Source: a virus
Length of the DNA: 64,000 bases
Virus record (IMG/VR): IMGVR_UViG_3300033984_000293
Coordinates: 62,001 to 126,000 of that record
Reading direction: 5' to 3' (one strand)
The notes under the pieces are model-generated. The model did not search any database, was not told the origin of the DNA, and saw only the letters and a list, made by a program, of their open reading frames with translations. This document shows positions 1 to 64,000 of this stretch, piece after piece (within the stretch, counting starts at the first letter, position 1; every line of letters begins with the position of its first letter). A program made the position numbers and the translations under genes.

Positions 1-245
1 GCATTTATATATCTATTGGTCTCAGCATACAATTCGTCGGTTCGTTTAATCTCACCATCTATACGACGATGTAGGTCATCACCTGTTCTATTTATTTCTG
101 TGAAGATGTGTCCTTGTACTTGTTCCAATTGGGAACATTTATTTTTTAATCTTTTAATCTGAATGTACATCATAACCACAACTCCAACTCCCAGTACCCC
201 GAGAACCAAAACTATACCCATAATGAACGATGTTAAATCTACCAT
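1..245 (-). CDS. N-terminal membrane-anchored coiled-coil protein, partial
   Basis: Reads from ATG at 243-245 off the left edge, so the C terminus is missing. Residues 5-28 are a strongly hydrophobic segment (LVLGVLGVGVVVMM), followed by a polar, charged region rich in E, R and K that could form a coiled coil. The product is probably a single-span membrane protein with its soluble part in the cytoplasm. No family is recognised. Confidence 0.7.
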   Translation of the reverse strand, partial: MVDLTSFIMGIVLVLGVLGVGVVVMMYIQIKRLKNKCSQLEQVQGHIFTEINRTGDDLHRRIDGEIKRTDELYAETNRYIN

Positions 246-285
246 AATTTCTTTTTTTTTATTTGTTTATTATTGAACTGATAAT

Positions 286-666
286 TTATTGTTTAACTCC
301 TCCCCACAAATAACCATCACCATATGAAGTACATATTTCTTCACCGGGTTGGATTGTTTGTAAAGAGTAAAATTGAAATGCTCGTTTAGTTGGGTGATTT
401 CTCCACATTGCGTTATTAGTATCTGAATGATTATATATACATCCATACCCTAATGGTATCACATATTCAGTCCAATTTGGTCCTTGAGGATAACAAAATC
501 TATAATCATCAAGTAATCTTGATTGTTCCCATTTTTTTGTTGGTAAAGTCACTAAATGACATTCTTCAATCAACTCATCTTTTTCAATGACATCAATTGC
601 AAATACCCCCATTCCTTTTCCTGGAGAGGGTTTAATCTCTATTTTGGTCGGTATTAATAAATTCAT
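286..666 (-). CDS. SET-domain protein (putative protein lysine methyltransferase)
   Basis: The 126-residue product has the SET landmarks. There is an N-terminal GKGMGVFA segment, a central YGCIYNHSDTNNA segment matching the NHS motif that forms the S-adenosylmethionine pocket, and a C-terminal IQPGEEICTSYGDGYLW segment with the catalytic tyrosine region. This is the minimal SET core with no pre- or post-SET cysteines. SET proteins transfer methyl groups to lysines; the target here is unknown and could be a host or virion protein. It lies 25 bp downstream of smpB on the same strand and may be cotranscribed with it. Confidence 0.8.
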   Translation of the reverse strand: MNLLIPTKIEIKPSPGKGMGVFAIDVIEKDELIEECHLVTLPTKKWEQSRLLDDYRFCYPQGPNWTEYVIPLGYGCIYNHSDTNNAMWRNHPTKRAFQFYSLQTIQPGEEICTSYGDGYLWGGVKQ

Positions 667-691
667 AAGTAAATTATAATAAAAAAAGAGA

Positions 692-1129
692 CTATTTCAA
701 GTCTCTTTTCATATCTCTTTCAATGTCCCGAGATTTAATACTGTCTCGTTTATCGTATGTCTTCTTTCCTTTGGCAAGAGCAATCTCCATCTTAACTAAC
801 CCGGTATCATTTATGAATACACGATAAGGAACGATGGTGGTTCCGTTGATTAGTTCGTTCTCCAATTTATTAAGTTCTTTTCGTTTAAGTAATAGTTTTC
901 TATCCTTTACGGTCTCGTGAAAGGACCCGAACCCATAATCAGAGATATTCATTCCCTTTATAAACAACTCACCATTGTTGAAGTAACAAAACCCCTCAGA
1001 TATGGAGACCTTTCCCTGACGGATGGACTTTACCTCTGAACCAACTAGTTTGATTCCCACGATTAGTGTCTGTAGGAATGAATACTCAAACTTGGCTTTC
1101 TTATTGACTATGTTAATTGATTTTTTCAT
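692..1129 (-). CDS. smpB: SsrA-binding protein SmpB
   Basis: Full-length SmpB (145 aa; family about 150-160). The beta-barrel core GIKLVGSEVKSIRQG, the IKGMNI segment, the DRKLLLKRKEL segment and the positively charged tail YDKRDSIKSRDIERD are all present. SmpB binds the tRNA-like domain of tmRNA and brings it to stalled ribosomes for trans-translation. I do not find an obvious ssrA gene in the window, so the protein may use host tmRNA or bind one of the tRNA-like RNAs encoded nearby. A TATCTTTG promoter box lies directly upstream at 1134-1141. Confidence 0.95.
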   Translation of the reverse strand: MKKSINIVNKKAKFEYSFLQTLIVGIKLVGSEVKSIRQGKVSISEGFCYFNNGELFIKGMNISDYGFGSFHETVKDRKLLLKRKELNKLENELINGTTIVPYRVFINDTGLVKMEIALAKGKKTYDKRDSIKSRDIERDMKRDLK

Positions 1130-1133
1130 ACGA

Positions 1134-1141
1134 CAAAGATA
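1134..1141 (-). promoter_or_regulatory. Bacteroidota -7 box for smpB
   Basis: TATCTTTG on the minus strand matches the Bacteroidota -7 consensus TAnnTTTG just upstream of smpB. No clear TTTG -33 box is seen. Confidence 0.5.
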
Positions 1142-1206
1142 ATGATTTTTTTTCTAATAATTATGACTTTTTATACTTTTTGAGATATTTATAATAAAGA
1201 GATATT

Positions 1207-1359
1207 ATGAACCCAAGAAAAAAAGAAGAAGATAAAAAAGTAAAATTTGGAATCTGTGTTGACCCGGTAATATACCAAAAAATGGAAGATGAGATGATTA
1301 ACAAATCTCGCCTGATTGAAACACTATTGAAAGAACATTATGGAAAAAAAAGTTTGTAG
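1207..1359 (+). CDS. Small ribbon-helix-helix-like protein preceding HNH endonuclease
   Basis: The 50-residue product has a basic and acidic N terminus (PRKKEEDKKVKFGICVD) followed by a strand and two helices (YQKMEDEMINKSRLIETLLKEH), the layout of an RHH DNA-binding protein. It overlaps the start of the HNH gene by 20 bases, implying coupled translation. A sister gene at 4797 has the same length, the same PR/PK-K-ED-KK-K-G-I pattern and the same overlap with another HNH gene. It probably represses or guides its partner nuclease. Confidence 0.7.
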   Translation: MNPRKKEEDKKVKFGICVDPVIYQKMEDEMINKSRLIETLLKEHYGKKSL

Positions 1360-1960
1360 TAAGTGTAAAGAAGAAAAAGAGGTTTGCGAGTTTGGGAAAC
1401 GAAAAGATTCCAAAGATGGTCTGCGAAGTGAATGTAAAAGTTGTGCTAAAGAATGGAGATTAAAGAATCGAGAACATTTATTAAAATATAATAAAAATTG
1501 GAAAAATTCTAATTCAGAACACGTTTATCATTATCATAAAAAATATAAAGAAGAAAATGATGAAGAATTAAAGAAATATCAAAAAGAATGGTATCTACAA
1601 AATAAAAATATTCTTAATGAAAAAATAAAACTAAAAAAATTAACAAACCCAATATTTTTAGTTTCGTGTTCAGTTAGAAAAAGAATGTCCGAGTATATTA
1701 AAAAAAATAATATATTGAAAAAAAATAAAACTTTTAAAGTTGTTGGATTGAACCCTATTGAATTATCTCATTACTTGGAAACTCAATTTACAGAAGGAAT
1801 GTCTTGGAATAACTATGGAAAGTATGGGTGGCATATTGACCATATAATTCCGTTATCTTCAGCAAAAAATGAAAATGAACTTTATAAGTTATGTCATTAT
1901 ACTAATCTCCAACCACTATGGGCAGAAGACAATCTAAAAAAATCAAATAAACTATTATAA
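1340..1960 (+). CDS. HNH homing endonuclease with N-terminal zinc finger
   Basis: The 206-aa product begins with a Cys4 zinc-binding module (CSKCKEEK near 6-13, CKSC near 32-35). A lysine-rich linker follows, and a C-terminal HNH domain has WHIDHIIPLSSA, then LCHYTNLQPLWAEDN. HNH nucleases cut DNA with one divalent metal; free-standing phage versions spread by homing. It sits on the plus strand beside a minus-strand ncRNA/tRNA block and shares its plan with the gene at 4939. A bidirectional terminator follows. Confidence 0.9.
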   Translation: MEKKVCSKCKEEKEVCEFGKRKDSKDGLRSECKSCAKEWRLKNREHLLKYNKNWKNSNSEHVYHYHKKYKEENDEELKKYQKEWYLQNKNILNEKIKLKKLTNPIFLVSCSVRKRMSEYIKKNNILKKNKTFKVVGLNPIELSHYLETQFTEGMSWNNYGKYGWHIDHIIPLSSAKNENELYKLCHYTNLQPLWAEDNLKKSNKLL

Positions 1961-1962
1961 AC

Positions 1963-1998
1963 AAAAAAAGGTGTCACAAATTAATGTAACACCTTTTT
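1963..1998. terminator. Bidirectional intrinsic terminator
   Basis: The arms AAGGTGT and ACACCTT are flanked by an A-run on the left and a T-run on the right. It can end both the HNH gene on the plus strand and the long ncRNA on the minus strand. Confidence 0.7.
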
Positions 1999-2882
1999 GG
2001 CTTAATACGATGAGAATACTCGTCTTATTGAGAATCTTCGGAAGGATTATTGTTTCCCTTCTTTTCCACCATCTTTTGAATGGTAATCCTCATTGCCGAT
2101 TGGTTAGACCAATCACTCCTTAAGATATCATTTACTCTCTCATTATTCAACTCTCTTTAACCTTGCGAGCTAACTCCGGATTCGACTCCGTAGAGGTTTT
2201 TGGCGAGAATACATTCAGACTTGCGGTCATCCTGTGCAACGAACAGCTCGTTACTATGTAGGCAACTTGTCAATGATACCTGACAGACACTTTTGCTTTT
2301 TTCTGTTTAGTTTTTCACCATATTGAAAATAGTTATTGTGTTGTGGATGTGTCCAAGTAGAGGTCTGTCTTAGGCTTCATCATCTTTTGGACGAAGAAAT
2401 ACCAACCTACTCGGTAGAGCGTCCCCACTCTCATATTTTAAGAATTCTTCGAATCAAAATCTTGGTAGATGTTTGATAAGGATAATGACAGCACCACCTG
2501 TTACTTATCTTGTCTTTCGACTTTAAGATTTCTCTCATATTGGAACCCGTAATAATTAAGTTGGATAACCTAACTTCTTACTTGATTCCTATCACTTATT
2601 CCTATTGGAGTTCCCCCCTCAACCGAAAGACCCACATCTCCCGGTCACCTAACCACTTTCTCTAAAGCGTTGCCCTCAATACTGAAGGTCAGATGGTATG
2701 TGACTTGTATACTCGAGTCCCATTTCTGAGACCGCAAACCTGTTAACACAACAGATTCACTTTAGCCCGGTTTCCCGGTTTATTTAAGGATGATATACCA
2801 CCCATTATCGTTTTTTACTCCACCGAAGTGGGTAAAGGATAATCTAAAATTTCTAAGAACGTCTTGAGGTTTCCCTCATTTG
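1970..2882 (-). ncRNA. Large structured non-coding RNA (about 900 nt), GOLLD/ROOL-like candidate
   Basis: No credible ORF fills this interval on either strand. On the minus strand it has a full Bacteroidota promoter just upstream (boxes at 2888-2895 and 2915-2918) and an intrinsic terminator at the far end, so it is a self-contained transcript. It is rich in local hairpins: CCGG-GAAA-CCGG and GTC-GAAA-GAC with GNRA loops, ATTGGT-CTA-ACCAAT, ACCAT-TCAAAAG-ATGGT inside GGATT/AATCC, and CGGA-GTCGAA-TCCG. Length, phage context and position beside tRNA genes fit the GOLLD and ROOL families of large ornate phage RNAs. Family membership is inference only. Confidence 0.6.
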
Positions 2883-2887
2883 TTTTA

Positions 2888-2918
2888 CAAAGGTAAGTGA
2901 TTTTTTTCATTTGTCAAA
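2888..2918 (-). promoter_or_regulatory. Bacteroidota promoter of the large ncRNA
   Basis: TACCTTTG (2888-2895) and TTTG (2915-2918) on the minus strand, with a 19-bp spacer. The next transcribed region is the 900-nt ncRNA. Confidence 0.7.
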
Positions 2919-2950
2919 CACTTTTGTAATTTTTTTTTATTTTTTTTTAA

Positions 2951-3180
2951 TCTGTGATAAGACCTTAAGATTTACTCATTCGTAGGTCACCCATTCTGTA
3001 CTACCTAAAACTCGCCTTTAACATCCGTTCTACCCAAACCATCGTTTATTTCTTGTTAACCTCACGGTTATCTTTGAGTACCTCCTCAACTGTAATCTGA
3101 TAGGGACTCCATATTGCTCGTCATTTCTGACTCCCTATGGGGTTCTGCTGTAATAGGTCTATCTGCTATCTTATCACAGA
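2951..3180 (-). ncRNA. Structured RNA closed by an 11-bp terminal helix
   Basis: The first and last bases pair perfectly: CTGTGATAAGA (minus strand, at 3169-3179) with TCTTATCACAG (at 2952-2962). Inside are ATAGGGA/TCCCTAT enclosing GTCA-GAAA-TGAC, TAACC-GTGA-GGTTA with a second GNRA loop, TTGAG-GAGGTA-CTCAA and TAGGT/ACCTA. There is no ORF. It may be a separate RNA, or part of one long transcript with the tRNA-like genes upstream, since the nearest promoter is at 3540. It lacks the RNase P and tmRNA landmarks I looked for. Confidence 0.5.
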
Positions 3181-3328
3181 ATAAAATTTGTAAACCCTTG
3201 AGAAGGAATCTGTGGGCGTGTATAGGATTACTTGTCTACCTTCTATCCATCCGGGTCTCTCACCCGACGAAACTTTACTACAAATAAATTCGTAGTTCCA
3301 TCCCCCACCAAATTATGGTTTACTTTTG

Positions 3329-3418
3329 TGGTATCAGATGGGCTCGAACCACCGGCACAGAGTCTTTCGTTACTCCTGCTCTACCAAAGGAGATAAATCT
3401 CCACTGAGCTATAATACC
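3329..3418 (-). tRNA. tRNA-like gene with a 14-nt hairpin inserted in the D loop
   Basis: Acceptor GGTATTA/TGATACC with A73, canonical T-arm (GGTGG TTCGAGC CCATC) and 5-nt variable loop. The D-arm reads GCTCAGT, then GGAGA-TTTA-TCTCC, then TTGGTAGAGC. Deleting the perfect hairpin restores an ordinary D-arm. The anticodon stem GGAGT/ACTCT encloses eight bases (AACGAAAG) with no U at position 33, so no anticodon can be assigned. Confidence 0.55.
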
Positions 3419-3428
3419 ATATATTTTA

Positions 3429-3502
3429 GTGGACGTATGCTCTACCATCTGAGCTACGGGGTTAAGACCGGAGGGATTTGAATCCTCGACACAACGTCCA
3501 CC
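3429..3502 (-). tRNA. Candidate circularly permuted tRNA gene
   Basis: On the minus strand a T-arm (GAGGA TTCAAAT CCCTC) comes first and a canonical D-arm (TAGCTCAGATGGTAGAGC) comes second, the reverse of a normal gene. The outer ends pair perfectly (GTGGACGT with ACGTCCAC) and would form the anticodon arm. The acceptor halves CGGTCTT and AACCCCG are directly adjacent and pair at five of seven positions. This is the layout of permuted tRNA genes known from some algae and archaea. A degenerate tRNA or a tRNA-like element is the alternative. Confidence 0.4.
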
Positions 3503-3539
3503 TATTTTTTCAATAATTTTAAGAACTTTATTTCTTCTA

Positions 3540-3571
3540 CAAAGATAATACTTTTATTTTAATATATCAAA
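3540..3571 (-). promoter_or_regulatory. Bacteroidota promoter of the aberrant tRNA pair
   Basis: TATCTTTG at 3540-3547 and TTTG at 3568-3571, 20-bp spacer, 38 bp upstream of the candidate permuted tRNA. Confidence 0.65.
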
Positions 3572-3730
3572 TTATTTTAAAAATAATTCTAACAATTTTG
3601 TAATACCTAAACCAAAACACATTCCGGCAACAAAATAACTGAATGCGGGATTTCTACCTTTTTCTTTTTGAATTTTTGCACCGTATAGATTTATAACCGT
3701 CAATCCGAATTGTATTAATACTATTTCCAT
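3572..3730 (-). CDS. Small membrane protein
   Basis: 52 aa, with a hydrophobic N terminus (IVLIQFGLTVINLYG) and a hydrophobic C-terminal half (FSYFVAGMCFGLGI) joined by a basic KIQKEKGR loop. Two membrane spans are likely. A full promoter lies 27 bp upstream. No family is recognised. Confidence 0.55.
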   Translation of the reverse strand: MEIVLIQFGLTVINLYGAKIQKEKGRNPAFSYFVAGMCFGLGITKLLELFLK

Positions 3731-3756
3731 AATTTGTTTCTTTTTTAATTAGAGTA

Positions 3757-3787
3757 CAAAGATAATACTATTTTTTAATCTACCAAA
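3757..3787 (-). promoter_or_regulatory. Bacteroidota promoter of the small membrane gene
   Basis: TATCTTTG at 3757-3764 and TTTG at 3784-3787 with the preferred 19-bp spacer. It overlaps the 3' end of the preceding gene. Confidence 0.65.
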
Positions 3788-3927
3788 TCTTTTTTTGAAT
3801 TTTCATCAATTTTTTTTAATTCACTAATAAGTTGGTTACCGTACCACTCTAACCATTCAATATGGGTAAACTTTGAATCCGGATTATCCGACATAAAGTT
3901 TTTGTATTGTGTTTCTAATGTTGCCAT
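3775..3927 (-). CDS. Small hypothetical protein
   Basis: 50 aa, starting MATLETQYKNFMSDNPDSKF and ending in a lysine-rich helix (ELKKIDENSKKDLVD). Soluble and probably helical. It sits 15 bp downstream of an aberrant tRNA gene and may share its transcript. No family is recognised. Confidence 0.5.
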   Translation of the reverse strand: MATLETQYKNFMSDNPDSKFTHIEWLEWYGNQLISELKKIDENSKKDLVD

Positions 3928-3942
3928 ATAATTTAATTTTAG

Positions 3943-4019
3943 TAGTCAGAACAGGATTCGAACCTGTGTGTCCACATAAGGGGTTTCCTTACCGTGCATC
4001 TCCAATGTGCTACCTGACT
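3943..4019 (-). tRNA. tRNA-like gene, anticodon not assignable
   Basis: Acceptor AGTCAGG/TCTGACT with A73, D-arm GCA-CATTGGAGA-TGC, and T-arm ACAGG TTCGAAT CCTGT all look genuine. The anticodon region is about five bases too long. Its best fold is GTAAGG-AAACC-CCTTAT with a 5-nt loop, followed by an 8-nt variable segment. No loop placement gives U33. Confidence 0.5.
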
Positions 4020-4261
4020 AAATTGTGAATCAAAAAATTTCAGCCTTAGCTCAAAAATATCATCACACGATAAGACTTCTTTGTATGGTTCAGGTATCTA
4101 AACAACCTAGGTCATTCTGAATCTTCATATCATTAAAGCAATACCTTTTTTAAGGTTCAAATCCGAACTGTAACTCATTTATTCCTTAACTTACCTAAAT
4201 AAGTCTCTATGTTTATTCATAGCCCCTGTAGATACTACAGGTAGTTGACATCGTCGATTTG

Positions 4262-4406
4262 TAGTCAGGACAGGATTCGAACCTGTAAGGTATAACCACT
4301 AAAATCGTGGAGATGGAGGTCAATTCCTCTTTTACAATACCAACCTGTGAGCGTCTACCATCAGGAATTAGCTTTATCAGTGCTACCCTTGTTCCGCCAC
4401 CTGACT
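4262..4406 (-). tRNA. Interrupted tRNA-Leu-like gene (145 nt) with insertions in D and anticodon loops
   Basis: Acceptor AGTCAGG/CCTGACT with A73 and T-arm ACAGG TTCGAAT CCTGT. The D-arm is that of tRNA-Leu (GGCGGAA ... TGGTAGACGC), but about 31 bases intervene, containing TAGC/GCTA pairing. The anticodon side is also expanded by some 40 bases, with GGTAT/ATACC enclosing GAGG-AATTGA-CCTC and CCAC-GATTTTA-GTGG. It is twice normal tRNA length, and the anticodon cannot be read. Confidence 0.5.
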
Positions 4407-4575
4407 ATTTAAAAACTAATGGTGTGTTGTTACACCAAGATACGAGGTTCGTTACCACCTACGTGTGACACCCAATAACGATTTCCCTGGATGTTGACTT
4501 TTTGTCCGTACACTCCCACAAGGGGACAACTCCTTAGAAGATGGATACTATCAATCCCACTTCCCATTAGTTTTG

Positions 4576-4677
4576 TAGTCAGGACAGGATTCGAACCTGT
4601 TCCGTCTTTGCCATAAAGAGTCGGCCTTACCGTTACTCAACCTTGGGGAGGTGATACCAACCAATGGTCTCCTAACT
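4576..4677 (-). tRNA. tRNA-like gene with a roughly 37-nt variable region
   Basis: Acceptor AGTTAGG/CCTGACT with A73, D-arm ACC-ATTGGTT-GGT, and T-arm ACAGG TTCGAAT CCTGT. The anticodon stem is imperfect (TCACC/GGTTG) with loop TCCCCAA, where C replaces U33. The variable region is about 37 nt and folds into CCG...CGG capped by TCTTT-ATGGC-AAAGA. A promoter lies 15 bp upstream. Confidence 0.45.
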
Positions 4678-4691
4678 ATTTTATTATGGTA

Positions 4692-4722
4692 CAAAGATAA
4701 TACTTTATTTTAATTTACCAAA
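4692..4722 (-). promoter_or_regulatory. Bacteroidota promoter of the first tRNA-like block
   Basis: TATCTTTG at 4692-4699 and TTTG at 4719-4722 with a 19-bp spacer. It reads into the three tRNA-like genes at 4677-3943. Confidence 0.7.
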
Positions 4723-4796
4723 TTTATTTTATAAAAATCTGATAAAAATCCGTCTTTTAATATTTTTCCGGATATTTATATATAAATAACATTATA

Positions 4797-4949
4797 ATGG
4801 GTAGACCTAAATTAAAAGAAGACGATAAAAAAGGTAAATTAGGTATAACAATATCTAAAGAACTTATCAATAAAATAAACAAAATTACAAATAATAAATC
4901 ATTATTTATTGAAGAATTAATTATTAAATATTTCAAGAATGGAGAATAA
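4797..4949 (+). CDS. Small ribbon-helix-helix-like protein preceding HNH endonuclease
   Basis: 50 aa (MGRPKLKEDDKKGKLGIT...), predicted strand followed by two helices ending in FIEELIIKYFKNGE. It has the same length and pattern as the gene at 1207, and likewise overlaps the downstream HNH gene, here by 11 bases. It is likely a DNA-binding partner or repressor of the nuclease. Confidence 0.7.
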   Translation: MGRPKLKEDDKKGKLGITISKELINKINKITNNKSLFIEELIIKYFKNGE

Positions 4950-5559
4950 AATATGTTCTAAATGTAAAGTTGAAAAACTATTATGTGATTTTCATAATAA
5001 TAAAAAAGAGAAGAGTGGTAAAAACTGTCAATGTAAAAGTTGTGTAAAACTTTGTTATAAATATATTAAAAAAATACCCATTATAAATTTAGAAGAATCT
5101 ATTAAAAAAGAAAATTTAAGAAAATTAAAAAAAAGTGTGTATAATAAAAAGTATCGTGAAGAAAATCGTGAAATATTAAAGAAGAAAAAAAATATTTATA
5201 AACAAATTAGGATAAATGAAAATCCTTTAGTTAAACTACGTTTTAGGATTTCCAATAACATAACTGTTTCGTTAAAACGAAATGGTGGTAAAAAATTAAG
5301 TAAAACTACTAATATTTTAGGGTGTTCTTTTGATGATTTTAAGAAACATATTGAATTATTATGGGAATCTTGGATGAGTTGGGAAAATTATGGTAACCCA
5401 AAAGATGGTATTTATCAACCAAATAAAACTTGGGATTTAGACCATATAACTCCATCCTCAAAGGCAACATCTGAAGAAGAAATACTTAAATTAAATCATT
5501 ATAGTAACTTTCAACCATTATGTTCTTATAATAACAGATTCATAAAAAAAGGTGACTAA
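4939..5559 (+). CDS. HNH homing endonuclease with N-terminal zinc finger
   Basis: 206 aa, the same length as the nuclease at 1340. N-terminal Cys4 finger (CSKCKVEK, CQCKSC), long lysine-rich middle, C-terminal HNH domain with WDLDHITPSSKA followed by LNHYSNFQPLCSYNN. The second half of the motif is intact, so it is probably active. The two paralogues bracket the ncRNA and tRNA-like block 1.97-4.7 kb, as expected for homing elements targeting either side of it. Confidence 0.9.
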   Translation: MENKICSKCKVEKLLCDFHNNKKEKSGKNCQCKSCVKLCYKYIKKIPIINLEESIKKENLRKLKKSVYNKKYREENREILKKKKNIYKQIRINENPLVKLRFRISNNITVSLKRNGGKKLSKTTNILGCSFDDFKKHIELLWESWMSWENYGNPKDGIYQPNKTWDLDHITPSSKATSEEEILKLNHYSNFQPLCSYNNRFIKKGD

Positions 5560-5572
5560 TGTCACCTTTTTT
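5543..5572 (+). terminator. Intrinsic terminator overlapping the HNH stop codon
   Basis: AAAAGGTGAC-TAAT-GTCACCTTTT, with a trailing T-run. The stop codon lies in the loop. Confidence 0.7.
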
Positions 5573-5720
5573 ATAATTTTAACAAAAAACTATGTCAATC
5601 CACCAAAACTGTTAAAATCTCCTACTTACCTATATGGGCTCGGCCATCCCGTTGTCATATTGATTTACCTGAAACTTCTTTGGGTTGTTGATTGACCACT
5701 CCCACTTACTCAAGTAGTTT

Positions 5721-5975
5721 TTACATACTCATCATCCAACCCATTCGGTTTTGTTCTTGATACTGAGAATAAGTACATTTTCTCATTGTCTTATAATCCG
5801 GTCTCAACTTAACGTGAGTTGGGTATTTTTTTTCGTGTTCTTTGTGTTCTCTCACCACTTTAGCGTAAGCCTCTCTTTTACTTGGTGCCCACACGTCATT
5901 AAATCCTCCACCTATCCAATTGAATAAATATAAATACTCCCCGTTAACACTTCTATATAATTTCTCTTTAGTCAT
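5721..5975 (-). CDS. Hypothetical protein
   Basis: 84 aa, basic, with aromatic-rich YLYLFNWIGGGFNDVWAPSKREAYAKV and a KKYPTHVKLRPDYKTMRKCTYSQY segment. It reads like a small soluble alpha/beta domain. It sits 3 bp before the next minus-strand gene, probably in one operon read from the promoter at 6173. No family is recognised. Confidence 0.65.
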   Translation of the reverse strand: MTKEKLYRSVNGEYLYLFNWIGGGFNDVWAPSKREAYAKVVREHKEHEKKYPTHVKLRPDYKTMRKCTYSQYQEQNRMGWMMSM

Positions 5976-5978
5976 AAT

Positions 5979-6149
5979 TTATCCGTGATTTTCTTTATGT
6001 AGTAAGGTTCCAAAAGCATTTGAACCAATTGAAATTAGTAAATATCCAAACCAAATACCGTTTGTTTTAATAGTTAATCCAACAACCACAAATCCAATTA
6101 TAACCAATAGACTTAATAAAGATAATGTGTGTTTTGATAATTTTGTCAT
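5979..6149 (-). CDS. Small two-span membrane protein
   Basis: 56 aa. Hydrophobic segments LLSLLVIIGFVVVGLTI and IWFGYLLISIGSNAFGTLL are separated by a short KTNG turn; the ends are basic (MTKLSK, HKENHG). A full promoter lies 24 bp upstream. Function unknown. Confidence 0.6.
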   Translation of the reverse strand: MTKLSKHTLSLLSLLVIIGFVVVGLTIKTNGIWFGYLLISIGSNAFGTLLHKENHG

Positions 6150-6172
6150 AATAATTAGTTTTAAATTCGGTA

Positions 6173-6203
6173 CAAAGATAATACTTATTTTTAATCCACC
6201 AAA
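6173..6203 (-). promoter_or_regulatory. Bacteroidota promoter
   Basis: TATCTTTG at 6173-6180 and TTTG at 6200-6203, 19-bp spacer. It drives the two small genes at 6149-5721. Confidence 0.7.
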
Positions 6204-6425
6204 TTATTTTTCATAAATTAAATCAGTTTTTTCACAACCATCTTTTAATTCAAGTAAACCATTTCTACATTGTCTTTTGATAATGTCTAAAATAACTGAT
6301 AATTCGTCCGATTTTTTTCTATTTATTTTCCCCCAATCTAATGAACCCCATTTAAAAGTGGATTCTATCGTTTTTAGTTCTAAAATAAACTCCTTTTTTT
6401 CAGTATTAGTTTGCCAATTACTCAT
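6204..6425 (-). CDS. Hypothetical protein
   Basis: 73 aa (MSNWQTNTEKKEFILELKTI...), helical and charged, with one KRQCRNGLLELKDGCEKTD segment. It has its own promoter at 6450. No family is recognised. Confidence 0.6.
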   Translation of the reverse strand: MSNWQTNTEKKEFILELKTIESTFKWGSLDWGKINRKKSDELSVILDIIKRQCRNGLLELKDGCEKTDLIYEK

Positions 6426-6449
6426 AATTTTATATTTTTAAATCCGGTA

Positions 6450-6480
6450 CAAAGATAAGCATTAAATCGACATCTCCAAA
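6450..6480 (-). promoter_or_regulatory. Bacteroidota promoter
   Basis: TATCTTTG at 6450-6457 and TTTG at 6477-6480, 19-bp spacer, 25 bp upstream of the 73-aa gene. Confidence 0.7.
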
Positions 6481-6613
6481 TATTATTTTAATTTTTTTCA
6501 AAAAAATTTTTTACGATAACGATTACGTAAATTAATTTGGCATAAAACTTGATATTACGGATTTGTTAACCTATTTATTTAACGAAATTAAACATTATTT
6601 AAAACAAATTATT

Positions 6614-6778
6614 ATGAAAAAAGTATTTTTAGCCCTTGCAGTTATTGCAACGTTATCTTTAACATCTTGTAAACACGAAGTGAAACAAGACGAAGCAACT
6701 GAAGTTGTTGATGATTCAACACAAGTAGATTCCACATCAGTTGATACCACTCAAGTAGATACTACTCAAGTGAAGTAA
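6614..6778 (+). CDS. Small lipoprotein with Thr/Val/Asp repeats
   Basis: 54 aa from the ATG at 6614; an upstream ATG at 6563 would disrupt the signal peptide. MKKVFLALAVIATLSLTSC is a typical type II signal peptide with lipobox LTSC. The mature part is acidic and ends in repeated VDSTSVDTTQVDTTQVK, a flexible tether. It is probably exported by the infected host and could act in superinfection exclusion or lysis, but this is inference. A strong terminator follows directly. Confidence 0.75.
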   Translation: MKKVFLALAVIATLSLTSCKHEVKQDEATEVVDDSTQVDSTSVDTTQVDTTQVK

Positions 6779-6779
6779 A

Positions 6780-6808
6780 ACAAAAAACCCCTCTTAACGG
6801 AGGGGTTA
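6780..6808 (+). terminator. Intrinsic terminator
   Basis: AACCCCTC-TTAAC-GGAGGGGTT followed by T-rich sequence, directly after the lipoprotein gene. Confidence 0.75.
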
Positions 6809-6810
6809 TT

Positions 6811-7413
6811 TTATTTAAGTAAGTTTCTAATTTTACCTATTTCTTTATTTACTCTATGTTCTTTTAATCCTAAAGCCGTCCCAAATGCTGCTCCGATTTG
6901 TGAGTTCATAATATCACTAGCAGTACTATCGGCATCACCACCAGGTGGGATTGTTGTTGTTGTTGTTGTTGAACCATCAGCCGCTGGAGCGATTTGTTCT
7001 TTATTTGAAACATGTACATGGTTATAATGGTCATCCATTTGCCATAAAACAGATTTTGTATTACCACCTTCACTATTTCTTTTATATCCAAGTTGTTCTA
7101 ACTGAATTACAAAACTATCAACATTTCTTTTGTTAGATGGGTCTTTAACGGCAACACCATTAACTTTACTTATATCTACAGCACTTCCGGTTGAGTGTCT
7201 ACTAACAGCTCCTGAATCTGTTGTTTCACTATGGTCAGACACCGCAGATGTTATATTCACGTTAACATTAGCGTTTTTAGATGCGGTACAAATATCTTTT
7301 AATAATGCGTCGTTTACTAAATCTAATCCAATATCAGAATCCACGCTTATATAAGAACATCCTGATGAATTTAGTTTAATATTTGCTTCTAATAATTGTA
7401 TTAATTTTTTCAT
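6811..7413 (-). CDS. M15-family (DD-peptidase fold) peptidase-like protein
   Basis: 200 aa. SRHSTGSAVDISK near 88-100 and HYNHVHVS near 129-136 provide the HxxxxxxD and HxH zinc-ligand pattern of M15/hedgehog-type DD-carboxypeptidases, which cut peptidoglycan peptide cross-links. A poly-Thr linker (STTTTTTIPPGG) leads to a C-terminal helical region with GAAFGTALGL. The protein is likely a lysin or tail-associated hydrolase. Its stop and the start of the TM-GAF gene upstream are 1 bp apart, so the two form an operon. Confidence 0.75.
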   Translation of the reverse strand: MKKLIQLLEANIKLNSSGCSYISVDSDIGLDLVNDALLKDICTASKNANVNVNITSAVSDHSETTDSGAVSRHSTGSAVDISKVNGVAVKDPSNKRNVDSFVIQLEQLGYKRNSEGGNTKSVLWQMDDHYNHVHVSNKEQIAPAADGSTTTTTTIPPGGDADSTASDIMNSQIGAAFGTALGLKEHRVNKEIGKIRNLLK

Positions 7414-7414
7414 A

Positions 7415-8020
7415 TTATTGTTGTAAATGTGTCATTAAAACACCTCCTATTGATGCCGAATGTTGTAGTAAATGATTTATTGATTCAATGTCCAATTTAG
7501 ATTTTCTTTTTGTATAATCTAACCCTAATGTCCCGATGAATTTACCTTCAATAGTTTTTATTGCAAATAAATATCCGGATTTACAACCAGTATCTTCAGC
7601 AATATATTTTAAACCAAAAGTCGCAATAGTTTCATCTTTATAATCGGAAATTTCAATCACATCGGTTTCTAATAACTGATTTATTGAACGGCTGAATAAA
7701 TTAACTGGAATATTATGAAAATTTGATTGAACTGATGTTATTCCCGGACCAACAACTTCATACATAATACTGAATTTTGCTATAGATTTTCCTGTTGGAT
7801 AAAAGTTACCCCCATTATGGAATTGTGTTATCCAAACTCTATCTGATTTAAATTCGTCTTTAATATGTTCCAATTTTGTCATCACAAGTTCACTAACTTT
7901 TAGTGTTTCCAACACCATATCAGGCTTTTCAGTTTTTTTATCCAATTTATTCTTAATGAATAATAATAGGAGAGGTCCCAATACCCCCGTGATAAACGCC
8001 ACTATTATAGATACACTCAT
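7415..8020 (-). CDS. Membrane-anchored GAF-like protein
   Basis: 201 aa. The N terminus MSVSIIVAFITGVLGPLLLLFI is one membrane span. The rest resembles a small GAF-type sensor domain, with DRVWITQFHNGGNFYPTGKS and a C-terminal FIGTLGLDY strand. No ligand can be inferred. It lies directly upstream of the peptidase gene, so an envelope or lysis-timing role is possible. Confidence 0.55.
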   Translation of the reverse strand: MSVSIIVAFITGVLGPLLLLFIKNKLDKKTEKPDMVLETLKVSELVMTKLEHIKDEFKSDRVWITQFHNGGNFYPTGKSIAKFSIMYEVVGPGITSVQSNFHNIPVNLFSRSINQLLETDVIEISDYKDETIATFGLKYIAEDTGCKSGYLFAIKTIEGKFIGTLGLDYTKRKSKLDIESINHLLQHSASIGGVLMTHLQQ

Positions 8021-8063
8021 AATTTTAACTTAATATTTTATAACTTATAAATAGTAAAAAAAC

Positions 8064-8094
8064 AAAAAAAGTGGGATATTACTCCCACTTTTTT
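8064..8094. terminator. Bidirectional intrinsic terminator
   Basis: AAAAAAGTGGGA-TATTAC-TCCCACTTTTTT, at the 3' end of the RNA ligase gene. Confidence 0.75.
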
Positions 8095-9118
8095 ACAACT
8101 TTTTAAATTCCGGTCTTATTAGATTCCATATGATTTCAGAGTAATTTTTCTTATCAAACATTCTAAACAGAATCCCTGACATATGTTTAGGTTGAGTGAA
8201 TACCCACTCAGCAAACTCTTTTCTATCTTCTATGGGTTCTTTATCGTTATATTTACCATACATCATACCATCAAACTTTTTACCAGCATCCTCAGATATT
8301 TGGAAATGACTATATCTTAAATCTCTAACATAAGATTTAATTTTATTGTAAAATTCGTCTGGAACATCTTTTAATATTTCCATAACATCCTCACCATTTT
8401 TCAAATACTCCCAAACTCCGGTTGTGGTAACATTGGTCATAATTTTGTGAAGACGAAGATACTCAACACCTTTAACTTTAACTCTATCCCCATTGGAGAA
8501 CTTCACCACAAACCCTTCTTGGTCGTTTTTAACCATTTCTTTGAGTTGTTTGTAGTCGTTTATACCATCGTATTTTTTAACCACATCAAACCCGTATTCT
8601 CTCCACATTTCCACATCATATTCTTTACCATTCTTATCAAAGGTTCCCAATAGGACTAACCCTTCATAATCACCGTAATCTACTACCACGCGATTCTGAG
8701 GAAATAAAATTTCAAAACAAAAAGTCAGATGTCTGAACATTATATCGGTGTTGTATTTTTTAAGTAATTCTCTACCCTTAATTGCTTGGTCTGAACCAAA
8801 TGACCCACGAGTCGCTAATATCCATTGTCCTTCGTACCAAAAAACTATTAAAAGTGAGCCATCCATTTTTTCATACACCTCAAAGTTTTCAGTTGGTTCA
8901 AATTTTCCTTCCTCTATGTTGAAGAATTTATCAAAAGGTTTTGCTACGATATCTCCGGTGTGGTCGGTAACTAAACCTCTACACATCAAAAGAGTTTCGT
9001 CCCACAAATTTTCATACTGGACTTTTTCGCTATAGTTCCATATAGTTAATGGGAGGTATGGATGTACTTGTTTGTAAAGTAATCCGTCTTCGTAATATTT
9101 GTTTAGTTTTTCTATCAT
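8093..9118 (-). CDS. T4 Rnl1-like RNA ligase
   Basis: 341 aa with ordered nucleotidyltransferase motifs. Motif I is EKMDGSLL with the adenylated lysine at residue 84; ATRGSFGS follows; motif III is FCFEILFP; motif IV is EGFVVKFS; motif V is RVKVKGVEYL. The family joins 3'-OH to 5'-phosphate RNA ends. T4 Rnl1 reseals tRNAs cut in the anticodon loop by host nucleases such as PrrC. The C-terminal part (HMSGILFRMF) is shared with phage Rnl1 proteins. Kinase and phosphatase-type genes lie within 5 kb on the same strand. Confidence 0.9.
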   Translation of the reverse strand: MIEKLNKYYEDGLLYKQVHPYLPLTIWNYSEKVQYENLWDETLLMCRGLVTDHTGDIVAKPFDKFFNIEEGKFEPTENFEVYEKMDGSLLIVFWYEGQWILATRGSFGSDQAIKGRELLKKYNTDIMFRHLTFCFEILFPQNRVVVDYGDYEGLVLLGTFDKNGKEYDVEMWREYGFDVVKKYDGINDYKQLKEMVKNDQEGFVVKFSNGDRVKVKGVEYLRLHKIMTNVTTTGVWEYLKNGEDVMEILKDVPDEFYNKIKSYVRDLRYSHFQISEDAGKKFDGMMYGKYNDKEPIEDRKEFAEWVFTQPKHMSGILFRMFDKKNYSEIIWNLIRPEFKKL

Positions 9119-9119
9119 T

Positions 9120-9374
9120 TTATTCTATTTTTTTTAAATTCTCTTCTAATCTACTTAAGAATGATTCTTCACCATCATCACCTGATAACAACCAATCCAC
9201 TCGTTGAGCGTATTCTTGAGCAATTTTAAGAGCTTTAACTGCATCTTTCATCTTCTCAATAACCTCATCCGGATATTTGTAATGGAATAAGTCCTCAGGG
9301 TATTTTTTATACCAATCAGGGTCAATCCAATGTTCTTTAAGTTCTTCCGGTGTTTTTTCTAAACCATTCTTCAC
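9120..9374 (-). CDS. Conserved-looking phage protein whose 5' end is displaced by a homing endonuclease
   Basis: 84 aa from GTG at 9374, but the frame stays open to 9449 and encodes SGGHFDYNQYKIGYIADQID before it, clearly part of the same protein. No ATG exists there. On the far side of the neighbouring GIY-YIG gene (about 10222) an ATG-AGT-GGG-GGG remnant (MSGG) is left. The original gene probably began MSGGHFDY and was split by the insertion. The C-terminal part (EYAQRVDWLLSGDDGEESF) is acidic and helical. Function unknown. Confidence 0.6.
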   Translation of the reverse strand: MKNGLEKTPEELKEHWIDPDWYKKYPEDLFHYKYPDEVIEKMKDAVKALKIAQEYAQRVDWLLSGDDGEESFLSRLEENLKKIE

Positions 9375-9441
9375 AATAACCTCATCTATTTGGTCTGCGA
9401 TGTAACCAATCTTATATTGGTTATAATCGAAATGCCCACCA

Positions 9442-10182
9442 CTAATGACTCACTCTCCCATCTTTATTTATATTCATAGTTTTAATATAATTTTCGTTAT
9501 TTATAATTTTACTAATATGTGATTGGTTAACACCATACATTTGAGCAATTTTTGTTTGACTTACCCCCTCTTTGTTCAATTTTTTTATCTCATTATAATC
9601 ACATTCCTCTAACTTAACATATTGTTTTTTTCTTAAAGACAAATCTAAATCTGTTGCAATAGTTTTATATCTTTTCTCAATCAAAATCAAACCAATTGTT
9701 CTCCTACTTACAGAATATAAATCACTAATTTCTTTTTGAGTTAATTTATTTTCAATTAACAACAATTTTATCTCTCGAACTTGTTCCGGTGTTAACTTTT
9801 TTAAGGATGACTCATAATGTCCGTGAATTTTACCAACGTTAACACTTTTGTTTGAGGAGCCTATCTTATCTTTTGTGTCTTGTGACATATACACATAACC
9901 TTCCATTGATTTAGGTAAACGACAATTTAAACCTATTTTATTATCTAAACATTCATAAAATGTACCATAAAATAACTCCCGTTCTAAAAGAATTTCAATA
10001 TCACATTCTTCAATAACTTCAAAAATGTGATTATCAACACCATATTTTACTAACGAGTTATATAATTTAGTTTGACTATTACATCTTAATTTTTTATACC
10101 ACTTCCAACGAGTATCAACATCTTTTGATGAACCGATATATACAAGACCTTTTGGACTTGTTATTTTATAAACTCCAATCAT
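9442..10182 (-). CDS. GIY-YIG homing endonuclease with helix-turn-helix DNA-binding tail
   Basis: 246 aa. N-terminal GIY-YIG catalytic domain: GVYKITSPKGLVYIGSS, then the arginine in DTRWKW and the glutamate in LLERELFYGTFYECL. The C-terminal half has at least two HTH repeats of the NUMOD/sigma-70 region 4 type (LTQKEISDLYSVSRRTIGLI and VSQTKIAQMYGVNQSHISKI). It is inserted at the start of the 9120 gene and its stop overlaps that reading frame. Confidence 0.9.
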   Translation of the reverse strand: MIGVYKITSPKGLVYIGSSKDVDTRWKWYKKLRCNSQTKLYNSLVKYGVDNHIFEVIEECDIEILLERELFYGTFYECLDNKIGLNCRLPKSMEGYVYMSQDTKDKIGSSNKSVNVGKIHGHYESSLKKLTPEQVREIKLLLIENKLTQKEISDLYSVSRRTIGLILIEKRYKTIATDLDLSLRKKQYVKLEECDYNEIKKLNKEGVSQTKIAQMYGVNQSHISKIINNENYIKTMNINKDGRVSH

Positions 10183-10233
10183 ATTTTAAACTTTATTTAT
10201 AAATATATTAGAATCAAATAAAAGTCCCCCCAC

Positions 10234-10617
10234 TCATATCAATTCAAATTTTGTTAATGTCTCTCTTCTTTCTTCTTTGTTAATCCCCAATAAATAATTT
10301 TTAACATTACTTACAATCGGTTTACTGTAAATTTGAACTATCTCACTAAAGGTTATTGTTTTCTTTACAATCTGAGTCGGGTCACCTTTTAATCTACCGT
10401 TTTTATAATCACTAATAGCTGTGAGAATAGTTTTCTTATAACCACTATTTCCATCAATTAGGTTTATTGTATGGTCTGTGTATTGTCCGTTGATAATCAA
10501 TCTAAGTAAATGAACCTTTCTCGCTTTACCATAAGTAATAACATATTCGTCATACCCATTATGATTGAATCCGGTCTCCGTTTTTTCGTATTTGGCAACT
10601 TTAAAGATATTTTCCAT
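10234..10617 (-). CDS. Hypothetical protein
   Basis: 127 aa, mixed alpha/beta, with YVITYGKARKVHLLRLIINGQYTDHTINL and a C-terminal NYLLGINKEERRETL. It has its own full promoter at 10638 inside the kinase gene. No family is recognised. Confidence 0.65.
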   Translation of the reverse strand: MENIFKVAKYEKTETGFNHNGYDEYVITYGKARKVHLLRLIINGQYTDHTINLIDGNSGYKKTILTAISDYKNGRLKGDPTQIVKKTITFSEIVQIYSKPIVSNVKNYLLGINKEERRETLTKFELI

Positions 10618-10637
10618 AATTAACTAATTTTGTGGGT

Positions 10638-10668
10638 CAAAGATATTAAATTAAAGTTTTACCTCAAA
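10638..10668 (-). promoter_or_regulatory. Bacteroidota promoter
   Basis: TATCTTTG at 10638-10645 and TTTG at 10665-10668, 19-bp spacer. The -33 box lies in the end of the kinase gene; it drives the 127-aa gene. Confidence 0.65.
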
Positions 10669-11034
10669 ACGATTTTTCATTAATTTCAATTTATCTTCCG
10701 GAACCCCGTGTTCATTAACACCTTCGTGTCTGTTTTCACAAATTAAAGAATAAACTCTATATCCGTGTTTTTCAGCCAAGTCAAAGTATGGTTTCATTTC
10801 CCATTCTTGAGTAAATGTGTTTGATACCACAACTCGTTTGCCTTTATTTTCCATAAAAACTTTTACAGCGTTTTGACACCAATCGTGAGCGTCTTTTAAT
10901 TTAGTAACGTCAAATTCGTACTTACCTTCGTAGGTAAAGTATTTATCCGCTTCCATATGTTGACCACCTAATGATTCCGCCAACGTAGATTTACCACTTC
11001 CTGGTAATCCTCTTAATAAAAATAACTCTTTCAT
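10651..11034 (-). CDS. Polynucleotide kinase-like P-loop kinase
   Basis: 127 aa. Walker A RGLPGSGKSTLA at residues 8-19, then the DAHDWCQNAV and VVSNTFTQEWEM segments typical of the T4 Pnkp kinase domain and related AAA_33 proteins. There is no fused 3'-phosphatase, unlike T4 Pnkp. It would phosphorylate 5'-OH nucleic acid ends, which with the ligase at 8093 makes a plausible RNA-repair pair. Its start overlaps the stop of the gene upstream by 4 bases. Confidence 0.8.
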   Translation of the reverse strand: MKELFLLRGLPGSGKSTLAESLGGQHMEADKYFTYEGKYEFDVTKLKDAHDWCQNAVKVFMENKGKRVVVSNTFTQEWEMKPYFDLAEKHGYRVYSLICENRHEGVNEHGVPEDKLKLMKNRFEVKL

Positions 11035-11321
11035 ATTTCACATTCTTTTAAATATTTAACAATCTTCTCAATCCCACCAACATCATCCGGATTGATGATA
11101 AACTCATCAAATGCTCCGTATCTTGACTGATGTCCAAAAATATATTTTAATCCATAACCAACTCTTTGCCAAAATGGTCGTTTAACCAAATGAGTATGAA
11201 CATAAACCATTGGAAATCTTACACCATCAATATCGTCCTCATCATATAGGACAACCATTTGATGTTCCGTGTTATGACAGGAACACACAAATAAATCTTT
11301 TTTTGTTTGTTTAATTCTCAT
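11031..11321 (-). CDS. Hypothetical protein
   Basis: 96 aa from the ATG at 11321, chosen over one 36 bases upstream because it overlaps the preceding stop by only 4 bases. CSCHNTEHQMVVLYDEDD near the N terminus and FWQRVGYGLKYIFGH in the middle suggest a compact alpha/beta fold. The single CSCH cluster could bind metal. Function unknown. Confidence 0.65.
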   Translation of the reverse strand: MRIKQTKKDLFVCSCHNTEHQMVVLYDEDDIDGVRFPMVYVHTHLVKRPFWQRVGYGLKYIFGHQSRYGAFDEFIINPDDVGGIEKIVKYLKECEI

Positions 11322-11581
11322 ATTACTTTCACTTCTATTAATTTTCTTCTTAACCACTGTTCATCAACATTATCAGGTCTTTTACCTAAAATAATTTCAT
11401 CAATCGTATCCCCAAGACATTCCATCAACATTCTTTTTATTTCTGCCGGTGCATCCATTGGCGCATACGAATAACAATCTTGTATCATTTCGTGAGATAA
11501 CGGGACCTCAATTATTATTCGTGACGATATAAATGAATCATCTTCATTAAAATGATTATCCTCAACTCTTGTGTTTAACAT
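11318..11581 (-). CDS. Hypothetical protein
   Basis: 87 aa, acidic N terminus (VEDNHFNEDDSFISSRI) and a helical C terminus (DTIDEIILGKRPDNVDEQWLRRKL). It is translationally coupled at both ends, 1 bp after the phosphoesterase and overlapping the next gene. No family is recognised. Confidence 0.65.
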   Translation of the reverse strand: MLNTRVEDNHFNEDDSFISSRIIIEVPLSHEMIQDCYSYAPMDAPAEIKRMLMECLGDTIDEIILGKRPDNVDEQWLRRKLIEVKVI

Positions 11582-11582
11582 A

Positions 11583-12245
11583 TTATTTTCTTTTTTTTCC
11601 GTCTTCAGTTATTACTTCATCTATGTGGTGGTCCCCATCCATATTTGAACGAATCTCTCTTTCCTTAACAATCTTAATTACGTTACTTAAATCGTATGGT
11701 GAAAAGAACAAACTACCATCCATCCCTACATCCATTCTACGACCTTTACCAAAAATTTTTGTTTGAGGTAAATGACAGTGTCCGTGTAAGTGGATGTGTC
11801 CTTTGTTTAATCCATCCCAAGAATCAATAGGGAAGTGTATTAAAACCAATGTCTCAAACTTATACATCAATTTTGTGTAATGATTAACACTCGCAAACAA
11901 TTCTTGACAATCCTCTCGGTTGTTCTCAATGTGGTGGTCGTGATTACCTAATATAAGATGAATCTCTTTACACACAATTCTGTCTCTAAAAATTTTTACA
12001 TTCTCAAACCCACCAAAACTCCAATCTCCTAAGTGAATCAAAACATCATCTTGTCCAACAACACTATTAATGTTATTCACTATCATTTCATTCATCTCAC
12101 CAATTGAGTCAAAATCTCTTGTTTGAGATATTGGAATACTCCCATCAGGTAATCTCCACGCAGTTACTCCACGACATATATTCTTATGTCCAAAGTGGGT
12201 ATCGGATATAATCCAAACTTTTCTTTCTTTATCTATTTTTATCAT
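11583..12245 (-). CDS. Calcineurin-like metallophosphoesterase
   Basis: 220 aa with the metal-binding series ISDTHFGHKN (DxH), HLGDWSF (GD), ILGNHDHH (GNHD), LIHFPI and HGHCHL (GHxH). Such enzymes hydrolyse phosphomono- or diesters with two metals. In RNA-repair contexts they can remove 2',3'-cyclic or 3' phosphates before ligation; that role here is inference from the neighbours. A second member lies at 58803. Confidence 0.85.
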   Translation of the reverse strand: MIKIDKERKVWIISDTHFGHKNICRGVTAWRLPDGSIPISQTRDFDSIGEMNEMIVNNINSVVGQDDVLIHLGDWSFGGFENVKIFRDRIVCKEIHLILGNHDHHIENNREDCQELFASVNHYTKLMYKFETLVLIHFPIDSWDGLNKGHIHLHGHCHLPQTKIFGKGRRMDVGMDGSLFFSPYDLSNVIKIVKEREIRSNMDGDHHIDEVITEDGKKRK

Positions 12246-12424
12246 TTTATACGTTCTTTGATTATTAATTTTTTTGCTCTATCAAATAAAGTGTCAAAAT
12301 ACTTACCAAATTCTTCATCAGAAACTACTTTATTAAAAAAGTCATCAAAAGTAATAATTTCACCACTTTCATCCAAATGAAGTTTATATGCTCTCTCAAC
12401 TATTTTTTCACCTTCCGGACCCAT
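12242..12424 (-). CDS. Hypothetical protein
   Basis: 60 aa from the ATG at 12424, which overlaps the upstream stop as TAATG, so translation is probably coupled. Helical and charged (EKIVERAYKLHLDESGEIITFDDFF, FDRAKKLIIKERIK). No family is recognised. Confidence 0.6.
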   Translation of the reverse strand: MGPEGEKIVERAYKLHLDESGEIITFDDFFNKVVSDEEFGKYFDTLFDRAKKLIIKERIK

Positions 12425-12894
12425 TATACGTGTGGTATTTGGACTCTCACACAAGTTTGTGCTTGACCCTCGTTCATATAAAAATTGTTCAAATATCCCA
12501 TTATGTTCGCACTTCCGATTGGGTTTGCAGAATGAACATATACAATTGGAAATACAAATTTGTCAGCCTTTCTTTCACTTCTACTCATATTGAATCTACC
12601 TTCATTTGTATTGTGAAACAACGCAACCAAGAACTTAGAGGCATCATATCCGGTTTTCTCATCAATATTGTTGTAATCCAAAGTATAATTTGGCGAAACA
12701 TTGTTGAAATACTCCTTCATTGCTGTATCCCCCAAATCGTGGTCCAACGAAATTATATCAATATTCTCCAATCCAATCTCATTAACTTTACTAACAAATT
12801 CATCGTAATTTCTTACAACTATCCAATTATCTCCGGTTGGAGTTCTTACGTCATCTAAATAGATACGATAAGGTGGTTTTACATTATTTTCCAT
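12424..12894 (-). CDS. cREC-like receiver-domain protein (cyclic-phosphate processing receiver)
   Basis: 156 aa. IYLDDVRTPTGDNWIVVRN at the start and ISLDHDLGD in the middle match the divergent receiver-like domain described in comparative work as an RNA-repair-associated cyclic-phosphate-processing receiver (cREC). The acidic LDD and LDHDLGD loops would bind metal. It lies in one operon with the metallophosphoesterase and HAD nucleotidase, near the ligase and kinase. The family call rests on motif memory only. Confidence 0.6.
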   Translation of the reverse strand: MENNVKPPYRIYLDDVRTPTGDNWIVVRNYDEFVSKVNEIGLENIDIISLDHDLGDTAMKEYFNNVSPNYTLDYNNIDEKTGYDASKFLVALFHNTNEGRFNMSRSERKADKFVFPIVYVHSANPIGSANIMGYLNNFYMNEGQAQTCVRVQIPHV

Positions 12895-12895
12895 T

Positions 12896-13369
12896 TTATA
12901 ATAATTTTTTTAATACACTATCCCAATCAGGGTATTCATTCCAAACTTTTTTCTCATAATTCCACCCAAAATGAATTAATTCACCGGTGAACTCTCCGGC
13001 ACCGTTTGCCGTTCTATCATCAATTAAATAATCACCAAGTAATAAATCTTTTCGATGAGTAATTACCATTTTTTTATGAAATAACTTACCAAAATATTTC
13101 TCAATCCAATACCTTTTATCCGTAGACGCATAAGGGTTTCCCCAAGGCGCCGCAGTGGCAATCAATAATTCATATTTCCCACTATCAACCAACTTATTGA
13201 TTGCCTCAATTGCCCCATCATATGGTTTAGGGTCTCTAAAGATACCCGGAATATGGTCAGGACTATGTTTGTATTTGTGAACTAAATTTGGATGTTCATC
13301 GAACCATTTATCAAATTCTCCCCCTAAATCAACCAATACACCATCCATATCAATAAAAATTCTTTTCAT
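12896..13369 (-). CDS. 5'(3')-deoxyribonucleotidase-like HAD phosphatase
   Basis: 157 aa. HAD motif I is IFIDMDGVLVDL, motif II lies in LLIATAAPW, the K of motif III in FHKKMVITHRKDLL, and motif IV is LIDDRT. The cap pattern PKPYDGAIEAINKL is that of the NT5C family, which dephosphorylates (d)NMPs. A role in nucleotide metabolism or, given the neighbours, in trimming nucleic-acid 3' phosphates is possible. It is the first gene of the operon and has a -7 box upstream. Confidence 0.8.
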   Translation of the reverse strand: MKRIFIDMDGVLVDLGGEFDKWFDEHPNLVHKYKHSPDHIPGIFRDPKPYDGAIEAINKLVDSGKYELLIATAAPWGNPYASTDKRYWIEKYFGKLFHKKMVITHRKDLLLGDYLIDDRTANGAGEFTGELIHFGWNYEKKVWNEYPDWDSVLKKLL

Positions 13370-13386
13370 ATTTCAATATTTTGATA

Positions 13387-13394
13387 CAAAGATA
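13387..13394 (-). promoter_or_regulatory. Bacteroidota -7 box of the HAD/phosphoesterase operon
   Basis: TATCTTTG on the minus strand 18 bp upstream of the HAD gene. No clear -33 box. Confidence 0.5.
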
Positions 13395-13410
13395 CACAAT
13401 TTTTTCATAT

Positions 13411-13441
13411 AAAAAAATCCATCACTAAAAAAATGATGGAT
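13411..13441. terminator. Bidirectional intrinsic terminator
   Basis: AATCCATCA-CTAAAAAAA-TGATGGATT, with T-rich sequence on the minus-strand exit side, after the zinc-ribbon gene. Confidence 0.65.
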
Positions 13442-13473
13442 TATATTTTGAAACCTTGTTATTTATTTATTAT

Positions 13474-14361
13474 TTAGAATTTGTTCCCACAAGAAGAACA
13501 AAACTTATCAGAATCTTTTTTTCTTTTTTTACCACAATTAGTACAATACACTTTTAAGTCCTGTTTTTCAAAAACTTGTTGTGATACAGGAAGAATCTTC
13601 CATATTGATGTTGAACAAGCGTAATGGTTAAAAGTTTTATTCACCGTTTGAAATGATTGGTCAGATGAACCACCTTTTTCAACTCTACCGGTTTCTAATG
13701 AATCCATAGACAACATATCCATAGTAACCTCACTACGAGAATTAGGTTTAGATTTTTTCAAACTTCTTAAAACACCTCTATTGTTTGGACCTAAAATCTC
13801 TCTTTTGTTTGGTCCTGCAAAAGTATTACTTATTGATGTAGTATTAAAATTAACACCCGCAGTATTACTTGATGATGTAAATGATAAATTACCATTTGTG
13901 GTTGTTGTTGTACCATTACCATTAATATTAAAAGAGTTTGAGTTATAAGTATGGATTGGTCCACCAAATGAACCCCCAACATAAGTTATTGGGTTATTCC
14001 ACACCGGTTGTTTATATTCATCAAAGAAGTCAATAACAACATCCCCATTTCCGGCGATGGCATCCAATACTTCATTTGATGTTCCGTCAACCTCATAAGT
14101 TTCAAACTTAAATTTACGAGCGTCGTCAAGGTATCTCTCAAGAAATACTCTTTGTCCCGGTTTAAGTACAATTCCTCCTCCGGAGATATAACTTCCGTCA
14201 AGTTTAATTTTCGCTAATACTGTGGTTGATGATGGGTTAAATAATTCTAGTTCGAATTCTTCCCCGTTTTTAAGATAGACATTTTGTCCAACTTGTTTAA
14301 GACGTTTTTTGTCTTTTGTAATATACGCACAAGGCGTACCTGTTTTTGTTTGGTAATACAT
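13474..14361 (-). CDS. Phage protein with C-terminal zinc ribbon
   Basis: 295 aa. The N-terminal 130 residues form a beta-rich domain (FELELFNPSSTTVLAKIKLDG, GGGIVLKPGQRVFLERYLDD). A low-complexity Ser/Thr/Asn-rich linker follows (about 130-200). The C terminus has a Cys4 zinc ribbon, CTNCGKKR and CSSCGNKF. The beta domain looks like a decoration or accessory virion protein, but a regulatory role through the ribbon cannot be excluded. Confidence 0.6.
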   Translation of the reverse strand: MYYQTKTGTPCAYITKDKKRLKQVGQNVYLKNGEEFELELFNPSSTTVLAKIKLDGSYISGGGIVLKPGQRVFLERYLDDARKFKFETYEVDGTSNEVLDAIAGNGDVVIDFFDEYKQPVWNNPITYVGGSFGGPIHTYNSNSFNINGNGTTTTTNGNLSFTSSSNTAGVNFNTTSISNTFAGPNKREILGPNNRGVLRSLKKSKPNSRSEVTMDMLSMDSLETGRVEKGGSSDQSFQTVNKTFNHYACSTSIWKILPVSQQVFEKQDLKVYCTNCGKKRKKDSDKFCSSCGNKF

Positions 14362-14501
14362 AATTTCCTTATTTTATTTTTTATGTTTATTGAACTTCGC
14401 TTCGTTGGTATTAATTCCAACTCAAATGTCTCTGTGAACACGCGAACCTCAGCAACAAGGTTTCATTTATAAATATAAGGATACTTTATTTTATTGTAAA
14501 T

Positions 14502-14528
14502 AAAAAACCCCCAAGTTTCCTTGAAGGT
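14502..14528 (-). terminator. Terminator ending the second tRNA array
   Basis: On the minus strand CCTTCAAG-GAAA-CTTGGGGG is followed by six T. It lies between the last tRNA of the array and the zinc-ribbon gene. Confidence 0.7.
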
Positions 14529-14643
14529 TTTATGTAGAGTTAACTGGTATCTACACTTAGGAATGACCCTAAGACCACCGTTCATCACCTGTAAGGGTCT
14601 AACGATAGATATTGTACTTGCTTACACTCAAATATCCGCTGTG

Positions 14644-14717
14644 TCCTATACAGGATTCGAACCTGTGACCTTTTCGTTATGAGCGAACTGCTACTGACCG
14701 GACTGAGCTAATAGGAC
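14644..14717 (-). tRNA. tRNA-Met (CAT)
   Basis: Acceptor GTCCTAT/ATAGGAC, anticodon loop CTCATAA, T-arm ACAGG TTCGAAT CCTGT, A73. The anticodon stem has one mismatch and the D-loop is long. CAT could be elongator Met, initiator, or lysidine-dependent Ile. No encoded CCA. Confidence 0.9.
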
Positions 14718-14756
14718 TAAAATGGGTTTTTAATGAACCCACAAACATATGTCAAC

Positions 14757-14987
14757 TTATTGGTGGTGTTTCACATACCTACCAAATTTATCAACCCTCA
14801 CAGAGAGTTTCTCCAATCTAAAGTTCCACTGTTTGAACTTTCCTAAGCCCGATTTAATTCGTGCTTGTTTAATCGCAGATTCCTCTGCCTTCTCACGTCC
14901 TTCTTCCGTAGTTTCTACGAAAAAAGTGGGAGCCTGAACACCGTTATTAACGGGAACTACTCTCCAAATTCTCAATTTCTGAGTCAT
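14757..14987 (-). CDS. Small basic hypothetical protein inside the tRNA array
   Basis: 76 aa, with a beta-hairpin-like start (KLRIWRVVPVNNGVQAPTFFVETTEE) and a very basic second half (KKQARIKSGLGKFKQWNFRLEKL). It could bind nucleic acid. It sits between tRNA-Met and tRNA-Leu on the same strand. Confidence 0.65.
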   Translation of the reverse strand: MTQKLRIWRVVPVNNGVQAPTFFVETTEEGREKAEESAIKQARIKSGLGKFKQWNFRLEKLSVRVDKFGRYVKHHQ

Positions 14988-15054
14988 AAATTTTAGCTAA
15001 TAGCTAAAACTATGTGGAGTTGGGTTGGTTGTTTTTCATATTAATAAATATTAG

Positions 15055-15133
15055 TATCCCCGACGAGAGTTGAACTCGTAAGCCTAAGCGTCTCCTTTTA
15101 AGGAAGAGGTGTTTACCGTTTCACCACGGGGAT
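15055..15133 (-). tRNA. tRNA-Leu (TAA)
   Basis: Acceptor ATCCCCG/CGGGGAT, A73, D-stem GTG/CAC, anticodon stem TCTTC/GGAGA with loop CTTAAAA, 11-nt variable region, T-arm ACGAG TTCAACT CTCGT. Confidence 0.92.
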
Positions 15134-15351
15134 GTGTTCCCCCAATGAGATTAATTTGGGGTAGATTTTTTCTGTTTTCCTATTCAAAAGTCGAGACGGT
15201 CTTACCCGCACATAAAAGTCAACTATTACTTGGAGGTGAGTTAGTACGCTCCCTTTTCCCAAAGACCCCCTCTGTAAAACCGTTTGAGGCGTCAGCTACA
15301 TCTTTGTTTAAGAAACGATGCCAAATCTATTGAGTATCTCTATCTCAATTG

Positions 15352-15444
15352 TAGTCAGGAGAGGAATCGAACCTCTCTACAGGGTGCTACCCGTCATCCG
15401 TGACCTTCCATCGGACTCGAACCGACCTTGTATCCAACCTGACT
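15352..15444 (-). tRNA. tRNA-like gene with two T-arm-like hairpins
   Basis: Acceptor AGTCAGG/CCTGACT with A73, and a true T-arm AGAGG TTCGATT CCTCT at the 3' end. A second hairpin, TCGG-TTCGAGT-CCGA, sits near the D-arm/anticodon position; read as an anticodon arm it would give CGA (Ser). About 33 further bases follow, with GTCA-CGGA-TGAC and ACGGG-TAGCAC-CCTGT. Not a standard cloverleaf. Confidence 0.45.
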
Positions 15445-15452
15445 ATATTATA

Positions 15453-15527
15453 ACAACTACTCTTATCCCGTCTGTTATTCACAAGCCCTAATTTGTGTCA
15501 GGAGATTCGAACTCCATCCCTAGTTGT
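15453..15527 (-). tRNA. Weak candidate for a second permuted tRNA-like element
   Basis: A T-arm (GGAG TTCGAAT CTCC, preceded by 5-nt GGGAT) lies at the 5' side. The outer ends pair (ACAACTA with TAGTTGT) as an anticodon stem would in a permuted gene. CACAA/TTGTG could be a short acceptor. The D-arm is not convincing, so this is a low-confidence call. Confidence 0.25.
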
Positions 15528-15569
15528 CAAGTGTGTCTAAAGAGCGTTTGACACTTCCTTTATAATTTG

Positions 15570-15692
15570 TAGTCAGAACAGGGGTCGAACCTGTAATAAA
15601 AGACAAGCGGTTAGTCCTTTCACAAGGATTAGGGATTATGTCTATTCCCACATTTAACACACCACTGCGTACACCAATTCCGCCACCTGACT
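15570..15692 (-). tRNA. tRNA-Leu-like gene with about 42 nt inserted in the anticodon loop
   Basis: Acceptor AGTCAGG/TCTGACT with A73, a normal Leu-type D-arm (GCGGAATTGGTGTACGC), T-arm ACAGG TTCGACC CCTGT and a 12-nt variable region. The anticodon stem GTGGT/ACCGC encloses 49 bases instead of seven. The insert holds GGGA...TCCC and TCCTT-GTGA-AAGGA, a GNRA-capped hairpin. The mature anticodon cannot be told from sequence. Confidence 0.55.
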
Positions 15693-15766
15693 ATTTTCTC
15701 GTCTTTCCGAGATGTCAACTACTTGTATGTTGTTCCTACATACCAATCCTCTTATAGTCGATTTTG

Positions 15767-15887
15767 TGAACAGAGTAGGATTCGAACCTACAATAGTACC
15801 ATACTCATAAATTTCCGTTTACTTCGAGGAATCGAACCTCATCTCCCGACCTCCTGGCCGAGACGCTTTACCATTTACCACCCGTTC
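15767..15887 (-). tRNA. Long tRNA-like gene with internal T-arm-like hairpin
   Basis: Acceptor GAACGGG/TCTGTTC with A73, D-arm-like GTAAATGGTAAAGC, and T-arm GTAGG TTCGAAT CCTAC. Between them an 8-bp hairpin TCTCGGCC-AGGA-GGTCGGGA replaces a normal anticodon arm. An extra GAGG-TTCGATT-CCTC hairpin precedes a roughly 34-nt spacer. Total length is 121 nt. Confidence 0.4.
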
Positions 15888-15893
15888 ATTTTG

Positions 15894-15967
15894 AGCTTCC
15901 TGTCAGAATCGAACTGACTCTATTCCGGGTTACAAATCCGGTACACCACCATTCGTGCGTAGGAAGC
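15894..15967 (-). tRNA. tRNA-Thr (TGT)
   Basis: Acceptor GCTTCCT/AGGAAGC, D-stem GCAC/GTGT, anticodon loop TTTGTAA on CCGGA/CCCGG, T-arm GTCAG TTCGATT CTGAC. Confidence 0.9.
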
Positions 15968-16177
15968 CTGTCGCAGAGTATTTTTTTTAAGTAGAAGTCA
16001 ACTCTGTCTCTTAAACTACTAAAAGAAACTGCCCAAGGTCTATCCTGCTTTCGCTGTCCAGATTTTTCTCTGTTTCTTATAACATCATCACTTCGGCCAC
16101 ATTGGGAGAACCGCAGTTCCCACGTTGTTTAAGGAGGTAGTTGGCGGTGTATCACACCGAGTTATGATAATGTATTG

Positions 16178-16250
16178 TACCTCAGGAGGGAATCGAACCC
16201 TCAAAATCTTGTTCCTAAGACAAGCGTGTCTACCGTTCCACCACCAAGGC
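16178..16250 (-). tRNA. tRNA-Leu (TAG)
   Basis: Acceptor GCCTTGG/CTGAGGT, D-stem GTG/CAC, anticodon stem CTTGT/ACAAG with loop CTTAGGA, T-arm GAGGG TTCGATT CCCTC, A73. The variable region has only five bases, short for a leucine tRNA. Confidence 0.9.
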
Positions 16251-16258
16251 AATTGATG

Positions 16259-16330
16259 TGACTCCACAGGGATTCGAACCCCGATAATTTCCTTAGAAGA
16301 GAAATGTCCTATCCGTTGAACGATGGAGCC
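16259..16330 (-). tRNA. tRNA-Arg (TCT)
   Basis: Acceptor GGCTCCA/TGGAGTC, D-arm GTTCAACGGATAGGAC, anticodon stem TTTCT/GGAAA with loop CTTCTAA, T-arm CGGGG TTCGAAT CCCTG, A73. Confidence 0.93.
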
Positions 16331-16740
16331 AATTTATTCTGTTACCGACATAGATTGGTAATTAAGTGTGAAGGCCCAAACCCCTTCACTCCCCTATTAT
16401 AGTCTGTCGCAACGTTGGAACGAATGCCGACCTTTTCACTTAACCTTTCGTTAGACATACGAATCTATGTTTTCTGTATGTGGTGAGTAACTTCCTTCCC
16501 CACTTGTGTTTCCGAGATATCGAGGGCACCATACTGTCTAACGTCAAACAGAATATAAAATTTAAAATAAAACACTGCTGTGGAGCAACACCACAATCCG
16601 ACTTAAGGTTTTCATCAGGTGGATAGCTAATCCGGACTTATTCCCTTCTCACCGCAAAACAGATAATACGTACTTTCTGAATACTATAGGTGTCGTGATA
16701 ACAGGTGCTGGTTAACCTATTTTCGTCGTGTTGTATTTTT
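16331..16740 (-). other. 410-nt non-coding spacer with structured-RNA features
   Basis: No ORF and no TTCRA T-arm. On the minus strand it holds strong hairpins: TGTGG-TGTTGCT-CCACA, TAAC-GAAA-GGTTA with a GNRA loop, and GTGAAGG-GGTTTGG-GCCTTCAC. It is probably transcribed with the array and may be another structured RNA. Confidence 0.35.
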
Positions 16741-16813
16741 GTGCGAGTACCGGTAGTCGAAACCGGCCCATCTGATTGGAAGTCAGAGATGCTACCGAAA
16801 CACTTCACTCGCA
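16741..16813 (-). tRNA. tRNA-Gly (TCC)
   Basis: Acceptor TGCGAGT/ACTCGCA, D-loop with GG, anticodon stem TCTGA/TCAGA with loop CTTCCAA, T-arm CCGGT TTCGACT ACCGG. Confidence 0.9.
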
Positions 16814-16840
16814 GTTAGATGAAATTAATCATCTATTTTG

Positions 16841-17014
16841 TTACACTTTTGTTTTAAGAGTGTCAATCTCTTTGTTGATTCTCTTCACATCAGAATCAGT
16901 TAATGGAATCTTGGTATCCATAGTACCTTTTTCGGTTTTTACACCATTTTTTAATTGTTTCTCCAACATTTCAAGAACTCTTTGTTGTCTTGACCTTTTT
17001 GCTACTGTAGCCAT
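16841..17014 (-). CDS. Small charged hypothetical protein inside the tRNA array
   Basis: 57 aa, starting MATVAKRSRQQRVLEMLEKQ and ending in a helix (DSDVKRINKEIDTLKTKV). Basic N terminus, mostly helical; a nucleic-acid-binding or coiled-coil role is possible. It lies between tRNA-Gly and tRNA-Met on the same strand. Confidence 0.6.
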   Translation of the reverse strand: MATVAKRSRQQRVLEMLEKQLKNGVKTEKGTMDTKIPLTDSDVKRINKEIDTLKTKV

Positions 17015-17037
17015 ACGGATTTAGTTATTAAATTAGT

Positions 17038-17108
17038 AGCGTAGGGCAGGTAACGCTCCTGCTTTGTTCGGCTTATGAGACCGATGGGATACTATACCCC
17101 CCCCTCGC
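17038..17108 (-). tRNA. tRNA-Met (CAT) with non-standard T-loop
   Basis: D-stem GGG/CCC with loop TATAGTAT lacking GG, anticodon stem TCGGT/GCCGA with loop CTCATAA, T-stem GCAGG/CCTGC with loop AGCGTTA instead of TTCRANY. Acceptor GCGAGGG/CCTACGC has one A-A mismatch. The second CAT tRNA of the window. Confidence 0.85.
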
Positions 17109-17126
17109 GATGTATTATTTATTTTG

Positions 17127-17233
17127 CTGACTAATAAGGATTTGAACCTTAATCTCCCTTCCCCTGAGAAGCCCACGTTCCAGGGACTCGAACCCTGTTT
17201 TGGAGGATGGTGTGCACCATTACACTATAATCA
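17127..17233 (-). tRNA. Interrupted tRNA-like gene with an insert beyond a Trp-like anticodon loop
   Basis: The D-arm (GTG-TAATGGTG-CAC) and 3' T-arm (TAAGG TTCAAAT CCTTA) are clean, and the acceptor TGATTA/TAGTCA pairs. After CCATC the sequence CTCCAAA could be an anticodon loop (CCA). The 3' strand of the stem is missing there; about 45 bases intervene, including a T-arm-like CAGGG-TTCGAGT-CCCTG and CTTC-TCAGGG-GAAG. Anticodon uncertain. Confidence 0.45.
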
Positions 17234-17283
17234 ATCGGATGCTTCGAATCATCCATTCCCAAGGTAATTAATCTTGAGTTTTG

Positions 17284-17354
17284 CGGTCTATGACGGTAAC
17301 GCTCCGTCTACTCAACAGTGACAGTGTTGGATGATGCTTCTTCACTAATAGACC
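17284..17354 (-). tRNA. tRNA-Asp (GTC) with non-standard T-loop
   Basis: Acceptor GGTCTAT/ATAGACC, G73, D-stem GTGA/TCAT with loop AGAAGCA lacking GG, anticodon stem CAACA/TGTTG with loop CTGTCAC, T-stem GACGG/CCGTC with loop AGCGTTA. Confidence 0.88.
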
Positions 17355-17370
17355 TTGTTTTTATTCTCAA

Positions 17371-17402
17371 CAAAGATAGGTAGAACAATTTAAACTACCA
17401 AA
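17371..17402 (-). promoter_or_regulatory. Bacteroidota promoter of the second tRNA array
   Basis: TATCTTTG at 17371-17378 and TTTG at 17399-17402, 20-bp spacer, 16 bp upstream of tRNA-Asp. Confidence 0.7.
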
Positions 17403-17423
17403 TCTTTTTTTATTTTATTTTTG

Positions 17424-17495
17424 TGGAGGTACACGGTAACGCTCCGTGTTCTGTGATTTGCAAAACCACTGTAATTGCTTTTATACGATACCCCC
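17424..17495 (-). tRNA. tRNA-Ala (TGC) with non-standard T-loop
   Basis: Acceptor GGGGGTA/TACCTCC, A73, D-stem GTA/TAC with loop TAAAAGCAAT lacking GG18-19, anticodon stem GTGGT/ATCAC with loop TTTGCAA, T-stem CACGG/CCGTG with loop AGCGTTA. Its first 15 bases overlap the end of the GIY-YIG gene upstream. Confidence 0.88.
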
Positions 17496-18125
17496 ATTAT
17501 TTATTTTCCTTCCCAATCTCCATCCTTCCGGAATTAAATCTCCTTTAAATATTTTTTTATTCTCAATTTCATTTGTTATCCAACAAGTCCCATACTGAGA
17601 ATTATTTTCCCCATTACCTTGTCCTTTTCGAGATTCTTTCATTTTCTCAATAGATTCGGGGCTATGTTTTTTCCCTTTAAAATTATCATACTTAATCTTC
17701 CCCTCTTTATGTAGTTTTTTTACTCCTTCTTGTCTTACACGAATCATTTTATCTCGATATTCCGGGTCTTTCCATCTTTCTTTCATAAGAATACTAGACG
17801 CTATTTGACCCTTTTCCCAATCTTTTTTTGTAAATCCACCTGAACCACCTTCTTTAAGATTCATACATAATTTATCGGAGATTAAAATCTTATCAACAAT
17901 TTTTAACTCTCGAATAACTAACTCTTCTCTTGTTAGTAAAAACTCCAAAATTTCTTTTGTGTGGTTTTCTTTACCGTATTTTCTAATAGAATATCTTAAT
18001 CGTTTTCCACTACCCAAATAACCATCTTCTAAATTAGTGGTACTGTGCATTCCGATATAAAATCTATTTGTAACATTACAAGTTGTTTTATAAATGTAAT
18101 GTATATGTGGTTTTTTTCTCGCCAT
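17481..18125 (-). CDS. GIY-YIG homing endonuclease (Seg-like) with NUMOD3-type repeat
   Basis: 214 aa. HYIYKTTCNVTNRFYIGMHST is the GIY-YIG motif, followed by the catalytic arginine region (KRLRYSIRKYGKENH) and glutamate (ELVIRELKIV). The second half carries NUMOD3-type DNA-binding segments (KGKKHSPESIEKMKESRKG, GENNSQYGTCWI). Its last five codons overlap the start of tRNA-Ala, suggesting that a tRNA gene is its insertion point or that the two RNAs are cotranscribed. Confidence 0.9.
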   Translation of the reverse strand: MARKKPHIHYIYKTTCNVTNRFYIGMHSTTNLEDGYLGSGKRLRYSIRKYGKENHTKEILEFLLTREELVIRELKIVDKILISDKLCMNLKEGGSGGFTKKDWEKGQIASSILMKERWKDPEYRDKMIRVRQEGVKKLHKEGKIKYDNFKGKKHSPESIEKMKESRKGQGNGENNSQYGTCWITNEIENKKIFKGDLIPEGWRLGRKINNGGIV

Positions 18126-18182
18126 TTTGTTCTTTTACTATAAATATCTCAATATATAGTAAAAGTACAAAAATGTTTAAAG

Positions 18183-18254
18183 TACTGCCACGGAGAATCG
18201 AACTCCGATTTTATGGATGAAAACCATATATCCTGACCGTTAGATGATGGCAGC
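18183..18254 (-). tRNA. tRNA-Glu (TTC)
   Basis: Acceptor GCTGCCA/TGGCAGT, D-arm ATCTAACGGTCAGGAT, anticodon stem TATGG/CCATA with loop TTTTCAT, T-arm CGGAG TTCGATT CTCCG, A73. Confidence 0.93.
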
Positions 18255-18359
18255 GAATTTTGGATAGATGAGGTTCTATCCGGACCAGGACTTTCTCCCT
18301 TGGGAGATGTCATTTTTACATTATCAATATTTCAATTAACTTGTTTCTTTTTGATGGTA

Positions 18360-18390
18360 CAAAGATAATACTTTATTTCATTCTACCAAA
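18360..18390 (-). promoter_or_regulatory. Bacteroidota promoter
   Basis: TATCTTTG at 18360-18367 and TTTG at 18387-18390 with a 19-bp spacer, reading into tRNA-Glu. Confidence 0.7.
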
Positions 18391-18392
18391 TT

Positions 18393-18497
18393 TTATTCTT
18401 CTTTTTTTTCTTCTTCGATTAAAACATTTTTTAATCCGTAGGTTACTCCTAATATTGGTGAGTAATCCATAACCAACTCTTCTCTTATATCGTCCAT
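18393..18497 (-). CDS. Very small hypothetical protein
   Basis: 34 aa (MDDIREELVMDYSPILGVTY...), ending in an acidic and basic run EEEKKEE. Kept because a -7 box lies 22 bp upstream and codon use fits its neighbours. Function unknown. Confidence 0.4.
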   Translation of the reverse strand: MDDIREELVMDYSPILGVTYGLKNVLIEEEKKEE

Positions 18498-18518
18498 ATC
18501 TTGTTTTTTAATTCGGTA

Positions 18519-18526
18519 CAAAGATA
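18519..18526 (-). promoter_or_regulatory. Bacteroidota -7 box
   Basis: TATCTTTG on the minus strand upstream of the 34-aa gene; the -33 position reads TTGTC, only partly matching. Confidence 0.5.
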
Positions 18527-18557
18527 ATCTTTTATTTCATTCCGACAACTATAAACC

Positions 18558-18593
18558 AAAAAAAAATCCACCTTTTTTGAAGATGGATTTTTG
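18558..18593. terminator. Bidirectional intrinsic terminator
   Basis: AAAAATCCAccTTTTTTgaaGATGGATTTTT; the arms AAAATCCA and TGGATTTT pair. Confidence 0.55.
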
Positions 18594-18822
18594 AATATTT
18601 TTTTTACTTAAATATATATCATACCATCGACTTCCAAGTTGTATCTCTACCCTCAGTTCCCGCTATCGTAAGTAATATGTTTAAAGTTTGCATTTGTTGT
18701 GTTATTGTAATTTCTAATAAATATACGACTTTTTATAAAAGTGTCAAGTCTTTTTTTATTTATTTTTTTAATAACGATGATTTTAAAACTATTTATAGAT
18801 AATAAACGTTAAAAACTTTAAT

Positions 18823-18993
18823 ATGAATAAAGAACAAATTTTTGGTGTTATTCGCCATGTATTCACTGCCGTTGGTGGTATTGTAATTGCTCAAGGTTAC
18901 ATTTCTGACGGATTGTACACTGAACTATCGGGTGCGGTATTAACATTAGTTGGTGTAATTTGGTCAATTGTTGCCAAAAAACCAGTAGTGTAA
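18823..18993 (+). CDS. Holin-like small membrane protein
   Basis: 56 aa. Two hydrophobic segments, IRHVFTAVGGIVIAQGY and LSGAVLTLVGVIWSIV, are joined by SDGLYTE; the C terminus is AKKPVV. The GG...QG and WS pattern resembles the small phage holins of the Pam3-gp28 type. Holins open the inner membrane to release endolysin. Isolated plus-strand gene followed by a strong terminator; no lysin adjoins it (candidates are at 6811 and 55868). Confidence 0.65.
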   Translation: MNKEQIFGVIRHVFTAVGGIVIAQGYISDGLYTELSGAVLTLVGVIWSIVAKKPVV

Positions 18994-19001
18994 TAAACAA
19001 T

Positions 19002-19033
19002 AAAAAGGGTTAGATAATTCTAACCCTTTTTTT
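19002..19033 (+). terminator. Intrinsic terminator
   Basis: AAAAAGGGTTAGA-TAAT-TCTAACCCTTTTTTT after the holin-like gene; also usable from the minus strand. Confidence 0.75.
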
Positions 19034-19046
19034 ATAATTATTATTT

Positions 19047-19391
19047 TTAATAATCCCAAATATCTTTATCTTTATCTCTTTTAAGTAATTTTTTATATTC
19101 GAGAACTTTTTTTGGATTTATAAATCTAATTCCGTTATATAGGAATGAATGATTATCAATTAAATCATCAATATCATATTTGGGCCAATTATCGAAGAAC
19201 TCAATATCTTTGGTTCTATATTCTCCTTTATCATTGAATCCCCATTTTGATGGTCGTATAATAACATCTAAATCGTTAACATCATCAACCATACCGGTTA
19301 TCACTAATGGTGCCGAACCAAAAACAGCATAATCCTCAGAGTTTAAATTATAATCCTTGAGTTTATCCATTAAAAATTTAAAGTTTTTCAT
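19047..19391 (-). CDS. Nucleotidyltransferase-fold protein (MNT-like)
   Basis: 114 aa. YAVFGSAPLVITGMVDDVNDLDVIIRPS (about 22-49) has the GS...DxD layout of the polymerase-beta nucleotidyltransferase fold used by minimal nucleotidyltransferases and aminoglycoside nucleotidyltransferases. The rest is charged and helical. Embedded among tRNA genes, it could act on RNA, but no CCA-adding-enzyme motif is present. Confidence 0.6.
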   Translation of the reverse strand: MKNFKFLMDKLKDYNLNSEDYAVFGSAPLVITGMVDDVNDLDVIIRPSKWGFNDKGEYRTKDIEFFDNWPKYDIDDLIDNHSFLYNGIRFINPKKVLEYKKLLKRDKDKDIWDY

Positions 19392-19408
19392 ATTGATAAA
19401 TATATAAA

Positions 19409-19608
19409 AAAAAGTTTAACAACCCCGCCCTTGGGTCGTAGCGGGCAACAATGGGAAATCCGGAATTCGTCGTGTTCGTCACCGGCGTACTAGTCCTTAT
19501 CTATCCTTTACCATATTTCTATGGTGCTACTATTGGGAGGTCACCCCTATCAACACGTCTAGTCCATTAATTTTTTAGAGTATGGACACCCCGGTTGTTA
19601 AACTTTTT
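19409..19608 (-). ncRNA. 200-nt non-coding RNA closed by a 16-bp terminal inverted repeat
   Basis: On the minus strand AAAAAGTTTAACAACC (19593-19608) pairs perfectly with GGTTGTTAAACTTTTT at the other end (19409-19424), followed by further T. The interior has GC-rich segments (CCCGCTACGACC, CGCCGGTGACG) unusual for this AT-rich genome. No ORF. It may be a structured RNA or the terminator stem of the upstream tRNA transcript. Confidence 0.5.
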
Positions 19609-19614
19609 AATTTG

Positions 19615-19687
19615 GGATATTGATAGGATTCGAACCTATATCCTCCCGGCCTTACGCCGGTCGCACGTCCAATTGTGCTTCAAAATC
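19615..19687 (-). tRNA. tRNA with G33, anticodon loop CGTAAGG
   Basis: A clean cloverleaf: acceptor GATTTTG/CAATATC (one mismatch), D-arm GCAC-AATTGGAC-GTGC, variable AGGAT, T-arm ATAGG TTCGAAT CCTAT. The anticodon arm is CCGG-CGTAAGG-CCGG. By position the anticodon is TAA, but position 33 is G instead of U, and C32-G38 can pair to shrink the loop to GTAAG. Confidence 0.6.
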
Positions 19688-19759
19688 CATATTTCTTCGG
19701 GAGAGACCCTCTAGGGATAACCATAACGGAATTACCCTTGACTCACTCTCCGTCTTCTG

Positions 19760-19830
19760 CGCAGACCGTAGGAATCGAACCTACCCATCGAGGTTTTGGA
19801 GACCTGACCGACGCCTTGTCTGTGACCTGC
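19760..19830 (-). tRNA. tRNA-Trp (CCA)
   Basis: Acceptor GCAGGTC/GGTCTGC, G73 as in bacterial tRNA-Trp, anticodon loop CTCCAAA, T-arm GTAGG TTCGATT CCTAC. The D-loop is short (AAGGC). Confidence 0.9.
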
Positions 19831-19996
19831 ATTTAATAACATAATTCTTCTTGGTTCCCCGCCGGGTAACCCCCCTACTTTTTCACACAACCCGGATGCC
19901 TCCGAATCTAATTTTCTATTTTACTCCCTAGTAAGAAACGCGTCTTCCATTCGGTTGTTCAAGCCCATTTTCGTGGTTAAACAATTATGTTATTTG

Positions 19997-20066
19997 AGGT
20001 CTCGGTGGGAATCGAACCCACTCTGTTAGTTTTGCAGACTAACCGGTCGCCACGACCATCAAGACC
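19997..20066 (-). tRNA. tRNA-Cys (GCA)
   Basis: Acceptor GGTCTTG/CGAGACC, U73 as expected for Cys, D-stem GGTC/GACC, anticodon stem GTTAGT/ACTAAC with loop CTGCAAA, T-arm GTGGG TTCGATT CCCAC. Confidence 0.9.
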
Positions 20067-20141
20067 AATTAACCTACGACCTAAAGAACAGGAATTGTGT
20101 CCATATCATTCTATGAGTACCGTAGGTTTTCTATTTTAAAA

Positions 20142-20248
20142 TTATCACTACGGGATTCGAACCCGTATTCAGTAACAAATTAAGAGATTCTATCTCAGTT
20201 ACTATGCTAACCCAAGGTGGTATTCATTCCCACTTACACCAAGTGATA
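20142..20248 (-). tRNA. tRNA gene with hairpin insertions in both D loop and anticodon loop
   Basis: Acceptor TATCACT/AGTGATA with A73, variable TGAAT and T-arm ACGGG TTCGAAT CCCGT are standard. The D-loop contains a 17-nt hairpin GTGG-GAATGAATA-CCAC; without it the arm is GTG-TAACTTGGGTTAG-CAT. The anticodon stem GTAAC/GTTAC encloses 21 bases holding GAGAT-AGA-ATCTC. Removing 14 bases leaves a 7-nt loop TTAATTT, so AAT (Ile) is one possible anticodon. Confidence 0.6.
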
Positions 20249-20252
20249 ATCT

Positions 20253-21095
20253 TTAATTTTCTGTTTCTAATCTTTTAATAACATCTTTAATATTGATATA
20301 TGATGTTAAAATTGTTGGTAACCCAAGAAGAGCATTACAAAAGTCGAACATATATCTATAAGTTGAAAATACACTTCCCACACTCACCTTATTATACATT
20401 ACATAGTAAGTTAACAATGCGGTTACACTTCCATAAACAATTCCTTGAATCCAAATTGAGAACTTAGCATCAATACTTGACATTTTAAGAGATAAGGACT
20501 GACCTCTTTTTAACAAATTGTTAATTGCTGAGATTTTTCTCGTACCAATCACATCAGTTTGTTCTTCAGACAAATCATTATATTGACTCGTAATATCTGC
20601 TATCTTTGGTGAATAATATGCTGTCGCTCCCAAGATTAAAATTGTTGTGATAATCAAGAACCCAACAATCGGTAAACTTACCATTGACAAGAAGTAGATA
20701 GCACCAACCAAACCAATGATTGTTTGTATTACTAACAACATATCTCTCTCAAAAAACTGAACGATGTAGTGCATTAAGGTTAATCTTCCATTGATTTTGG
20801 TAGTCTCAACATCACTATCAAGTTGTTTACAAGTTTCAATAGAAGCAAATCTTCTATAAATTCCGGAGAACACTTTAGTGTCGTAAATTCTACTAATATA
20901 TCCAAAGAACATAATCGCAGCAAACGTAGAAACCAAATACCATATGTATGAATAATCTTTAACTATCAAATGGTCAATCGCATTACCCAAAACTTTTGGA
21001 TACATAACCATTAATATCGCATTAATCATAAACAATGAATACGAAAACATTATTGATTTCCAATTCTCCCTAAACATTATTTTTAACTTATTCAT
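20253..21095 (-). CDS. ABC transporter membrane domain without ATPase domain
   Basis: 280 aa, a type I ABC exporter transmembrane domain. About six hydrophobic segments can be seen (SLFMINAILMVMYPKVLG, YIWYLVSTFAAIMFFGYI, LLVIQTIIGLVGAIYFLSM, IVGFLIITTILILGA, IWIQGIVYGSVTALLTYYVM, ALLGLPTIL). The coupling-helix style SSIDAKF and the RLETEN end where a linker to the ATPase would start are present. No Walker A or LSGGQ follows; the protein stops and a tRNA gene begins 4 bp later. It may pair with a host ATPase, be a membrane decoy, or be a truncated acquisition. Confidence 0.8.
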   Translation of the reverse strand: MNKLKIMFRENWKSIMFSYSLFMINAILMVMYPKVLGNAIDHLIVKDYSYIWYLVSTFAAIMFFGYISRIYDTKVFSGIYRRFASIETCKQLDSDVETTKINGRLTLMHYIVQFFERDMLLVIQTIIGLVGAIYFLSMVSLPIVGFLIITTILILGATAYYSPKIADITSQYNDLSEEQTDVIGTRKISAINNLLKRGQSLSLKMSSIDAKFSIWIQGIVYGSVTALLTYYVMYNKVSVGSVFSTYRYMFDFCNALLGLPTILTSYINIKDVIKRLETEN

Positions 21096-21117
21096 ATCTC
21101 CTCTTTTTTAATTTTGA

Positions 21118-21125
21118 CAAAGATA
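21118..21125 (-). promoter_or_regulatory. Bacteroidota -7 box of the ABC membrane gene
   Basis: TATCTTTG on the minus strand 23 bp upstream of the ABC membrane-domain gene, between it and the methyltransferase. Confidence 0.5.
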
Positions 21126-21135
21126 CAATTAAATT

Positions 21136-21927
21136 TTAAAATAATTTGGTTTGAACTGAAAAAACTTTTTCTAATCTTTTTTCAGACATTTTAACATATT
21201 CATCGTGTATTTCATAACCAAGACCTTTTCTCCCCAATTTCTTACACGAAACTAATGTTGTTCCTGAACCTAAAAATGGGTCTAACACTAAATCACCATA
21301 AAAAGAATAATATTTTACAATATTGTCTGATAATTTTTCAGGATATGGTGCCAAATGTTTTGATTTAGTCTCCGGATTAATTAACCAAACATTACTTCGT
21401 TCATATTCTTCATTAACCAATGATTTCTCCAAAGTTTCTTTATCATACGACCTAACAATCTTATCTATTAAAAAGTTAGCCGGTTTTTGAAATACTAATA
21501 TTGTTTCCGATACTAAATTTGGTTTATACGCCACAGGTTTTCTATGTTGGAAGAACCCGCCATTTCTATTAATTGCAGCACCTTCAGGTTTAACCCAAAC
21601 AATATCATCAATATATTTCCAACCCATTTTTTCCATTATTGCGAAAAAGTGGAATGGGATTGCCAAACGTTTACTTTCGTGAGACCTTGATTCTCGAGCC
21701 ACAATAACCGGAGATAAATTTACCACACACATACGACCATCCTTAGTTATTCTGAAAATTTCTAAAAAAACATTTTTTAAAAATTCCAAGTAATCTTCAT
21801 ATGTTGGCCATTCACTATATGACTTAGCATTATAATAGGGTGGAGAAGTCCAAGTTAAATCAACACAAGGTTCTTCAATTTTTTTTAATCCAGATAAACA
21901 ATCTTCATTTATTATTTTTAATTCCAT
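21136..21927 (-). CDS. DNA methyltransferase (N4-cytosine/N6-adenine type)
   Basis: 263 aa. Catalytic motif TSPPYYNAKSY near residue 30 precedes the SAM-binding VLDPFLGSGTTLVSCKKLGRKGLGYEI near 220, the beta-class order. It would methylate DNA bases, probably to evade host restriction. No cognate restriction enzyme is visible, but an HNH gene abuts it, overlapping by 1 bp (stop/start). Confidence 0.9.
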   Translation of the reverse strand: MELKIINEDCLSGLKKIEEPCVDLTWTSPPYYNAKSYSEWPTYEDYLEFLKNVFLEIFRITKDGRMCVVNLSPVIVARESRSHESKRLAIPFHFFAIMEKMGWKYIDDIVWVKPEGAAINRNGGFFQHRKPVAYKPNLVSETILVFQKPANFLIDKIVRSYDKETLEKSLVNEEYERSNVWLINPETKSKHLAPYPEKLSDNIVKYYSFYGDLVLDPFLGSGTTLVSCKKLGRKGLGYEIHDEYVKMSEKRLEKVFSVQTKLF

Positions 21928-22355
21928 TATAGGTTAAAATTTCTTGCGGAATCTTTTTTATTAGAACAATCACCGCTGTCGATGCTCTTTCTATTATGAC
22001 ATAATTTACAAAATGTTTTAACATTTTCAGTATCATTATTATTGTGGTCACCATCTAAATGGTCTAAATCTAAACAACCAATTTCAAATCCAACCCAATC
22101 TTCAATGGTTGGGACCGGACATTTAAATCCTAATTGACCATCAATATTTTCACAATATTTTTTCTTATGAATGACAATACCTTCTCTAATTACCCCTTTT
22201 TTTCTATCTGTTTGACATCTTGAACATTCAGTCTTAAAAGACCAATTTGTCCAACTTCTAACCGCAACATCATTATCGCACCCAATGTTTACACACTTAG
22301 GTAAAATAAGACCCCTTTCATAATATTTAGTTTTTTGTACGTTTGAAATACTCAT
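21927..22355 (-). CDS. HNH endonuclease
   Basis: 142 aa. C-terminal HNH core: CLDLDHLDGDHNNNDTENVKTFCKLCHNRKS, with paired cysteines for zinc (CSRC, CKLCHN). An N-terminal Cys pair (CVNIGCDND) may add a finger. It is transcribed into the methyltransferase. It could be a homing nuclease or, less likely, a restriction partner. Confidence 0.85.
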   Translation of the reverse strand: MSISNVQKTKYYERGLILPKCVNIGCDNDVAVRSWTNWSFKTECSRCQTDRKKGVIREGIVIHKKKYCENIDGQLGFKCPVPTIEDWVGFEIGCLDLDHLDGDHNNNDTENVKTFCKLCHNRKSIDSGDCSNKKDSARNFNL

Positions 22356-22388
22356 ATTTTTTAGTTTATATAATAATACGAGTTTTTT

Positions 22389-22898
22389 TTAGAAAAACAA
22401 ATATGGTTCCCATTCTTTTGGAATTTCGTGGTGAACCTGTTTCATCAACATCAAATAGTGTGGTCGTCTTGGTTGTGGAATTTCTTTACCATACTCTTCC
22501 AATGTTAAATTGGACTTCTCACCGTTACATCTTCTACAAGCGGTAACCAAGTTGTCCCAACTGTCTTTACCACCCTTAGATTGGGGCACTACGTGGTCTA
22601 ATGTTAACGACTTTCTATTATTGTCCCCACAATACACACACTCAAAATTATCTCTACGATAAACATTCTCTCTACTTAAAGGAACTTTTTGAATTATCTG
22701 ATTCACATATTTGTAGACCCGGATAATTGATGGTTTTTTGATATCCAATTCAGGATTCACTAATTTGAATGATTCCGGATGTTCATTTATAACGTCAGCA
22801 TTACCCTTATAAGAAATGACGAAAGCCCTCTCTGTGGAAATAATACTCCTCGCCATAAAACTTGAATCCAAAACCAAAGTTTTTTGGTAACTACTCAC
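22389..22898 (-). CDS. HNH endonuclease (McrA/phage type)
   Basis: 169 aa. The HNH domain spans about 88-140: RDNFECVYCGDNNRKSLTLDHVVPQSKGG, then NLVTACRRCNGEKSNLTLEEYG. The CxxC...CxxC zinc knuckle and H-N-H residues are intact. The N-terminal 80 residues (LDSSFMARSIISTERAF, PELDIKKPSIIRVYKYV) match the common phage and bacterial HNH architecture of unknown target. Confidence 0.9.
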   Translation of the reverse strand: MSSYQKTLVLDSSFMARSIISTERAFVISYKGNADVINEHPESFKLVNPELDIKKPSIIRVYKYVNQIIQKVPLSRENVYRRDNFECVYCGDNNRKSLTLDHVVPQSKGGKDSWDNLVTACRRCNGEKSNLTLEEYGKEIPQPRRPHYLMLMKQVHHEIPKEWEPYLFF

Positions 22899-22929
22899 GA
22901 CTATTAATTTTTAATTAAACATTTTTTTG

Positions 22930-23000
22930 TACCCCCAGGTGGTATCGAACCAACTTCCCGATATTAAAAGTATCGTGCTTCACCTTAAAGCTTTGGGGGT
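22930..23000 (-). tRNA. tRNA-Lys (TTT)
   Basis: Acceptor ACCCCCA/TGGGGGT, A73, D-stem GCT/AGC, anticodon stem CGATA/TATCG with loop CTTTTAA, T-arm GTTGG TTCGATA CCACC. Confidence 0.92.
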
Positions 23001-23082
23001 GATTGGGCTCATTTTACTCTATCATTTGGCTCAAAATATAAGTAATTTGAGCTTAATAATCAAAATCAGTGAGCCACATTTG

Positions 23083-23156
23083 TAGGTGGTATGAGACTCG
23101 AACTCATAACCTCTTCGGTATCAGCGAAGGACTCCAACCAATTGAGCTAACCACCT
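23083..23156 (-). tRNA. tRNA-Ile (GAT)
   Basis: Acceptor AGGTGGT/ACCACCT, A73, D-stem GCTC/GAGT, anticodon stem CTTCG/CGAAG with loop CTGATAC, T-arm ATGAG TTCGAGT CTCAT. Confidence 0.93.
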
Positions 23157-23162
23157 AAATTG

Positions 23163-23239
23163 TCGGGATAGCAGGATTCGAACCTGCGAGTTCTCCTGCT
23201 CCCAAAGCAGGCGGGGTAACCGGACTCCCCAATATCCCG
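23163..23239 (-). tRNA. tRNA-Pro (TGG)
   Basis: Acceptor CGGGATA/TATCCCG, A73, D-stem GGGG/CCCC, anticodon stem CCTGC/GCAGG with loop TTTGGGA, T-arm GCAGG TTCGAAT CCTGC. Confidence 0.93.
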
Positions 23240-23304
23240 AATTTTCTAATTCTACGCTTCCCCCATACTGTTAGGGTTCTATAAATTAGTAACAATCTCC
23301 CTCG

Positions 23305-23378
23305 TCTAAATGACTGGACTCGAACCAGCGGTCTGTACATTCCAAGTGTACCGGATTAACCAACTTTCCCACATCTAG
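23305..23378 (-). tRNA. tRNA-Pro (TGG), second copy, divergent
   Basis: Acceptor CTAGATG/CATTTAG, A73, D-stem GGA/TCC, anticodon stem GTACA/TGTAC with loop CTTGGAA, T-arm GCTGG TTCGAGT CCAGT. The anticodon matches the neighbour but the body differs, so it could be recognised by another synthetase. Confidence 0.88.
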
Positions 23379-23497
23379 AATTTAATTAGTTGAGTTTATA
23401 ACATCTTTATCCTACTAAGGCAAGGACTCCATTTGGGGTTCCGTTGATTGATGTCTCTTTATACCCCTTGACGGAACAAACGGGGGAACTAATTATT

Positions 23498-23692
23498 TTA
23501 TAATGATTTAATTAACTCATCATACTTACCTGAGTGATAATCCTCTACCATTTGTTGAATTCTTAAATCTCTTGATTCAACACCTTTTCTTAGTTTTTCA
23601 AGTTGTTCGGGTGTTGGATTGTTATTTACCGTGTAATTGACTCCTATCGCATCTAATTTATCGGTAATTTCTTTTATTTCAATTTTTTTCAT
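23498..23692 (-). CDS. Hypothetical protein
   Basis: 64 aa, charged and helical (EIKEITDKLDAIGVNYTV, LEKLRKGVESRDLRIQQMVEDYHSG). Encoded among tRNA genes. No family is recognised. Confidence 0.6.
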   Translation of the reverse strand: MKKIEIKEITDKLDAIGVNYTVNNNPTPEQLEKLRKGVESRDLRIQQMVEDYHSGKYDELIKSL

Positions 23693-23697
23693 AATAT

Positions 23698-23793
23698 CTA
23701 TTTTACCTCTAAATAAAGAGTAACTTTAATTCCTTTTTTAGTTATGAAAAACCCTGCTTCATACCAAAATTTTTCTTTCTCTTTTTCTTCCAT
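23698..23793 (-). CDS. Very small hypothetical protein
   Basis: 31 aa (MEEKEKEKFWYEAGFFITKKG...). It lies 5 bp upstream of the 64-aa gene on the same strand, which favours a real operon leader gene. Low confidence because of its size. Confidence 0.35.
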   Translation of the reverse strand: MEEKEKEKFWYEAGFFITKKGIKVTLYLEVK

Positions 23794-23809
23794 AATCTTT
23801 AATTTTCTG

Positions 23810-23895
23810 CGGAGAGCAGAATACTCGAAATCCATCCCTTTTACAGAACCACTCGCTTAGCAGGCGGTGACAATACCCTGATTGTTTTACTCTCC
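23810..23895 (-). tRNA. tRNA-Ser (GCT)
   Basis: Acceptor GGAGAG/CTCTCC, G73, D-stem CAAT/ATTG, anticodon loop CTGCTAA, long variable region (about 20 nt), T-arm GGAT TTCGAGT ATTC. The lower anticodon stem is weak. Confidence 0.85.
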
Positions 23896-23987
23896 AATTC
23901 GTAGGACATCGCTTAACCTACAGTGAATAGCTCTTTCACTTTTGACGTTGCCATATTTACATATGTTGGCATCTAACGATTTTTTTG

Positions 23988-24060
23988 TGTCCCCAAGAGG
24001 ATTCGAACCCCTATCGTATCTGCCGTAAAGATAAGTCCTATCCAATTGAACGATGGAGAC
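23988..24060 (-). tRNA. tRNA-Arg (ACG)
   Basis: Acceptor GTCTCCA/TGGGGAC, A73, D-arm GTTCAATTGGATAGGAC, anticodon stem TATCT/AGATA with loop TTACGGC, T-arm AGGGG TTCGAAT CCTCT. A34 would need host TadA for inosine. Confidence 0.92.
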
Positions 24061-24254
24061 AATTTGAGGTTGAGAACTCCTCTGTGTTGTGTAGGATGAT
24101 ATAACCTACCTCGTATTTCATATTCCCCTCTCACCGGGAACAACACATTTACCATTACTGATAGTATCTTTATGTAAATTAAAGTATTAGTACTATAGAC
24201 ATATTATATTTAATTGACCGTTTCACCAATTTGCACAAGGGTGACTTTAATTTA

Positions 24255-24262
24255 CAAAGATA
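24255..24262 (-). promoter_or_regulatory. Bacteroidota -7 box
   Basis: TATCTTTG on the minus strand, facing the tRNA-Arg/tRNA-Ser group some 190 bp away; no clear -33 box. Confidence 0.4.
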
Positions 24263-24270
24263 CTCAATTT

Positions 24271-24459
24271 TTACTTCCACTGAGTCATTCGGTTATACTT
24301 CCAAGTTTTATGTTCTCTGTATTTGTGAGAGAACTGACCTTTTCTGTAATAAACACCCTCATCCCAATAAGATGGGTATTCAAACTTTAACCAAATCAAT
24401 CTGTAATCTTTTGAACAAGTCGCCTTGTTCAGTTTCATTCTGTTTGTGTTTACACTCAT
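24271..24459 (-). CDS. Small basic hypothetical protein
   Basis: 62 aa with CSKDYRLIWLKFEYPSYWDEG and HKYREHKTWKYNRMTQWK. Its aromatic, basic make-up is typical of small conserved phage proteins. The antisense ORF on the plus strand is rejected because this frame has ordered secondary-structure character and fits the strand of its neighbours. Confidence 0.6.
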   Translation of the reverse strand: MSVNTNRMKLNKATCSKDYRLIWLKFEYPSYWDEGVYYRKGQFSHKYREHKTWKYNRMTQWK

Positions 24460-24509
24460 AATCTTGAGTCTGTTGTTTAGCAGACCTCAAAGATTATCCA
24501 ATACCTTTT

Positions 24510-24767
24510 TCATAACCGTAATTTATAAACTCGTTTATATTCGTCCAACGCCGACTTTAGATTCTCAATACATTCTCGGTAATTAACATCATCACCAAGA
24601 TTAAATCTCTCATTTTCTTGTTCCCTCTTGAACAACACTTTTAACGAATTATCAATGTTGGATAAAATGTCCAAGTAAACCATCTCTTTGTCTTTGGATT
24701 TCTTTAAATCAAATTTTAAATCTACAATTAGACCCTCTAATTCTTCAATTTTTTCATTCTCATCCAT
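24510..24767 (-). CDS. Coiled-coil hypothetical protein
   Basis: 85 aa, almost entirely heptad-like (EKIEELEGLIVDLKFDLKKSKDKE, IENLKSALDEYKRVYKLRL). Probably forms a parallel coiled coil. No function can be inferred. tRNA-His follows upstream. Confidence 0.65.
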   Translation of the reverse strand: MDENEKIEELEGLIVDLKFDLKKSKDKEMVYLDILSNIDNSLKVLFKREQENERFNLGDDVNYRECIENLKSALDEYKRVYKLRL

Positions 24768-24780
24768 AACACATAATTTA

Positions 24781-24854
24781 GGGTGACTAAGGAGAATCGA
24801 ACTCCCATTTACAGAACCACAATCTATCGTGTTAACCGTTACACTATAGCCACC
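24781..24854 (-). tRNA. tRNA-His (GTG)
   Basis: Acceptor GGTGGCT/AGTCACC, C73 as in His, D-stem GTG/CAC, anticodon stem ATAGA/TCTGT with loop TTGTGGT, T-arm with TTCGATT. G-1 is not encoded (T precedes). Confidence 0.92.
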
Positions 24855-24968
24855 ATATTTAAACCTATCAATGTGGGTTTGAGATGTACCCTTTTCAATC
24901 CGCTTTCACACCCATCACCCCTTCTTAAGTAGGAGCTGTCAGTATCGGATACCACATTTAAGGTTTTG

Positions 24969-25040
24969 TACTCTTGGAAGGAATTGAACCTTCTTTTCAT
25001 TCTTATCAGGAATGTGTGCTAACCATTCTACTACAAGAGC
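24969..25040 (-). tRNA. tRNA-Ile (GAT), second copy
   Basis: Acceptor GCTCTTG/CAAGAGT, A73, anticodon stem CATTC/GAATG with loop CTGATAA, T-arm GAAGG TTCAATT CCTTC. D-stem weak. Confidence 0.88.
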
Positions 25041-25117
25041 AATTTTACCCCACTTCACCGGCTTAACGGACCGGCTGCCATATGGGAGTGGGGGTTTCCT
25101 GTTGTATCAGGACTCCG

Positions 25118-25189
25118 CGGACTTGGGGAATCACGATATCCCGACCCTTCGCTTAACAGGCGAACGCTCTTCCTCTGAGCTACAAGTCC
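25118..25189 (-). tRNA. tRNA-Asn (GTT) with aberrant T-loop
   Basis: Acceptor GGACTTG/CAAGTCC, G73, D-arm GCTCAGAGGAAGAGC, anticodon stem TTCGC/GCGAA with loop CTGTTAA. The T-arm reads GGGA-TATCGTGAT-TCCC, lacking TTCRA. Confidence 0.85.
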
Positions 25190-25338
25190 AATTTTGACTA
25201 CTACCTGACTCCTTTCGAACTTTGCAGGCTCGTATCATTCAATAATAGTAGTCCAAGGCGTTACGCACCCATCTGATAACTTTACTTCTCTTGAGTCCGG
25301 ATAAGCGCTTACCAACTCGGGGGTTGTTTCCTTGTTTG

Positions 25339-25411
25339 TGGGGACTACCGGTTACGCTCCGGTCTCCTTGATTCTTCAGACCAATGCTTTCACTAGATTA
25401 GCTTAATCCCC
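25339..25411 (-). tRNA. tRNA-Phe (GAA) with non-standard T-loop
   Basis: Acceptor GGGGATT/AGTCCCC, A73, D-stem GCT/AGC with a loop lacking GG, anticodon stem TTGGT/ATCAA with loop CTGAAGA, T-arm CCGG-AGCGTAA-CCGG. Confidence 0.87.
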
Positions 25412-25568
25412 AATTATAATAATGATGGAGTACCCGTCTCGCTCCATTCTTAAGTGCTTAATCGTAGTTTTACGAGGCCCTCGGCACATTCCCTTTTCAG
25501 GGGGGTGATGATTTCTTGAACCCATATTGAATTGTCGACATCCAATATAGAGAAACCCATTATCATAG

Positions 25569-25649
25569 TGGGCAGTAGTGGACTCGAACCACTCCAGTTA
25601 AGACTTGATTTACAGTCAAGTTGCCGTATCCGAACGACTTTTACTACCC
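25569..25649 (-). tRNA. tRNA-Tyr (GTA)
   Basis: Acceptor GGGTAGT/ACTGCCC, A73, anticodon stem ACTTGA/TCAAGT with loop CTGTAAA, 9-nt variable region, T-arm AGTGG TTCGAGT CCACT. Confidence 0.92.
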
Positions 25650-25694
25650 AATTACACTTCCTTTCCTATGTGGTATAGTGTGAACCAATATTAG

Positions 25695-25765
25695 TACCTC
25701 GTGGTGGAATCGAACCACCGCCATTTGTATGTAAAACAAATACGCTCCCATTACGCCAACGAGGC
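25695..25765 (-). tRNA. tRNA-Val (TAC)
   Basis: Acceptor GCCTCGT/ACGAGGT, A73, anticodon stem TTTGT/ACAAA with loop TTTACAT, T-arm GGTGG TTCGATT CCACC. Confidence 0.93.
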
Positions 25766-25949
25766 TGAGTCCCACTTTACTATTGCAATAGTTGATGAGG
25801 TAGTGAGACACCTTTATCATCATTCTGTACCGAGTAATGGTGTTGAGCCATTCTAAAGTCAGATATGAGCCGTCTTTGGTCCCGGACCACTCGGCAGTTG
25901 TGGTGGACATAGGCTCATCACCTATTCTTGGGTTTCCACCGAACCCTTG

Positions 25950-26021
25950 TTATCCCTAATGGAATCGAACCACTTCCGCGTAGACCAAAACTACGTGTAC
26001 TAACCGTTATACGAAGGGACA
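25950..26021 (-). tRNA. tRNA-Gln (TTG)
   Basis: Acceptor TGTCCCT/AGGGATA, A73, D-stem GTA/TAC, anticodon stem CGTAG/CTACG with loop TTTTGGT, T-arm AGTGG TTCGATT CCATT. Confidence 0.92.
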
Positions 26022-26121
26022 AAATATTTTTTAGTTAATGAACGGTTACCACAATTACGTTCGCCCCGGACTGCTCCGGACATTCTTTTTTGGGTGTGGA
26101 TTAAACTATTTAACTAACCCG

Positions 26122-26203
26122 CGGAGGAGACAGGATTCGAACCTGCAACCCATTACGAGCGACGGTTTTCAAGACCGCTCGACAACCAACTGTCCACTCC
26201 TCC
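26122..26203 (-). tRNA. tRNA-Ser (TGA)
   Basis: Acceptor GGAGGAG/CTCCTCC, G73, anticodon stem GCGGT/ACCGT with loop CTTGAAA, roughly 15-nt variable arm, T-arm GCAGG TTCGAAT CCTGT. Confidence 0.93.
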
Positions 26204-26252
26204 ATTTTTCTTACCAATATTTCAAATAACTAATTCCTTTATTTTGATGGGA

Positions 26253-26283
26253 CAAAGGTAATCCTTTTTTTCTAACTTCCAAA
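26253..26283 (-). promoter_or_regulatory. Bacteroidota promoter of the third tRNA array
   Basis: TACCTTTG at 26253-26260 and TTTG at 26280-26283, 19-bp spacer, 50 bp upstream of tRNA-Ser. Confidence 0.7.
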
Positions 26284-26292
26284 CTTTTAACC

Positions 26293-26328
26293 AAAAAAAA
26301 ATCCTGAACTTTTTGAGTTCAGGATTTT
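26293..26328. terminator. Bidirectional intrinsic terminator
   Basis: AAAATCCTGAAC-TTTTTGA-GTTCAGGATTTT with A- and T-runs outside. Confidence 0.75.
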
Positions 26329-26353
26329 GGTTATATTTTATGTTTAACTTTAT

Positions 26354-26476
26354 CTATATTGTAGTTAAATCATCGAATAAATCATCTGAACTTGTATGCG
26401 AAATACGCGGATACGAACAATTACTAAACTGTTGGTTCCAAATCGAGACATTCATATGTTTATTACTATTTTTCAT
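26354..26476 (-). CDS. Very small hypothetical protein
   Basis: 40 aa (MKNSNKHMNVSIWNQQFSNC...), ending in acidic SSDDLFDDLTTI. Favoured over plus-strand ORFs here because a TAAGTTTG -7 box lies 47 bp upstream and a terminator follows. Confidence 0.45.
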   Translation of the reverse strand: MKNSNKHMNVSIWNQQFSNCSYPRISHTSSDDLFDDLTTI

Positions 26477-26522
26477 TTTTCTTTTTTTTGTGGTATTTCT
26501 ACCTTGTTCTTTATAACTATTA

Positions 26523-26530
26523 CAAACTTA
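26523..26530 (-). promoter_or_regulatory. Possible Bacteroidota -7 box
   Basis: TAAGTTTG on the minus strand upstream of the 40-aa gene. Confidence 0.35.
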
Positions 26531-26572
26531 CGAAAAGTTTATCAAAAGTCAAATATTTTTTTATTTTTTTTA

Positions 26573-26839
26573 TTATATCAATTTGTTCGCAATCTCAATT
26601 ATTCTACTTTCGTCCTCATTGGATAGTAAATGCTTAGAATTTCTAATTTTCATCATTAATTCATCCCACTCTAACTCCATTACTGTCGCCCCTTCTTTTT
26701 TTGGTTTAACTCTCCCATTGAATGAATCTAAATGACCATCCTCAATAAGGCTTTCAATTAAATCGTCAATATCTCTTTTTGAACACGCCGATATATATTC
26801 GTAAGGCTCAATATCAATTTCTGTACTAAAATCTGGCAT
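26573..26839 (-). CDS. Hypothetical protein
   Basis: 88 aa, acidic N terminus (STEIDIEPYEYISACSKRDIDDLIESLIEDGHL) and a helical C terminus (DELMMKIRNSKHLLSNEDESRIIEI). It lies 3 bp after the gene upstream. No family is recognised. Confidence 0.6.
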   Translation of the reverse strand: MPDFSTEIDIEPYEYISACSKRDIDDLIESLIEDGHLDSFNGRVKPKKEGATVMELEWDELMMKIRNSKHLLSNEDESRIIEIANKLI

Positions 26840-26842
26840 AAT

Positions 26843-27106
26843 TTATAAATTTTCTAAATAATTAATTAATTCGGTTACTTCTTCTTTTGAATTCCATCCT
26901 GAAACATCATTACCATCGGGCATTGGCACAAATTTATCAAGAGTTTTATAAAACGCAGCAACTTCAAAGGAAGTCGTTCCATTTCCATATAAATGTTTTC
27001 CCCCAACAACGGAAACTTCAATATCATTTCCTAAATCTAATTTTGCTTGAACAGCTCCATTACCCATTGAGTGGGGTTTAAATACTAAATCATCAAATGT
27101 TTTCAT
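26843..27106 (-). CDS. Hypothetical protein
   Basis: 87 aa from the ATG at 27106 (MKTFDDLVFKPHSMGNGAVQAKLDLGN); an upstream in-frame ATG at 27124 overlaps a possible TACTTTTG promoter box. A beta-rich start and FEVAAFYKTL middle suggest a small alpha/beta domain. No family is recognised. Confidence 0.6.
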   Translation of the reverse strand: MKTFDDLVFKPHSMGNGAVQAKLDLGNDIEVSVVGGKHLYGNGTTSFEVAAFYKTLDKFVPMPDGNDVSGWNSKEEVTELINYLENL

Positions 27107-27136
27107 AGGACAAAAGTAATACAAATAATTTAATTA

Positions 27137-28285
27137 TCAAAAATAAAACCCACCTTTTTTTCTTTTAACATTAAAAGACTCTTCAATTTGTTTTCTTTGG
27201 TTAACCATCGAGTCTTTTTTAAGTTCTGTTAATTGATTTCTATAGTTTGGTACTAGTTCTCTAAGAGGTTTTTCGTCTTTTTTAGATGGTATAAAAATTC
27301 CTTTGGTTTGTAAAACTTGGTTAATAACATTATAATCAACATTATCTGTGGGTTCATTTTTATTCATCAAACTATTAATTAAATTAATATTTTTTGTTTT
27401 ATCAACTACACTGTTAGGAGGATTAATTATCCTTGAATCAACTATTACAGGTTTTTTAGATAATGTTATTTTTTTACTAGTTAATTTATCCAATAATAAT
27501 TGACTTTCTTTTGGTTTACCATAATTAGGAGTATAAGTAATCCCATCTTCATTTACTATTGTAATATTTTCATATTTAGGTAATTTGTAAACATATCCAG
27601 CAATTTTACTTTGTAGAGTTTTATCCCCAAATGAGTTTGTATTTGAATATGATTGATTTTCATGCCATGTGTAGATATACGTTACTTGGTCCAAATAATA
27701 GAAATGAGAATTTCCCGCCATTTCTAACATTGGTATTCCTGCACCAATATCACAACCCGCTTTAAAATATTCTCCCTCAAATTTTAAATCTTCATCTTTA
27801 ATCATTCTAAATAAAAATGCTCGATAGGTTCTCATGTGTGAGAAATTCCACGATTTAATTCTTGCTTTATCAGCATTAAATTTACCATAATTCCCTACAA
27901 CACCGTCTTTATCCATCCATTTTGAACCACAAATCCATATATTTTCATTTGTATATATTTTAGTAATTAATCCTAAAACAAAATTATCACTTAATTGGTC
28001 ATCACCATCAATTTCAATAATAACATCATCCCAATCTATATTTGGATTATTATTAATAACATCAATAAAATTTTTGGTTTTATATTTTTTCTCAATATTT
28101 TTTATTAAGATAAATCGTTCATCCCCATCGATGGCTTCAAGAGCAACATCGTAAGAATTATCAGTTGACATATCATCAATCATATATACGACAAATTCGC
28201 TATAATATTGATTTTTTATAGATTTAATACAGTCTGCGACGTATTCTTCGGAATTCCAAAATGTGGATACAATAACTAGTTTCAT
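27137..28285 (-). CDS. Family 2 glycosyltransferase
   Basis: 382 aa. GT-A fold: VIVSTFWNSEEYVADCIKSI at the N terminus, MIDDMSTDNSYD, and the metal-binding IIEIDGDDQLSD. The catalytic domain covers about 1-220; the C-terminal 160 residues are lysine-rich and may bind another partner. It lies divergently beside five plus-strand glycosyltransferases. It may modify phage DNA, virion proteins or host surface sugars. Confidence 0.88.
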   Translation of the reverse strand: MKLVIVSTFWNSEEYVADCIKSIKNQYYSEFVVYMIDDMSTDNSYDVALEAIDGDERFILIKNIEKKYKTKNFIDVINNNPNIDWDDVIIEIDGDDQLSDNFVLGLITKIYTNENIWICGSKWMDKDGVVGNYGKFNADKARIKSWNFSHMRTYRAFLFRMIKDEDLKFEGEYFKAGCDIGAGIPMLEMAGNSHFYYLDQVTYIYTWHENQSYSNTNSFGDKTLQSKIAGYVYKLPKYENITIVNEDGITYTPNYGKPKESQLLLDKLTSKKITLSKKPVIVDSRIINPPNSVVDKTKNINLINSLMNKNEPTDNVDYNVINQVLQTKGIFIPSKKDEKPLRELVPNYRNQLTELKKDSMVNQRKQIEESFNVKRKKGGFYF

Positions 28286-28351
28286 AAAAAGAAAGGTTCA
28301 ATATTTATAAATAGACCTAATGTCTTATTTTAATAATAAAAACAAAATAAA

Positions 28352-28921
28352 ATGATTGAGAATACATTTATTAAACCTAAAGGAAGGGTTTTTCATATGA
28401 TACCCTGGAATTCTGATAAAAATATTGGTAAATCATATAATGAATTAATGTCAATGGTCAAAACTGATGATTGGGTTTGTTTTTTAGATGGTGATGCTGT
28501 TCATACCTCTCATTTTTTTGGGAAACGGATTGAAGAAGTTATTCAAACTAATCCTGAATATTCATTATTCACTTGTACAACAAATAGAGTTAATTGTCAA
28601 TATCAAATTGCTCCTAATGTCGATATTAAAACAAATGACCAAGAATACCATAGGAATTTTGGAGATTCTCTTTGGGAATTATATGGTAATCAAGTTATGG
28701 ATGTTACACATAATATGGAATTAAGTGGTGTTTTAATTGTTATAAAAAAATCCATATGGGAAAAAGTTGGTGGTTTTAAAGAAGATAAAATGTTAACTAT
28801 AGATAACGACATTCATAGAAAAATTAGAATTTCCGGTGGATTAGTCGGGTTAATGAAAGGGATATATGTACAACATTGGTATCGTGGTGGTATAAAAGAA
28901 AATAGACAACACTTACTATAA
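28352..28921 (+). CDS. GT-A type glycosyltransferase-like protein
   Basis: 189 aa. WVCFLDGDAVHTSHFFG contains the DxD metal site near residue 47, and GVLIVIKKSIWEKVGGFKED with IDNDIHRKI is the typical GT2 acceptor region. The usual N-terminal nucleotide-binding strand is short (FHMIPWNSDKNIGKSYNELM). First gene of a five-gene operon; its stop overlaps the next start by one base (TAATG). Confidence 0.8.
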   Translation: MIENTFIKPKGRVFHMIPWNSDKNIGKSYNELMSMVKTDDWVCFLDGDAVHTSHFFGKRIEEVIQTNPEYSLFTCTTNRVNCQYQIAPNVDIKTNDQEYHRNFGDSLWELYGNQVMDVTHNMELSGVLIVIKKSIWEKVGGFKEDKMLTIDNDIHRKIRISGGLVGLMKGIYVQHWYRGGIKENRQHLL

Positions 28922-29661
28922 TGTATTTAATTCATAAACAAGGGGGTTATTTTAATTCAATTTCAAAAATGGTTGAGGAGGTTTTAGAAGAACCTTGTAG
29001 ACACACATCAAATCCAAATGAAACAGGTGTATGGGTATTATTTTTCACTTCATTTTTATCAGGATTTTATAAATCAATTAAAGGTGATTATATTGTTATT
29101 CAAACAGAACCACCTGAAAGAACTTTCAATAGATATCCGGAATATAAAATAATGTGTGATAACGCAATTAAAGTTTTAGATTACTCTAAGAATTTTGAAA
29201 TACGTTATTCCAATAACTATAGGGTTGATTGTGAAGAATCTAAAGAAATTGACGTTCTTTTCTACGGAGTTTTAAGCCCAAGAAGAAAAGAACTCTTAGA
29301 TAAAATAAATGTACCAAATAAAGTTATTCTTCATACATCACCTCCGGTTGCTGGTACTGATTTATGGAAATTAATAAATAAAAGTAAAATTGTATTATTA
29401 ATCAGTACACACGATAGTTCACAAGAACTTGATTGGATTAGACTCACACCTTTATTATCCAATAAAGTTTTTGTTATTATGGAAAAAAATGATGACAAAA
29501 AATACGATTACTTAAGTAATCATATCGCAATAACAAATTATGATTACATACCAACATTAATTAAACATTTTTTAAAAAACCCATTAGGTAGAGCTCAATG
29601 GGCGGATAAAGGATTTGACTATATAAGACAACATAAAACAAAAATAATAAACAATGATTAG
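28921..29661 (+). CDS. GT-B type glycosyltransferase-like protein
   Basis: 246 aa. Rossmann-like blocks DYIVIQTEPPER, IDVLFYGVLSPRRKELLD and a C-terminal KIVLLISTHDSSQELDWIRLTPLLSNKVFVIME with the E..R..PLLS pattern of GT-B donor binding. It overlaps the next gene by 8 bases. The start of the donor domain is recognisable; the sugar is not. Confidence 0.7.
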   Translation: MYLIHKQGGYFNSISKMVEEVLEEPCRHTSNPNETGVWVLFFTSFLSGFYKSIKGDYIVIQTEPPERTFNRYPEYKIMCDNAIKVLDYSKNFEIRYSNNYRVDCEESKEIDVLFYGVLSPRRKELLDKINVPNKVILHTSPPVAGTDLWKLINKSKIVLLISTHDSSQELDWIRLTPLLSNKVFVIMEKNDDKKYDYLSNHIAITNYDYIPTLIKHFLKNPLGRAQWADKGFDYIRQHKTKIINND

Positions 29662-30427
29662 AACTAATTTTTTTACCGCATGTAATGGGATATACAAAGA
29701 ATTTATACCTCTTTTTATATTATCCCATCTATATTATAACGAAAATTGTTTTGTTGAAATAGGTGTTGATACAATGTTAAAACCTGAAATATTAAAAAGT
29801 TTACAGGTACTTAATAATTTTTACCCAAATAAATTTAGCATTCACCTAATAGATTTTGGACCTATTAATGTTAATAGTAAAAAATATAATGCAATACCAA
29901 ATACGATTAGATTTTTTACCACCCCAAAAACTAAAAGTGAATATGTCTATATTTCCGATATAGACATTATTTGTCTTCAAAAAGAATTATCCGATATTCA
30001 TATTAATGATATGATAAGAACAGGTTTACCATATTCAAATATTGTGAGACCAGTCAAAGACGAATCCCATCCTCATCGTAGATTGAGTGGGTTACATTTT
30101 ACACCATACGATAATTATTATCCATTACCAAATTATGATAATTTATGCCAAACAGGTTTATTACAACATGATGAAGTATTTTTATATGAATTAGTTAAAA
30201 AACGTCATCCTAATTTTTTAATAGATAATTCATATAGACCTGTTCACGGTATTCACGTATCTCCAAATAGAAATCCAACCGGAACTATGAATTGGGGTAT
30301 ACCTAAATGGAGAAATCAATGGGGGGAATTTAGAAATTCTAAAGAATTTAGAGACCTCGAGTTAACTTTAACACAAATGATTAAAGAAAAAATAAATATA
30401 ATTGATAATTACTATACCGATAACTAA
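29654..30427 (+). CDS. GT-A type glycosyltransferase-like protein
   Basis: 257 aa. YVYISDIDIICLQKEL (about 95-110) supplies a DxD metal site; GLHFTPYDNYYPLP and LLQHDEVFLYELVKK follow. Other conserved-looking blocks are HRRLSG and MNWGIPKWRNQWGEF. Third gene of the operon. Confidence 0.75.
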   Translation: MIRTNFFTACNGIYKEFIPLFILSHLYYNENCFVEIGVDTMLKPEILKSLQVLNNFYPNKFSIHLIDFGPINVNSKKYNAIPNTIRFFTTPKTKSEYVYISDIDIICLQKELSDIHINDMIRTGLPYSNIVRPVKDESHPHRRLSGLHFTPYDNYYPLPNYDNLCQTGLLQHDEVFLYELVKKRHPNFLIDNSYRPVHGIHVSPNRNPTGTMNWGIPKWRNQWGEFRNSKEFRDLELTLTQMIKEKINIIDNYYTDN

Positions 30428-30433
30428 AAAATA

Positions 30434-31138
30434 ATGGAAACTTTTACAAATAAAACACCAAAAATAATTGTTTATAGTGTGAGTACTGGTGGGTACGATG
30501 AACTAAAAACACCAACCGTATACGACCCAAACATTAGATACATTTTATTTACCGATAATAAATATTTTAAATCAGATGTGTGGGAAGTTAATCATGTTGA
30601 TTTTATTGATAATAATTTAGATAACAGACGAAAAGCTAGATATATTAAACTAAACCCTCATTTAATTTTACCAACTCACGACATAAGTATTTGGATTGAC
30701 CATTGTTATGTTCCAAGATTTTCTAATGCCGAAGAATTATTAAATGAAATTAAGTTTTTTAACAATGATATTATGTGTTATAAACATGATGTAAGACAGT
30801 GCTTATATTCAGAATCTGAAGAAGTTAAATCTCAAGGATTAGACTATCCGGACATTGTTAATACTCAAATGAAAAAATATAGAATGGAAGGTTTTCCTCA
30901 CAATTACAATCTATTCGATAGTGGTTTCACCATTAGAAAAAATAATGAAAAAGTTAACGAATTTAATAATATTTGGTGGGATGAAGTTAAAAATTTTAGC
31001 GCTAGAGACCAATTATCTCAAGTTTATTCTTCATGGAAAACTGATACTCAAATATCCCCAATATCCATTGGTTCATCAATCTACATAAATAAATTTTTAA
31101 ACCCTAAAATTAAACACCCTAAAAAATGGTTGATATAA
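30434..31138 (+). CDS. Glycosyltransferase of the DUF616/TOD1 type
   Basis: 234 aa. IIVYSVSTGGYDELKTP, YILFTDNKYFKSDVWEV, RKARYIKLNPHLILP and SIWIDHCYVP match the DUF616 (TOD1/MUCI70-like) layout, including the R-x-x-K-x-x-P helix before the metal site. It overlaps the following GT2 gene by 13 bases. Confidence 0.75.
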   Translation: METFTNKTPKIIVYSVSTGGYDELKTPTVYDPNIRYILFTDNKYFKSDVWEVNHVDFIDNNLDNRRKARYIKLNPHLILPTHDISIWIDHCYVPRFSNAEELLNEIKFFNNDIMCYKHDVRQCLYSESEEVKSQGLDYPDIVNTQMKKYRMEGFPHNYNLFDSGFTIRKNNEKVNEFNNIWWDEVKNFSARDQLSQVYSSWKTDTQISPISIGSSIYINKFLNPKIKHPKKWLI

Positions 31139-31710
31139 TTGCTGTAACATACGGACAAAATGAAATATTAAAATGTTTCATTAATTCAATTAAATCTCAA
31201 ACAAGTAATAATTGGAGATTAGTGATTATTCATGACGGTCCAAATCCAACATTACATAACGAACTTAGAAATGAAGGTTATTTAAATTCAGATAAAATTG
31301 AATTTATTGAGCATCCTGTAAGAACTGAATATTACGGACATTTATTACGTAAATGGTCGTTAGAAAACGTTATTAAGAATGAATATGTCTTACTAACTAA
31401 TGGAGATAATTATTATATGCCAACAATGGTTGATGAGATTAGTAAAAGAACGGAAGATTTAATATACTTTGATTTAATTCATTCACATAAAACACCATTT
31501 AATAGTAATAATTCGACTTACGGATTAATGAATAGTCAATTAATTAGTTCCAAAGTTGATATGGGTAATGTTGTTATTAAAAGTGAGTTAGCTAAAAAAG
31601 TAGGTTTTAATTCTGTCGCATTTAACGCCGATTGGATTTACTTTAGTGATATAATTAAATTATCACCAAGTATTTTTAAAATTGATAAAGTATTATTCGT
31701 ACATAATTAA
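31126..31710 (+). CDS. Family 2 glycosyltransferase
   Basis: 194 aa. VDIIAVTYGQNEILKCFINSIKSQ, RLVIIHDGPNPTLHNELR and the metal-site LLTNGDNYYMPTMVDE define a compact GT2 domain. FNADWIYFSDIIKLSP is a plausible acceptor region. Last gene of the operon, followed by a terminator. Confidence 0.85.
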   Translation: MVDIIAVTYGQNEILKCFINSIKSQTSNNWRLVIIHDGPNPTLHNELRNEGYLNSDKIEFIEHPVRTEYYGHLLRKWSLENVIKNEYVLLTNGDNYYMPTMVDEISKRTEDLIYFDLIHSHKTPFNSNNSTYGLMNSQLISSKVDMGNVVIKSELAKKVGFNSVAFNADWIYFSDIIKLSPSIFKIDKVLFVHN

Positions 31711-31717
31711 AAAACAA

Positions 31718-31741
31718 AAAGATGTCTCTCGACATCTTTTT
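31718..31741. terminator. Intrinsic terminator
   Basis: AAAAAGATGTC-TCTC-GACATCTTTTT between convergent operons. Confidence 0.75.
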
Positions 31742-31809
31742 GCTAGATTTGGAATTTTCCCCTTTCTTTTAGTTGGTTAATCCCATTCGGATTCTACTCC
31801 GAAGGTACT

Positions 31810-33399
31810 TTAATTAGACATTGCTTTATCTCTAATTTCATCATGAGCGTTATCTAACTTATCAGATAACCCATTTAATAATGGACATAATATTTTTGTG
31901 ATATTACTTTCAAGTTTATTTAAAAAGTCATTATCGTTTACATAATCAAAAATGTTGTCTCTTACCATATCGTATAGACCACCATTCAAATCAGCATCTT
32001 TTTTTAATTTCCCAGCACTTCCATCAACAATTGATTTTGAAATTGTTTTTGTCAAATAACTACAATCAAGTAATTTTTCAATATCACTAACTTTAATATC
32101 ATCAAGTGAATTAATTATTAATTTACTCATCCATCCATCAGAGTGTAATGGTGTTAATTTAGAAACTAACCATTCACCCATATATTCTTTAAATGTGTCA
32201 AAAATTGAATCGTAATCACCCTTGTCAAAAAACCCTTTTAACGTTTCAAAAAATTGTTCTTGGATAATATGTTTACTAAAATTTTGAGAATTTAAATAAA
32301 TAGATTCTGTCAATATATCGTTAAACAATCTTTTTTGTTGAGGTTTGGTTTTTAAATATAAAGTCTCTACTATAATAGACGTTCTACCTTTAACAATTTT
32401 AGATTCCGCAGAATATGTTCTTAATTTTTCAGTTTTAACTTTTGTTAAATTTTCCTTAATTAAAGATTTAATTTTTAAATCAGTAGATTCGTTAAGACCA
32501 ATAATGTATGGACTAGGTGCTTTAAGATATTTGGTTTTACCCGCTAAAATTCTAAATACTTGTCTTTTATCAATTTTTTTATTTAAGAATCCGTAAGGAG
32601 ACAATTTACTCTTAACTTCAGCAGTTTCATCTTCTCTAAAACCATCAAAACTATCAAACTGTCCTGAACCATCACATTTAACTAATTGTTGTTTAAACTC
32701 TCTTAATTGAGGGATTGGTGTTGTTTCAACTCTCGCATTATATTGTAATGCTGCTCCAAGATATTGACCTAATATTGTTCTACAACCTTCAGCATCTAAT
32801 TTGATACCTCCGGCAGCTCCCGCTTGTAAATCTTTAGTTTTACCTTTTGGTAAATAAAGAATTATGTTTTTCCAACCTTTATCTCTATCCAAAGCCGGTA
32901 CTTGAGTAAATTGTGTTGTTAAAACATCGCTATCCGGTAACACTTTATCTTCAATATTGGTTAATAATTTAGCCTTTGGATAATCCTTAGATAACAATTC
33001 ATTCCATTGTTTAAAAATGTTTGACACAGCTTCTTTATCAACATAAGTTTGTAAGTTAGCTGTTACATTATCCAATGTTTTTAATAAAGTCACCTCATCC
33101 AATTTTGGGTCAATATTAAATGATGTTAATAAAGGACTTGTTGAATATGATAATGCGTCACATGCCCATTTTTTTTTATTTTTAGTCACCATATTCTGCA
33201 CAGTCATATCAGCAAAGAATACAACATTCTCACCTTTACTATTTTGACCATACCAAATATCTTGATTATTTAATTTTCCTGGCTTACCATTCTTTAACCA
33301 TTTAGGAAAACAACCCGATTTAAAGGCGTTTTGGAATAATAATTGTTCGTTAGTTTGAACTGGTCTAGCCTGTAATTGTTCTTTTATTGTATTTTTCAT
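31810..33399 (-). CDS. Large virion-like protein of unknown function
   Basis: 529 aa from the ATG at 33399 (MKNTIKEQLQARPVQT); an upstream ATG would overlap the previous gene. Mixed alpha/beta. An early SGCFPKWLKNGKPGKLNNQDIWYGQ segment recurs as a theme in neighbouring proteins (lysines plus WY). The C-terminal 120 residues are helical. Position in a run of five long minus-strand genes suggests a structural or internal virion protein. Confidence 0.6.
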   Translation of the reverse strand: MKNTIKEQLQARPVQTNEQLLFQNAFKSGCFPKWLKNGKPGKLNNQDIWYGQNSKGENVVFFADMTVQNMVTKNKKKWACDALSYSTSPLLTSFNIDPKLDEVTLLKTLDNVTANLQTYVDKEAVSNIFKQWNELLSKDYPKAKLLTNIEDKVLPDSDVLTTQFTQVPALDRDKGWKNIILYLPKGKTKDLQAGAAGGIKLDAEGCRTILGQYLGAALQYNARVETTPIPQLREFKQQLVKCDGSGQFDSFDGFREDETAEVKSKLSPYGFLNKKIDKRQVFRILAGKTKYLKAPSPYIIGLNESTDLKIKSLIKENLTKVKTEKLRTYSAESKIVKGRTSIIVETLYLKTKPQQKRLFNDILTESIYLNSQNFSKHIIQEQFFETLKGFFDKGDYDSIFDTFKEYMGEWLVSKLTPLHSDGWMSKLIINSLDDIKVSDIEKLLDCSYLTKTISKSIVDGSAGKLKKDADLNGGLYDMVRDNIFDYVNDNDFLNKLESNITKILCPLLNGLSDKLDNAHDEIRDKAMSN

Positions 33400-33412
33400 A
33401 ATTGGTTGTTTT

Positions 33413-34216
33413 TTATACTTCTTCATCGTCTGATATGGTACTTTGAATTTGTCCTTGTACCTGTGTATTAGAATCTGTTATTCCATCATTTTGTTGTTTA
33501 GGAGTTTCACCTCCTTGAACACCAGGTAATGTTTTAGGTAGATTTTGTGCGTCTTTAAGTTTTTGAGCAAAAAATTCTTTATATTTTTCAGCATTATCTG
33601 TCGGTGGAGTTGAGTTTTGTGGTGTTGTTGGTTCTACCGGTGTATCACCCTTCGGATTTTTATCAAACAACGCTTTTATAGAATCAATACCTTTTTGAGC
33701 TTTAGCTTCAACCCAATTTGGATATTTAGTTGCGAATTTACCACCCGACTTACCTTTAAAATAATATTTTCCGTTTTCTAATTTGTAATCATAAGATTTA
33801 TCATTTTTAGTAATTAAAACCGATGTTGGTGGTGTCGTTCCTGCTGCCGGTGGCGTTGTTCCTGCTGCCGGTGGTGTAGTCCCTGATGCTGTAGTCCCTG
33901 CTGCTGTAGTTGTTCCTGCTGCCGGTGGTGTTGTTCCTGCTGATGTAGTCCCTGCTGCTGTAGTTGTTCCTGCTGCCGGTGGTGTTGTTCCTGCTACAGC
34001 CGCTTGTGCGTTTTTCAACATATCAGCCGGAGATGTTGGGGTATACTTAATACCAGCGTCTTGAGCCGAACCTGTATTAGATGTGAAATTAAATTTTTTA
34101 TCACCAACAGTTTGTTCAACAATGTTTTCAGATAAAGTCTTTTTAGGGTCGTAATTAAATAAAAGAGCCGCTTTTTGTAGCTCTTCAGAAATTAAATTAT
34201 TTATATTATTTTTCAT
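33413..34216 (-). CDS. Ala/Gly/Thr/Pro-repeat protein with N-terminal leader
   Basis: 267 aa. The leader LISEELQKAALLFNYDPKKTLSENIVEQ resembles that of the 37393 gene. Residues about 70-135 consist of imperfect TTPPAAGTTTAAGT repeats. A short folded segment KNDKSYDYKLENGKYYFKGKSGGKFATKYPNW and a Pro/Asn/Gln-rich tail follow. Repeats and tail look disordered. A virion tether or internal protein is plausible. Confidence 0.6.
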   Translation of the reverse strand: MKNNINNLISEELQKAALLFNYDPKKTLSENIVEQTVGDKKFNFTSNTGSAQDAGIKYTPTSPADMLKNAQAAVAGTTPPAAGTTTAAGTTSAGTTPPAAGTTTAAGTTASGTTPPAAGTTPPAAGTTPPTSVLITKNDKSYDYKLENGKYYFKGKSGGKFATKYPNWVEAKAQKGIDSIKALFDKNPKGDTPVEPTTPQNSTPPTDNAEKYKEFFAQKLKDAQNLPKTLPGVQGGETPKQQNDGITDSNTQVQGQIQSTISDDEEV

Positions 34217-34227
34217 ATATTTTTTTT

Positions 34228-35448
34228 TTAAAGTTCAATATCGTCACCCACATTAGGGTCTAAATCGTCTTGTTTTATTTGAGTAACTTTACTCCACCCT
34301 TTAGATGATGTATATTGACCACCATCTTCGGTATTAATTACCATTTGATTACCATCACATTTCCAAGTCCCATTTAAAATAGTTCCATCTTCAAACTCAT
34401 AGATAAATTTTAAATTTTTATAAAAATTCAACGAATCTTTACCACTTGTTGATTTAAAAGATATTTTATTAGTTTGTGTTGTAGGTATATTCTTTCCAAA
34501 ACCGTTAAAACAAGAATAATCATTTGTCCAAGTAGGTTTAGAAGATTCTGTTGTTGATGGTGCTGGTGGTGGAATCACCGGTGTTGATTGACCACATTCT
34601 TTTTTAGCATTAGGGAATCTTTTATCCAAGTCTCTAATTGCGTTAGGAAGATTTTTTAATGATTTCCAATCAGTAATTGATTTACCTTTTGTTTCCCATT
34701 CACAGTCATTTGATAATCTATATTGATAAGGGTCTCCTGGTGTTGTATATATTTTTTTATCACTAGTTGATGTACTTGAGGATGATAATGAACCTAAATT
34801 ACTTTTTCCGGTATTATCCCACCCAAATTGTTTGGTATATTCATAACCATCTTCTGTTTTTATATATAATTTACCTGAAACACATTTCCATTTTCCATTT
34901 AATATAGCTTTAACTTCATTTTCATAAACAAATTTTCCGTCTTTATAAAAATATAAATTATCTTCACCATCTTGAGTTTTAACAACAACTTTATCATCAC
35001 TATCACTTCTATTAATATTACCTATCTCGTTAATGCAAGGGTTATCTTTTACCCAATCAGGTAAAGTTGTCATGTCTTCCCACCAATTAGATAAACGGTC
35101 TCTAATATCACGATACCATACATTACCTTCTTTCCATACTTTTTTACCGGCATCTTTCAATTTCTCAAGAAGAGCTGCGTCCGTAACCTTTTCCCAAAAT
35201 ATTCTTTCAATATCAGAAACGTTTGGAATTGGGTCCGGAGTTGGAGGTGCAGGTGTCGGAGGTGCAGGTGTCGGTGGAGATGGCGTTGGAGGAGCTGGTG
35301 TTGGTGTTGTAATTTTAGGTTTATACCATTTACCATCACTACTAACATCATATTTAGACTTATCTATCTTACCAATTAAGGGTGGTGGAACTGCAGTCCA
35401 ATCACCACTATTGTCAGGTTGTTCTAATATAAGGGAATTTCTTTTCAT
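34228..35448 (-). CDS. Virion-like protein with duplicated beta-domain
   Basis: 406 aa. The N terminus MKRNSLILEQ is followed by a Pro-rich repeat (PTPAPPTPSPPTPAPP). Two copies of one module appear: ...CINEIGNINRS ... NLYFYKDGKFVYENE ... ILNGKWKCVSGKLYIKTEDG near 140-210, and CFNGFGKNIPTTQ ... SLNFYKNLKFIYEFEDGTILNGTWKCDGNQMVINTEDGG near 315-385. This is an internal duplication of a small beta-rich domain, possibly for ligand or capsid binding. Confidence 0.65.
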   Translation of the reverse strand: MKRNSLILEQPDNSGDWTAVPPPLIGKIDKSKYDVSSDGKWYKPKITTPTPAPPTPSPPTPAPPTPAPPTPDPIPNVSDIERIFWEKVTDAALLEKLKDAGKKVWKEGNVWYRDIRDRLSNWWEDMTTLPDWVKDNPCINEIGNINRSDSDDKVVVKTQDGEDNLYFYKDGKFVYENEVKAILNGKWKCVSGKLYIKTEDGYEYTKQFGWDNTGKSNLGSLSSSSTSTSDKKIYTTPGDPYQYRLSNDCEWETKGKSITDWKSLKNLPNAIRDLDKRFPNAKKECGQSTPVIPPPAPSTTESSKPTWTNDYSCFNGFGKNIPTTQTNKISFKSTSGKDSLNFYKNLKFIYEFEDGTILNGTWKCDGNQMVINTEDGGQYTSSKGWSKVTQIKQDDLDPNVGDDIEL

Positions 35449-35471
35449 ATTACATAAATATCAATAAAATA

Positions 35472-37367
35472 TTAATTACCTTTAGAGTAAGGAATAAATT
35501 TTTTACCATCCTTATCCCAATACCAAGTATCAAATCCAGTACTAGAATCAATTTCATTTGTTTGAGCTGAAACTCCATCATATTCTTTTTTAACGGTAAA
35601 ACCATATTCTTTCATTTTAAGATTAAATAATCCTTTTAAACCAGCATCCGTTGTATCATCAATTACTTCTTCAGATTTCTTTTTCGCTTCTTCCGTTGTC
35701 TTTTCAACCTCAACTTTAACATCGGTTTGCATACAATTAAAAATAATATTAATATTTTCTTCTCTTGATTTAGTTTTATCATAACATTTCAATTTAGATA
35801 ACTCCTCATCTGTTAATTTAGACAACGCCTCAATAAATTCTTTTTTACCTTTATTTAAAATACCTTCACCCGCTTTAACATCAAATTTAGAATTCATCCA
35901 ATCATAAATGTCTAAACCTAGTAAATGAGCCGGATTTAAATCTATTCTAGTTATTGGGAAGTCATCTGGAAAAGGTAAATGAACATCAAAATAAGTGTCA
36001 GTTTTTTTCCAATTATTATATCTTTCAACAAAATTTTTCCAATATAACTCAAAAATATTTTTAGTATCAGTGTCATTTCCATAACCAAAAATATTAAACC
36101 ATTGAAATAATGTTTGAAAAGTAAGGATGGTTGCGGGTAACCCTACGTGTGTAGCAACCCATAAATCTCGAACCAAGTCTTTTAATCCTGGTACTCCTCG
36201 TTTAAAATATGACGCCCATTCATCAATACTTTTTGGTGCTCCCACAGTTAATAAACTAACCGTTCTTTCTAATAAAACTGGAATTTTATTTTTCATAAAT
36301 TTAGGCATTACTGAACTAGCCAAATCTTTTAACGCGTTTGCCGATGAAGTATTATCCAAAAAATAAGTAAGAGAACCCCATCTTCCTGATTCAAAAGGAT
36401 TATGACTTTTAACTTGAGTTAAAACTTCACTAACTTCAGTACTATTATTAGGGTATCTCTTTTTTAAATATTTTTCCATTGTAGAATAAAAAGCCTCTTG
36501 TCCTGTTTTATATTTTTGAATTAGAACATCCATGTTAGTTCTAATATTACGAAACAAATTATCATCAATAGCCTCACCTCGTTTAAGTTGGTCAATTGAT
36601 TGTGATAAAGCTTCATCAAATTTATTAAATAAATCTTGAGCAAATTTTTCATCACCTATTTTCCATAATCTAGCTTTATTCACATAATTATCTAATGCCG
36701 CACGAGTAAAGTCAATAAGAGTTTTATCACTAGATAATATATTTTCCCACCATTTAAGTGTTTTTGGAGATAAATCTTTTAATGATTCTCTATACAGAAC
36801 TGAACTTATTCCAATGCCTTCTTCACCTAAATCAGACACGACTTCGGTAACAAATTTATCTTGTTTAAGGTCTCTAATTTTTTGAGCAATTTTTTGAATT
36901 AAAACTTCATTTAAAAATACATCTTCTTCTCCATTAAGGTCTGTTAACACATCTCCGATTTTTTTATTACCTTTTGCTTGATTTGAGATAAATTCTATTA
37001 AACCTTTTTCACTTTTATTTGTTGATAACATAGCTTCACTCATTAATAGTTCGTAAATATCGTCAACAATACCTTGATTTTGACTAACTATTTGACCAAA
37101 TATTTCTTTTTCTGCTTTACTTAAAGTATCATATAATGATGTGTTATCTAATACATCCATAATTTTTCTTAACACTCCTTTGTTAACTCTAATTGAATCA
37201 ACCATTACCTCATCAACGACATTATCAATTACCTTTTGACTTTTATTAAAAAAACTTTTTATTAAATCACTACCTATTTCAACATACTTATTTTCTTTTA
37301 ATATTTTTGCATCAACACCCATAAGTTGTTGTTGACGATAAATCTCATATATAATTTTTTTATTCAT
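35472..37367 (-). CDS. Large helical virion-like protein
   Basis: 631 aa, predominantly helical. There is one hydrophobic stretch near 395-420 (THVGLPATILTFQTLFQWFNIFGYG), then a domain ending in KKEYDGVSAQTNEIDSSTGFDTWYWDKDGKKF. The latter is a small module similar in style to the C termini of neighbouring proteins. Possibly a membrane-active or ejected internal protein. No family is recognised. Confidence 0.6.
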   Translation of the reverse strand: MNKKIIYEIYRQQQLMGVDAKILKENKYVEIGSDLIKSFFNKSQKVIDNVVDEVMVDSIRVNKGVLRKIMDVLDNTSLYDTLSKAEKEIFGQIVSQNQGIVDDIYELLMSEAMLSTNKSEKGLIEFISNQAKGNKKIGDVLTDLNGEEDVFLNEVLIQKIAQKIRDLKQDKFVTEVVSDLGEEGIGISSVLYRESLKDLSPKTLKWWENILSSDKTLIDFTRAALDNYVNKARLWKIGDEKFAQDLFNKFDEALSQSIDQLKRGEAIDDNLFRNIRTNMDVLIQKYKTGQEAFYSTMEKYLKKRYPNNSTEVSEVLTQVKSHNPFESGRWGSLTYFLDNTSSANALKDLASSVMPKFMKNKIPVLLERTVSLLTVGAPKSIDEWASYFKRGVPGLKDLVRDLWVATHVGLPATILTFQTLFQWFNIFGYGNDTDTKNIFELYWKNFVERYNNWKKTDTYFDVHLPFPDDFPITRIDLNPAHLLGLDIYDWMNSKFDVKAGEGILNKGKKEFIEALSKLTDEELSKLKCYDKTKSREENINIIFNCMQTDVKVEVEKTTEEAKKKSEEVIDDTTDAGLKGLFNLKMKEYGFTVKKEYDGVSAQTNEIDSSTGFDTWYWDKDGKKFIPYSKGN

Positions 37368-37392
37368 AACTTATTATTTTAATATAAATACA

Positions 37393-39069
37393 TTATCTTT
37401 TAATCTTAAACCAATTAACCCCATTTACTTGAGTATAATCATAAACCGTATTTTCATTTTTTAATTCTGATTCAGGAATAAATCCTTCTTTTCTTAATTT
37501 TTTTTCATCCTCAAGACTACCTTTTTTATTATCCACCGCTTTATTCTCATCCTCCGGTAATTCGGTATAAACACCTCCCGCTTCTTGAATACTATCTTTC
37601 ATTACTGTGTTATAATATTTTCCCCAAGATTTTCCTTTTTTATTTAATTTTGTAAATGTTTCAATTTTTTTAACTGATTCGGTCTGTGGTAATTTTTTTA
37701 ATACTTCCGCGTCATTAGACAATAAATTAAACGCCATTTCTTTTTGAAGTTCTTCAGGAATATTTATATAAACACCTTTTAATTTTTCTAAATCTTCTGA
37801 ATTAAGAACATCTCCCCACGCAGCATTTACCAAAATACCCAATAAAATAAAAAACGCATTTGTACTTAATTCTCTAGCCCAAAGTTTATTAAAAAAAGAA
37901 ATACTTTTTAATAATTCAGGTTTAGATTTAACCATATTCTTAAGTTCTTTTATTATAATTTTAGGTAAATCATCCGAAACCGCAGTTTTCAATTCTTTTA
38001 ATAATAAATTTTTTGTTACTTCATCTTGAGTTAATAATTTTGACATAACTAATTGTTCAGATTCAGATAAACCATTATAAAATTTAACATAATCTTCAAC
38101 ATTACTTGATTTAGTCAATCCTGCTTTTGATAATTTTTCAGATAATTCAGTGAAAACCCCTTCAGGTATTCCTCTAAACATTTTTGAAAGTTTTAACATT
38201 GGTAAAGCCCCTGTAATAAATGATAATGCCGCTGAAACATTTTCACCTTTTTCAAGCTCTCTAAAACCAACCGCCGCACCTAAACCAGCTTCAAGTGCTA
38301 TTTCCGCATATAAAACCCATGCGGCACCACCCGTTAACATACCGGCAATTGCCGTTCCTAATGCAGCAGCTATTTGAATTGCAAAACCATAGTCGTCAAC
38401 AAACCTTTGATAATCACTACGTTTATCAACCCATTCAGGTGGAGTATAAGGTTCTTTTGTTTTTAAATTTCTATAATAACCAAATCTCCAAAGATTAGTT
38501 CCTTCTGTTTTAATTACATAACCAATATAAACTTCATCACCAATGGAGAATTGCCTTACAGAACCTATCGGAAATACTTTACTAAGATTACTAATTAATA
38601 GTTTTTTATCTTCTTTAGGGTGTTTTTTAACAAATTTATTAACAGTGTCACTAATTCCTTCTATATCCCAAAAATAAATTTTACTATCTTCCGGTATTGG
38701 GACACTATTAATGTCACCCATTTTTTGATTTGAAGGTGAAGGGTAATAACAAAACCTTTTTCCGGTTTCTTTGTCGACAAGAATAGCGTCTTCACCTTCA
38801 ACCCCTTCAGGATTTTTAGGGATTCCTAATGCTTTATCGGGATATTTACACCAATTAGGGTATTTTTTAGATTTTTCTTCAGCACTTCGTTGTAAAATTT
38901 GTTGTTCCCCTCTTGCTAATATTTCTTTTGTTTGAGGATTTTCAAATCTACTATCAGGTTGTTCAAATATATATTGAGTATTTTCATTTAAAGTTTTGGA
39001 CATATCATACCCCATCAATAGTTTAACTCTATTAACAAGTAATTCACCCTCATTTAATTTATTGTCCAT
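37393..39069 (-). CDS. Large virion-like protein with glycine/alanine-rich hydrophobic core
   Basis: 558 aa. The leader LLMGYDMSKTLNENTQYIFEQPDSR resembles that of the 33413 gene. Residues about 215-270 form an Ala/Gly-rich hydrophobic stretch (FAIQIAAALGTAIAGMLTGGAAWVLYAEIALEAGLGAAVGF) typical of membrane-penetrating or ejection proteins. Another lies near 415 (FFILLGILVNAAWG). An ejected internal or tail protein is plausible. It is the first gene of the five-gene block. Confidence 0.6.
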   Translation of the reverse strand: MDNKLNEGELLVNRVKLLMGYDMSKTLNENTQYIFEQPDSRFENPQTKEILARGEQQILQRSAEEKSKKYPNWCKYPDKALGIPKNPEGVEGEDAILVDKETGKRFCYYPSPSNQKMGDINSVPIPEDSKIYFWDIEGISDTVNKFVKKHPKEDKKLLISNLSKVFPIGSVRQFSIGDEVYIGYVIKTEGTNLWRFGYYRNLKTKEPYTPPEWVDKRSDYQRFVDDYGFAIQIAAALGTAIAGMLTGGAAWVLYAEIALEAGLGAAVGFRELEKGENVSAALSFITGALPMLKLSKMFRGIPEGVFTELSEKLSKAGLTKSSNVEDYVKFYNGLSESEQLVMSKLLTQDEVTKNLLLKELKTAVSDDLPKIIIKELKNMVKSKPELLKSISFFNKLWARELSTNAFFILLGILVNAAWGDVLNSEDLEKLKGVYINIPEELQKEMAFNLLSNDAEVLKKLPQTESVKKIETFTKLNKKGKSWGKYYNTVMKDSIQEAGGVYTELPEDENKAVDNKKGSLEDEKKLRKEGFIPESELKNENTVYDYTQVNGVNWFKIKR

Positions 39070-39114
39070 AAAATGTTTTTTTATAAATAGTTTGGTTTAT
39101 AAAAAAATAAAAAT

Positions 39115-39122
39115 TATCTTTG
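39115..39122 (+). promoter_or_regulatory. Bacteroidota -7 box (plus strand)
   Basis: TATCTTTG 16 bp upstream of the 95-aa plus-strand gene. Confidence 0.5.
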
Positions 39123-39138
39123 ACCAAAATATAAGGAT

Positions 39139-39426
39139 ATGAGATATAAAATAAATGAATTAGTTTGTGTTAGAGGTACAAACACACCTAAAAAAATTAC
39201 AGAATTTGAAAATATTTGTGGTACAGGGATTTATTATATGTCAGATAATACTTCATATTCTGAAGAACAAATTCTAATCGGTTATACGGATTATATTGAT
39301 TTAAGTAATAAATGTGAATCTATTATAGAGGAAAAAAAAGATGTTATAGTAAATTTGATTGACTATAAAAAATACGCCAAGAATTGGGCGAAGGTTATTT
39401 CAGAAACAGAAAATAGGGATAAATAA
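39139..39426 (+). CDS. Hypothetical protein
   Basis: 95 aa. The first half is beta-rich (MRYKINELVCVRGTNTPKKITEFENICGTGIYYMSDNTSYSEEQI), perhaps an SH3-like barrel. The second half is helical and basic. Own -7 box upstream. Convergent with the next minus-strand gene. No family is recognised. Confidence 0.65.
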   Translation: MRYKINELVCVRGTNTPKKITEFENICGTGIYYMSDNTSYSEEQILIGYTDYIDLSNKCESIIEEKKDVIVNLIDYKKYAKNWAKVISETENRDK

Positions 39427-39427
39427 T

Positions 39428-39679
39428 TTAAGGAACAGGATTCGCATGACCTCTTGTAAGTCCTGTCCCCCACTTTTCACCGGCAACACCTAACATATTT
39501 GCAGGACCTCTAGTTAATCCGGTCTCCCATTTTCTACCAGTATTTGTTGCAGTTCCACCACCACCGGCAGCTGCGGGTGCGGCATCAGGGGTTTCTTCTT
39601 GTTCACCAAGTTCTTCGTTTGAATTACTTGTTGTGTATCGTTTCATTAAACTAATTATGTGGTCAATATCTGTTCTCAT
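39428..39679 (-). CDS. Small leader-bearing protein with duplicated C-terminal motif
   Basis: 83 aa from the ATG at 39679; upstream ATGs fall in the divergent promoter region. The start MRTDIDHIISLMKRYTTSN leads to ELGEQ, matching the x-x-E leader ending of other proteins here. An Ala/Gly stretch (APAAAGGGGTA) precedes two repeats, KWETGLTRGPAN and KWGTGLTRGHAN. Possibly a small internal virion peptide. Confidence 0.55.
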   Translation of the reverse strand: MRTDIDHIISLMKRYTTSNSNEELGEQEETPDAAPAAAGGGGTATNTGRKWETGLTRGPANMLGVAGEKWGTGLTRGHANPVP

Positions 39680-39714
39680 ATGTTGATAAATATTTTTTGT
39701 TTTGAAAAAAATTG

Positions 39715-39722
39715 TATCTTTG
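39715..39722 (+). promoter_or_regulatory. Bacteroidota -7 box (plus strand)
   Basis: TATCTTTG 19 bp upstream of the lipoprotein gene. Confidence 0.55.
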
Positions 39723-39741
39723 TAAAATAAAACCATAATAT

Positions 39742-40254
39742 ATGAAAAAAATAATTTTAAATTTAGTATTATTACTAACATTAGTATCCTGTGAAGTCTA
39801 TGACCAACCAAAAACTTTAAGTTTAAGTGGTGAATACATTGTAGATAGAATCACCCGTACATCAACGGAAAATACATCAGGAACTCAACAATTAGTTGTT
39901 TATCAACCAGGAGACACTTTTATTAGCAATGCTGAATCATTTCCAATGGATATTATAGTTATTGGAGCAACACGATGGCACTTTGATTATAGTGTCATAT
40001 CATTTAGTCCTGTTGGGTTAAACAATGGTCAAGTATTGTGGCAATATCAATATTTTTATCAAGTTTATAATAATTGGTATAACACCGATTTAGGACATAT
40101 TGAATTTGAGTTGAATAACGGGTCGAAAAGAATGTTTAAGATTATTGATGACGGGATGGAGAGTTTAACTCTTAGAACTACCGGACAATGGGCTGACGGA
40201 CCATATGGACCTAACTCTAATATAACATTACATTTAACCCGAGTCGGTCCTTAA
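39742..40254 (+). CDS. Lipoprotein
   Basis: 170 aa. MKKIILNLVLLLTLVSCEVYDQ has a signal peptide and lipobox LVSC. The mature part is beta-rich (YIVDRITRTSTENTSGTQQLVVYQPGD, LWQYQYFYQVYNNWY, MESLTLRTTGQW), like a small lipocalin-like barrel. Exported envelope protein; a role in superinfection exclusion is possible. Own promoter and terminator, isolated among minus-strand genes. Confidence 0.75.
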   Translation: MKKIILNLVLLLTLVSCEVYDQPKTLSLSGEYIVDRITRTSTENTSGTQQLVVYQPGDTFISNAESFPMDIIVIGATRWHFDYSVISFSPVGLNNGQVLWQYQYFYQVYNNWYNTDLGHIEFELNNGSKRMFKIIDDGMESLTLRTTGQWADGPYGPNSNITLHLTRVGP

Positions 40255-40281
40255 TAAAAAACCCACCTATTGGTGGGTTTT
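40254..40281 (+). terminator. Intrinsic terminator
   Basis: AAAAAACCCACC-TATT-GGTGGGTTTTT. Confidence 0.8.
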
Positions 40282-40285
40282 TGTT

Positions 40286-40597
40286 TTAAAATAATTGAGT
40301 GTCTGGTAATTTTTTTGGATAGATTAAATAATATTCATTTAAAAAAGATATAATCTCATCTTCATCTAAAAAATCTTCATCAAAATCATCGTATACCTCA
40401 TCAAACTCATCATCGTCTTCATCAAAAAAACTTTCATCAATTTTATTTGAGATATTATATCCAAATGTTTCTATCTCATCAAGTATTATTTGGTCTGTTC
40501 TTATTTCATCTTCATTATCACTTAAGATTCTGAATGTCACATCTAAAGTATGAGATGTTTCATTTATGTAATAAGACACTAATTCTTTAATTTCCAT
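40286..40597 (-). CDS. Acidic hypothetical protein
   Basis: 103 aa, with a folded N-terminal half (TSHTLDVTFRILSDNEDEIRTDQIILDEI) and a run of Asp/Glu (FFDEDDDEFDEVYDDFDEDFLDEDE). It could mimic nucleic acid charge or act as a scaffold. No family is recognised. Confidence 0.6.
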   Translation of the reverse strand: MEIKELVSYYINETSHTLDVTFRILSDNEDEIRTDQIILDEIETFGYNISNKIDESFFDEDDDEFDEVYDDFDEDFLDEDEIISFLNEYYLIYPKKLPDTQLF

Positions 40598-40659
40598 TAT
40601 TGTTTAATTTAACATTGTTTATTACAAAGAAATATCACAACTTTTTTGAAAGTTCTAAA

Positions 40660-41220
40660 TTAGTTATATTTTTTAAATCTTTTGAACATATCTAAAGATT
40701 CATTAATTTTATCTAAAATGTTCTCTTTTTCCTCTTCCTCAATTTCATTTTCTTCATCGCCTAAATCCATTAAATCATCAAGATTCATTTCAAAATCATC
40801 ATCTTCATACATTTCAAATTCATCGTCAAAATCAACAGTACCATTAGTTAAGTCATCTTCACCATCACCAATCATATCAAGTTGTTCTTCAACTTCTTCA
40901 AAACTTTCGTCCGGAACAAATTGTGAACCTGGTGAAATATATTCAACAACTTCATTATAATCTTCTTCTTCATCGGAAAATAAACCAGTACTTTTATTAT
41001 CATGTTTCATCTCATTGATGTTCATGTTTCTATAAGTTGTTACCTCACCTTTATTATTAACTGTAAGACCTTCTTTATCGTTAGCGAAGTCTTGTACATA
41101 TAATGGTTGTTCGTTTGATGGTTGGATATAACTTGTTAAGTATCCATCATAAACTTCCTTATGTTGGTCAAGGATGTTATTTTTTTCCTCGTTTGTCATT
41201 TTAAAAAAATATGCGTTCAT
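40660..41220 (-). CDS. Acidic leader-bearing protein
   Basis: 186 aa. The N-terminal FFKMTNEEKNNILDQHKEVYDG matches the EEK..IL..H leader seen in the next gene. The rest is very acidic (EEVEEQLDMIGDGEDDLTNG, DDFEMNLDDLMDLGDEENEIEEEE) and ends in a basic LDMFKRFKKYN. The composition recalls internal or scaffold-like phage proteins. Confidence 0.6.
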   Translation of the reverse strand: MNAYFFKMTNEEKNNILDQHKEVYDGYLTSYIQPSNEQPLYVQDFANDKEGLTVNNKGEVTTYRNMNINEMKHDNKSTGLFSDEEEDYNEVVEYISPGSQFVPDESFEEVEEQLDMIGDGEDDLTNGTVDFDDEFEMYEDDDFEMNLDDLMDLGDEENEIEEEEKENILDKINESLDMFKRFKKYN

Positions 41221-41234
41221 ATATTTGTTTTGTG

Positions 41235-41723
41235 TTACGCAATACCTGTTGTGGTATCTGTTGGTTGATTATTCATTGCGAAGTCCGCTTTTGGAACAAA
41301 TTTCCCACCACGACTAACTGTACAATATTGTTTTTCTAATGCTTTTAAAAATTTTAAATTAAATAATGTGAGAGGTTTAAGTTCTCTTTCTTTAAAGTTT
41401 TGAGGATTTTTACCTTTTAAAATTACAATTGGTTCCGATGTACCACATTGAAATTCTAAAACTCTAGAAGCTCCTCCAGTTCTACCTTCATTATCTATTA
41501 CGATTTTTATTGTGTTACCTTCTTTAACCGGTTTAAGAATTTTAAAAGTCCCTAATAATTGTGTTTCACCTTTATCTTTATAAAGATTTACTGTTTTACC
41601 ATCAATTGGTGTTGGTGTAGGTCTTAATACACCCTGTTCAGAAATAATATTCTTTTTAACGGAGTGCATTTCTAAAATCCTATTTTTTTCATCTTGAGAA
41701 ATATCATTAAATAAATTTTTCAT
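41235..41723 (-). CDS. Leader-bearing hypothetical protein
   Basis: 162 aa. Leader MKNLFNDISQDEKNRILEMH, then IISEQ, then a beta-rich domain (TVNLYKDKGETQLLGTFKILKPV, NTIKIVIDNEGRTGGASRVLEF). The IISEQ site fits a prohead-protease-type cleavage, which would leave a mature basic beta protein. Confidence 0.6.
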   Translation of the reverse strand: MKNLFNDISQDEKNRILEMHSVKKNIISEQGVLRPTPTPIDGKTVNLYKDKGETQLLGTFKILKPVKEGNTIKIVIDNEGRTGGASRVLEFQCGTSEPIVILKGKNPQNFKERELKPLTLFNLKFLKALEKQYCTVSRGGKFVPKADFAMNNQPTDTTTGIA

Positions 41724-41757
41724 AATAATTTGTTTTGTATATAAATATGTTTATGTA

Positions 41758-42339
41758 TTATAAAAGGGTATATGTTTGAACAATCTTGGTTGCAAACCTT
41801 TGTAGGTATTTATTAATACTTGACATATCCTCTTCAATCCCCTTATCATTTAAATAGTTTATAACCCCGTTAATCATTTCTGCTTGTGATTGGTTAGCGT
41901 GGTCTAACACTTCTTCAAAGGCTTCTTCATTATGTATGTCTTTGTATTTGAATTCGTGTTGGATTCTTTCTCGACCAATATAAAGATATGGGGATGCTCC
42001 CATCATATTGGTAATACCAGATTCTCTAACCATTAAAAGGTATTTTTTTAAAAATTTAATGTTGAAATATTTGAACAATTCAATATTGTTCATTATAAAT
42101 TTATCTCTATCTTCAGTGATTCTTTTTTTGGATTTAAATCTCTCTTCTTTATCCCACATATCCGTATCAGACAATAACGCTAGTTTACTACCATTATCCC
42201 ATTCAACACCATATTGAATATCACCAAATATTTTATCAACACTATATACTGTACCAAGAGTTCCATCAGGTACAGAATTTTCTTCTGACATGTGTAATAA
42301 AATTATTCTATCACCTTTTTTTAACTCTGGATTAATCAT
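41758..42339 (-). CDS. Protein with N-terminal DUF4314-like (SH3-type) domain
   Basis: 193 aa. KKGDRIILLHMSEENSVPDGTLGTVYSVDKIFGDIQYGVEWDNGSKLALL is the DUF4314 pattern: a small beta-barrel with R-I-LL-M-D...PGT-G-V and WDNGS. A helical C-terminal part (RDKFIMNNIELFKYF..., EEVLDHANQSQAEMINGVINYL) follows. Function unknown. Confidence 0.7.
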   Translation of the reverse strand: MINPELKKGDRIILLHMSEENSVPDGTLGTVYSVDKIFGDIQYGVEWDNGSKLALLSDTDMWDKEERFKSKKRITEDRDKFIMNNIELFKYFNIKFLKKYLLMVRESGITNMMGASPYLYIGRERIQHEFKYKDIHNEEAFEEVLDHANQSQAEMINGVINYLNDKGIEEDMSSINKYLQRFATKIVQTYTLL

Positions 42340-42389
42340 ATTTAATAAATTTATTTAACAATAAATATAATTAAAGTATTTATTGTTGT

Positions 42390-43019
42390 ATGAAAACCAC
42401 ATTAATAATAAATGAAAGTCAAAAAAAGATGATTCTTAAAGAATCTACAATTGACAATTTAACTAAATCCATTCAAGAGGGTTATGAATATTCGACCAAA
42501 GTCTTAAATGAGGTAAAAGAAAATTACGGTCTTAATTTTGATTTCCTAATAACATGGGGAGCAAGTATTGGGGGTTTTATCTCACCAATTGGTGAATTTA
42601 TTCAAGGTAAATACCCTGAGATATCAGATATTAATTTAAGTTTAATCTTAACTGGTATTATCGCTGTTCATTATTTAGATAACAAAAAAGATATTGAGAA
42701 AATTCTTACGAAGATAAAAGAAGAAGGATTGTCCGATGTTTTTAAAGTTGGGTTAGATAAATCGAAAGAATTAAAAGATACTTTATTTAATTTTCTTGAA
42801 AGTCTAAATGTGACATTTTTTAAGATTTCAAAAATGATATCCTACGCATTTATTGTTCCGGTTCTACTTACCATCTTTACAATGGTTAAAAGTGGTCAAA
42901 TAAATACTTCTGACGCAAAAGAAATTGCGGTAAGGGTTATTGGTAGTGGAGTTGTAAATCTGTCAGGTATTGTTGTTAGAGATTTAGTAACTAAATTAAT
43001 TAAAAGATTCAAAGGTTAA
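42390..43019 (+). CDS. Leader-bearing membrane protein
   Basis: 209 aa. MKTTLIINESQKKMILKE is the shared leader; three hydrophobic segments follow (FLITWGASIGGFISPIG, INLSLILTGIIAVHYL, ISYAFIVPVLLTIFTMV), with lysine-rich loops between. It overlaps the convergent gene by 4 bases. It could be a membrane-inserting internal protein. Confidence 0.6.
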   Translation: MKTTLIINESQKKMILKESTIDNLTKSIQEGYEYSTKVLNEVKENYGLNFDFLITWGASIGGFISPIGEFIQGKYPEISDINLSLILTGIIAVHYLDNKKDIEKILTKIKEEGLSDVFKVGLDKSKELKDTLFNFLESLNVTFFKISKMISYAFIVPVLLTIFTMVKSGQINTSDAKEIAVRVIGSGVVNLSGIVVRDLVTKLIKRFKG

Positions 43020-43801
43020 TCTCCCGAAATAAAATCACATAATTTACTTGAAAATGTTGATTGATTTATATAATTAAAATCGTCAACCTCAATATCACCA
43101 ATATTTCTAAGATATGTGTAAGTATGTGTCCATATCTCACAATCTTCTAAATTCATATATTTGGTAATTTCACCCCAAACAATACCATCTAACGGGACTC
43201 TAAGGTTATCGTCTTCACTCATATACCCAACAATAGTTTCCGCAAGGTCTTGAGTTATGTTTTCTAAAGGTTCATTATCAACTAACACTTGATTACAATA
43301 AACTGAAATATCAGTTGTTATTCCATCATCTATATAGACATCAGAAACTTCATAACTAACATTCAAGGTTAATGTTTTTCTTTCACCACCACAAAAAAAG
43401 TTAAGTCCTGTTTGTTTTGAACCTAATCGGTCTATGTCTTTAGTAATTTTTTCATTAAACCATTTAGGGATATACCCACCATATTTACCAATTTTCTCCC
43501 CATCATAATAAATGTCATTAACTTTAGTAAAAACATTCGACCAATTAAGACCAACCATTTCACATCCATCTTGTACGATGTGTTTTGATTTACAATTAAA
43601 AAAATCCCACAAATAAGGGATATCTGATTGTTTTGGTGTAATTTCTAAATCATATTGGATTTCAGGGTAAGATTCACCACCTCTAGTTGTTTTATCAACT
43701 TCAATATTAACAAATCTAAATCTAAATGCGTCCACAGTGTGTGTTAATTTAGTTAGATATGATATAAGACCTTTTATTTCACCACTATTGACCATTGACA
43801 A
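43016..43801 (-). CDS. Hypothetical protein
   Basis: 261 aa. Beta-rich N-terminal half (FRFRFVNIEVDKTTRGGESYPEIQYDLEI), a central GGERKTLTLNVSYEVSDVYIDDGITTDISVYCN, and a helical end. It overlaps the protease gene upstream by 17 bases, so the pair is likely coexpressed. No family is recognised. Confidence 0.6.
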   Translation of the reverse strand: MSMVNSGEIKGLISYLTKLTHTVDAFRFRFVNIEVDKTTRGGESYPEIQYDLEITPKQSDIPYLWDFFNCKSKHIVQDGCEMVGLNWSNVFTKVNDIYYDGEKIGKYGGYIPKWFNEKITKDIDRLGSKQTGLNFFCGGERKTLTLNVSYEVSDVYIDDGITTDISVYCNQVLVDNEPLENITQDLAETIVGYMSEDDNLRVPLDGIVWGEITKYMNLEDCEIWTHTYTYLRNIGDIEVDDFNYINQSTFSSKLCDFISGD

Positions 43802-44756
43802 TGATTTGAATTACTTTTTCCATTTCATCTTCAGTCAATTTATGGATATCTTTATGTGTTTCATACCAATCTCTAACAACATCATTAAATGGTAATTTTC
43901 TTAACTTGGCAACTCTTCTAAAACCAACTCTTTGAGCTGTTATTTCATGTGGTTGAGTGTAATATTTAAATGGTTCTTCTGGTTCTTTTTTACGTTTACG
44001 TTCTCCTTTAAAATATTGGAAACCATGTTCCAATTCATGAGCCATAATATCGTTTAATTCACCTATTATATTATAAAAATTTCTTTTTAATGTTTTTGGA
44101 TTAAAAATTATTAAAACCTCAATTACATCTTCATCCGGAACAAAAGTTCCTGTCATTTTATACCCCTCTAATTTATTGTTAATTTTGATTGTTAAATCAA
44201 TTGAAAATCCAAAAGGGAGATTTGTGAATGAGTAATTACGACCATCTTCAGGGTTTGGTAACATAAAACTACCGCGTTTTCCATTTTTTAAAACATTCAC
44301 AATATCTTTTACTGTTGTTCTAACGGCTAATCTACTCATTCTTGATTCTGTTATGTTTTCAGGTTTTTTCACGTCAAATGTTAAACTATCAATTGTTGTT
44401 CTAATATTACTATCAAAGATACTTAAAAAATTGGTCATCTCCAAATTTAAATTTGAATAGAATTTGTATAATCTATTTTCAAAACTTCTAGCAATCATTT
44501 TACCTTGTTCATTGTCTTCAGGTGTAAATAATAATCGACTTAAATTATCATTAAGACCTATAATAACAACATTTAATAAGGCGTAATCATATTCCTCACC
44601 AACGCTAGTCATTTTTCTATAACCATCAATTTTGAATTTATAATCAATATCCGAAATCATTGATTCCGGTAAATCATTAATTATTTGACCTTTAAACTTA
44701 AATGTCCGGGTTGATAATAGTTCATTAATTCTATTTAGTTGTTTTTCTGTTAACAT
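43785..44756 (-). CDS. Putative zinc metalloprotease (HExxH)
   Basis: 323 aa. NDIMAHELEHGFQYFKGERK supplies HELEH, preceded by a beta-rich domain. A downstream YYTQPHEITAQRVGF segment could give the third ligand (E). The N terminus (MLTEKQLNRINELLSTRTF) again resembles the leader group. Candidate prohead or internal protease, or a host-directed one. Confidence 0.7.
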   Translation of the reverse strand: MLTEKQLNRINELLSTRTFKFKGQIINDLPESMISDIDYKFKIDGYRKMTSVGEEYDYALLNVVIIGLNDNLSRLLFTPEDNEQGKMIARSFENRLYKFYSNLNLEMTNFLSIFDSNIRTTIDSLTFDVKKPENITESRMSRLAVRTTVKDIVNVLKNGKRGSFMLPNPEDGRNYSFTNLPFGFSIDLTIKINNKLEGYKMTGTFVPDEDVIEVLIIFNPKTLKRNFYNIIGELNDIMAHELEHGFQYFKGERKRKKEPEEPFKYYTQPHEITAQRVGFRRVAKLRKLPFNDVVRDWYETHKDIHKLTEDEMEKVIQIIVNGQ

Positions 44757-44830
44757 ATTTATAAATACTTTAATAATCGATTAATGTTTTTTTTATCTTT
44801 ATTTTTTATATATTTATAAAAAAATACAAT

Positions 44831-44980
44831 ATGTCTTGTTACGAAAAATTATTAGAATGGGTTGAGGATGAACAAAATAAATTCTCAGACGATGATTTTG
44901 AAATCTCACAACTAGTTGCCTACTCAACTTTAGAGTTAGTCAAACGAAAAATAATAGAATTAAAGAATGAAGAATTATAG
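44831..44980 (+). CDS. Small acidic protein
   Basis: 49 aa (MSCYEKLLEWVEDEQNKFSDDD...), entirely helical, amphipathic C terminus (YSTLELVKRKIIELKNEEL). It precedes the next plus-strand gene by 36 bp. Function unknown. Confidence 0.5.
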   Translation: MSCYEKLLEWVEDEQNKFSDDDFEISQLVAYSTLELVKRKIIELKNEEL

Positions 44981-45016
44981 ATATCCCTATATTTATAGTA
45001 TAAAAACATTTCAGTT

Positions 45017-45529
45017 ATGAAAAAAATACAAATAAACGAGACCGAACTTCGCAAATCAGTTAGAAAACATTTGTTGGAACAATCTGAATCCGGAGCGAAA
45101 GATAATAGAGAAGAAAAACAAAGATGTGTTTCTGGAAACATAATGCCATTAGATGAACTTGTTGGTCCTTCCGACAATTTTAGTGATTATACATCAGGTG
45201 TTTTAAAACGTGATGGTGGTATTAACGGAATGGTTGACACATTAGATATGTTAAGAACATTACGTTTACATTCAAACATTAAAGATAATGGTGAACATTT
45301 GTCATATAATTTAATGAATCACCTAAATAAATTTAGAAATAAAAATTTTCACGACGAAACAAACAATGGATGTTTAAAAGCGATGGATAAAGTAATTGAA
45401 CTTTATAAAGAAAATGAACACGGTGAAGATTTAGTTAAAGACATTGAAAAAGTGTTAGCTCACAAAGACCCATCTCCAAGAGCAAAAGAATATCTGAAAA
45501 GATGTTTGGTTTTAGTTAAGGAGAAATAA
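45017..45529 (+). CDS. Leader-bearing hypothetical protein
   Basis: 170 aa. Leader MKKIQINETELRKSVRKHLLEQSES, with the LLEQ site, then a charged helical domain (GVLKRDGGINGMVDTLDML, MDKVIELYKENEHGEDLVKDIEKVLAH). No family is recognised. Confidence 0.6.
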   Translation: MKKIQINETELRKSVRKHLLEQSESGAKDNREEKQRCVSGNIMPLDELVGPSDNFSDYTSGVLKRDGGINGMVDTLDMLRTLRLHSNIKDNGEHLSYNLMNHLNKFRNKNFHDETNNGCLKAMDKVIELYKENEHGEDLVKDIEKVLAHKDPSPRAKEYLKRCLVLVKEK

Positions 45530-45650
45530 TACACCCCGTCATTGGGGACATTTAGGACCGTTATCAGTGATGGTAACAAAATAAAGGGGAAGTTCGCTAC
45601 TATCCCCTTTTTTAATTTATAAAAGTAAATATTTATTATAAAACATTATT

Positions 45651-45944
45651 ATGAAAAGTAACAAATATTTTTTTGGGTGGGATAACATTAAATGGTTCAT
45701 TTCTGAAATTGGAAAACAATATAGTAATTCGGATTCTTATTTTTCAAAAAAAAGAGTTGAATCGGGCGTGGCTTTTTCTGTTGGACAAATAGGTTTAATT
45801 TTCTTTTTATTTAAGAAATATGAGACATTATCGATGTCCGATGTTGTTATGTGGGCAACATTAGAATTCGCAATCGCTGGTTATATTATTAATCAAATCC
45901 AAAAGGAAAAAAAAGATGAATCAAATGAAAACCCTCCTGTATAA
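45651..45944 (+). CDS. Small membrane protein
   Basis: 97 aa. Two hydrophobic segments (VAFSVGQIGLIFFLF and VVMWATLEFAIAGYIINQI) with charged termini; C-terminal KEKKDESNENPPV. A holin-like or inner-membrane role is possible but unsupported. Confidence 0.6.
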   Translation: MKSNKYFFGWDNIKWFISEIGKQYSNSDSYFSKKRVESGVAFSVGQIGLIFFLFKKYETLSMSDVVMWATLEFAIAGYIINQIQKEKKDESNENPPV

Positions 45945-45955
45945 GGGGGTTTTTT
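45926..45955 (+). terminator. Intrinsic terminator overlapping the gene end
   Basis: AACCCTCCTGTATAAGGGGGTTTTTT; the arms AACCC and GGGTT pair across the stop codon. Confidence 0.55.
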
Positions 45956-45957
45956 AT

Positions 45958-46311
45958 TTATCGTTTTTGTGGTAAATGAAATTCTTGTTGGATAATATCT
46001 TTGGCTTGTTGACGTAATTCTTTAGCTTGTTGTTCTAAATCACGAGATTGTCTAATTAAATCATTTGCCTGTTCCGCTTGTTCATCAGATAGATAAAAAA
46101 CTTCCGTTCTACTACCCCCGTGACGAGCAACACCTCTTTCTAATGGTTTCTTTTCTCTTTTTGTAAAAACACCATTACTATAAGTGTATATATTTTTACC
46201 CTCACTTTTATGTGTTAATACATCCGCAGACCAAGTCCCGGAATCGTCTAAATCAGATTTTTTAACAATTCTTAATTTATTAAATTGTTCTTCAGTTACA
46301 GTTATTTTCAT
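45958..46311 (-). CDS. Leader-like hypothetical protein with C-terminal coiled coil
   Basis: 117 aa. MKITVTEEQFNKLRIVKK resembles the shared leader; a beta-like middle (GKNIYTYSNGVFTKREKKPL) and a Gln-rich coiled coil (EQANDLIRQSRDLEQQAKELRQQAKDIIQQ) follow. It overlaps the gene upstream by 4 bases. Confidence 0.6.
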   Translation of the reverse strand: MKITVTEEQFNKLRIVKKSDLDDSGTWSADVLTHKSEGKNIYTYSNGVFTKREKKPLERGVARHGGSRTEVFYLSDEQAEQANDLIRQSRDLEQQAKELRQQAKDIIQQEFHLPQKR

Positions 46312-46808
46312 TTTTTATTTCTAATTTTATTCTTTAAGTTAGATAAAGCCGAAATAACAATATCTGTATTATCAATTTGAATTGGTATATTTTTAACTCT
46401 AACAATACTATCATTTTTAGGGTTTGATGATGAACCATTACCGTTGTTACGTATCACCATTTGGTGTGGGCGACTACCTCTTAACATATTTTGTAATTCA
46501 TCAATCTGAGCAATTATTTCTTTCTCTCTTTGAATCCTTTTATGAGAACATTCGGATTGTCCATCAATCACTTCCTGAGTCAAATTATCAATTCTAAGAG
46601 TTAAAGTATCCATTTGGGTATTCAGAGATATAATTTCTTTTTTTTGTCTCTGAATCACCAAATTCTGTTGTATTGGGTCCGGTTTTAATGCGTCGATAAT
46701 ATCTGAACCAAATGTTATAAAAAAGACGGATATACATAAAATAATCAAAGCCCAAATACGTTGGGCTGTTGAAAATGTTTTAAGGATTTCGGTAAAGTAT
46801 TGAATCAT
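46308..46808 (-). CDS. Membrane-anchored coiled-coil protein (spanin-like possibility)
   Basis: 166 aa. One N-terminal span (IWALIILCISVFFITFG), then a long coiled coil (IQQNLVIQRQKKEIISLNTQMDTLTLRIDNL, HKRIQREKEIIAQIDELQNMLRG). This layout suits an inner-membrane spanin or a virion anchor. No outer-membrane partner is adjacent. Confidence 0.55.
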   Translation of the reverse strand: MIQYFTEILKTFSTAQRIWALIILCISVFFITFGSDIIDALKPDPIQQNLVIQRQKKEIISLNTQMDTLTLRIDNLTQEVIDGQSECSHKRIQREKEIIAQIDELQNMLRGSRPHQMVIRNNGNGSSSNPKNDSIVRVKNIPIQIDNTDIVISALSNLKNKIRNKK

Positions 46809-46819
46809 ACTGATAAATA

Positions 46820-47410
46820 TCAGTCATTCAGGTATTGTAATAATTTTTCTTTAACACCCGCTTGTTTTATTCCTTCACTTTCTCTTGGTGTGTGAACGAA
46901 GTTGGATAATCCCCACTTTTGCTCATAAAATCCGTTAGAATCTTTTTCACCTAACTCCAAATCATCAATACAAGCCCAATGTGTGATTTCAGGATGGTCA
47001 GTTAGATATTGTCTAACTTCGATACATCTTTGTTGTTCGTACATTGTTCTTCTAACCCATTCAAACTCATCAGGTTTATCACAACCGATGTATCGTTTGG
47101 TGAATGCGATTGGAGCTTTTAAGATTCCTTTTGATAAAAAATATTCACCAAGTTCTTCTAATGTCGCAAATAATCTCCAATCAGAGGATACAACGATTTC
47201 AGCTCCGGTTTGTTCTAACACCTCATTTAATACCTTAACGGCTTTCTTATCAAAATCGTCAAATCTAACATCAAGGGGCGCCTCCGAATCGTTGAGAGCT
47301 TCCGGATTAAGTTTTTTATACTTCTTCCATTTTTTAGCTCGTCCACCCCAATTATTGGAAAGACAGATTACCCCATCATTATCCAAAAACAATATTTTTT
47401 TAGTTTCCAT
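46820..47410 (-). CDS. HAD-family phosphatase (RNA-repair-associated type)
   Basis: 196 aa. Motif I KILFLDNDGVICL, motif II IVVSSDWR, and the late THWACIDDLEL acidic motif. The layout (short cap, VSSDWRLF, IDD) matches the HAD group described from Swiss-army-knife RNA-repair proteins. A related copy lies at 48918. Substrate unknown; RNA or nucleotide 3'/5' phosphates are candidates. Confidence 0.7.
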   Translation of the reverse strand: METKKILFLDNDGVICLSNNWGGRAKKWKKYKKLNPEALNDSEAPLDVRFDDFDKKAVKVLNEVLEQTGAEIVVSSDWRLFATLEELGEYFLSKGILKAPIAFTKRYIGCDKPDEFEWVRRTMYEQQRCIEVRQYLTDHPEITHWACIDDLELGEKDSNGFYEQKWGLSNFVHTPRESEGIKQAGVKEKLLQYLND

Positions 47411-47783
47411 CTATTTCTCTTTTATTTATATAAGTTTTATACTTATCAATTATACTTACTTCATACGGAACCCGTAATATCGCTAAACGTGTGTTTGATA
47501 ACATATTAACATAATTATTTACATCGTCCGGGAATAAAGGTAACTTTTTTTCTCTTGCCCGCATAACCCATTCCAACTTTCTTTCCTCAATATAGAGATA
47601 TTTTCTTCTTTCAACTAAATCCCACAATAACTCGGGGGTTAAAAGACCCAATTTCTCTAAGGTTACAATTGCCCGGTCGGTTGAACTATTTAAGGATGAA
47701 ACACTTATACGTTTCCCTTTTGCTCGTTTGTAATTCAATTTCTTTAATGAATCAAAACTTCTAACTTTTATAATCCCTTTCAT
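47400..47783 (-). CDS. Hypothetical protein
   Basis: 127 aa, very basic N terminus (MKGIIKVRSFDSLKKLNYKRAKGKRISVSS) and helical middle (TPELLWDLVERRKYLYIEERKLEWVMRAREKK). It could bind nucleic acid. It overlaps the HAD gene by 11 bases. Confidence 0.6.
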   Translation of the reverse strand: MKGIIKVRSFDSLKKLNYKRAKGKRISVSSLNSSTDRAIVTLEKLGLLTPELLWDLVERRKYLYIEERKLEWVMRAREKKLPLFPDDVNNYVNMLSNTRLAILRVPYEVSIIDKYKTYINKREIDGN

Positions 47784-47790
47784 AATTTAC

Positions 47791-48003
47791 TTATTTCCAC
47801 CCAATTTGTAAATCTGTTAAGTCAGTAAGTGCTGATGTGTAGTTTTGGTAATCATCCCAATTTCCCGCACAATTATAAACTACTCTTACAGATGTTGTGG
47901 TATGTTCAGGAATTTCTTTTACTACACCATTTTCAATTCTATCTCCAATATGTTCCGGAACATAAGTAACTTTGTCCCCTACTTTTAAATCTGATTGTTT
48001 CAT
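47791..48003 (-). CDS. Small SH3/KOW-like protein
   Basis: 70 aa. LKVGDKVTYVPEHIGDRIENGVVKEIPEHTTTSVRVVYNCAGNW has the spacing of a small SH3-like barrel seen in KOW-type proteins. Possible RNA or ribosome contact. The call rests on pattern alone. Confidence 0.55.
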   Translation of the reverse strand: MKQSDLKVGDKVTYVPEHIGDRIENGVVKEIPEHTTTSVRVVYNCAGNWDDYQNYTSALTDLTDLQIGWK

Positions 48004-48007
48004 TTCT

Positions 48008-48298
48008 TTATTCTTCTTCGTTAAATTTACTTATTTCGTCCCAAATTTCCTGTGATGTCGCAACTTCACCCATTTCCATAGTAAAACTCTTTAAACCTCT
48101 TCTATAATCATTACTAAACCATTTACCCTCACCATTTAATCTGACATAGGTTCTGAAACCGTTTAAGTTCCAATGTGGTTTAATTTCACTATTCGGGTTA
48201 TGAGCACAATCACCATACCAAACATCAATACACCCCTCTACACAAGGAACTCTACTGAATTTAACCCACCCTTCTTGTAAGTATTCAGGATTTATCAT
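48008..48298 (-). CDS. Hypothetical protein
   Basis: 96 aa. EGWVKFSRVPCVEGCIDVWYGDCAHNPNSEIKPHWNLNGFRTYV contains three Cys and two His that might bind metal. It abuts the next gene as an overlapping ATG/stop. No family is recognised. Confidence 0.6.
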   Translation of the reverse strand: MINPEYLQEGWVKFSRVPCVEGCIDVWYGDCAHNPNSEIKPHWNLNGFRTYVRLNGEGKWFSNDYRRGLKSFTMEMGEVATSQEIWDEISKFNEEE

Positions 48299-48474
48299 TA
48301 TTGGTAAAATTTTATAATTTCATCATCATCTAATTCATCCCAATCTTCTTCTTCCTCTTCCGGTTCATTCGCCTCAAGTATTTTTGAGACACTTAAATTG
48401 TATAGGACATCACCCAAGCTATCCTGTGATAGGATATACTTTCTAATCTCGTCTATTGTAAATGTGTTTTGCAT
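48298..48474 (-). CDS. Small acidic hypothetical protein
   Basis: 58 aa from the ATG at 48474; a longer frame exists but would overlap the upstream gene by 38 bases. Acidic C terminus (EPEEEEEDWDELDDDEIIKFYQ). No family is recognised. Confidence 0.5.
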   Translation of the reverse strand: MQNTFTIDEIRKYILSQDSLGDVLYNLSVSKILEANEPEEEEEDWDELDDDEIIKFYQ

Positions 48475-48475
48475 C

Positions 48476-48733
48476 TTATATGTAGGTATTAACTTTATAC
48501 GCTTCATAATCATAGAGATTTGCCGAATACTGTAAATATTTTGGGTCGACCAAATATCGGATAACCCTACCTGTGTTCAGATTCTTACTTTCCCAAATGT
48601 ATTGACCGGTTTCGTTTAATGTCGGTAATGTTGTTACCTCACTTTTAATACCAACCCCCAACTCATATTCATAATGAATATCACCAACTTTAATCTCTTC
48701 AACTATTACGTTTCCTTTTGTGTATGTTTTCAT
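48476..48733 (-). CDS. Hypothetical protein
   Basis: 85 aa from the ATG at 48733 (MKTYTKGNVIVEEIKVGDIHYEYELG...). The longer ATG at 48781 would overlap the zinc-knuckle gene. Beta-rich, with a helix end. No family is recognised. Confidence 0.55.
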   Translation of the reverse strand: MKTYTKGNVIVEEIKVGDIHYEYELGVGIKSEVTTLPTLNETGQYIWESKNLNTGRVIRYLVDPKYLQYSANLYDYEAYKVNTYI

Positions 48734-48740
48734 CTTATTT

Positions 48741-48914
48741 TTAACATTTATGTTCTTTATCTTTGTAGATGGAACAACCACAATTACTACAAATTTTTAT
48801 ACCCTTTTCTTTCATCTCTTTGAAGATGTTTTCAATATTACCGGAATGGTAATTAAATTGGTTTTCAACTCGTTCCAAATATTCTGTAACTGTTTCTGTT
48901 TCTAACTTTTCCAT
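48741..48914 (-). CDS. Small zinc-knuckle protein
   Basis: 57 aa. Helical N terminus (TETVTEYLERVENQFNYHSGNIENIF), then CSNCGCSIYKDKEHKC, a C-x2-C-x-C...C cluster able to bind one zinc. A TATCTTTG sequence inside it is coding, not a plus-strand promoter. The gene overlaps nothing and fits tightly between its neighbours. Confidence 0.6.
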   Translation of the reverse strand: MEKLETETVTEYLERVENQFNYHSGNIENIFKEMKEKGIKICSNCGCSIYKDKEHKC

Positions 48915-48917
48915 CTA

Positions 48918-49418
48918 TTATCCTTTTAATATTCTAATTGCTCTGTTGGCACATTCATTTGTTAATCCATATCCGATATCCAACGCATCCGGATGATTGA
49001 TGTTGTTAGCGGTTCTAACAAAATTCCCTCTCTGATTTGGTAAGAAATCATTATCGTCGTCAAAGATAACATATTTTTCCACTTCGGGATGTTCATTTAA
49101 CCAATATTCAACTTCGTGACCTCTCTCAACTTGGTCTAACCATTCAAATAAACCTTCATTAAATAAGTAAGTACAATCCTCTGTGATATCAATCACCTCA
49201 CCAGGTAAGTTTCTCTTTTCCCACATTTCTTTCATCCTATCAAGACCCGCATATCTCCAAGTGGATGATATTACAATCTTGGCACCGGTTTCTTCAATAA
49301 CTCGTTTAAGGTTATTGACGAATTGTGGCATAAATTGACTACCAAACTCATCGTGGTCGTGGGAGTAAACATTAAGAACCCCATCAATATCCAAAAATAT
49401 GACCTTAATTTTTTCCAT
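48918..49418 (-). CDS. HAD-family phosphatase (RNA-repair-associated type), second copy
   Basis: 166 aa. Motif I VIFLDIDGVLNVYS, motif II IVISSTWRYAGL, motif IV-like YVIFDDDNDFL. It has the same family layout as 46820 but lacks its lysine-rich insertion. Two such HADs plus the ligase/kinase region suggest investment in nucleic-acid end processing. Confidence 0.75.
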   Translation of the reverse strand: MEKIKVIFLDIDGVLNVYSHDHDEFGSQFMPQFVNNLKRVIEETGAKIVISSTWRYAGLDRMKEMWEKRNLPGEVIDITEDCTYLFNEGLFEWLDQVERGHEVEYWLNEHPEVEKYVIFDDDNDFLPNQRGNFVRTANNINHPDALDIGYGLTNECANRAIRILKG

Positions 49419-49494
49419 TTTTAATTTCTTTTAAAATAATAGACACAATTGAACCTATTATTAACACTAAACCTATTACTCCAACTATACTCAT
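49405..49494 (-). CDS. Tiny single-span membrane protein
   Basis: 29 aa: MSIVGVIGLVLIIGSIVSIIL is one membrane span, followed by KEIKNGKN. Its end overlaps the HAD start. Small, but the hydrophobic pattern is not random. Confidence 0.4.
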   Translation of the reverse strand: MSIVGVIGLVLIIGSIVSIILKEIKNGKN

Positions 49495-49496
49495 TT

Positions 49497-49907
49497 TTAT
49501 TCTTTTTTCTTTGGTATTTCGTAATTTTCTTTTAACCATTCAAATAATTCGTTTGGTAATATACACGGGTAAAAATCTATAAAATCAAATAAGATTTCTT
49601 CCCAATCCATTATAACAACATCAACATTAATGTTATACATTTCCTCCATTTCTTCCGGCATTATACCATATAATGTGTTGATGTTTTCACTATTCCCACC
49701 TTTGAAATATTCACGAACCATATTTCGTCTTCTTTCTTCAGTTTGGTTTAACCACCAAGTTCTAATTTCTTTATTGGTGTAGGTGTCTTCATAAACCATA
49801 TTCATCATTTCAATCTCAGTCAATTCCAACTCTTCCGGTGTAATTTTTGATATCATATCTTTTAAGATTTCTGAATTATACACTCTTGGTTTGTTATAAT
49901 CACCCAT
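49497..49907 (-). CDS. Hypothetical protein
   Basis: 136 aa, acidic and helical (ITPEELELTEIEMMNMVYEDTYTNKEIRTWWLNQTEERRRNMVREYF), with a Glu/Asp-rich middle. No family is recognised. Confidence 0.6.
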   Translation of the reverse strand: MGDYNKPRVYNSEILKDMISKITPEELELTEIEMMNMVYEDTYTNKEIRTWWLNQTEERRRNMVREYFKGGNSENINTLYGIMPEEMEEMYNINVDVVIMDWEEILFDFIDFYPCILPNELFEWLKENYEIPKKKE

Positions 49908-49920
49908 TTCTTATTTTTTT

Positions 49921-50181
49921 TTATTTTTTTTCATACAATATGTCTTTTATTTTTCTTAACTTCTCCCCTGAAGGGTCTGTTATATGTAAAATTCTAATTA
50001 AAGAATTTATCTCCTTAATTTCATATGGTAATCCCCAACCGGAAGAACAGGTTAGGGCATCCCTACCGGTTAATTCTTCAAATTTATCTCTTACTATAGA
50101 CCTTAACGGCCAATCACCAATACTTTCTCCCTCGTGTAGTGGACCAATCTCACAAAACCAATAGTTGTTAATTTCTTCCAT
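49921..50181 (-). CDS. Hypothetical protein
   Basis: 86 aa. NNYWFCEIGPLHEGESIGDWPLRSIVRDKFEELTGRDALTCSSGWG is a compact alpha/beta segment resembling other small phage proteins of unknown role. Confidence 0.6.
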   Translation of the reverse strand: MEEINNYWFCEIGPLHEGESIGDWPLRSIVRDKFEELTGRDALTCSSGWGLPYEIKEINSLIRILHITDPSGEKLRKIKDILYEKK

Positions 50182-50193
50182 ATGAAATATTTT

Positions 50194-50805
50194 TTATTCT
50201 TTATTTAATTGTTTAATAATATATTGAATACCTTTATCAGTTAATTTATAACCATCCGGAAATTCACCATAACCATCACTTGTCATTTCCAAATGAGCAG
50301 GGTTGATTAAATACAAACCTTTCAAAACTTTATGTTGATGAATTACTCTTTTAGCTCCTTCTCTTTTCTCATCGTTAAAGATATCCTCAAGTTTAATTTC
50401 TTTAACTAAAGCAGTACTACCTTTTGTGACAGGGTTATTTTGGTCAATTTGTTCATATAACCCCAATTCTTCATCACCCTTCATCATATCAATTAGATGT
50501 TGTTTTTGTTCTTCTTTATGAGGAATTATAATACCTCTTTCTAATAAATGGGGTCTAGCATACCATTTACAAAGAGAATGGTTTTGTCCTAAATCATTTG
50601 GGTCAACATCTCTTCCCATAGGATTAACTAATGCTTCGGTAAAGTCAATTTCATTACCATCGTAAAATCTCTCATTCTTAATATAAACAAAATCCGTCAT
50701 TTCCACAAAATTCGGATGTAATGGTAATCTAAAAGAACCACCACCTTCAGACCTCACATACCTTACAAACCACTTATCACCTATTTTTTCTAATTTACCT
50801 TTCAT
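50194..50805 (-). CDS. Hypothetical protein
   Basis: 203 aa from the ATG at 50805 (MKGKLEKIGDKWFVRYVRSEGG), chosen because a -7 box lies just upstream at 50824. A beta-rich N-terminal half (FVEMTDFVYIKNERFYDGNEIDF) and a C-terminal GLYLINPAHLEMTSDGYGEFPDGYKLTDKGIQYI. No family is recognised. Confidence 0.6.
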   Translation of the reverse strand: MKGKLEKIGDKWFVRYVRSEGGGSFRLPLHPNFVEMTDFVYIKNERFYDGNEIDFTEALVNPMGRDVDPNDLGQNHSLCKWYARPHLLERGIIIPHKEEQKQHLIDMMKGDEELGLYEQIDQNNPVTKGSTALVKEIKLEDIFNDEKREGAKRVIHQHKVLKGLYLINPAHLEMTSDGYGEFPDGYKLTDKGIQYIIKQLNKE

Positions 50806-50823
50806 ATTCAATTGTTTTATGGG

Positions 50824-50831
50824 ACAAAGAT
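50824..50831 (-). promoter_or_regulatory. Bacteroidota -7 box
   Basis: TATCTTTG 18 bp upstream of the 203-aa gene; supports the shorter start. Confidence 0.5.
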
Positions 50832-50834
50832 AAA

Positions 50835-50870
50835 CAAAAAATCCCAATAAAAAAATTATTGGGATTAAAA
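50835..50870. terminator. Intrinsic terminator after dnaK
   Basis: AAAAATCCCAATAA-AAAAA-TTATTGGGATT; on the minus strand it follows dnaK and ends in a T-run. Confidence 0.75.
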
Positions 50871-50888
50871 AAACATTATTGTAAAATG

Positions 50889-52757
50889 TTATTCAGGTTT
50901 AACTTCTTCAAACTCTACATCTGAAGCGTTTATATCTGATTCCGGTGTCTCACTCTCATTTACACTATTGTATAATTCCTGTGTGATGGTTTGGAACTTT
51001 TGAGTAAGTTCTTCCATAATCGTTTTAACATTTTCCACATCTTTATTAGAATGAGATTCTTTCAAAGTATCAAGAATAGTTGTTATTTCTGTTTTTTGTT
51101 CTTCAGAAATCTTATCCTCTAAATCCGTTAAAGATTTACCTGTTTGGAATATCAGGTTGTCAGCAGAGTTTAATGTATCCACATCTTCTTTAACTTTTTT
51201 GTCCGCTTCAGCATTTTCTTCAGCTTCAGCCTTCATTCTTTCAATGTCTTCTTGAGATAGTCCCGTTGAACCCTCAATTCTAATTGATTGTGTTTTGTTT
51301 GTTGCTTTGTCAACCGCAGATACGTTGATGATACCATTCGCATCAATATCAAAGATAACCTCAATCTGAGGAACACCTCTCATCGATGGTGGTAAACCAT
51401 CTAAATGGAATCTTCCCATCGTTCTGTTGTCTTTCGCCATTGGTCTCTCCCCTTGTAAGACGTGAATCTCCACAGAAGGTTGATTATCAACAGCCGTTGA
51501 GAAAACTTGTGACTTTTTGGTTGGGATTGTGGTATTTGATTCAATAAGTCGAGTTAAAATCCCACCCATCGTTTCAATACCTAATGAAAGTGGTGTTACG
51601 TCTAATAACAACACGTCTTTCACATCACCAGCCAATACACCCCCTTGAATAGCCGCTCCTAACGCAACTACTTCATCCGGATTAACACCTTTTGATGGTT
51701 CTTTACCAAAGAACTTCTTAACCGCCTCTTGTATTGCTGGGATTCTTGTTGTTCCACCAACAAGGATAACCTCATCAATATCGGAAATCTTAAGTTTCGC
51801 GTTTTTCAATGCCGTTTTACAAGGGTCAATCGTTCTTTTGATTAAATCAGTAGCAAGTTGTTCAAACTTAGCTCTTGATAAAGTTTTAACCAAGTGTTTT
51901 GGTCCGGTCGCATCAGCACTTAAATAAGGTAAGTTGATTTCTGTCTGAGGAGATGAAGATAATTCAACCTTCGCTTTCTCAGCACCTTCTCTTAACCTTT
52001 GTAATGCCATTGCGTCTTTTGAGATGTCTATACCACCATTATCGTTCTTAAATTCTTCAACCAAGTAATCGATAATGACTCTGTCAAAGTCGTCCCCTCC
52101 TAAGTGAGTGTCTCCATCGGTAGATAATACCTCAAACACACCTCCACCTAAGTCAAGAATAGACACGTCGTGAGTTCCCCCTCCGCAGTCAAACACAACA
52201 ATTTTACTATCACCCTTTTTGTCAAGACCGTACGCAAGAGCCGCCGCGGTTGGTTCGTTGATAATACGACGAACATTTAATCCGGCAATTTCACCCGCCT
52301 CTTTTGTAGCCTGACGTTGGGCGTCGTTAAAGTAAGCTGGAACGGTGATTACCGCATCAGTTACTGATTCACCCAAATAATCTTCAGCAGTTTGTTTCAT
52401 CTTTTGTAAGATGATTGCCGATAATTCTTGTGGTGAGTATTTTCTATCATCAATTTGAACTCTTGGTTGTGAGTTTTCATTTACAACTGAGTAAGGAACT
52501 TTTCCAATTTCGTTTTTACTCTCGTTATAGGTGGAACCCATAAATCGTTTAATTGATGATATTGTTTTAGTCGGATTGGTTACCGCCTGTCTTTTTGCCG
52601 GGTCACCAACTTTTCTTTCTCCTTCGTTGATGAAACCGATGATTGAAGGTGTTGTTCTTTTACCTTCTGAATTTGCTATTACAACAGGTTCGTTCCCCTC
52701 CATTACAGAGACACACGAGTTTGTTGTTCCTAAGTCAATTCCAATAATTTTTCCCAT
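50889..52757 (-). CDS. dnaK: Molecular chaperone DnaK (Hsp70)
   Basis: 622 aa, full length. ATPase signatures [16 protein letters not shown] at the N terminus, [14 protein letters not shown] near 195, and [33 protein letters not shown] near 330-360. The substrate-binding domain has [14 protein letters not shown], and the lid follows. The C terminus ends acidic ([11 protein letters not shown]) instead of the usual EEVK... DnaJ-docking tail. It refolds or remodels proteins; in a phage it may help capsid or replisome assembly. No dnaJ or grpE is visible nearby. The second motif has C where most DnaKs have L (DLGGGT). Confidence 0.97.
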
Positions 52758-52845
52758 AGTTAAATAAGTTTTGTTAAAGTATATGTGTTTAATTTTATTG
52801 TGTCAAGCACAACCCACATATTATCAAAATTGTGCCAAAACAAAA

Positions 52846-52867
52846 AACCTGACAAAAAGTCAGGTTC
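52846..52867 (-). terminator. Intrinsic terminator
   Basis: On the minus strand AACCTGAC-TTTTT-GTCAGGTT followed by T-run; ends the metalloprotease gene. Confidence 0.7.
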
Positions 52868-52889
52868 GTATGTTATTGTGTCAGGTTGA

Positions 52890-53348
52890 TTACATTCTTT
52901 CTTTTATGTCGTCCAACATACTCTCATCAAATTCTACTCCGTGTCTCTCTTGGAAGTGGTCCAATAATGTCCGAACTGATTCATAATAACCTTTATCTTG
53001 TAATAATAGGTAAGCTCCTAAATCGGCTTCCAGTTCATCTTTCTCGTCTCTTGGTCCATCGTGACCTAATAATACGTGGGTAACCTCGTGAGCTTCAATA
53101 AATTTCAATATACTTTTAGCGTCCGGTTGTCCCGTCAATATCTCACCATCAATAATGATTAAATTCTTACCAGGAACCATAAATCCAAAACCATATTCTT
53201 CAAAGTATCCTTTAACTTGTTCGTATAATGGGTCTTCCTCAAATACCACAACAACCGTAACACCATCTAAAAATTCGCTGGTGTATTCCAATTGAGTATT
53301 TTCGTTAATTAATTTTTTATATTGAGATTCTGTAATTATTAATTTCAT
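52890..53348 (-). CDS. Leader-bearing zinc metalloprotease (HExxH)
   Basis: 152 aa from the ATG at 53348, which places MKLIITESQYKKLINE at the N terminus as in its neighbours. The catalytic site is AHEVTHVLLGHDGPRDEKDELEAD: HEVTH with a downstream E-x3-D. Compact minimal-gluzincin-like protease. With a leader it may be packaged and act after injection or in the head. Confidence 0.75.
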   Translation of the reverse strand: MKLIITESQYKKLINENTQLEYTSEFLDGVTVVVVFEEDPLYEQVKGYFEEYGFGFMVPGKNLIIIDGEILTGQPDAKSILKFIEAHEVTHVLLGHDGPRDEKDELEADLGAYLLLQDKGYYESVRTLLDHFQERHGVEFDESMLDDIKERM

Positions 53349-53352
53349 ATTT

Positions 53353-54513
53353 TCACCATTTATAATTACTTTCCTCACCGTGCATAGTCACAAAGTCAGA
53401 CAATGTAAGGTTTAATTTTGGAAATTTTTTATTAATCATATTAATAAATAATTCATTACTTATTTTACCCATACCAGGATAGTAATTAATATTATTTGGT
53501 CTAAAAATTTTTCCTAATGACCCAAATATTATTATAAGGTCATTTTCTAATCCAATTAAAAATTTTTTATTATACTCATCAATATTTGATATAAACCATT
53601 TACGTCCTTTCTCTAATTTATCATCTAATGTTATGTTATTAACAATATCAGTTAAAACATATTTAATACCTTTTATTGTATTTTTTTCATCATCTGTTAT
53701 CTCTAAACCTAATTTTTCTTTATAATAAATTGGTATTAACTTTTCACTTAACCCTTTTTTTAGTAAAAATTTAGTTAAATTAATAAATAATTCACTTTCA
53801 CTAATGTCGTCATCATTTTTATCCATAAATTGAGTAGAATCATAATGAAATTGGTAAGGAGATTTTGGGTCTCCTAAATTATAAAAAACATAATAGGATG
53901 AACCTGGTGAGTTTTTAAGATATTCTTTAAAACTATCAAATCCCGCCATAGTGCAAATTGATACTATCTGCCCTTTATCTCTACCCGAACATTTACCAAG
54001 AATCTCCCGATACACATTCCAAGCTTCTTTACTATCCTTCACTTCCGGTGGAACTTGAAAAGATTGTAATCCATCGACCATCCCCAAATATTTAATACCA
54101 ACAGACTCTAATTTTTGAATATCGTTTGTGCTAACTAAGTTTTTTTTATCAGAAATATCACCTTGTTCATTATCTTGTTGTTTTATTAAAATATCTTTTG
54201 ACTTTCTTTCAAACTTATCAACATCTTGTAATGTTTTAATTTGACCTAAATCTTTAATAGGGTAGTGTTGTTTAAATTTTTCAAAAATATTAAAGTAATT
54301 TTTAAATTTATAAGCGTCCTCATATTTTATGAAACCGGAACTTAACATTTTTAACAACCATCCGACATAAAATGGTTTTTTTATATTATTAAGAATTTCA
54401 TTAAACTGATTTTCAGGGATTAACTCTGAATCAACATATTTAACCCTTAACTCATCTTCTGAGTATTGCTCGGTAAGTATTCTATACTGCGTTTCTGTAA
54501 TTATTAGTTTCAT
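53353..54513 (-). CDS. Leader-bearing hypothetical protein
   Basis: 386 aa. MKLIITETQYRILTEQYSED is the shared leader with an ILTEQ site. The body is lysine- and aspartate-rich, mixed alpha/beta, with GRDKGQIVSICTMAGFDSFKEYL and a C-terminal NINYYPGMGKISNELF. No family is recognised. Its start overlaps the stop of the upstream leader gene by 4 bases. Confidence 0.65.
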   Translation of the reverse strand: MKLIITETQYRILTEQYSEDELRVKYVDSELIPENQFNEILNNIKKPFYVGWLLKMLSSGFIKYEDAYKFKNYFNIFEKFKQHYPIKDLGQIKTLQDVDKFERKSKDILIKQQDNEQGDISDKKNLVSTNDIQKLESVGIKYLGMVDGLQSFQVPPEVKDSKEAWNVYREILGKCSGRDKGQIVSICTMAGFDSFKEYLKNSPGSSYYVFYNLGDPKSPYQFHYDSTQFMDKNDDDISESELFINLTKFLLKKGLSEKLIPIYYKEKLGLEITDDEKNTIKGIKYVLTDIVNNITLDDKLEKGRKWFISNIDEYNKKFLIGLENDLIIIFGSLGKIFRPNNINYYPGMGKISNELFINMINKKFPKLNLTLSDFVTMHGEESNYKW

Positions 54514-54749
54514 ATTTTATCAACCTTAGCTTTAAATTTAACGCCATTTGTTCTTAATATATAAACTAATCTATGATATTGAATTGAGTCCGTCAATGTT
54601 ATTGAAAATGGCTCTATTACCTCAATATTAAAAACTTCTTTTTGTTGTTTGGTTCCCGTAATACCTTTTAACGCATTTAAGTTATCCTCATCCCAAAAGA
54701 TACCCTCTTTAATTTTTTTCATCTGAGATTCTGTAATTATTAATTTCAT
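54510..54749 (-). CDS. Small leader-bearing protein
   Basis: 79 aa. MKLIITESQMKKIKEGIF is again the leader, here joined to a short acidic and basic body (LTDSIQYHRLVYILRTNGVKFKAKVDKI). Third consecutive gene with this leader. Confidence 0.65.
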   Translation of the reverse strand: MKLIITESQMKKIKEGIFWDEDNLNALKGITGTKQQKEVFNIEVIEPFSITLTDSIQYHRLVYILRTNGVKFKAKVDKI

Positions 54750-54797
54750 ATTGATAAATACCTTAAAATTTCATATCATTACACAAAAGTATAAATT

Positions 54798-55496
54798 ATG
54801 ATAAAAAATACCACACCTTATATCGGAAAACTTAAATTAAAATTTGAAAAGTTCCCTGAATATACCGGAAAATCAAAATTAAATAAAATTCACTTGAATT
54901 TAGGCTTCACAAAATTGGTTTCAAGGATTACTCCCGTTAGAACATTGTCTGGATGGGTCGTTAATCCTGAATGTGTTTATTTAATCCAAAAATACACCGG
55001 AGGTGTTATTGGTGAGCATACTTTTGGAGATGAAAACGAATATAGTTTACCTAATTCATTTTTAACTAAAGACGGTAAATATATCGGAGATATTGATAGA
55101 GGTTGGTGGTATTATAAAAACAATATGGTTGTAAACGAGAGTTATCCTCACGGAGTTGCCACAATTATTGAATATAATGATATGTATCCCGACCAACAAT
55201 TCATTACCGGATATCACGGATATACCCACAGAGGTGGTCAAACATTTAAAATTGGTGATAGATTATTTGACCCATCTTATATACCAAAAGAAGAAGATTA
55301 CGAAGAGTGGGAATGGGCTGGTTGGAAACAAAAATATGATAAATCATTTAGTGAAGGTGATGACTTCGATAAAAAATGGATGGCAGAATCAGGAATTGCT
55401 TATGTTATACCATATACAAAAAGGGGTACTAAAGTAATTGAGACTAATCCAGAAGCTTTACAAGCAGCAATCAATATGTCGAAGGACTTATCATAA
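54798..55496 (+). CDS. Hypothetical protein
   Basis: 232 aa. Beta-rich: PYIGKLKLKFEKFPEYTGKSKLNK, GWVVNPECVYLIQKYTGG, GGQTFKIGDRLFDPSYIP. An internal WAGWKQKYDKSF and YGDENEYSLPNSF point to a folded, possibly enzymatic or carbohydrate-binding domain. No family is recognised. Followed by a strong terminator. Confidence 0.6.
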   Translation: MIKNTTPYIGKLKLKFEKFPEYTGKSKLNKIHLNLGFTKLVSRITPVRTLSGWVVNPECVYLIQKYTGGVIGEHTFGDENEYSLPNSFLTKDGKYIGDIDRGWWYYKNNMVVNESYPHGVATIIEYNDMYPDQQFITGYHGYTHRGGQTFKIGDRLFDPSYIPKEEDYEEWEWAGWKQKYDKSFSEGDDFDKKWMAESGIAYVIPYTKRGTKVIETNPEALQAAINMSKDLS

Positions 55497-55531
55497 AAAA
55501 ATAAACCCCTACTTTACAGTGGGGGTTTTTT
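55494..55531 (+). terminator. Intrinsic terminator
   Basis: AAACCCC-TACTTTACAGT-GGGGGTTTTTT. Confidence 0.7.
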
Positions 55532-55532
55532 A

Positions 55533-55838
55533 TTATCTAAATCTACGTGGTAATCTATCCTCATATTCATTATCTTCACTATCAAAGTCATCCATTTCAT
55601 CTTCATCATCAAGACCTAATTTACTTAAGTCAAAATCACTAAAATCATCATCCTCAATATCGTCCGGATTAGTTTCATCAACATCATCGTATTTATAACC
55701 TTTATCCAAATCTTCAGTATCACCATAAAAATATTCATCTATTTCTGGTTGTTCTTGTTCTGAAATAACTCTACCCGCCTTATACCCTAAAAGGTACTTC
55801 ATATTGGCAATATCTTCGTTAATTAATTTCTTATCCAT
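55533..55838 (-). CDS. Acidic leader-bearing protein
   Basis: 101 aa. Leader KLINEDIANMKYLLGYKAGRVISEQEQPEIDE with ISEQ site; the rest is strongly acidic (DLDKGYKYDDVDETNPDDIEDDDF, DDEDEMDDFDSEDNEYEDR) and ends RLPRRFR. It pairs in style with the acidic genes at 40286 and 40660. Confidence 0.6.
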   Translation of the reverse strand: MDKKLINEDIANMKYLLGYKAGRVISEQEQPEIDEYFYGDTEDLDKGYKYDDVDETNPDDIEDDDFSDFDLSKLGLDDEDEMDDFDSEDNEYEDRLPRRFR

Positions 55839-55867
55839 TTTAATTGTTTTTTATTATAAATATACCA

Positions 55868-56665
55868 TTATTTTAATAAGTTATAATATTCTTTGAAGTG
55901 TTTGAGTCTATCAGGTAATCCAATAGTTCCCCCGTTTACTCTTTTAGTTACCTCAGTTACTGTGGTATCATCCGCCCCTTTATCACAAATAGACCATAGT
56001 TTATTTGAGTCAAAGAAGAATGCCGCTGACGCCAATGGATATTTTGTAGCGACCAAATCAGGGTTTGTGATAGTATCTTCTCCGATGAATTTTGCGAAGT
56101 TTTTATAGTTGTCTTTACCAGTTAATTGAATATATCCACGTCCTCTAAATTTGAAACCCTCTTTTGTTGATTCATCCCCATTACCCATTCTACCACCATA
56201 TACTTTTGACGCAATTTTTTCAGGGTTTCTTGCGTAAGATTCTGATAAGTTACCAGGAAAGTATTTTGGGAATATCTTTTTAAGACCATCCGCAGAATAG
56301 TTAACATTTTCGGAAACCAATTTAAATCCTCCTGATTCGTGACCACATTGGGATAAGAAGTGAGCCAATCTTAATGGTGTTGTAATATTGAATTTTTTTG
56401 CCGTATCCGGAATCTGAGCAATTACTGAATCAGGGACATGACCTTTTAAATTTTCTAATTTAAAGATTCCTTTAATAACTTCACCCAAAAACATTTTTTC
56501 CCATGTCTCATCACCAATAACCCCATCTGACGTTAATCCATTTTTAGTTTGCCATTCTTTAACTAATTTTTCGGTACCAACACCAAAATCACCATCAACC
56601 ACAGTACCTAATTTTGTTTGTAGTTTTTTCACATCTTCCCCTTTTGACCCAACTTTCAATAACAT
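55868..56665 (-). CDS. Endolysin: peptidoglycan-binding domain plus GH19 lysozyme/chitinase
   Basis: 265 aa. Residues 1-60 are a PG_binding_1 module (LKVGSKGEDVKKLQTKLGTVVDGDFG, DGVIGDETW). Then comes a GH19 domain: the catalytic glutamate region LAHFLSQCGHESGGFKLVSEN, GRMGNGDESTKEGFKFRGRGYIQLTGKDNY, and AAFFFDSNKLW. It hydrolyses cell-wall glycan. No signal peptide, so release needs a holin; the candidate is at 18823, or a TM gene nearby. Confidence 0.92.
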   Translation of the reverse strand: MLLKVGSKGEDVKKLQTKLGTVVDGDFGVGTEKLVKEWQTKNGLTSDGVIGDETWEKMFLGEVIKGIFKLENLKGHVPDSVIAQIPDTAKKFNITTPLRLAHFLSQCGHESGGFKLVSENVNYSADGLKKIFPKYFPGNLSESYARNPEKIASKVYGGRMGNGDESTKEGFKFRGRGYIQLTGKDNYKNFAKFIGEDTITNPDLVATKYPLASAAFFFDSNKLWSICDKGADDTTVTEVTKRVNGGTIGLPDRLKHFKEYYNLLK

Positions 56666-56727
56666 AATCTCTAATTTTACAATTGTTTATATGTCAATAA
56701 ATACCTACTCAACAAATTTTACGTATT

Positions 56728-56774
56728 TGTGGGTTTATTAGTTTTTGGTGTTGTGGGTTTATTAGTTTTTGGTG
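56728..56774. repeat. Tandem direct repeat, 2 copies of a 23-nt unit
   Basis: TGTGGGTTTATTAG-TTTTTGGTG occurs twice, 24 bases apart, upstream of the endolysin gene. It is probably a recent slippage duplication; a regulatory role is possible. Confidence 0.7.
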
Positions 56775-56787
56775 CATAAAAAAAAGG

Positions 56788-56973
56788 TTACTTTTTTAGA
56801 GTAACCTTTCTTGTAACCTTTTTATTTTTAACAATTGGTTTTTTATACTTAATTTCAACCTCATAAGGACCAAACTTATTTTTTGATGTGTCATATCTCC
56901 AAATAATTATCTCATCTGGGTCATCGTAAACTTGTTCCCACTTTTTACCTAAATCTTTTACTATTATACTCAT
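56788..56973 (-). CDS. Small basic hypothetical protein
   Basis: 61 aa, beta-rich and basic (VEIKYKKPIVKNKKVTRKVTLKK at the end). A hairpin overlapping its stop may be a terminator. A TAATTTTG sequence just upstream could be its -7 box. No family is recognised. Confidence 0.55.
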   Translation of the reverse strand: MSIIVKDLGKKWEQVYDDPDEIIIWRYDTSKNKFGPYEVEIKYKKPIVKNKKVTRKVTLKK

Positions 56974-57009
56974 AGGACAAAATTAAACAATATTTACAAT
57001 ATTTCAAAA

Positions 57010-57207
57010 TTATTCATCTTCTTTTTTATGTTTTTTCCATTCAAACCAAAACGCCATTAAAACTAATAGATTCATACCAAATGACGCAATAATTTCATAT
57101 AAATCTTCATAAACATTCATCGTTAGATGAACATGACCAATAACCCAAAAAGGTACCGCTAAATTACTACCCATCCAAATAATAAAAAACAATAAAAATT
57201 TCTTCAT
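57010..57207 (-). CDS. Small two-span membrane protein
   Basis: 65 aa. Hydrophobic segments FLLFFIIWMGSNLAVPFWVIG and LYEIIASFGMNLLVLMAFWF with a basic C terminus (EWKKHKKEDE). Possible holin or inner-membrane anchor. Confidence 0.55.
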   Translation of the reverse strand: MKKFLLFFIIWMGSNLAVPFWVIGHVHLTMNVYEDLYEIIASFGMNLLVLMAFWFEWKKHKKEDE

Positions 57208-57218
57208 ATTAATAAATA

Positions 57219-58031
57219 CTACTTATTTAATAAATCCCAAGCTCTTGCCAATCTTGTTAAACCAATACCAGCACCAAATCTTGGAAAGAAGTCCAAAGAT
57301 AAGAATTCTTCCAATTCTTTTTCCACTCTATCTTTTCCAAATAACTCAAATAACTTGGAAGAATACCCACCACCTTCGATTGAGTAGAACATCTCTCTCA
57401 TTTTAACAACATCACAACTTCTCTCAGCAGAACCAATAGTTTCTTGACCAAAAAGGATTACGTCAACCTTATTGAAGATGTTGTCTGAATCGTGTTTCAT
57501 ATTCCAAAATGGGTTTGTTCTAATTGGAAAGTTTTGTAATGATATAACCTCACTTTTTTCTTTCCACATTCTTGATTCGTGTTCATCTTCTAAAATAGAA
57601 ACATCTCCATATTCTTTACAAACTTGTTCGTAATCTACGGGAACTGGTTCTGAGAAACCTAAATATTGTAATAATTCACGTTCTAATACAAGTAAATGAA
57701 GCATACCACCCTTTGATTCAAATTCAAACATTGGAAAGATTAACTCGTGACGACCCGGAATTGGATTTTTCTCTTCTCTATATGATGTTGAAATACAGAA
57801 CACTCCATCCCACTCAGGATTCTTCAATAATTCCAATTCTAACCACATTTGTCCTGTTTGTGGTAATGGCCAAATTTCACCCCCATATTCAAAGGTTTTT
57901 ACTGAATGTGGGTTTTCACAAGCAGCTAAAATAGATAATCTTGATTGAGTTGGGACCTCAATAAAATTCTTACTAACGAAGAATGTTCTTAATTTTTGTA
58001 CCAGTTCGTGGTAAGTTTTTGTGTTTTTCAT
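57219..58031 (-). CDS. Class II aminoacyl-tRNA synthetase-like protein (AspRS/AsnRS/LysRS type), no anticodon domain
   Basis: 270 aa. Motif 2 is FCISTSYREEKNPIPGRHELIF, with the R...E and R-H-x-x-F pattern; motif 3 is FPRFGAGIGLTRLARAW. LPQTGQMWLELELL matches the class IIb catalytic core. The usual N-terminal OB-fold anticodon-binding domain is absent, so it resembles stand-alone catalytic paralogues. It could aminoacylate another molecule, make an amino-acyl product without tRNA, or act on one of the tRNA-like RNAs. Confidence 0.8.
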   Translation of the reverse strand: MKNTKTYHELVQKLRTFFVSKNFIEVPTQSRLSILAACENPHSVKTFEYGGEIWPLPQTGQMWLELELLKNPEWDGVFCISTSYREEKNPIPGRHELIFPMFEFESKGGMLHLLVLERELLQYLGFSEPVPVDYEQVCKEYGDVSILEDEHESRMWKEKSEVISLQNFPIRTNPFWNMKHDSDNIFNKVDVILFGQETIGSAERSCDVVKMREMFYSIEGGGYSSKLFELFGKDRVEKELEEFLSLDFFPRFGAGIGLTRLARAWDLLNK

Positions 58032-58065
58032 TGTTTTAATATTTAATTTTTATTGTTTACGTATG

Positions 58066-58098
58066 GGCAAAAAAAAGTCCCTAAAATAAAATAGGGAC
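58066..58098. terminator. Intrinsic terminator
   Basis: AAAAAAGTCCCTA-AAATAAAA-TAGGGACTT between the aaRS-like gene and the plus-strand genes. Confidence 0.65.
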
Positions 58099-58224
58099 TT
58101 ACATTTAAGTAATATAGTTGTTCGGCATGTATAATTCATATCTCTTCATTGGTAATAAATATACTATATTAAGATAAAAAATCAATAAGCTTTACATTTT
58201 AATATTTGAGAATATATTTATAGT

Positions 58225-58410
58225 ATGAACGATGAACAAAAAGCCCAATTGTATAGCCAACTAACATATAATTATGATAGATTAGCTAATGAAATCTCCT
58301 CAATTAAAGGTGAGAGTATTGATTTAAATCAACCACAAAAAGAAAGAATTCAAAAACTTCAGGTTGAACAGCATAAAATTATGAGTCGAGTTCAACAATT
58401 AATGAATTAG
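58225..58410 (+). CDS. Small coiled-coil protein
   Basis: 61 aa, heptad-like (EQKAQLYSQLTYNYDRLANEISSI, KERIQKLQVEQHKIMSRVQQL). Likely oligomeric. No family is recognised. Confidence 0.6.
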   Translation: MNDEQKAQLYSQLTYNYDRLANEISSIKGESIDLNQPQKERIQKLQVEQHKIMSRVQQLMN

Positions 58411-58438
58411 ACTATATTTATAAACAAAAACAAAAATT

Positions 58439-58771
58439 ATGTTATTAGCAAAAATTAATCCATCAGCAGAAAAAATTTCAGAAATTACACCATTTAGTTC
58501 GGTAACTATATCTTTAGATTATATGACCGCAATTGCAAGACCGTATGTAGCAGGAGCTACTCAAACAAATTTCTCAATTGAATTTGGTGCTATTACTAAA
58601 GTTGACGGTGTTCCTACATCATTTCGAGCTCAAAATCAAAGTAACCTAACATTAACCTCAGAAGAATTATCTTCATGGGGAACTAACGACGAAGTTTTAT
58701 TAACTATCATAGCTAGTAAATTAGGTGTTGCGATTGAAGGTTACGAAAACGTAGACAACGGAAATTTCTAA
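58439..58771 (+). CDS. Hypothetical protein, beta-rich
   Basis: 110 aa, beta-rich (SVTISLDYMTAIARPYVAGATQTNFSIEFGAIT...), ending in a helix (DEVLLTIIASKLGVAIEGY). Possibly a small virion or decoration protein. Followed by a terminator. Confidence 0.55.
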   Translation: MLLAKINPSAEKISEITPFSSVTISLDYMTAIARPYVAGATQTNFSIEFGAITKVDGVPTSFRAQNQSNLTLTSEELSSWGTNDEVLLTIIASKLGVAIEGYENVDNGNF

Positions 58772-58774
58772 AAA

Positions 58775-58801
58775 ACAAACCCCCAATTAAGGGGGTTTTT
58801 T
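58775..58801. terminator. Bidirectional intrinsic terminator
   Basis: AAACCCCC-AATTA-AGGGGGTTTTTT between convergent genes. Confidence 0.8.
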
Positions 58802-58802
58802 A

Positions 58803-59495
58803 TTACACAAACTCTACTTCGTTTGTATCCGGATTCCAATCAACGGTTAATGGTTTTTGAGTATATATGTATCTCTCATCTAAAACCGCAGTGTTAAAGT
58901 GGTGTGTGTCTCCTTTTCTAACGTAACCATATCCGGTGTGGATGTGACCAACATTATGAAGTTTAACATTCAATCTCTCTAATCTTTCAGTCAATAACTC
59001 ACAACCCAAATTATCGTATCTTCTACCATCAACGGTGTCTAATATTCCAAATGCCGGACAGTGAGTAAGTAAGATGTCAGTATCATCAGGGATTCCTTCC
59101 CATTTACCCGCCAATCCCATACCATTTTTAGGTAAGTTAAACGCCCATCCGTGAAATTCAGGTTGCCAAGGACTACCGTAGATTTTTACTTCTCTTTCGT
59201 CACCAATTTGGATTTTGAATTCACTATCTTGAAGATATGTGATACCGGTGTAGAAATCTAATATTTCTTTTACCTTATCAACATTATCTTGAAAACCCCA
59301 ATCGTGATTTCCGGCTACGAATACCTTGTGAGTATAACCTTTAATGTCGTTAAACCATTTACAGAACTCTCTGATTTCGTGTTCGTAACCCATAGATGAT
59401 ATATCACCACTATGGACTAGTAAGTCACCACCAGGTAAGTCGGCAGTTATTTGTTTGTGTTTGTTGTGTGTGTCACTTATTAATGTTATTTTCAT
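58803..59495 (-). CDS. Calcineurin-like metallophosphoesterase
   Basis: 230 aa. Metal ligands: LISDTHNKH, LLVHSGDISS, VFVAGNHDWGF, LLTHCPAF, NVGHIHTGYG. YfcE/MPE-like architecture. Phosphodiesterase substrate unknown; could process cyclic nucleotides or RNA ends. A second, shorter copy of the fold is at 11583. Confidence 0.85.
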   Translation of the reverse strand: MKITLISDTHNKHKQITADLPGGDLLVHSGDISSMGYEHEIREFCKWFNDIKGYTHKVFVAGNHDWGFQDNVDKVKEILDFYTGITYLQDSEFKIQIGDEREVKIYGSPWQPEFHGWAFNLPKNGMGLAGKWEGIPDDTDILLTHCPAFGILDTVDGRRYDNLGCELLTERLERLNVKLHNVGHIHTGYGYVRKGDTHHFNTAVLDERYIYTQKPLTVDWNPDTNEVEFV

Positions 59496-59513
59496 AATTT
59501 CTAAATTTCTATA

Positions 59514-59714
59514 TCATTTGTTTAAATTTTTATACTCTGTTAATGTTAGGTATAAATCAATTCCCAATTTTTTTTTTAACATAGTGTTAATCTCATCTTG
59601 ATTACCGGCGTACGTATTTGAATTAAATAATAATTCGTGCATTATTTCAAGTGTCTTTTCTTTTTCTACCCCAATATTTGCTAAAGTTTCAATAATGTAT
59701 TTTTCTTCTTCCAT
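59514..59714 (-). CDS. Hypothetical protein
   Basis: 66 aa, helical (EEEKYIIETLANIGVEKEKTLEIMHELLFN, INTMLKKKLGIDLYLTLTEYKNL). Member of a small tightly spaced minus-strand operon. No family is recognised. Confidence 0.55.
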   Translation of the reverse strand: MEEEKYIIETLANIGVEKEKTLEIMHELLFNSNTYAGNQDEINTMLKKKLGIDLYLTLTEYKNLNK

Positions 59715-59717
59715 AAT

Positions 59718-59954
59718 CTAAATTTCTATAACATTTGTCATTATATCTCCGACACTGTAATATCCGGTTAATGATTCAAAATTTGGGGGACACACATCAC
59801 TATTTTGAAACTCAATTTCGTAATGTCTATCTTCTTCGGGGCTAGATTCAACCATCCCTTTTTTTAACGCCTCATATTTGTCTTCAGCCTCAACTTTAAA
59901 TAATTGTAAGTCGTTATCAAACAAACTTAAAATTCCTACTACATAATTTTTCAT
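59718..59954 (-). CDS. Hypothetical protein
   Basis: 78 aa. KNYVVGILSLFDNDLQLFKVEAEDKYEALKKGMVE is a beta-alpha-beta-like start; DVCPPNFESLTGYYSVGDIM follows. It is coupled to the next gene by a 4-base ATGA overlap. Confidence 0.6.
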   Translation of the reverse strand: MKNYVVGILSLFDNDLQLFKVEAEDKYEALKKGMVESSPEEDRHYEIEFQNSDVCPPNFESLTGYYSVGDIMTNVIEI

Positions 59955-60112
59955 TCTTCTTCTTCTTTTTTATCGTCAAAATCAAATCCATCTCCAAATA
60001 AATCATCACCTTTATAATCGGGATGTTTTTCGTGCATATCGGTAATACCTTTAACCCAAAGGGCGGATACTCCAATAACAACAAACGCCATTAATCCATA
60101 TACTTCTAACAT
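59951..60112 (-). CDS. Small N-terminal membrane-anchored acidic protein
   Basis: 53 aa. One span (VYGLMAFVVIGVSALWV), then an acidic tail (GDDLFGDGFDFDDKKEEE). Overlaps both neighbours by a few bases, so it is likely translated by coupling. Confidence 0.55.
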   Translation of the reverse strand: MLEVYGLMAFVVIGVSALWVKGITDMHEKHPDYKGDDLFGDGFDFDDKKEEEE

Positions 60113-60282
60113 AACTTATTTTTTTTATTACTTAATTCTTTATGTCGTTCTTCATCACCCGGTTTATCATAATTCCAAGTTAAAACATATTCAAGTGTGA
60201 TTAACTCTTTATATTCATCAACAGTTAAATTACCTCTGAGTTCTTCTGCAACTTTATTCCAAACTTCTTCAAATGTGCTCAT
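60106..60282 (-). CDS. Small hypothetical protein
   Basis: 58 aa, acidic helices (EEVWNKVAEELRGNLTVDEYKELI) and a lysine-rich end. Overlaps the next gene; 1 bp from the larger gene upstream. No family is recognised. Confidence 0.5.
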   Translation of the reverse strand: MSTFEEVWNKVAEELRGNLTVDEYKELITLEYVLTWNYDKPGDEERHKELSNKKNKLC

Positions 60283-60283
60283 A

Positions 60284-60931
60284 TTAATCCCACCATCTCT
60301 CGATGTTTTTTTCCATTATTTTGAATAACAATTTTCTTGCTCTGTCGTGGTTGATATGTCCGATATTCATAGCGATTCTTTGTTTTTTATCGGTACTGAC
60401 GTTATTGTGGTCTTCTAATGAAAAAATACCTTCACCATTTAAAACCCTTTTGTAGATTAGTGGATATTTCTTGAAGTAATCGTCAAAATTCTCTTCCAAT
60501 AATCGTGATTCCCAAGAACTATAACCTTCTTTTCCCGGCACGGGTTCAAACCAATGTTTTGTATTATGATAGTCAGTGTATTCACCTGAATAAAACTCAT
60601 CTTGAACTAACCCCATCAATTTTACACACAATCTCATTCTTTTTGCATCTTCTTGAGCTCGAGTATGTATGTCCCTACGACCAATATAGTCAGCTTGTCC
60701 TGATAACTTATGTTTCATTATATCAAAGATGTAATGACTGTCCCAGTTTCGGTCTTTCCATATGATTGGGAACCAATAAATTAAGTTTTTTACACCCATT
60801 TTAATATATTTGTGGTAATATTGACCATCGTGATACCACCATAACGGTATAAATCGTAATTTTCTCATAATCCACGATTCTTTTTCTCTTTCTTCCGACC
60901 ATTGGTCAAATATGTCTTTTTCTGGTTCCAT
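60284..60931 (-). CDS. Conserved-looking phage protein of unknown function
   Basis: 215 aa, rich in W and H (LRFIPLWWYHDGQYYHKYIKMG, DRNWDSHYIFDIMKHKLSGQADYIG, RDIHTRAQEDAKRMR, YHNTKHWFEPVPG, IGHINHDRARKLLF). The many conserved-type polar aromatics suggest an enzyme or nucleic-acid-binding fold, but I do not recognise the family. First gene of its operon. Confidence 0.65.
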   Translation of the reverse strand: MEPEKDIFDQWSEEREKESWIMRKLRFIPLWWYHDGQYYHKYIKMGVKNLIYWFPIIWKDRNWDSHYIFDIMKHKLSGQADYIGRRDIHTRAQEDAKRMRLCVKLMGLVQDEFYSGEYTDYHNTKHWFEPVPGKEGYSSWESRLLEENFDDYFKKYPLIYKRVLNGEGIFSLEDHNNVSTDKKQRIAMNIGHINHDRARKLLFKIMEKNIERWWD

Positions 60932-60956
60932 TTTTAATATTTTCTACAAAGATAAG

Positions 60957-60964
60957 TAATTATT
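60957..60964 (-). promoter_or_regulatory. Bacteroidota -7 box
   Basis: TATCTTTG 25 bp upstream of the 215-aa gene; no TTTG at the -33 position. Confidence 0.5.
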
Positions 60965-60969
60965 TAAAA

Positions 60970-61005
60970 TAAAAAAAGGAATTAGTAAAACTAACTCCTT
61001 TTTTT
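60970..61005. terminator. Bidirectional intrinsic terminator
   Basis: AAAAAAGGA-ATTAGTAAAACTAAC-TCCTTTTTTTTT; inner TTAGT/ACTAA also pairs, giving a longer stem. Confidence 0.7.
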
Positions 61006-61087
61006 TTTGGGTAAGATATGTAGGCACTCAGATGTGAGTGATAGAACTTATAAATATACGTAAATTAAAAAAAATACGTATAAATCA

Positions 61088-61309
61088 CTATATAACACCA
61101 TTTTTTTGAATATCTTCACTATGTTCACTATAATTGTTATTAAAATCCTTTAATAATGTGATTTTTAAATCCTTACTCATCTCAAAACTCCATTTATTCA
61201 TAAAATTATTAAATAAGTTAAGAGAACCTTCTATGTGGTCCTTTGTTTTAGAGGAAAATAATACTTTATTAACCCAATCAAATTCCTGATAGATATTATA
61301 TACGTCCAT
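61088..61309 (-). CDS. Hypothetical protein
   Basis: 73 aa, helical (NIYQEFDWVNKVLFSSKTKDHIEGSLNLF, EMSKDLKITLLKDFNNN). Its start overlaps the upstream stop (ATG/TAA). No family is recognised. Confidence 0.6.
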   Translation of the reverse strand: MDVYNIYQEFDWVNKVLFSSKTKDHIEGSLNLFNNFMNKWSFEMSKDLKITLLKDFNNNYSEHSEDIQKNGVI

Positions 61310-61551
61310 TATTTTTTAGTTCTCATAATTTTACTTAAATTTTGAAACTCTGACATCATTTTATTCATATCAGGCAACCCATTCATTATCTCTGTAGGAT
61401 TAATGTTAAACATTTGAGTTGGAATTGATTTTTTCATTTCCATATATGTGTTAAACAGTTGTTTACCATATTTTTTCCAAAATTTATACCCCAAAATAAT
61501 CATGGTTAGTTGCAGAATCACGAAAATCGTTAAAATTACATTTAGATACAT
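61309..61551 (-). CDS. Single-span membrane protein
   Basis: 80 aa from the ATG at 61551, which leaves a clean membrane segment MYLNVILTIFVILQLTMIILGYKFW at the N terminus. The longer ATG would add a basic 14-residue tail. The rest is helical with MFNINPTEIMNGLPDMNKMMSEF. Confidence 0.55.
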   Translation of the reverse strand: MYLNVILTIFVILQLTMIILGYKFWKKYGKQLFNTYMEMKKSIPTQMFNINPTEIMNGLPDMNKMMSEFQNLSKIMRTKK

Positions 61552-61616
61552 AGTTTTTTTCTTAATGATAAGGCGTTTCTTGATAAATGTCAAATATTAA
61601 ACTATATTTATCACAT

Positions 61617-61886
61617 ATGAAGAAAGCGTTTGAATTTTTCTTAAATAAACTCTTGAAAAAAGAGATTGACCTACTTTTTGGGGTTGATAGTATTATTGTT
61701 GTTAATTATATCAAATATTCCACAAATAATAAATCATTAACCATTGATTGCAAGTTATTAACTACCGACCCTGAGATATGTATTGAAACATATCCTGTAG
61801 GGTTAGAATGTCTAGTGATGGAAAGTTGGGGATGGATGGGTTGTCAGGAAAATATTACCTTAACCCATTCAATAGACCTTAAATAA
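61617..61886 (+). CDS. Hypothetical protein
   Basis: 89 aa from the ATG at 61617 (MKKAFEFFLNKLLKKEIDLLFGVDS), more likely than the upstream ATG, which overlaps the divergent gene. IVVNYIKYSTNNKSLTIDCKLLTTDPEICIET is a beta-sheet-like core. It overlaps the convergent gene by 8 bases. Confidence 0.5.
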   Translation: MKKAFEFFLNKLLKKEIDLLFGVDSIIVVNYIKYSTNNKSLTIDCKLLTTDPEICIETYPVGLECLVMESWGWMGCQENITLTHSIDLK

Positions 61887-62073
61887 ATAAGTGTACGTCA
61901 GATTGAATTAACCCTTCTATCACAAATTCATCAAACACGTCTTGGACGACCTCAGAAAAATTTCTTTTTGAGTCGTTATTTCTAATTTTAGTTACTTCAT
62001 TAGAGAATTCTTTGAATACTCCTGAAATATGAGCGAAATAGTACATTTCCTCAACGTGTTCTTCGTTTGACAT
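61879..62073 (-). CDS. Hypothetical protein
   Basis: 64 aa, helical (HVEEMYYFAHISGVFKEFSNEVTKIRN, FSEVVQDVFDEFVIEGLIQ). Convergent with the previous gene. No family is recognised. Confidence 0.55.
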   Translation of the reverse strand: MSNEEHVEEMYYFAHISGVFKEFSNEVTKIRNNDSKRNFSEVVQDVFDEFVIEGLIQSDVHLFI

Positions 62074-62194
62074 GATATTATAAAGGGTTTAAGGGGTTAT
62101 TTATACCCATAATTATAGTCTTTTTTATTTTTTTTGTCAATTACATTTGATTATTATTTAATTTAAACTTATATTTTCTAAAAATACTTAAAAT

Positions 62195-62620
62195 ATGAAA
62201 AAAATTCAAACAGGTGATACAGTAAAAGTACACTACACAGGGAAATTAGAAGATGGGTCTATTTTTGATACGTCATTAGCTGAAGGTCGTGAGCCGATTG
62301 AAGTAACTTTAGGTCAGGGACAATTAATTCCGGGATTTGAAGCTGGGTTAATTGACATGAGTGAAGGTGAGAAAAAAACAGTTGAGATTGAATCTGCGGA
62401 CGCTTATGGTGACCCAAGACCTGAAATGATTAATGAAGTACCTAAAGCTAATGTTCCTGAAGGAGTACAATCTGGAGAAATGTTACAAGGTATGGGACCA
62501 CAAGGACCAGTTAATGTAAAGGTGGTATCTGTAACTGAAGAAACTGTTACATTAGATGCTAATCACCCATTAGCAGGTAAAAAATTAATTTTTGATTTAG
62601 AAATTGTTAGTATCTCTTAA
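62195..62620 (+). CDS. FKBP-type peptidyl-prolyl cis-trans isomerase (SlyD-like)
   Basis: 141 aa. GDTVKVHYTGKLEDGSIFDTS, GQGQLIPGFEAGLIDMSEGEKKTVEIES and YGDPRPEMINEVP form the SlyD-type FKBP layout with an insert-in-flap region; LDANHPLAGKKLIFDLEIV ends the fold. It lacks the His-rich SlyD tail. It catalyses proline isomerisation and can act as a chaperone. With dnaK it is a second folding helper in the window. Confidence 0.93.
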   Translation: MKKIQTGDTVKVHYTGKLEDGSIFDTSLAEGREPIEVTLGQGQLIPGFEAGLIDMSEGEKKTVEIESADAYGDPRPEMINEVPKANVPEGVQSGEMLQGMGPQGPVNVKVVSVTEETVTLDANHPLAGKKLIFDLEIVSIS

Positions 62621-62645
62621 TGAGATATTAACAATTTTTTGTTAT

Positions 62646-63035
62646 TTAATCATACATTTTATCAGCATCTTTCGGGTGCGATTTTTCGTATTTTTTAATT
62701 ATTGAACCGGACTTTGCGTTAGCCTCATCTTCATTTTTACCACCAATATCACCACCTCTATCTCTATTGAGAATTGTTCGTTGATATTCATGAATCCACT
62801 CATGAGTTAATGTTCTTAAAATATCGCGATTCATTCTCCCTTTAGATAAGACGAATATTTCACTATTGTCATTTCTAAGACCTGTAGTCATATTTGTGTC
62901 TCTCTTACCTACAAAAATAATGGTTAAGTCTCTTTTCAAGGGGCATTCTGTTTGCAAGTAACTAATGAAATTATTAAAAAATTTAAAATTATCTTTAGGT
63001 ATATCAGAATTAATATGTTTAATTGTAATTTTCAT
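62646..63035 (-). CDS. Putative zinc-dependent peptidase-like protein (HExxH)
   Basis: 129 aa. LRTLTHEWIHEYQRTILN carries HEWIH plus a downstream ENEDEANAKSG that may give the third ligand. The N-terminal half is beta-rich (MKITIKHINSDIPKDNFKFF). The motif order is that of small SprT/M-type proteases, but the family is not certain. Divergent from the lysozyme-like gene. Confidence 0.6.
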   Translation of the reverse strand: MKITIKHINSDIPKDNFKFFNNFISYLQTECPLKRDLTIIFVGKRDTNMTTGLRNDNSEIFVLSKGRMNRDILRTLTHEWIHEYQRTILNRDRGGDIGGKNEDEANAKSGSIIKKYEKSHPKDADKMYD

Positions 63036-63086
63036 ATTTTATAAATATATCACAATTGCTAAGTATTTATATATAAAAGATTAAAC

Positions 63087-63677
63087 ATGTCAAAAAAATT
63101 AATAATAACTGAAGAAGAAAAAGATGAAATAAAATCTTTACACAATATTAATGAACAAATTGGGTTTGAGGAAATTATTAACTATGTTAAAAATTTATTA
63201 AATAATATGGGTAAGGGAACTGAGTCTAAACCAAACACCAATATTGTTACAAGTAATATAACATCTGATGATGACATTTATAAGGGTATTTTAGAATGTA
63301 TCGGGGCTAAACCAACAAAAAATAATATGTTATTTATGTATGCTTGGAGACAAGCCGAAGGAGGTGGGTCATCAAACAACCCCTTTAATACCACTCAAAA
63401 ATGGGCAAATGCAACAATTCTTAAAAATAGTTCTGCTGGTGTTAAAAACTATAAAACACCTGAAGATGGAATACAAGCAACTTGTAAAACATTAAAAAAT
63501 GGTAGGTACCAAAGTATTATAGACGGGTTTAAAAATGATGTGGGACTATCCAAATTAACAGATGCTGTTGTAAATTCGCCTTGGGGTACTAAGGATTTAT
63601 TACGTACAGTAACTCAAGGATATATCGCTGGTAATACACCAAAACCAAAACCAATTAATAGAACTGAAATCGTTTAA
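63087..63677 (+). CDS. Leader-bearing lysozyme/transglycosylase-like protein
   Basis: 196 aa. Leader KLIITEEEKDEIKSLHNINEQIG with INEQ site. The body has MLFMYAWRQAEGGGSSNNPFNTTQKW and EDGIQATCKTLKNGRYQSIIDG, typical of phage tail-associated lysozyme-like domains in which an early glutamate is catalytic. With a leader it could be packaged in the head. Followed by a terminator. Confidence 0.65.
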   Translation: MSKKLIITEEEKDEIKSLHNINEQIGFEEIINYVKNLLNNMGKGTESKPNTNIVTSNITSDDDIYKGILECIGAKPTKNNMLFMYAWRQAEGGGSSNNPFNTTQKWANATILKNSSAGVKNYKTPEDGIQATCKTLKNGRYQSIIDGFKNDVGLSKLTDAVVNSPWGTKDLLRTVTQGYIAGNTPKPKPINRTEIV

Positions 63678-63681
63678 ACAA

Positions 63682-63708
63682 GAAAACCGACATCAGTCGG
63701 TTTTTTTA
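63682..63708. terminator. Intrinsic terminator
   Basis: AAAACCGAC-ATCA-GTCGGTTTTTTT, between convergent genes. Confidence 0.75.
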
Positions 63709-64000
63709 TTTAATAAATTGTAGTAAAACATAACATAGTTTGTATCCTGTGAACGCCCCTAAAGCGGAAGGTATCGGGAACACAATTAATTTACCCAAGT
63801 CAGTTACGTATTTTGGACGGTTCACAATTTTACCCATATAGAAGTAATATACAATATACCCCACCAAAACAGCAATATCTGTTCGTGTTGCAATAAAAAC
63901 CACTAAGGTGGCACCTAAGAATCCAAAAGTAAAATTGTCTCTTACACCTTCCCAAACTTCTTTGTTTGAGGCGGACTCATACTCCTTAACAATTTTTTTA
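63706..64000 (-). CDS. Membrane protein, partial (N terminus off window)
   Basis: The frame is open from the right edge to the stop at 63706 (about 98 codons), with internal GTG and no need to start there. Segments FGFLGATLVVFIATRTDIAVLVGYIVYYFYM and LIVFPIPSALGAFTGYKLCYVLL give two to three spans; an acidic and basic NKEVWEGVRDN precedes them. A holin-like or DUF-type inner-membrane protein is possible. Confidence 0.6.
   Translation of the reverse strand, partial: KKIVKEYESASNKEVWEGVRDNFTFGFLGATLVVFIATRTDIAVLVGYIVYYFYMGKIVNRPKYVTDLGKLIVFPIPSALGAFTGYKLCYVLLQFIK

Follow-up and report, generated by a model that had tools for sequence, protein, structure and literature searches.

Arrays of tRNA genes in phages are usually read as translation helpers or as substitutes for tRNAs that have been cut. 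Beyond the class II elongator tRNA-Leu, the described systems closest to the RNAs considered here include the bacterial Y RNA YrlA (RF02553), a non-decoding tRNA mimic; the tRNA-like domain of tmRNA, which acts with SmpB, retains an acceptor, T arm, and D loop, and carries a long insert in place of the anticodon arm; the tRNA-like structures at the 3' ends of plant RNA virus genomes, in which tRNA mimicry is encoded by a virus; and the laboratory tRNA scaffold, in which a foreign RNA is substituted for the anticodon arm of a tRNA (PMC3753655). According to a review, leucine identity in E. coli resides in A73, A15-U48, G18G19, A20a, and contacts between the D and T loops, and leucylation persists in variants stripped of both the anticodon and the variable arm (PMC9976931). 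Two reports describe phage-encoded tRNAs that counter tRNA-cutting defenses, and that decode and have altered anticodon loops (PMC10264068, PMC11555353).

We analyzed a stretch of 64,000 nucleotides from an IMG/VR virus record (the window), for which an original prediction held that four loci are tRNA genes interrupted by small hairpins in the D and anticodon loops. All four loci exist, on the minus strand, with 7/7 acceptor pairing in each. We use TLS for tRNA-like RNA and name members a to h by letter (Table 1). Much of the predicted anatomy is correct: TLS a has GGAGA-TTTA-TCTCC in its D loop and a normal D arm once this is deleted, and TLS b has a D loop of 28 nt with a bulged hairpin (AAGTGG..CCACCTT) as well as GAGAT-AGA-ATCTC in its anticodon loop. 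TLS c does contain the hairpin TCCTT-GTGA-AAGGA and TLS d a D-loop insert, but the description of anticodon-loop insertions was wrong for both: the hairpin lies in a long central segment of TLS c, TLS d has a long central domain at that position, and in each the entire anticodon/variable region is replaced by a different RNA domain. TLS e, f, g, and h and the permuted element at 3429-3501 were absent from the prediction. The RNA-repair genes sit between the two TLS clusters of the window. A gene for SmpB is located at 692-1129, and a second candidate -7 element at 3540-3547, upstream of the permuted element. The motif TATCTTTG is presumably a -7 promoter element of the Bacteroidota type.

Table 1. 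Positions of tRNA-like RNAs (TLS), their modules, and neighboring features in the window
Feature	Position	Strand	Remarks
TLS a	3329..3418	-	D-loop hairpin 3389-3402; GAAA-capped arm in place of anticodon arm
D-loop hairpin GGAGA-TTTA-TCTCC, structure conserved	3389..3402	-	100% paired; 2 pairs changed on both sides
Circularly permuted tRNA-like element, weak YrlA match	3429..3501	-	Immediately upstream of TLS a
TLS e	3943..4019	-	Acceptor AGTCAGG, T arm ACAGG, canonical anticodon arm absent
TLS d	4262..4406	-	Leu-like chassis, D-loop insert, non-tRNA central domain
D-loop insert module of TLS d	4361..4391	-	Approximate limits; absent in L064, L076, and L200
TLS f	4576..4677	-	Acceptor, 3-bp D arm, multi-hairpin core, T arm
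TATCTTTG, candidate -7 promoter element	4692..4699	-	Just upstream of TLS f
TLS h	15352..15444	-	Acceptor AGTCAGG, second T arm nested within
TLS c	15570..15692	-	Leu-like chassis, long core that cannot decode
TLS g	15767..15887	-	tRNA-like, T arm duplicated
TLS b	20142..20248	-	D-arm insert conserved; arm at anticodon position variable
Hairpin GAGAT-AGA-ATCTC	20184..20196	-	Loop at anticodon position of TLS b; absent in L210
GOLLD RNA	2007..2414	-	306 bits; context
Main ordinary tRNA gene array	14641..26203	-	All 20 amino acids covered
T4 Rnl1-like RNA ligase	8093..9118	-	PF09511, 2.5e-18; RNA-repair context
AAA_33 kinase, polynucleotide-kinase-like	10651..11034	-	PF13671, 5e-14; RNA-repair context
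Metallophosphoesterase	11583..12245	-	PF00149, 2.9e-8; RNA-repair context
cREC cyclic-phosphate processing receiver domain	12424..12894	-	PF20274, 2.7e-18; RNA-repair context

Four of these elements (TLS c, d, e, and h) have the acceptor of a larger group, the AGTCAGG family, whose chassis is nearly invariant and tRNA-Leu-like, with acceptor AGTCAGG/CCTGACT-A73, D arm TGGCGGAATTGGTAGACGC, and T arm ACAGGTTCGAATCCTGT. The core, by comparison, is hypervariable (median approximately 58 nt, approximately 0.1 bit per position), and only moderately structured on average (z -0.66). When the family was retrieved without bias, using a 23-nt probe drawn from the 5' end alone, 133 of 138 untruncated cases among the matches listed also carried the corresponding T arm and 3' side of the acceptor, and the individual 3' features were also frequent among the matches listed (ACAGG 90/110, CCTGACT 94/110, A73 95/110). 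Across at least 215 unrelated core clusters, U8 is found in 98% and A14, G18G19, and A73 in 93% each, with G or U at position 73 in about 7%. Further, the tertiary (Levitt) pair covaries between A15-U48 and G15-C48 among 215 core clusters (Fisher P=1.8e-8; P=0.04-0.55 at three adjacent control positions). The chassis family has the leucine determinants A73, A14, A15-U48, G18G19, A20a, and D/T-loop contacts, as established in E. coli, from which the LeuRS of the phage host may differ; the leucine-type D arm is found in TLS c and d among window members, and is absent from some members (TLS a and f). Gene conversion or shared descent could be part of the reason for the near-invariant acceptor. 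The acceptor, T, and D arms are features shared with tRNA-Leu, from which the TLS differ by lacking an anticodon arm and by their hypervariable cores.

Against the Rfam tRNA model, RF00005, the Infernal search proposed with the original prediction scored TLS a, c, and d at 36.7, 32.8, and 26.6 bits, and left TLS b uncalled, as did ARAGORN, although TLS b has an ortholog. The chassis family and TLS b do have the 7-bp acceptor, T arm, and GG-bearing D arm of that model, from which TLS e and f depart in the D arm. An anticodon arm with a 5-bp stem, 7-nt loop, and U33 is absent from TLS a, b, c, d, f, and h, and a loose version of this test was passed by 10 of 95 testable elements. In TLS a the arm in that position is GGAGT-AA-C[GAAA]G-ACTCT, with neither U33 nor an anticodon. 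The loci are very probably non-decoding tRNA-like RNAs and not tRNA genes interrupted by mini-introns. Splicing of the inserts, the first explanation offered, would fit the RNA ligase and kinase encoded nearby and the existence of alleles both with and without an insert, which we found for the TLS d D-loop insert and the TLS b anticodon hairpin. However, the anticodon arm is still missing after the inserts are removed, exon boundaries are not shared, and because the sequence on either side of the insert in the AGTCAGG family contains no conserved anticodon arm, excision would yield no decoding tRNA. The archaeal-type splicing endonuclease PF01974 was found in 0 of 15 records (which may be incomplete), no intron family matched anywhere in the window, and the TLS a hairpin, present in every copy compared, is under structural selection. 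We therefore reject mini-introns as extremely improbable.

The alternative that these are decaying pseudogenes, a drifting tRNA graveyard, draws on the high diversity of the elements, the existence of degenerate copies, and the fast turnover of tRNA arrays, and it too is very improbable, being contradicted by covariation at both the secondary and tertiary level, by conservation of the two chassis ends that does not depend on the probe, and by the complete ordinary tRNA set kept alongside. Orthologs were found for TLS a, b, and d, and compensatory changes were demonstrated for TLS a: 12 distinct variants all have the D-loop hairpin (12/12), and in an alignment of 11 variants 99.3% of pair cells are paired, with double changes in nine pairs, a result matched in 0 of 500 shuffles. 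In TLS f, D-arm pairs switch among A-T, T-A, and C-G across variants. The permuted element resembles YrlA at 34.3 bits (E=5e-4), below the Rfam gathering score of 69, and its closing stem changes in a compensatory way from GTGGACGT/ACGTCCAC to GTGGGTGT/ACACCCAC in a variant. Its tRNA-like module is permuted and a long stem closes it, as in the published YrlA topology; the TLS, in contrast, are not permuted and occur in multi-copy arrays.

Modules of these elements are exchanged among phages, and D-loop inserts and cores do so independently of each other. The TLS d insert is missing in three records (L064, L076, and L200) and paired with a different core in L260; two relatives of TLS b (L210:5418-5508 and L267, near 165-250) retain the D insert and differ in other stems; and the core of TLS f recurs on different D arms in other phages. 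The core of TLS h is conserved in relatives including L011, L210, L151, L293, L250, L094, and L245, and TLS g has homologs in L006, L016, and L146, as well as one in L283 whose chassis is of the AGT(T)AGG type. Such swaps of cores, D inserts, and D arms, with breakpoints at element ends, could also mean that the identical ends are DNA recombination sites of mobile cassettes with the cores as cargo, but the ends covary as RNA (A15-U48/G15-C48 and acceptor wobble variants), which DNA sites would not need, and we consider this improbable.

The family, found in large uncultured phages, is multi-copy, with up to 15 copies per record among the matches listed and one strand per record; a reversed-pattern control gave 0 matches. 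Approximately 17 AGTCAGG-type elements lie in one 13-kb stretch of L205 and approximately 12 in L206. For 142 elements the ordinary tRNAs within 3 kb are mostly on the strand of the element, and for 0 elements mostly on the opposite strand; an ordinary set for all 20 amino acids is maintained beside the TLS. An exact 3' probe gave 10 matches in 84,980 cellular genomes and found no cellular tRNA, and a near-identical probe gave at least 120 in viral contigs; by the exact probe, the family looks phage-restricted. A joined-ends probe against named phages returned short partial matches, mostly to ordinary tRNAs, among the matches listed; a blastn comparison of TLS f and region 3300-3545 with 50,697 phage records found no match, and in Rfam the TLS arrays match RF00005 only. 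One freshwater-1 RNA lies near a TLS in L205, without overlapping it.

Other known modes of action fit poorly. SmpB-dependent tagging by a tmRNA was rejected, since the cores are too short and without tag-like frame endings and just 10 of 25 records have SmpB (as is also true of GOLLD, each mainly in close relatives of the window). ARAGORN called no tmRNA in the window, and identity is of the leucine and not the alanine type: the acceptor reads A1-U72 G2-C71 U3-A70, without the G3-U70 of tmRNA. Guide or antisense RNAs were rejected because the window cores, compared with the window, showed only short chance complementarity, and GNRA-loop docking as a general rule because cores have no more GNRA hairpins than shuffled sequences do (18% vs. 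18%).

Comparison of sequences demonstrates the chassis and how well it is conserved while the cores are hypervariable, the tertiary covariation, the modular shuffling, and the multi-copy phage arrays. The best overall explanation, to which we give a probability of roughly 0.55, is that the TLS are stable, probably leucine-chargeable tRNA mimics with variable RNA payloads. The constant chassis (acceptor stem, D arm, T arm, elbow contacts, and A73) would fold as the upper half of tRNA-Leu, with a hypervariable structured module taking the place of the anticodon and variable arms and, in some copies, an extra module in the D loop. The TLS would be transcribed together with the tRNAs and would then mature through RNase P cleavage, tRNA 3' processing, and the addition of CCA. 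They would also be leucylated, because they retain those leucine determinants for which no anticodon arm is needed; whether the chassis is processed and charged we regard as about evenly balanced. Stable mimics of tRNA, each presenting one of many different RNA payloads, would result. More speculatively, these payloads may have host factors as binding partners and would then most likely serve as decoys or inhibitors in a conflict over tRNA cleavage, a role that would account for both the rapid diversification and the nearby RNA-repair genes.

An anti-defense purpose is nevertheless rather doubtful. If the mimicry of acceptor, T arm, and elbow absorbed or blocked those nucleases of tRNA-targeting host defenses that attack the tails or bodies of tRNAs, an arms race would diversify the cores, as observed, and the ligase, kinase, phosphatase, and cREC genes close by would fit. 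The two reports on defense-evading phage tRNAs offer a precedent and a possible shared role, with the difference that the TLS do not decode (PMC10264068, PMC11555353). Yet the usual target, the anticodon loop, is absent and the acceptor is near-invariant, though Cas12a3 tolerates stem changes, and we judge decoys unlikely on balance. Somewhat more plausible, and still only tentative, is that the TLS are uncharged structured small RNAs, regulators or binders of host factors, whose tRNA ends serve as caps for processing and stability. Individual cores kept across phages, with compensatory change in some, agree with such a natural equivalent of the tRNA scaffold, an established laboratory method of expression (PMC3753655), although the TLS are natural, multi-copy, and phage-encoded. 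What this leaves unexplained is the retention of leucine-specific A15-U48, A20a, and A73, which exceeds the needs of end protection.

For annotation, the findings call for caution, as tRNA callers mislabel TLS genes as decoding tRNAs: ARAGORN labels several as Thr, Pro, Tyr, Gln, or Arg tRNAs (TLS h as tRNA-Pro). In some arrays a large share of the genes cannot decode, yet the tRNA elbow and leucine determinants persist, which bears on the question of why tRNA genes are so numerous in phages. Judged from sequence, the TLS seem to form a class of viral RNA that has not been described, and it is possible, if less than probable, that this class is phage-restricted, with a leucine-chargeable chassis and multi-copy hypervariable payloads that form an exchangeable arsenal of tRNA mimics directed at the RNA-targeting immunity of the host or at translation factors. 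As genes of their own in DNA phages, they differ from the genome ends of plant RNA viruses; if transcribed and charged, they would be a tRNA-scaffold system that occurs in nature and would add a new way in which DNA viruses mimic tRNA.

Four interrupted tRNA-like genes (elements a-d) are present in the sequence as the original prediction described, and they are accompanied by five it did not list: elements e-h and a circularly permuted tRNA-like element immediately upstream of a in most copies. All come on top of a decoding tRNA set, and every tRNA gene of the window lies on the minus strand. The ordinary tRNAs (14.6-26.2 kb), comprising ARAGORN calls plus Ala-TGC, Phe-GAA, Ser-GCT and a Trp-CCA recognised by reading the sequence, cover 20/20 amino acids, and relatives largely preserve their order. 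Several ordinary-looking Met, Asp, Ala and Phe tRNAs carry the T loop AGCGTTA or AGCGTAA in place of TTCRANN, with U54-A58 apparently exchanged for A54-U58 and G55 for U55. Another tRNA-like gene (40 bits) has the loop CGTAAGG, lacking U33, and the stem CCGG.

Positions of the features discussed (window coordinates unless a locus is named)
Feature	Position	Remark
SmpB gene	692-1129	adjoins GOLLD
GOLLD RNA	2007-2414
Conserved non-coding region	2930-3325
Element a	3329-3418
Permuted element	3429-3501
Element e	3943-4019
Element d	4262-4406
Element f	4576-4677	core 4600-4655
RNA-repair-like group	8093-13369	includes NT5C-type phosphatase
Element h	15352-15444
Element c	15570-15692
Element g	15767-15887
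tRNA, atypical T loop	17038-17108
tRNA, atypical T loop	17284-17354
Ala-TGC, atypical T loop	17424-17495
tRNA-like gene, 40 bits	19615-19687
Trp-CCA	19760
Element b	20142-20248
Ser-GCT	23810
Phe-GAA, atypical T loop	25339-25411
Hsp70/DnaK gene	50889-52757	full-length, huge-phage type
tRNAs, atypical T loop	L010:2200; L011:6025/7088/7230; L016:1603	other loci
Freshwater-1 RNA (RF02979)	L205:2385-2447	shares region with a tRNA-like array

A search with the motif GAGTAACGAAAGACTC recovered 12 distinct variants of element a, all 12 with the D-loop hairpin. Across 11 aligned variants the cloverleaf and this hairpin pair in 99.3% of cells, and nine pairs, two of them within the hairpin, have changed on both sides, a level matched by 0/500 shuffles (slid controls gave 0-2 such pairs). 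The anticodon-position arm, an AA-bulged stem capped by C(GAAA)G, is nearly invariant and has neither U33 nor an anticodon. Given the retained pairing, the compensatory changes and this missing decoding apparatus, comparison of the variants indicates that the hairpin belongs to the working structure of a tRNA-like RNA that does not decode. The permuted element shows compensatory changes in its closing stem and weakly resembles YrlA (34 bits vs a gathering score of 69). The non-coding region at 2930-3325, 88-99% conserved in about a dozen loci, some lacking internal segments, appears to be a further structured RNA.

Elements c, d, e and h share the acceptor AGTCAGG/CCTGACT-A (or TCTGACT-A), c, d and e an ACAGG/CCTGT T arm, and c and d the leucine-type D arm TGGCGGAATTGGTAGACGC. 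The 3' end pattern of this family has at least 120 matches in viral contigs; extended by one base, it matched 10 stretches in 84,980 cellular genomes (exact-match search), nearly all on MAG contigs, some with their own tRNA arrays. Circularity was avoided by fishing with a 23-nt probe from the 5' end alone, and 133 of 138 untruncated matches had the matching 3' end. In contrast to these ends, the core holds ~0.1 bit per position; clustering 161 cores by sequence gave 131 clusters, and the cores show moderately more structure than shuffled sequences do (mean z -0.66, s.e. 0.09; shuffled controls +0.16). The largest number of copies is 15, in a 208-kb record; a 62-kb record has 10, interspersed in a compact ordinary tRNA set. 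Within any record they always share one strand (reversed-pattern control, 0), and ordinary tRNAs within 3 kb lie mostly on that strand for 142 elements and mostly opposite for none.

Among 215 elements with unrelated cores, U8 (98%), A14, G18G19 and A73 (93% each) are conserved, and position 48, preceding the T stem, covaries with base 15 (A15-U48 182, A15-C48 9, G15-U48 2, G15-C48 8; Fisher P=1.8e-8; neighbouring positions, P=0.04-0.55). This conservation and covariation argue for a tRNA-elbow fold in the upper half. The conserved positions are those reviewed as leucine determinants, and E. coli tRNA-Leu lacking anticodon and variable arms stays active given D/T-loop contacts (PMC9976931), so leucylation of the phage RNAs is plausible.

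The original prediction took the inserts for a family of mini-insertions in tRNA genes, either spliced, tolerated or decoys. Relatives carry or miss those of d and b, which makes some of them genuine presence/absence modules, in line with that guess, but ones that sit in non-decoding RNAs. Three loci (L064, L076, L200) have core d but lack its D-loop insert, and L260 has that insert on another core, with a stem T-A changed to C-G. Element b's D insert persists in L210, where the anticodon hairpin is absent, and in L267, where acceptor, T and anticodon-position stems have all changed. Core f sits on differing D arms, g and h have second T arms, and L038 and L165 nest a second tRNA-like element within the D loop. 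Splicing is contradicted by the insert boundaries and by failure to find a PF01974 endonuclease in 15 possibly incomplete records. Core f contains ATCACCTCC, similar to the 16S rRNA 3' tail; homologues vary there (CACCCTCC), so the likeness is probably chance.

A tmRNA identity was ruled out by core analysis, SmpB being confined to a minority of records, and dependence on GOLLD by its distribution across records. SmpB and GOLLD each occur in 10/25 records, for the most part in one shared set of close relatives. No other known Rfam family fits: the elements match tRNA only, mostly weakly. Neither f nor a was found by blastn in 50,697 records of named phages, nor a description of such RNAs in open-licence papers.

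The source record, from IMG/VR, spans 156,626 bp, of which the window takes up 64 kb. The window's Hsp70 shares 62-67% protein identity with homologues in 635-735-kb uncultured phages, placing the window with huge phages. Several window genes have upstream promoter-like TATCTTTG elements of Bacteroidota type, and 4/10 MAG loci with the family 3' end are labelled Sediminibacterium, Chitinophagaceae or Bacteroidetes; the host is thus probably a Bacteroidota species.

The best explanation is probably a leucine-type chassis, charged or chargeable, whose transcripts would mature as tRNAs do and whose hypervariable payload would occupy the place of the decoding arm. Between the two clusters of these elements lie genes for an Rnl1-like ligase, an AAA_33 kinase, a metallophosphatase and a cREC domain. 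Defence systems that cleave the tRNAs of phage and host are known, and one of them engages the tail, the acceptor and the T arm (PMC12851939). The gene context and these defences would fit a possible role of the tRNA-like RNAs in a conflict over tRNA cleavage.

Follow-up and report, generated by a model that had tools for sequence, protein, structure and literature searches.

Our analysis of a 64,000-nucleotide stretch of giant-phage DNA (positions 62,001 to 126,000 of IMG/VR record IMGVR_UViG_3300033984_000293, hereafter the window) shows that the AsnRS-like core encoded in it is not a phage speciality, and that cells carry the same gene beside genes of pyrimidine synthesis. A pyrimidine role for this core is well supported by three lines of evidence: the operons in which its gene lies in cells, the pathway steps that are missing from the genomes carrying it, and its association with PyrE in phages. 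We propose that the core is probably an AsnRS-derived, ATP-dependent enzyme that forms dihydroorotate and so opens the de novo pyrimidine pathway, where it would replace CarAB-PyrB-PyrC. To our knowledge, the CarAB-PyrB-PyrC entry to this pathway is treated as near universal.

The gene occupies positions 57219-58031 of the window on the minus strand, where the ORF call gives a real reading frame of 270 aa. The Pfam domain tRNA-synt_2 (D, K, N) spans residues 3-262 of the protein (E=8.5e-13; 48.5 bits, above the gathering cut-off of 25 bits), and the protein matches PHROG 29758, a family of unknown function, at 8e-94. The curated AsnRS model TIGR00457 (15.4 bits against a cut-off of 342.6), the NCBIfam AsnA models (17.2 bits against 389) and the EpmA model (18.2 bits against 286.9) were not passed, and the similarity to EpmA is weak (E 8e-4; 21% identity in the alignment). 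The AlphaFold2 model has a mean pLDDT of 92.1. In a Foldseek search of the PDB with this model, AsnRS and AspRS catalytic domains ranked first (2xgt, E 1.7e-16) and the best two-sided fit was obtained with the archaeal AsnA 3rex (TM 0.73/0.69); AsnRS and AspRS were likewise at the top of the fold search with a marine homologue. The open frame around the gene has 276 codons in all, and the homologues are full length, consist of the core only and have no N-terminal extension, so that an OB-fold has not been missed. These data support the view that the protein belongs with AsnRS and AsnA and consists of a class II core standing on its own. An earlier, sequence-only reading of the window had described a class II core with neither an anticodon-binding domain nor a preceding OB-fold, and had proposed structure prediction to place it among AsnRS, AsnA and EpmA; the domain match, the model and the fold search agree with that description, and the placement falls with AsnRS/AspRS and AsnA, EpmA being only weakly similar.

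Conservation was computed over 245 relatives, from phages and cells, among which about 40 residues are invariant in the phage and cell versions alike, including Cys38, Gln58, Thr59, Gln61, Glu65, Arg85, Glu87, His95, Asp190, Glu197 and Arg204. Class II motif 2 (residues 82-105, TSYREEKNPIPGRHELIFPMFEFE; 57717..57788, minus strand), which holds the invariant Arg85, Glu87 and His95, and motif 3 (residues 251-264, RFGAGIGLTRLARA; 57240..57281, minus strand), in which Arg260 is almost invariant, are intact, as had been read from the sequence, and conserved far beyond chance. Motif 1 is degenerate, with an invariant Gln29 where Pro is usual. The side-chain pocket was compared with E. coli AsnRS, AspRS and EpmA in an alignment whose pocket segment was realigned by eye. 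The segment QTGQMWLE (residues 58-65; 57837..57860, minus strand) resembles SGQLNGE of E. coli AsnRS and not QSPQLFKQ of AspRS, and ETIGSAER (residues 197-204; 57420..57443, minus strand), with the metal-binding Glu197 and the side-chain Arg204, corresponds to GEIIGGSQR of AsnRS. Judged from these two correspondences, the AsnRS side-chain pocket (Gln61, Glu65, Arg204) is retained. The ATP and metal ligands are retained too. The flipping loop of AsnRS and AspRS is replaced by the signature SILAACENP (residues 33-41; 57909..57935, minus strand), SILAACE(N/D)P across the family, in which Cys38 is invariant and Glu39 aligns, in the alignment to 2xgt, with the flipping-loop Glu of AsnRS. In human AsnRS, E279 touches the Asn moiety (PMC10831071), and on our reading of the alignment Glu39 may be its equivalent. 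The window protein shares with the class IIb AsnRS the catalytic fold, the motif 2 and 3 arginines, the metal-binding Asp190 and Glu197 and the Gln61-Glu65-Arg204 pocket, and differs from it in having no OB-fold, in the SILAACE(N/D)P loop, in the Gln of motif 1 and in its pyrimidine context.

Among annotated phages, relatives occur in giant metagenomic phages and in the Prochlorococcus phages P-SSM2, P-SSM5 and P-SSM7, where the protein is called a 'tRNA ligase'. The cyanophage protein, T4-GC 194 or PHROG 29758, belongs to the same family and is 53% identical to the window protein; a type II tRNA(GUU) follows the gene there. T4-GC 194 is listed for P-SSM2 and P-SSM7 (PMC3037559), and no earlier functional interpretation of it was seen in the literature covered. 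At least 591 relatives were detected in IMG/VR with the window protein and at least 597 with the P-SSM2 protein, two sets that may overlap and are not additive. A search of the viral_contigs set with L094 as query returned no loci. Cellular relatives, 53-79% identical, are present in at least 135 genomes of the GTDB scan, and the 80 retained for the analysis span CPR bacteria, DPANN archaea, Chlamydiae, Dependentiae, Rickettsiales, Bacteroidota and Proteobacteria. In a maximum-likelihood tree the freshwater-phage and cyanophage clades are nested at separate places among the cellular sequences, which implies at least two transfers of the gene between cells and phages; the best explanation, we propose, is that phages acquired it from cells on at least two occasions. 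This nesting, with the roughly 40 residues common to phage and cell versions, argues for a single function throughout the family.

What does the cellular neighbourhood tell about this function? When 109 same-strand neighbour proteins were scanned with Pfam, the most frequent families were PyrD, the dihydroorotate dehydrogenase (11), PyrF, the OMP decarboxylase (11), and phosphoribosyltransferases (10), while none of ATCase, dihydroorotase and CPSase was among the 25 families listed. In 25 of 80 cellular loci, pyrD, pyrE or pyrF lies within about 5 kb of the gene, a frequency with a chance probability of <1e-12 in a simple random-placement model, and the identities of representative pyrE, pyrF and pyrD genes were confirmed with NCBIfam. 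The linked loci belong to Bacteroidota, Gamma-, Alpha- and Deltaproteobacteria, Chlamydiae, Dependentiae and CPR, and examples of their gene order are pyrD-pyrEF-gene in Chitinophaga-like MAGs (L656, L674), gene-pyrE-pyrF in Gammaproteobacteria (L672, L675, L678, L713) and gene-pyrF in Alphaproteobacteria and Midichloriaceae (L702, L706, L709), with both pyrD and pyrEF adjoining the gene in Aureispira (L712). Other arrangements were also seen. The argininosuccinate lyase gene argH is directly upstream in L641, L642, L699 and L703, the last of which also has an amidohydrolase and a possible pyrE by the gene. In Patescibacteria (L652, L658, L660, L669, L673, L685, L701, L703) dus and dnaX flank the gene in a conserved order, with a tRNA-Gln downstream in most of these loci.

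The genomes that carry the gene are poor in the steps that precede PyrD. In a survey of 48 gene-bearing genomes, in which several of the cellular ones are incomplete MAGs, PyrB was over the cut-off in 4 and CarB in 3, compared with 14/14 for each in controls that were not family-matched. PyrC passed in 2/48 with TIGR00857 (multi type) and in 0/48 with TIGR00856 (dimer type), with relatives below the cut-off in several Bacteroidota. The 16 searched genomes with pyrD, pyrE or pyrF beside the gene had no PyrB over the cut-off, and 13 of them had no PyrB match at all; 13 were also without CarB and 12 without PyrC. Large genomes were part of the survey; one of them, the 7.4-Mb genome of Aureispira sp. 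CCB-QB1, has no PyrB match and no CarB over the cut-off, and contains a dihydroorotase-like protein below the cut-off. Further points temper this pattern: many CPR and DPANN genomes may be without pyrimidine synthesis altogether, and two Coatesbacteria hold PyrB, PyrC and the AsnRS-like core together, which counts against replacement.

A pyrimidine link was also found in marine phages. PyrE (TIGR00336, over the cut-off) is encoded 0.2-4 kb from the gene, upstream or downstream, in several marine contigs. Among 50,697 phage records, compared with at least 447 that have gp23 and come from cyanophages, the only cyanophage isolates with this PyrE are the three with the gene, namely P-SSM2, P-SSM5 and P-SSM7; P-SSM2 and P-SSM5 are one species, so that the pairing rests on two lineages, and by our tally none of five further weak PyrE matches is from a cyanophage. 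The pyrE gene is a recognised cyanophage gene (PMC9983427), and as far as could be seen its pairing with the AsnRS-like core has not been described previously. No pyrD, pyrE or pyrF was found in the window phage or in the freshwater phages related to it, and the freshwater phages have no consistent conserved neighbours of the gene, only scattered chaperones and phosphoesterases. Other products encoded in the window, between positions 289 and 63674, are an Hsp70, SmpB, an FKBP isomerase, a protein with a SET domain and one that matches Tad6, a type I Thoeris inhibitor.

We infer the substrates, the reaction and the benefit to the phage from this combination of pocket, chemistry and context. The enzyme would bind L-asparagine in the old AsnRS pocket and take up bicarbonate or CO2 as a carbamate on the alpha-amine of Asn; ATP would then adenylate the carbamate, as a class II core does a carboxylate, and the side-chain amide nitrogen would close the ring, so that the net reaction would be Asn + HCO3- + ATP -> dihydroorotate + AMP + PPi in one step. 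Since the N3-C4 bond of dihydroorotate is already present in L-Asn, only C2 must be added between its two nitrogens. Dethiobiotin synthetase, which converts an amine, CO2 and ATP to a cyclic urea, is a chemical precedent. In cells, the dihydroorotate would be handed to PyrD, PyrE and PyrF; in phages, it would push the host PyrD-E-F branch past the feedback-controlled CarAB and PyrB steps. Such a reaction would account at once for the AsnRS pocket and the ATP chemistry, for the fact that CarB, PyrB and PyrC are lost, and for the association with PyrD, PyrE and PyrF. The proposed product is that of the CarAB-PyrB-PyrC route (the CAD steps), in which three or four enzymes act; here a single unrelated one would do so with no carbamoyl phosphate. 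We give about even odds to this full version, in which one AsnRS-derived enzyme using Asn, bicarbonate and ATP is an unrecognised route to dihydroorotate in bacteria, archaea and phages, replacing CPSase, ATCase and dihydroorotase, and in which cyanophages and giant phages would carry the same route as a pyrimidine auxiliary metabolic gene. A search of the literature outside subscription journals found no dihydroorotate-forming AsnRS-like enzyme and no CAD-less pathway.

The sequence-only reading had regarded a dedicated charging or modifying role as attractive in view of the odd tRNAs of the window, and had pointed out that free-standing class II cores often take non-tRNA substrates. It is partly supported: a non-tRNA substrate, at which it hinted, agrees best with our data, whereas a dedicated role for the odd tRNAs is not supported. 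No tRNA lies near the window gene, and the 465-kb relative genome G016, which carries the gene, yielded seven tRNAs, none of them for Asn. In the tRNA-Asn of the window (25117-25189, minus strand; also in L122, L131, L136 and L257) the G53-C61 pair of the T-arm is replaced by a U53.U61 mismatch or bulge. This T-arm is seen in other gene-bearing phages too, but at least 119 IMG/VR stretches have it, so that it is widespread among phages independently of the gene, which is found in 1 of 48 contigs with the odd T-arm tRNA-Asn and in 0 of 35 with a normal tRNA-Asn, so a dedicated odd tRNA-Asn for the enzyme was dropped. Also rejected as partners were the tRNA-like RNAs of the AGTCAGG type (15570-15692, 15352-15444, 4262-4406 and 3943-4019, all on the minus strand), a family that is also common in phages without the gene. 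These RNAs (AGTCAGG ... ACAGGTTCGAATCCTGTCCTGACTA) occur in several copies per phage genome, also in L077, L122, L126, L131, L278 and L294, and have a nearly constant acceptor stem and T-arm, an often Leu-like D-arm, and a variable body of 75-150 nt that mostly has no proper anticodon arm. A GOLLD RNA (Rfam RF02032, 306 bits; 2007-2414, minus strand) lies near the tRNA-like elements. Two freshwater phages with the gene have a tRNA-Asn with a long variable arm (L127 5265-5350, L133 3380-3462), and their Lys, Trp and Thr tRNAs are also of unusual length.

In the marine phages the situation is different, and the pyrimidine reading does not account for it. A type II tRNA(GUU) starts within about 100 nt after the stop codon of the gene at 75/75 loci with room for it (L001 8785-8870, L002 8799-8884, L176-L255), and conversely the gene is directly upstream of this tRNA in 103/103 cases with upstream sequence, with no orphan copy. 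Its fold is under selection (100% paired, with 73 double-change cells indicating compensatory changes), and its U1-A72 pair and G73 are those of E. coli tRNA-Asn; CCA is not encoded. The core might therefore be a minimal AsnRS that charges Asn onto a phage tRNA needing no anticodon-binding domain, and elsewhere onto the resident tRNA-Asn. The strict linkage, the kept fold of the tRNA and the AsnRS-like pocket keep this explanation alive, at a lower probability, and we regard it as unlikely. Bases 34-37 are GUUU in all 15 aligned marine tRNAs, so that position 37 is an invariant U and not a purine, and with its type II arm and G73 the tRNA might even be suited to SerRS. Searches with a covariance model built on the marine tRNA gave no partner next to the freshwater-phage genes or in 50 cellular loci; the linked odd tRNA exists only in the marine cyanophage clade, and is unlikely to be needed for an activity shared by the whole family. 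In addition, G016 has no detected tRNA-Asn, a bona fide AsnRS may already be present (over the cut-off in 18/48 gene-bearing genomes), and charging would leave the pyrD/E/F linkage, the missing PyrB and CarB and the phage PyrE match unexplained.

Archaeal AsnA (3p8t/3rex), likewise a free-standing AsnRS-derived core of about 270-290 aa, is the closest such core of known structure, and its equal domain content and similar fold, with the weak NCBIfam asparagine synthetase A matches, would suit an enzyme that makes Asn from Asp, NH3 and ATP. We consider this very unlikely: identity is only about 20%, the Asp-binding Lys of AspRS is replaced in the window family by the Glu of AsnRS, and Asn_synthase (PF00733) is over the cut-off in 30/48 gene-bearing genomes, some of these being short ATPase-domain matches. 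An AsnA activity would predict neither the pyrimidine operons nor the loss of CarB, PyrB and PyrC, and it is PyrB and CarB, rather than Asn synthesis, that the gene-bearing genomes are without. HisZ, a regulatory HisRS-like protein that partners HisG, is a precedent for an aaRS core recruited into a biosynthetic operon, and the presence of the gene in pyrDEF operons and beside phage PyrE would fit an auxiliary subunit of this type, for example for PyrE or PyrD. Such a subunit would not take the place of CarB, PyrB and PyrC, and the ATP and metal residues, invariant or nearly so in the 245 relatives, point to catalysis, which makes a regulatory role highly improbable. EpmA/PoxA, the EF-P lysine ligase, is also a class II core that stands alone, and its target is not a tRNA, but its pocket is of the LysRS type and that of the window protein of the AsnRS type.

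What would a dihydroorotate-forming core mean for these organisms? If true, it would be a new entry to the pyrimidine pathway, in which a single AsnRS-derived enzyme stands in for CarAB-PyrB-PyrC, and it would add one more reaction to the jobs adopted by tRNA-synthetase cores. It would explain how several genomes that have no PyrB, those of symbionts, CPR and free-living organisms, could nevertheless make use of PyrD-E-F. For the phages, it would assign a role to a gene that stands unannotated in hundreds of contigs, and would provide a bypass of the feedback-controlled steps in the nucleotide synthesis of their hosts.
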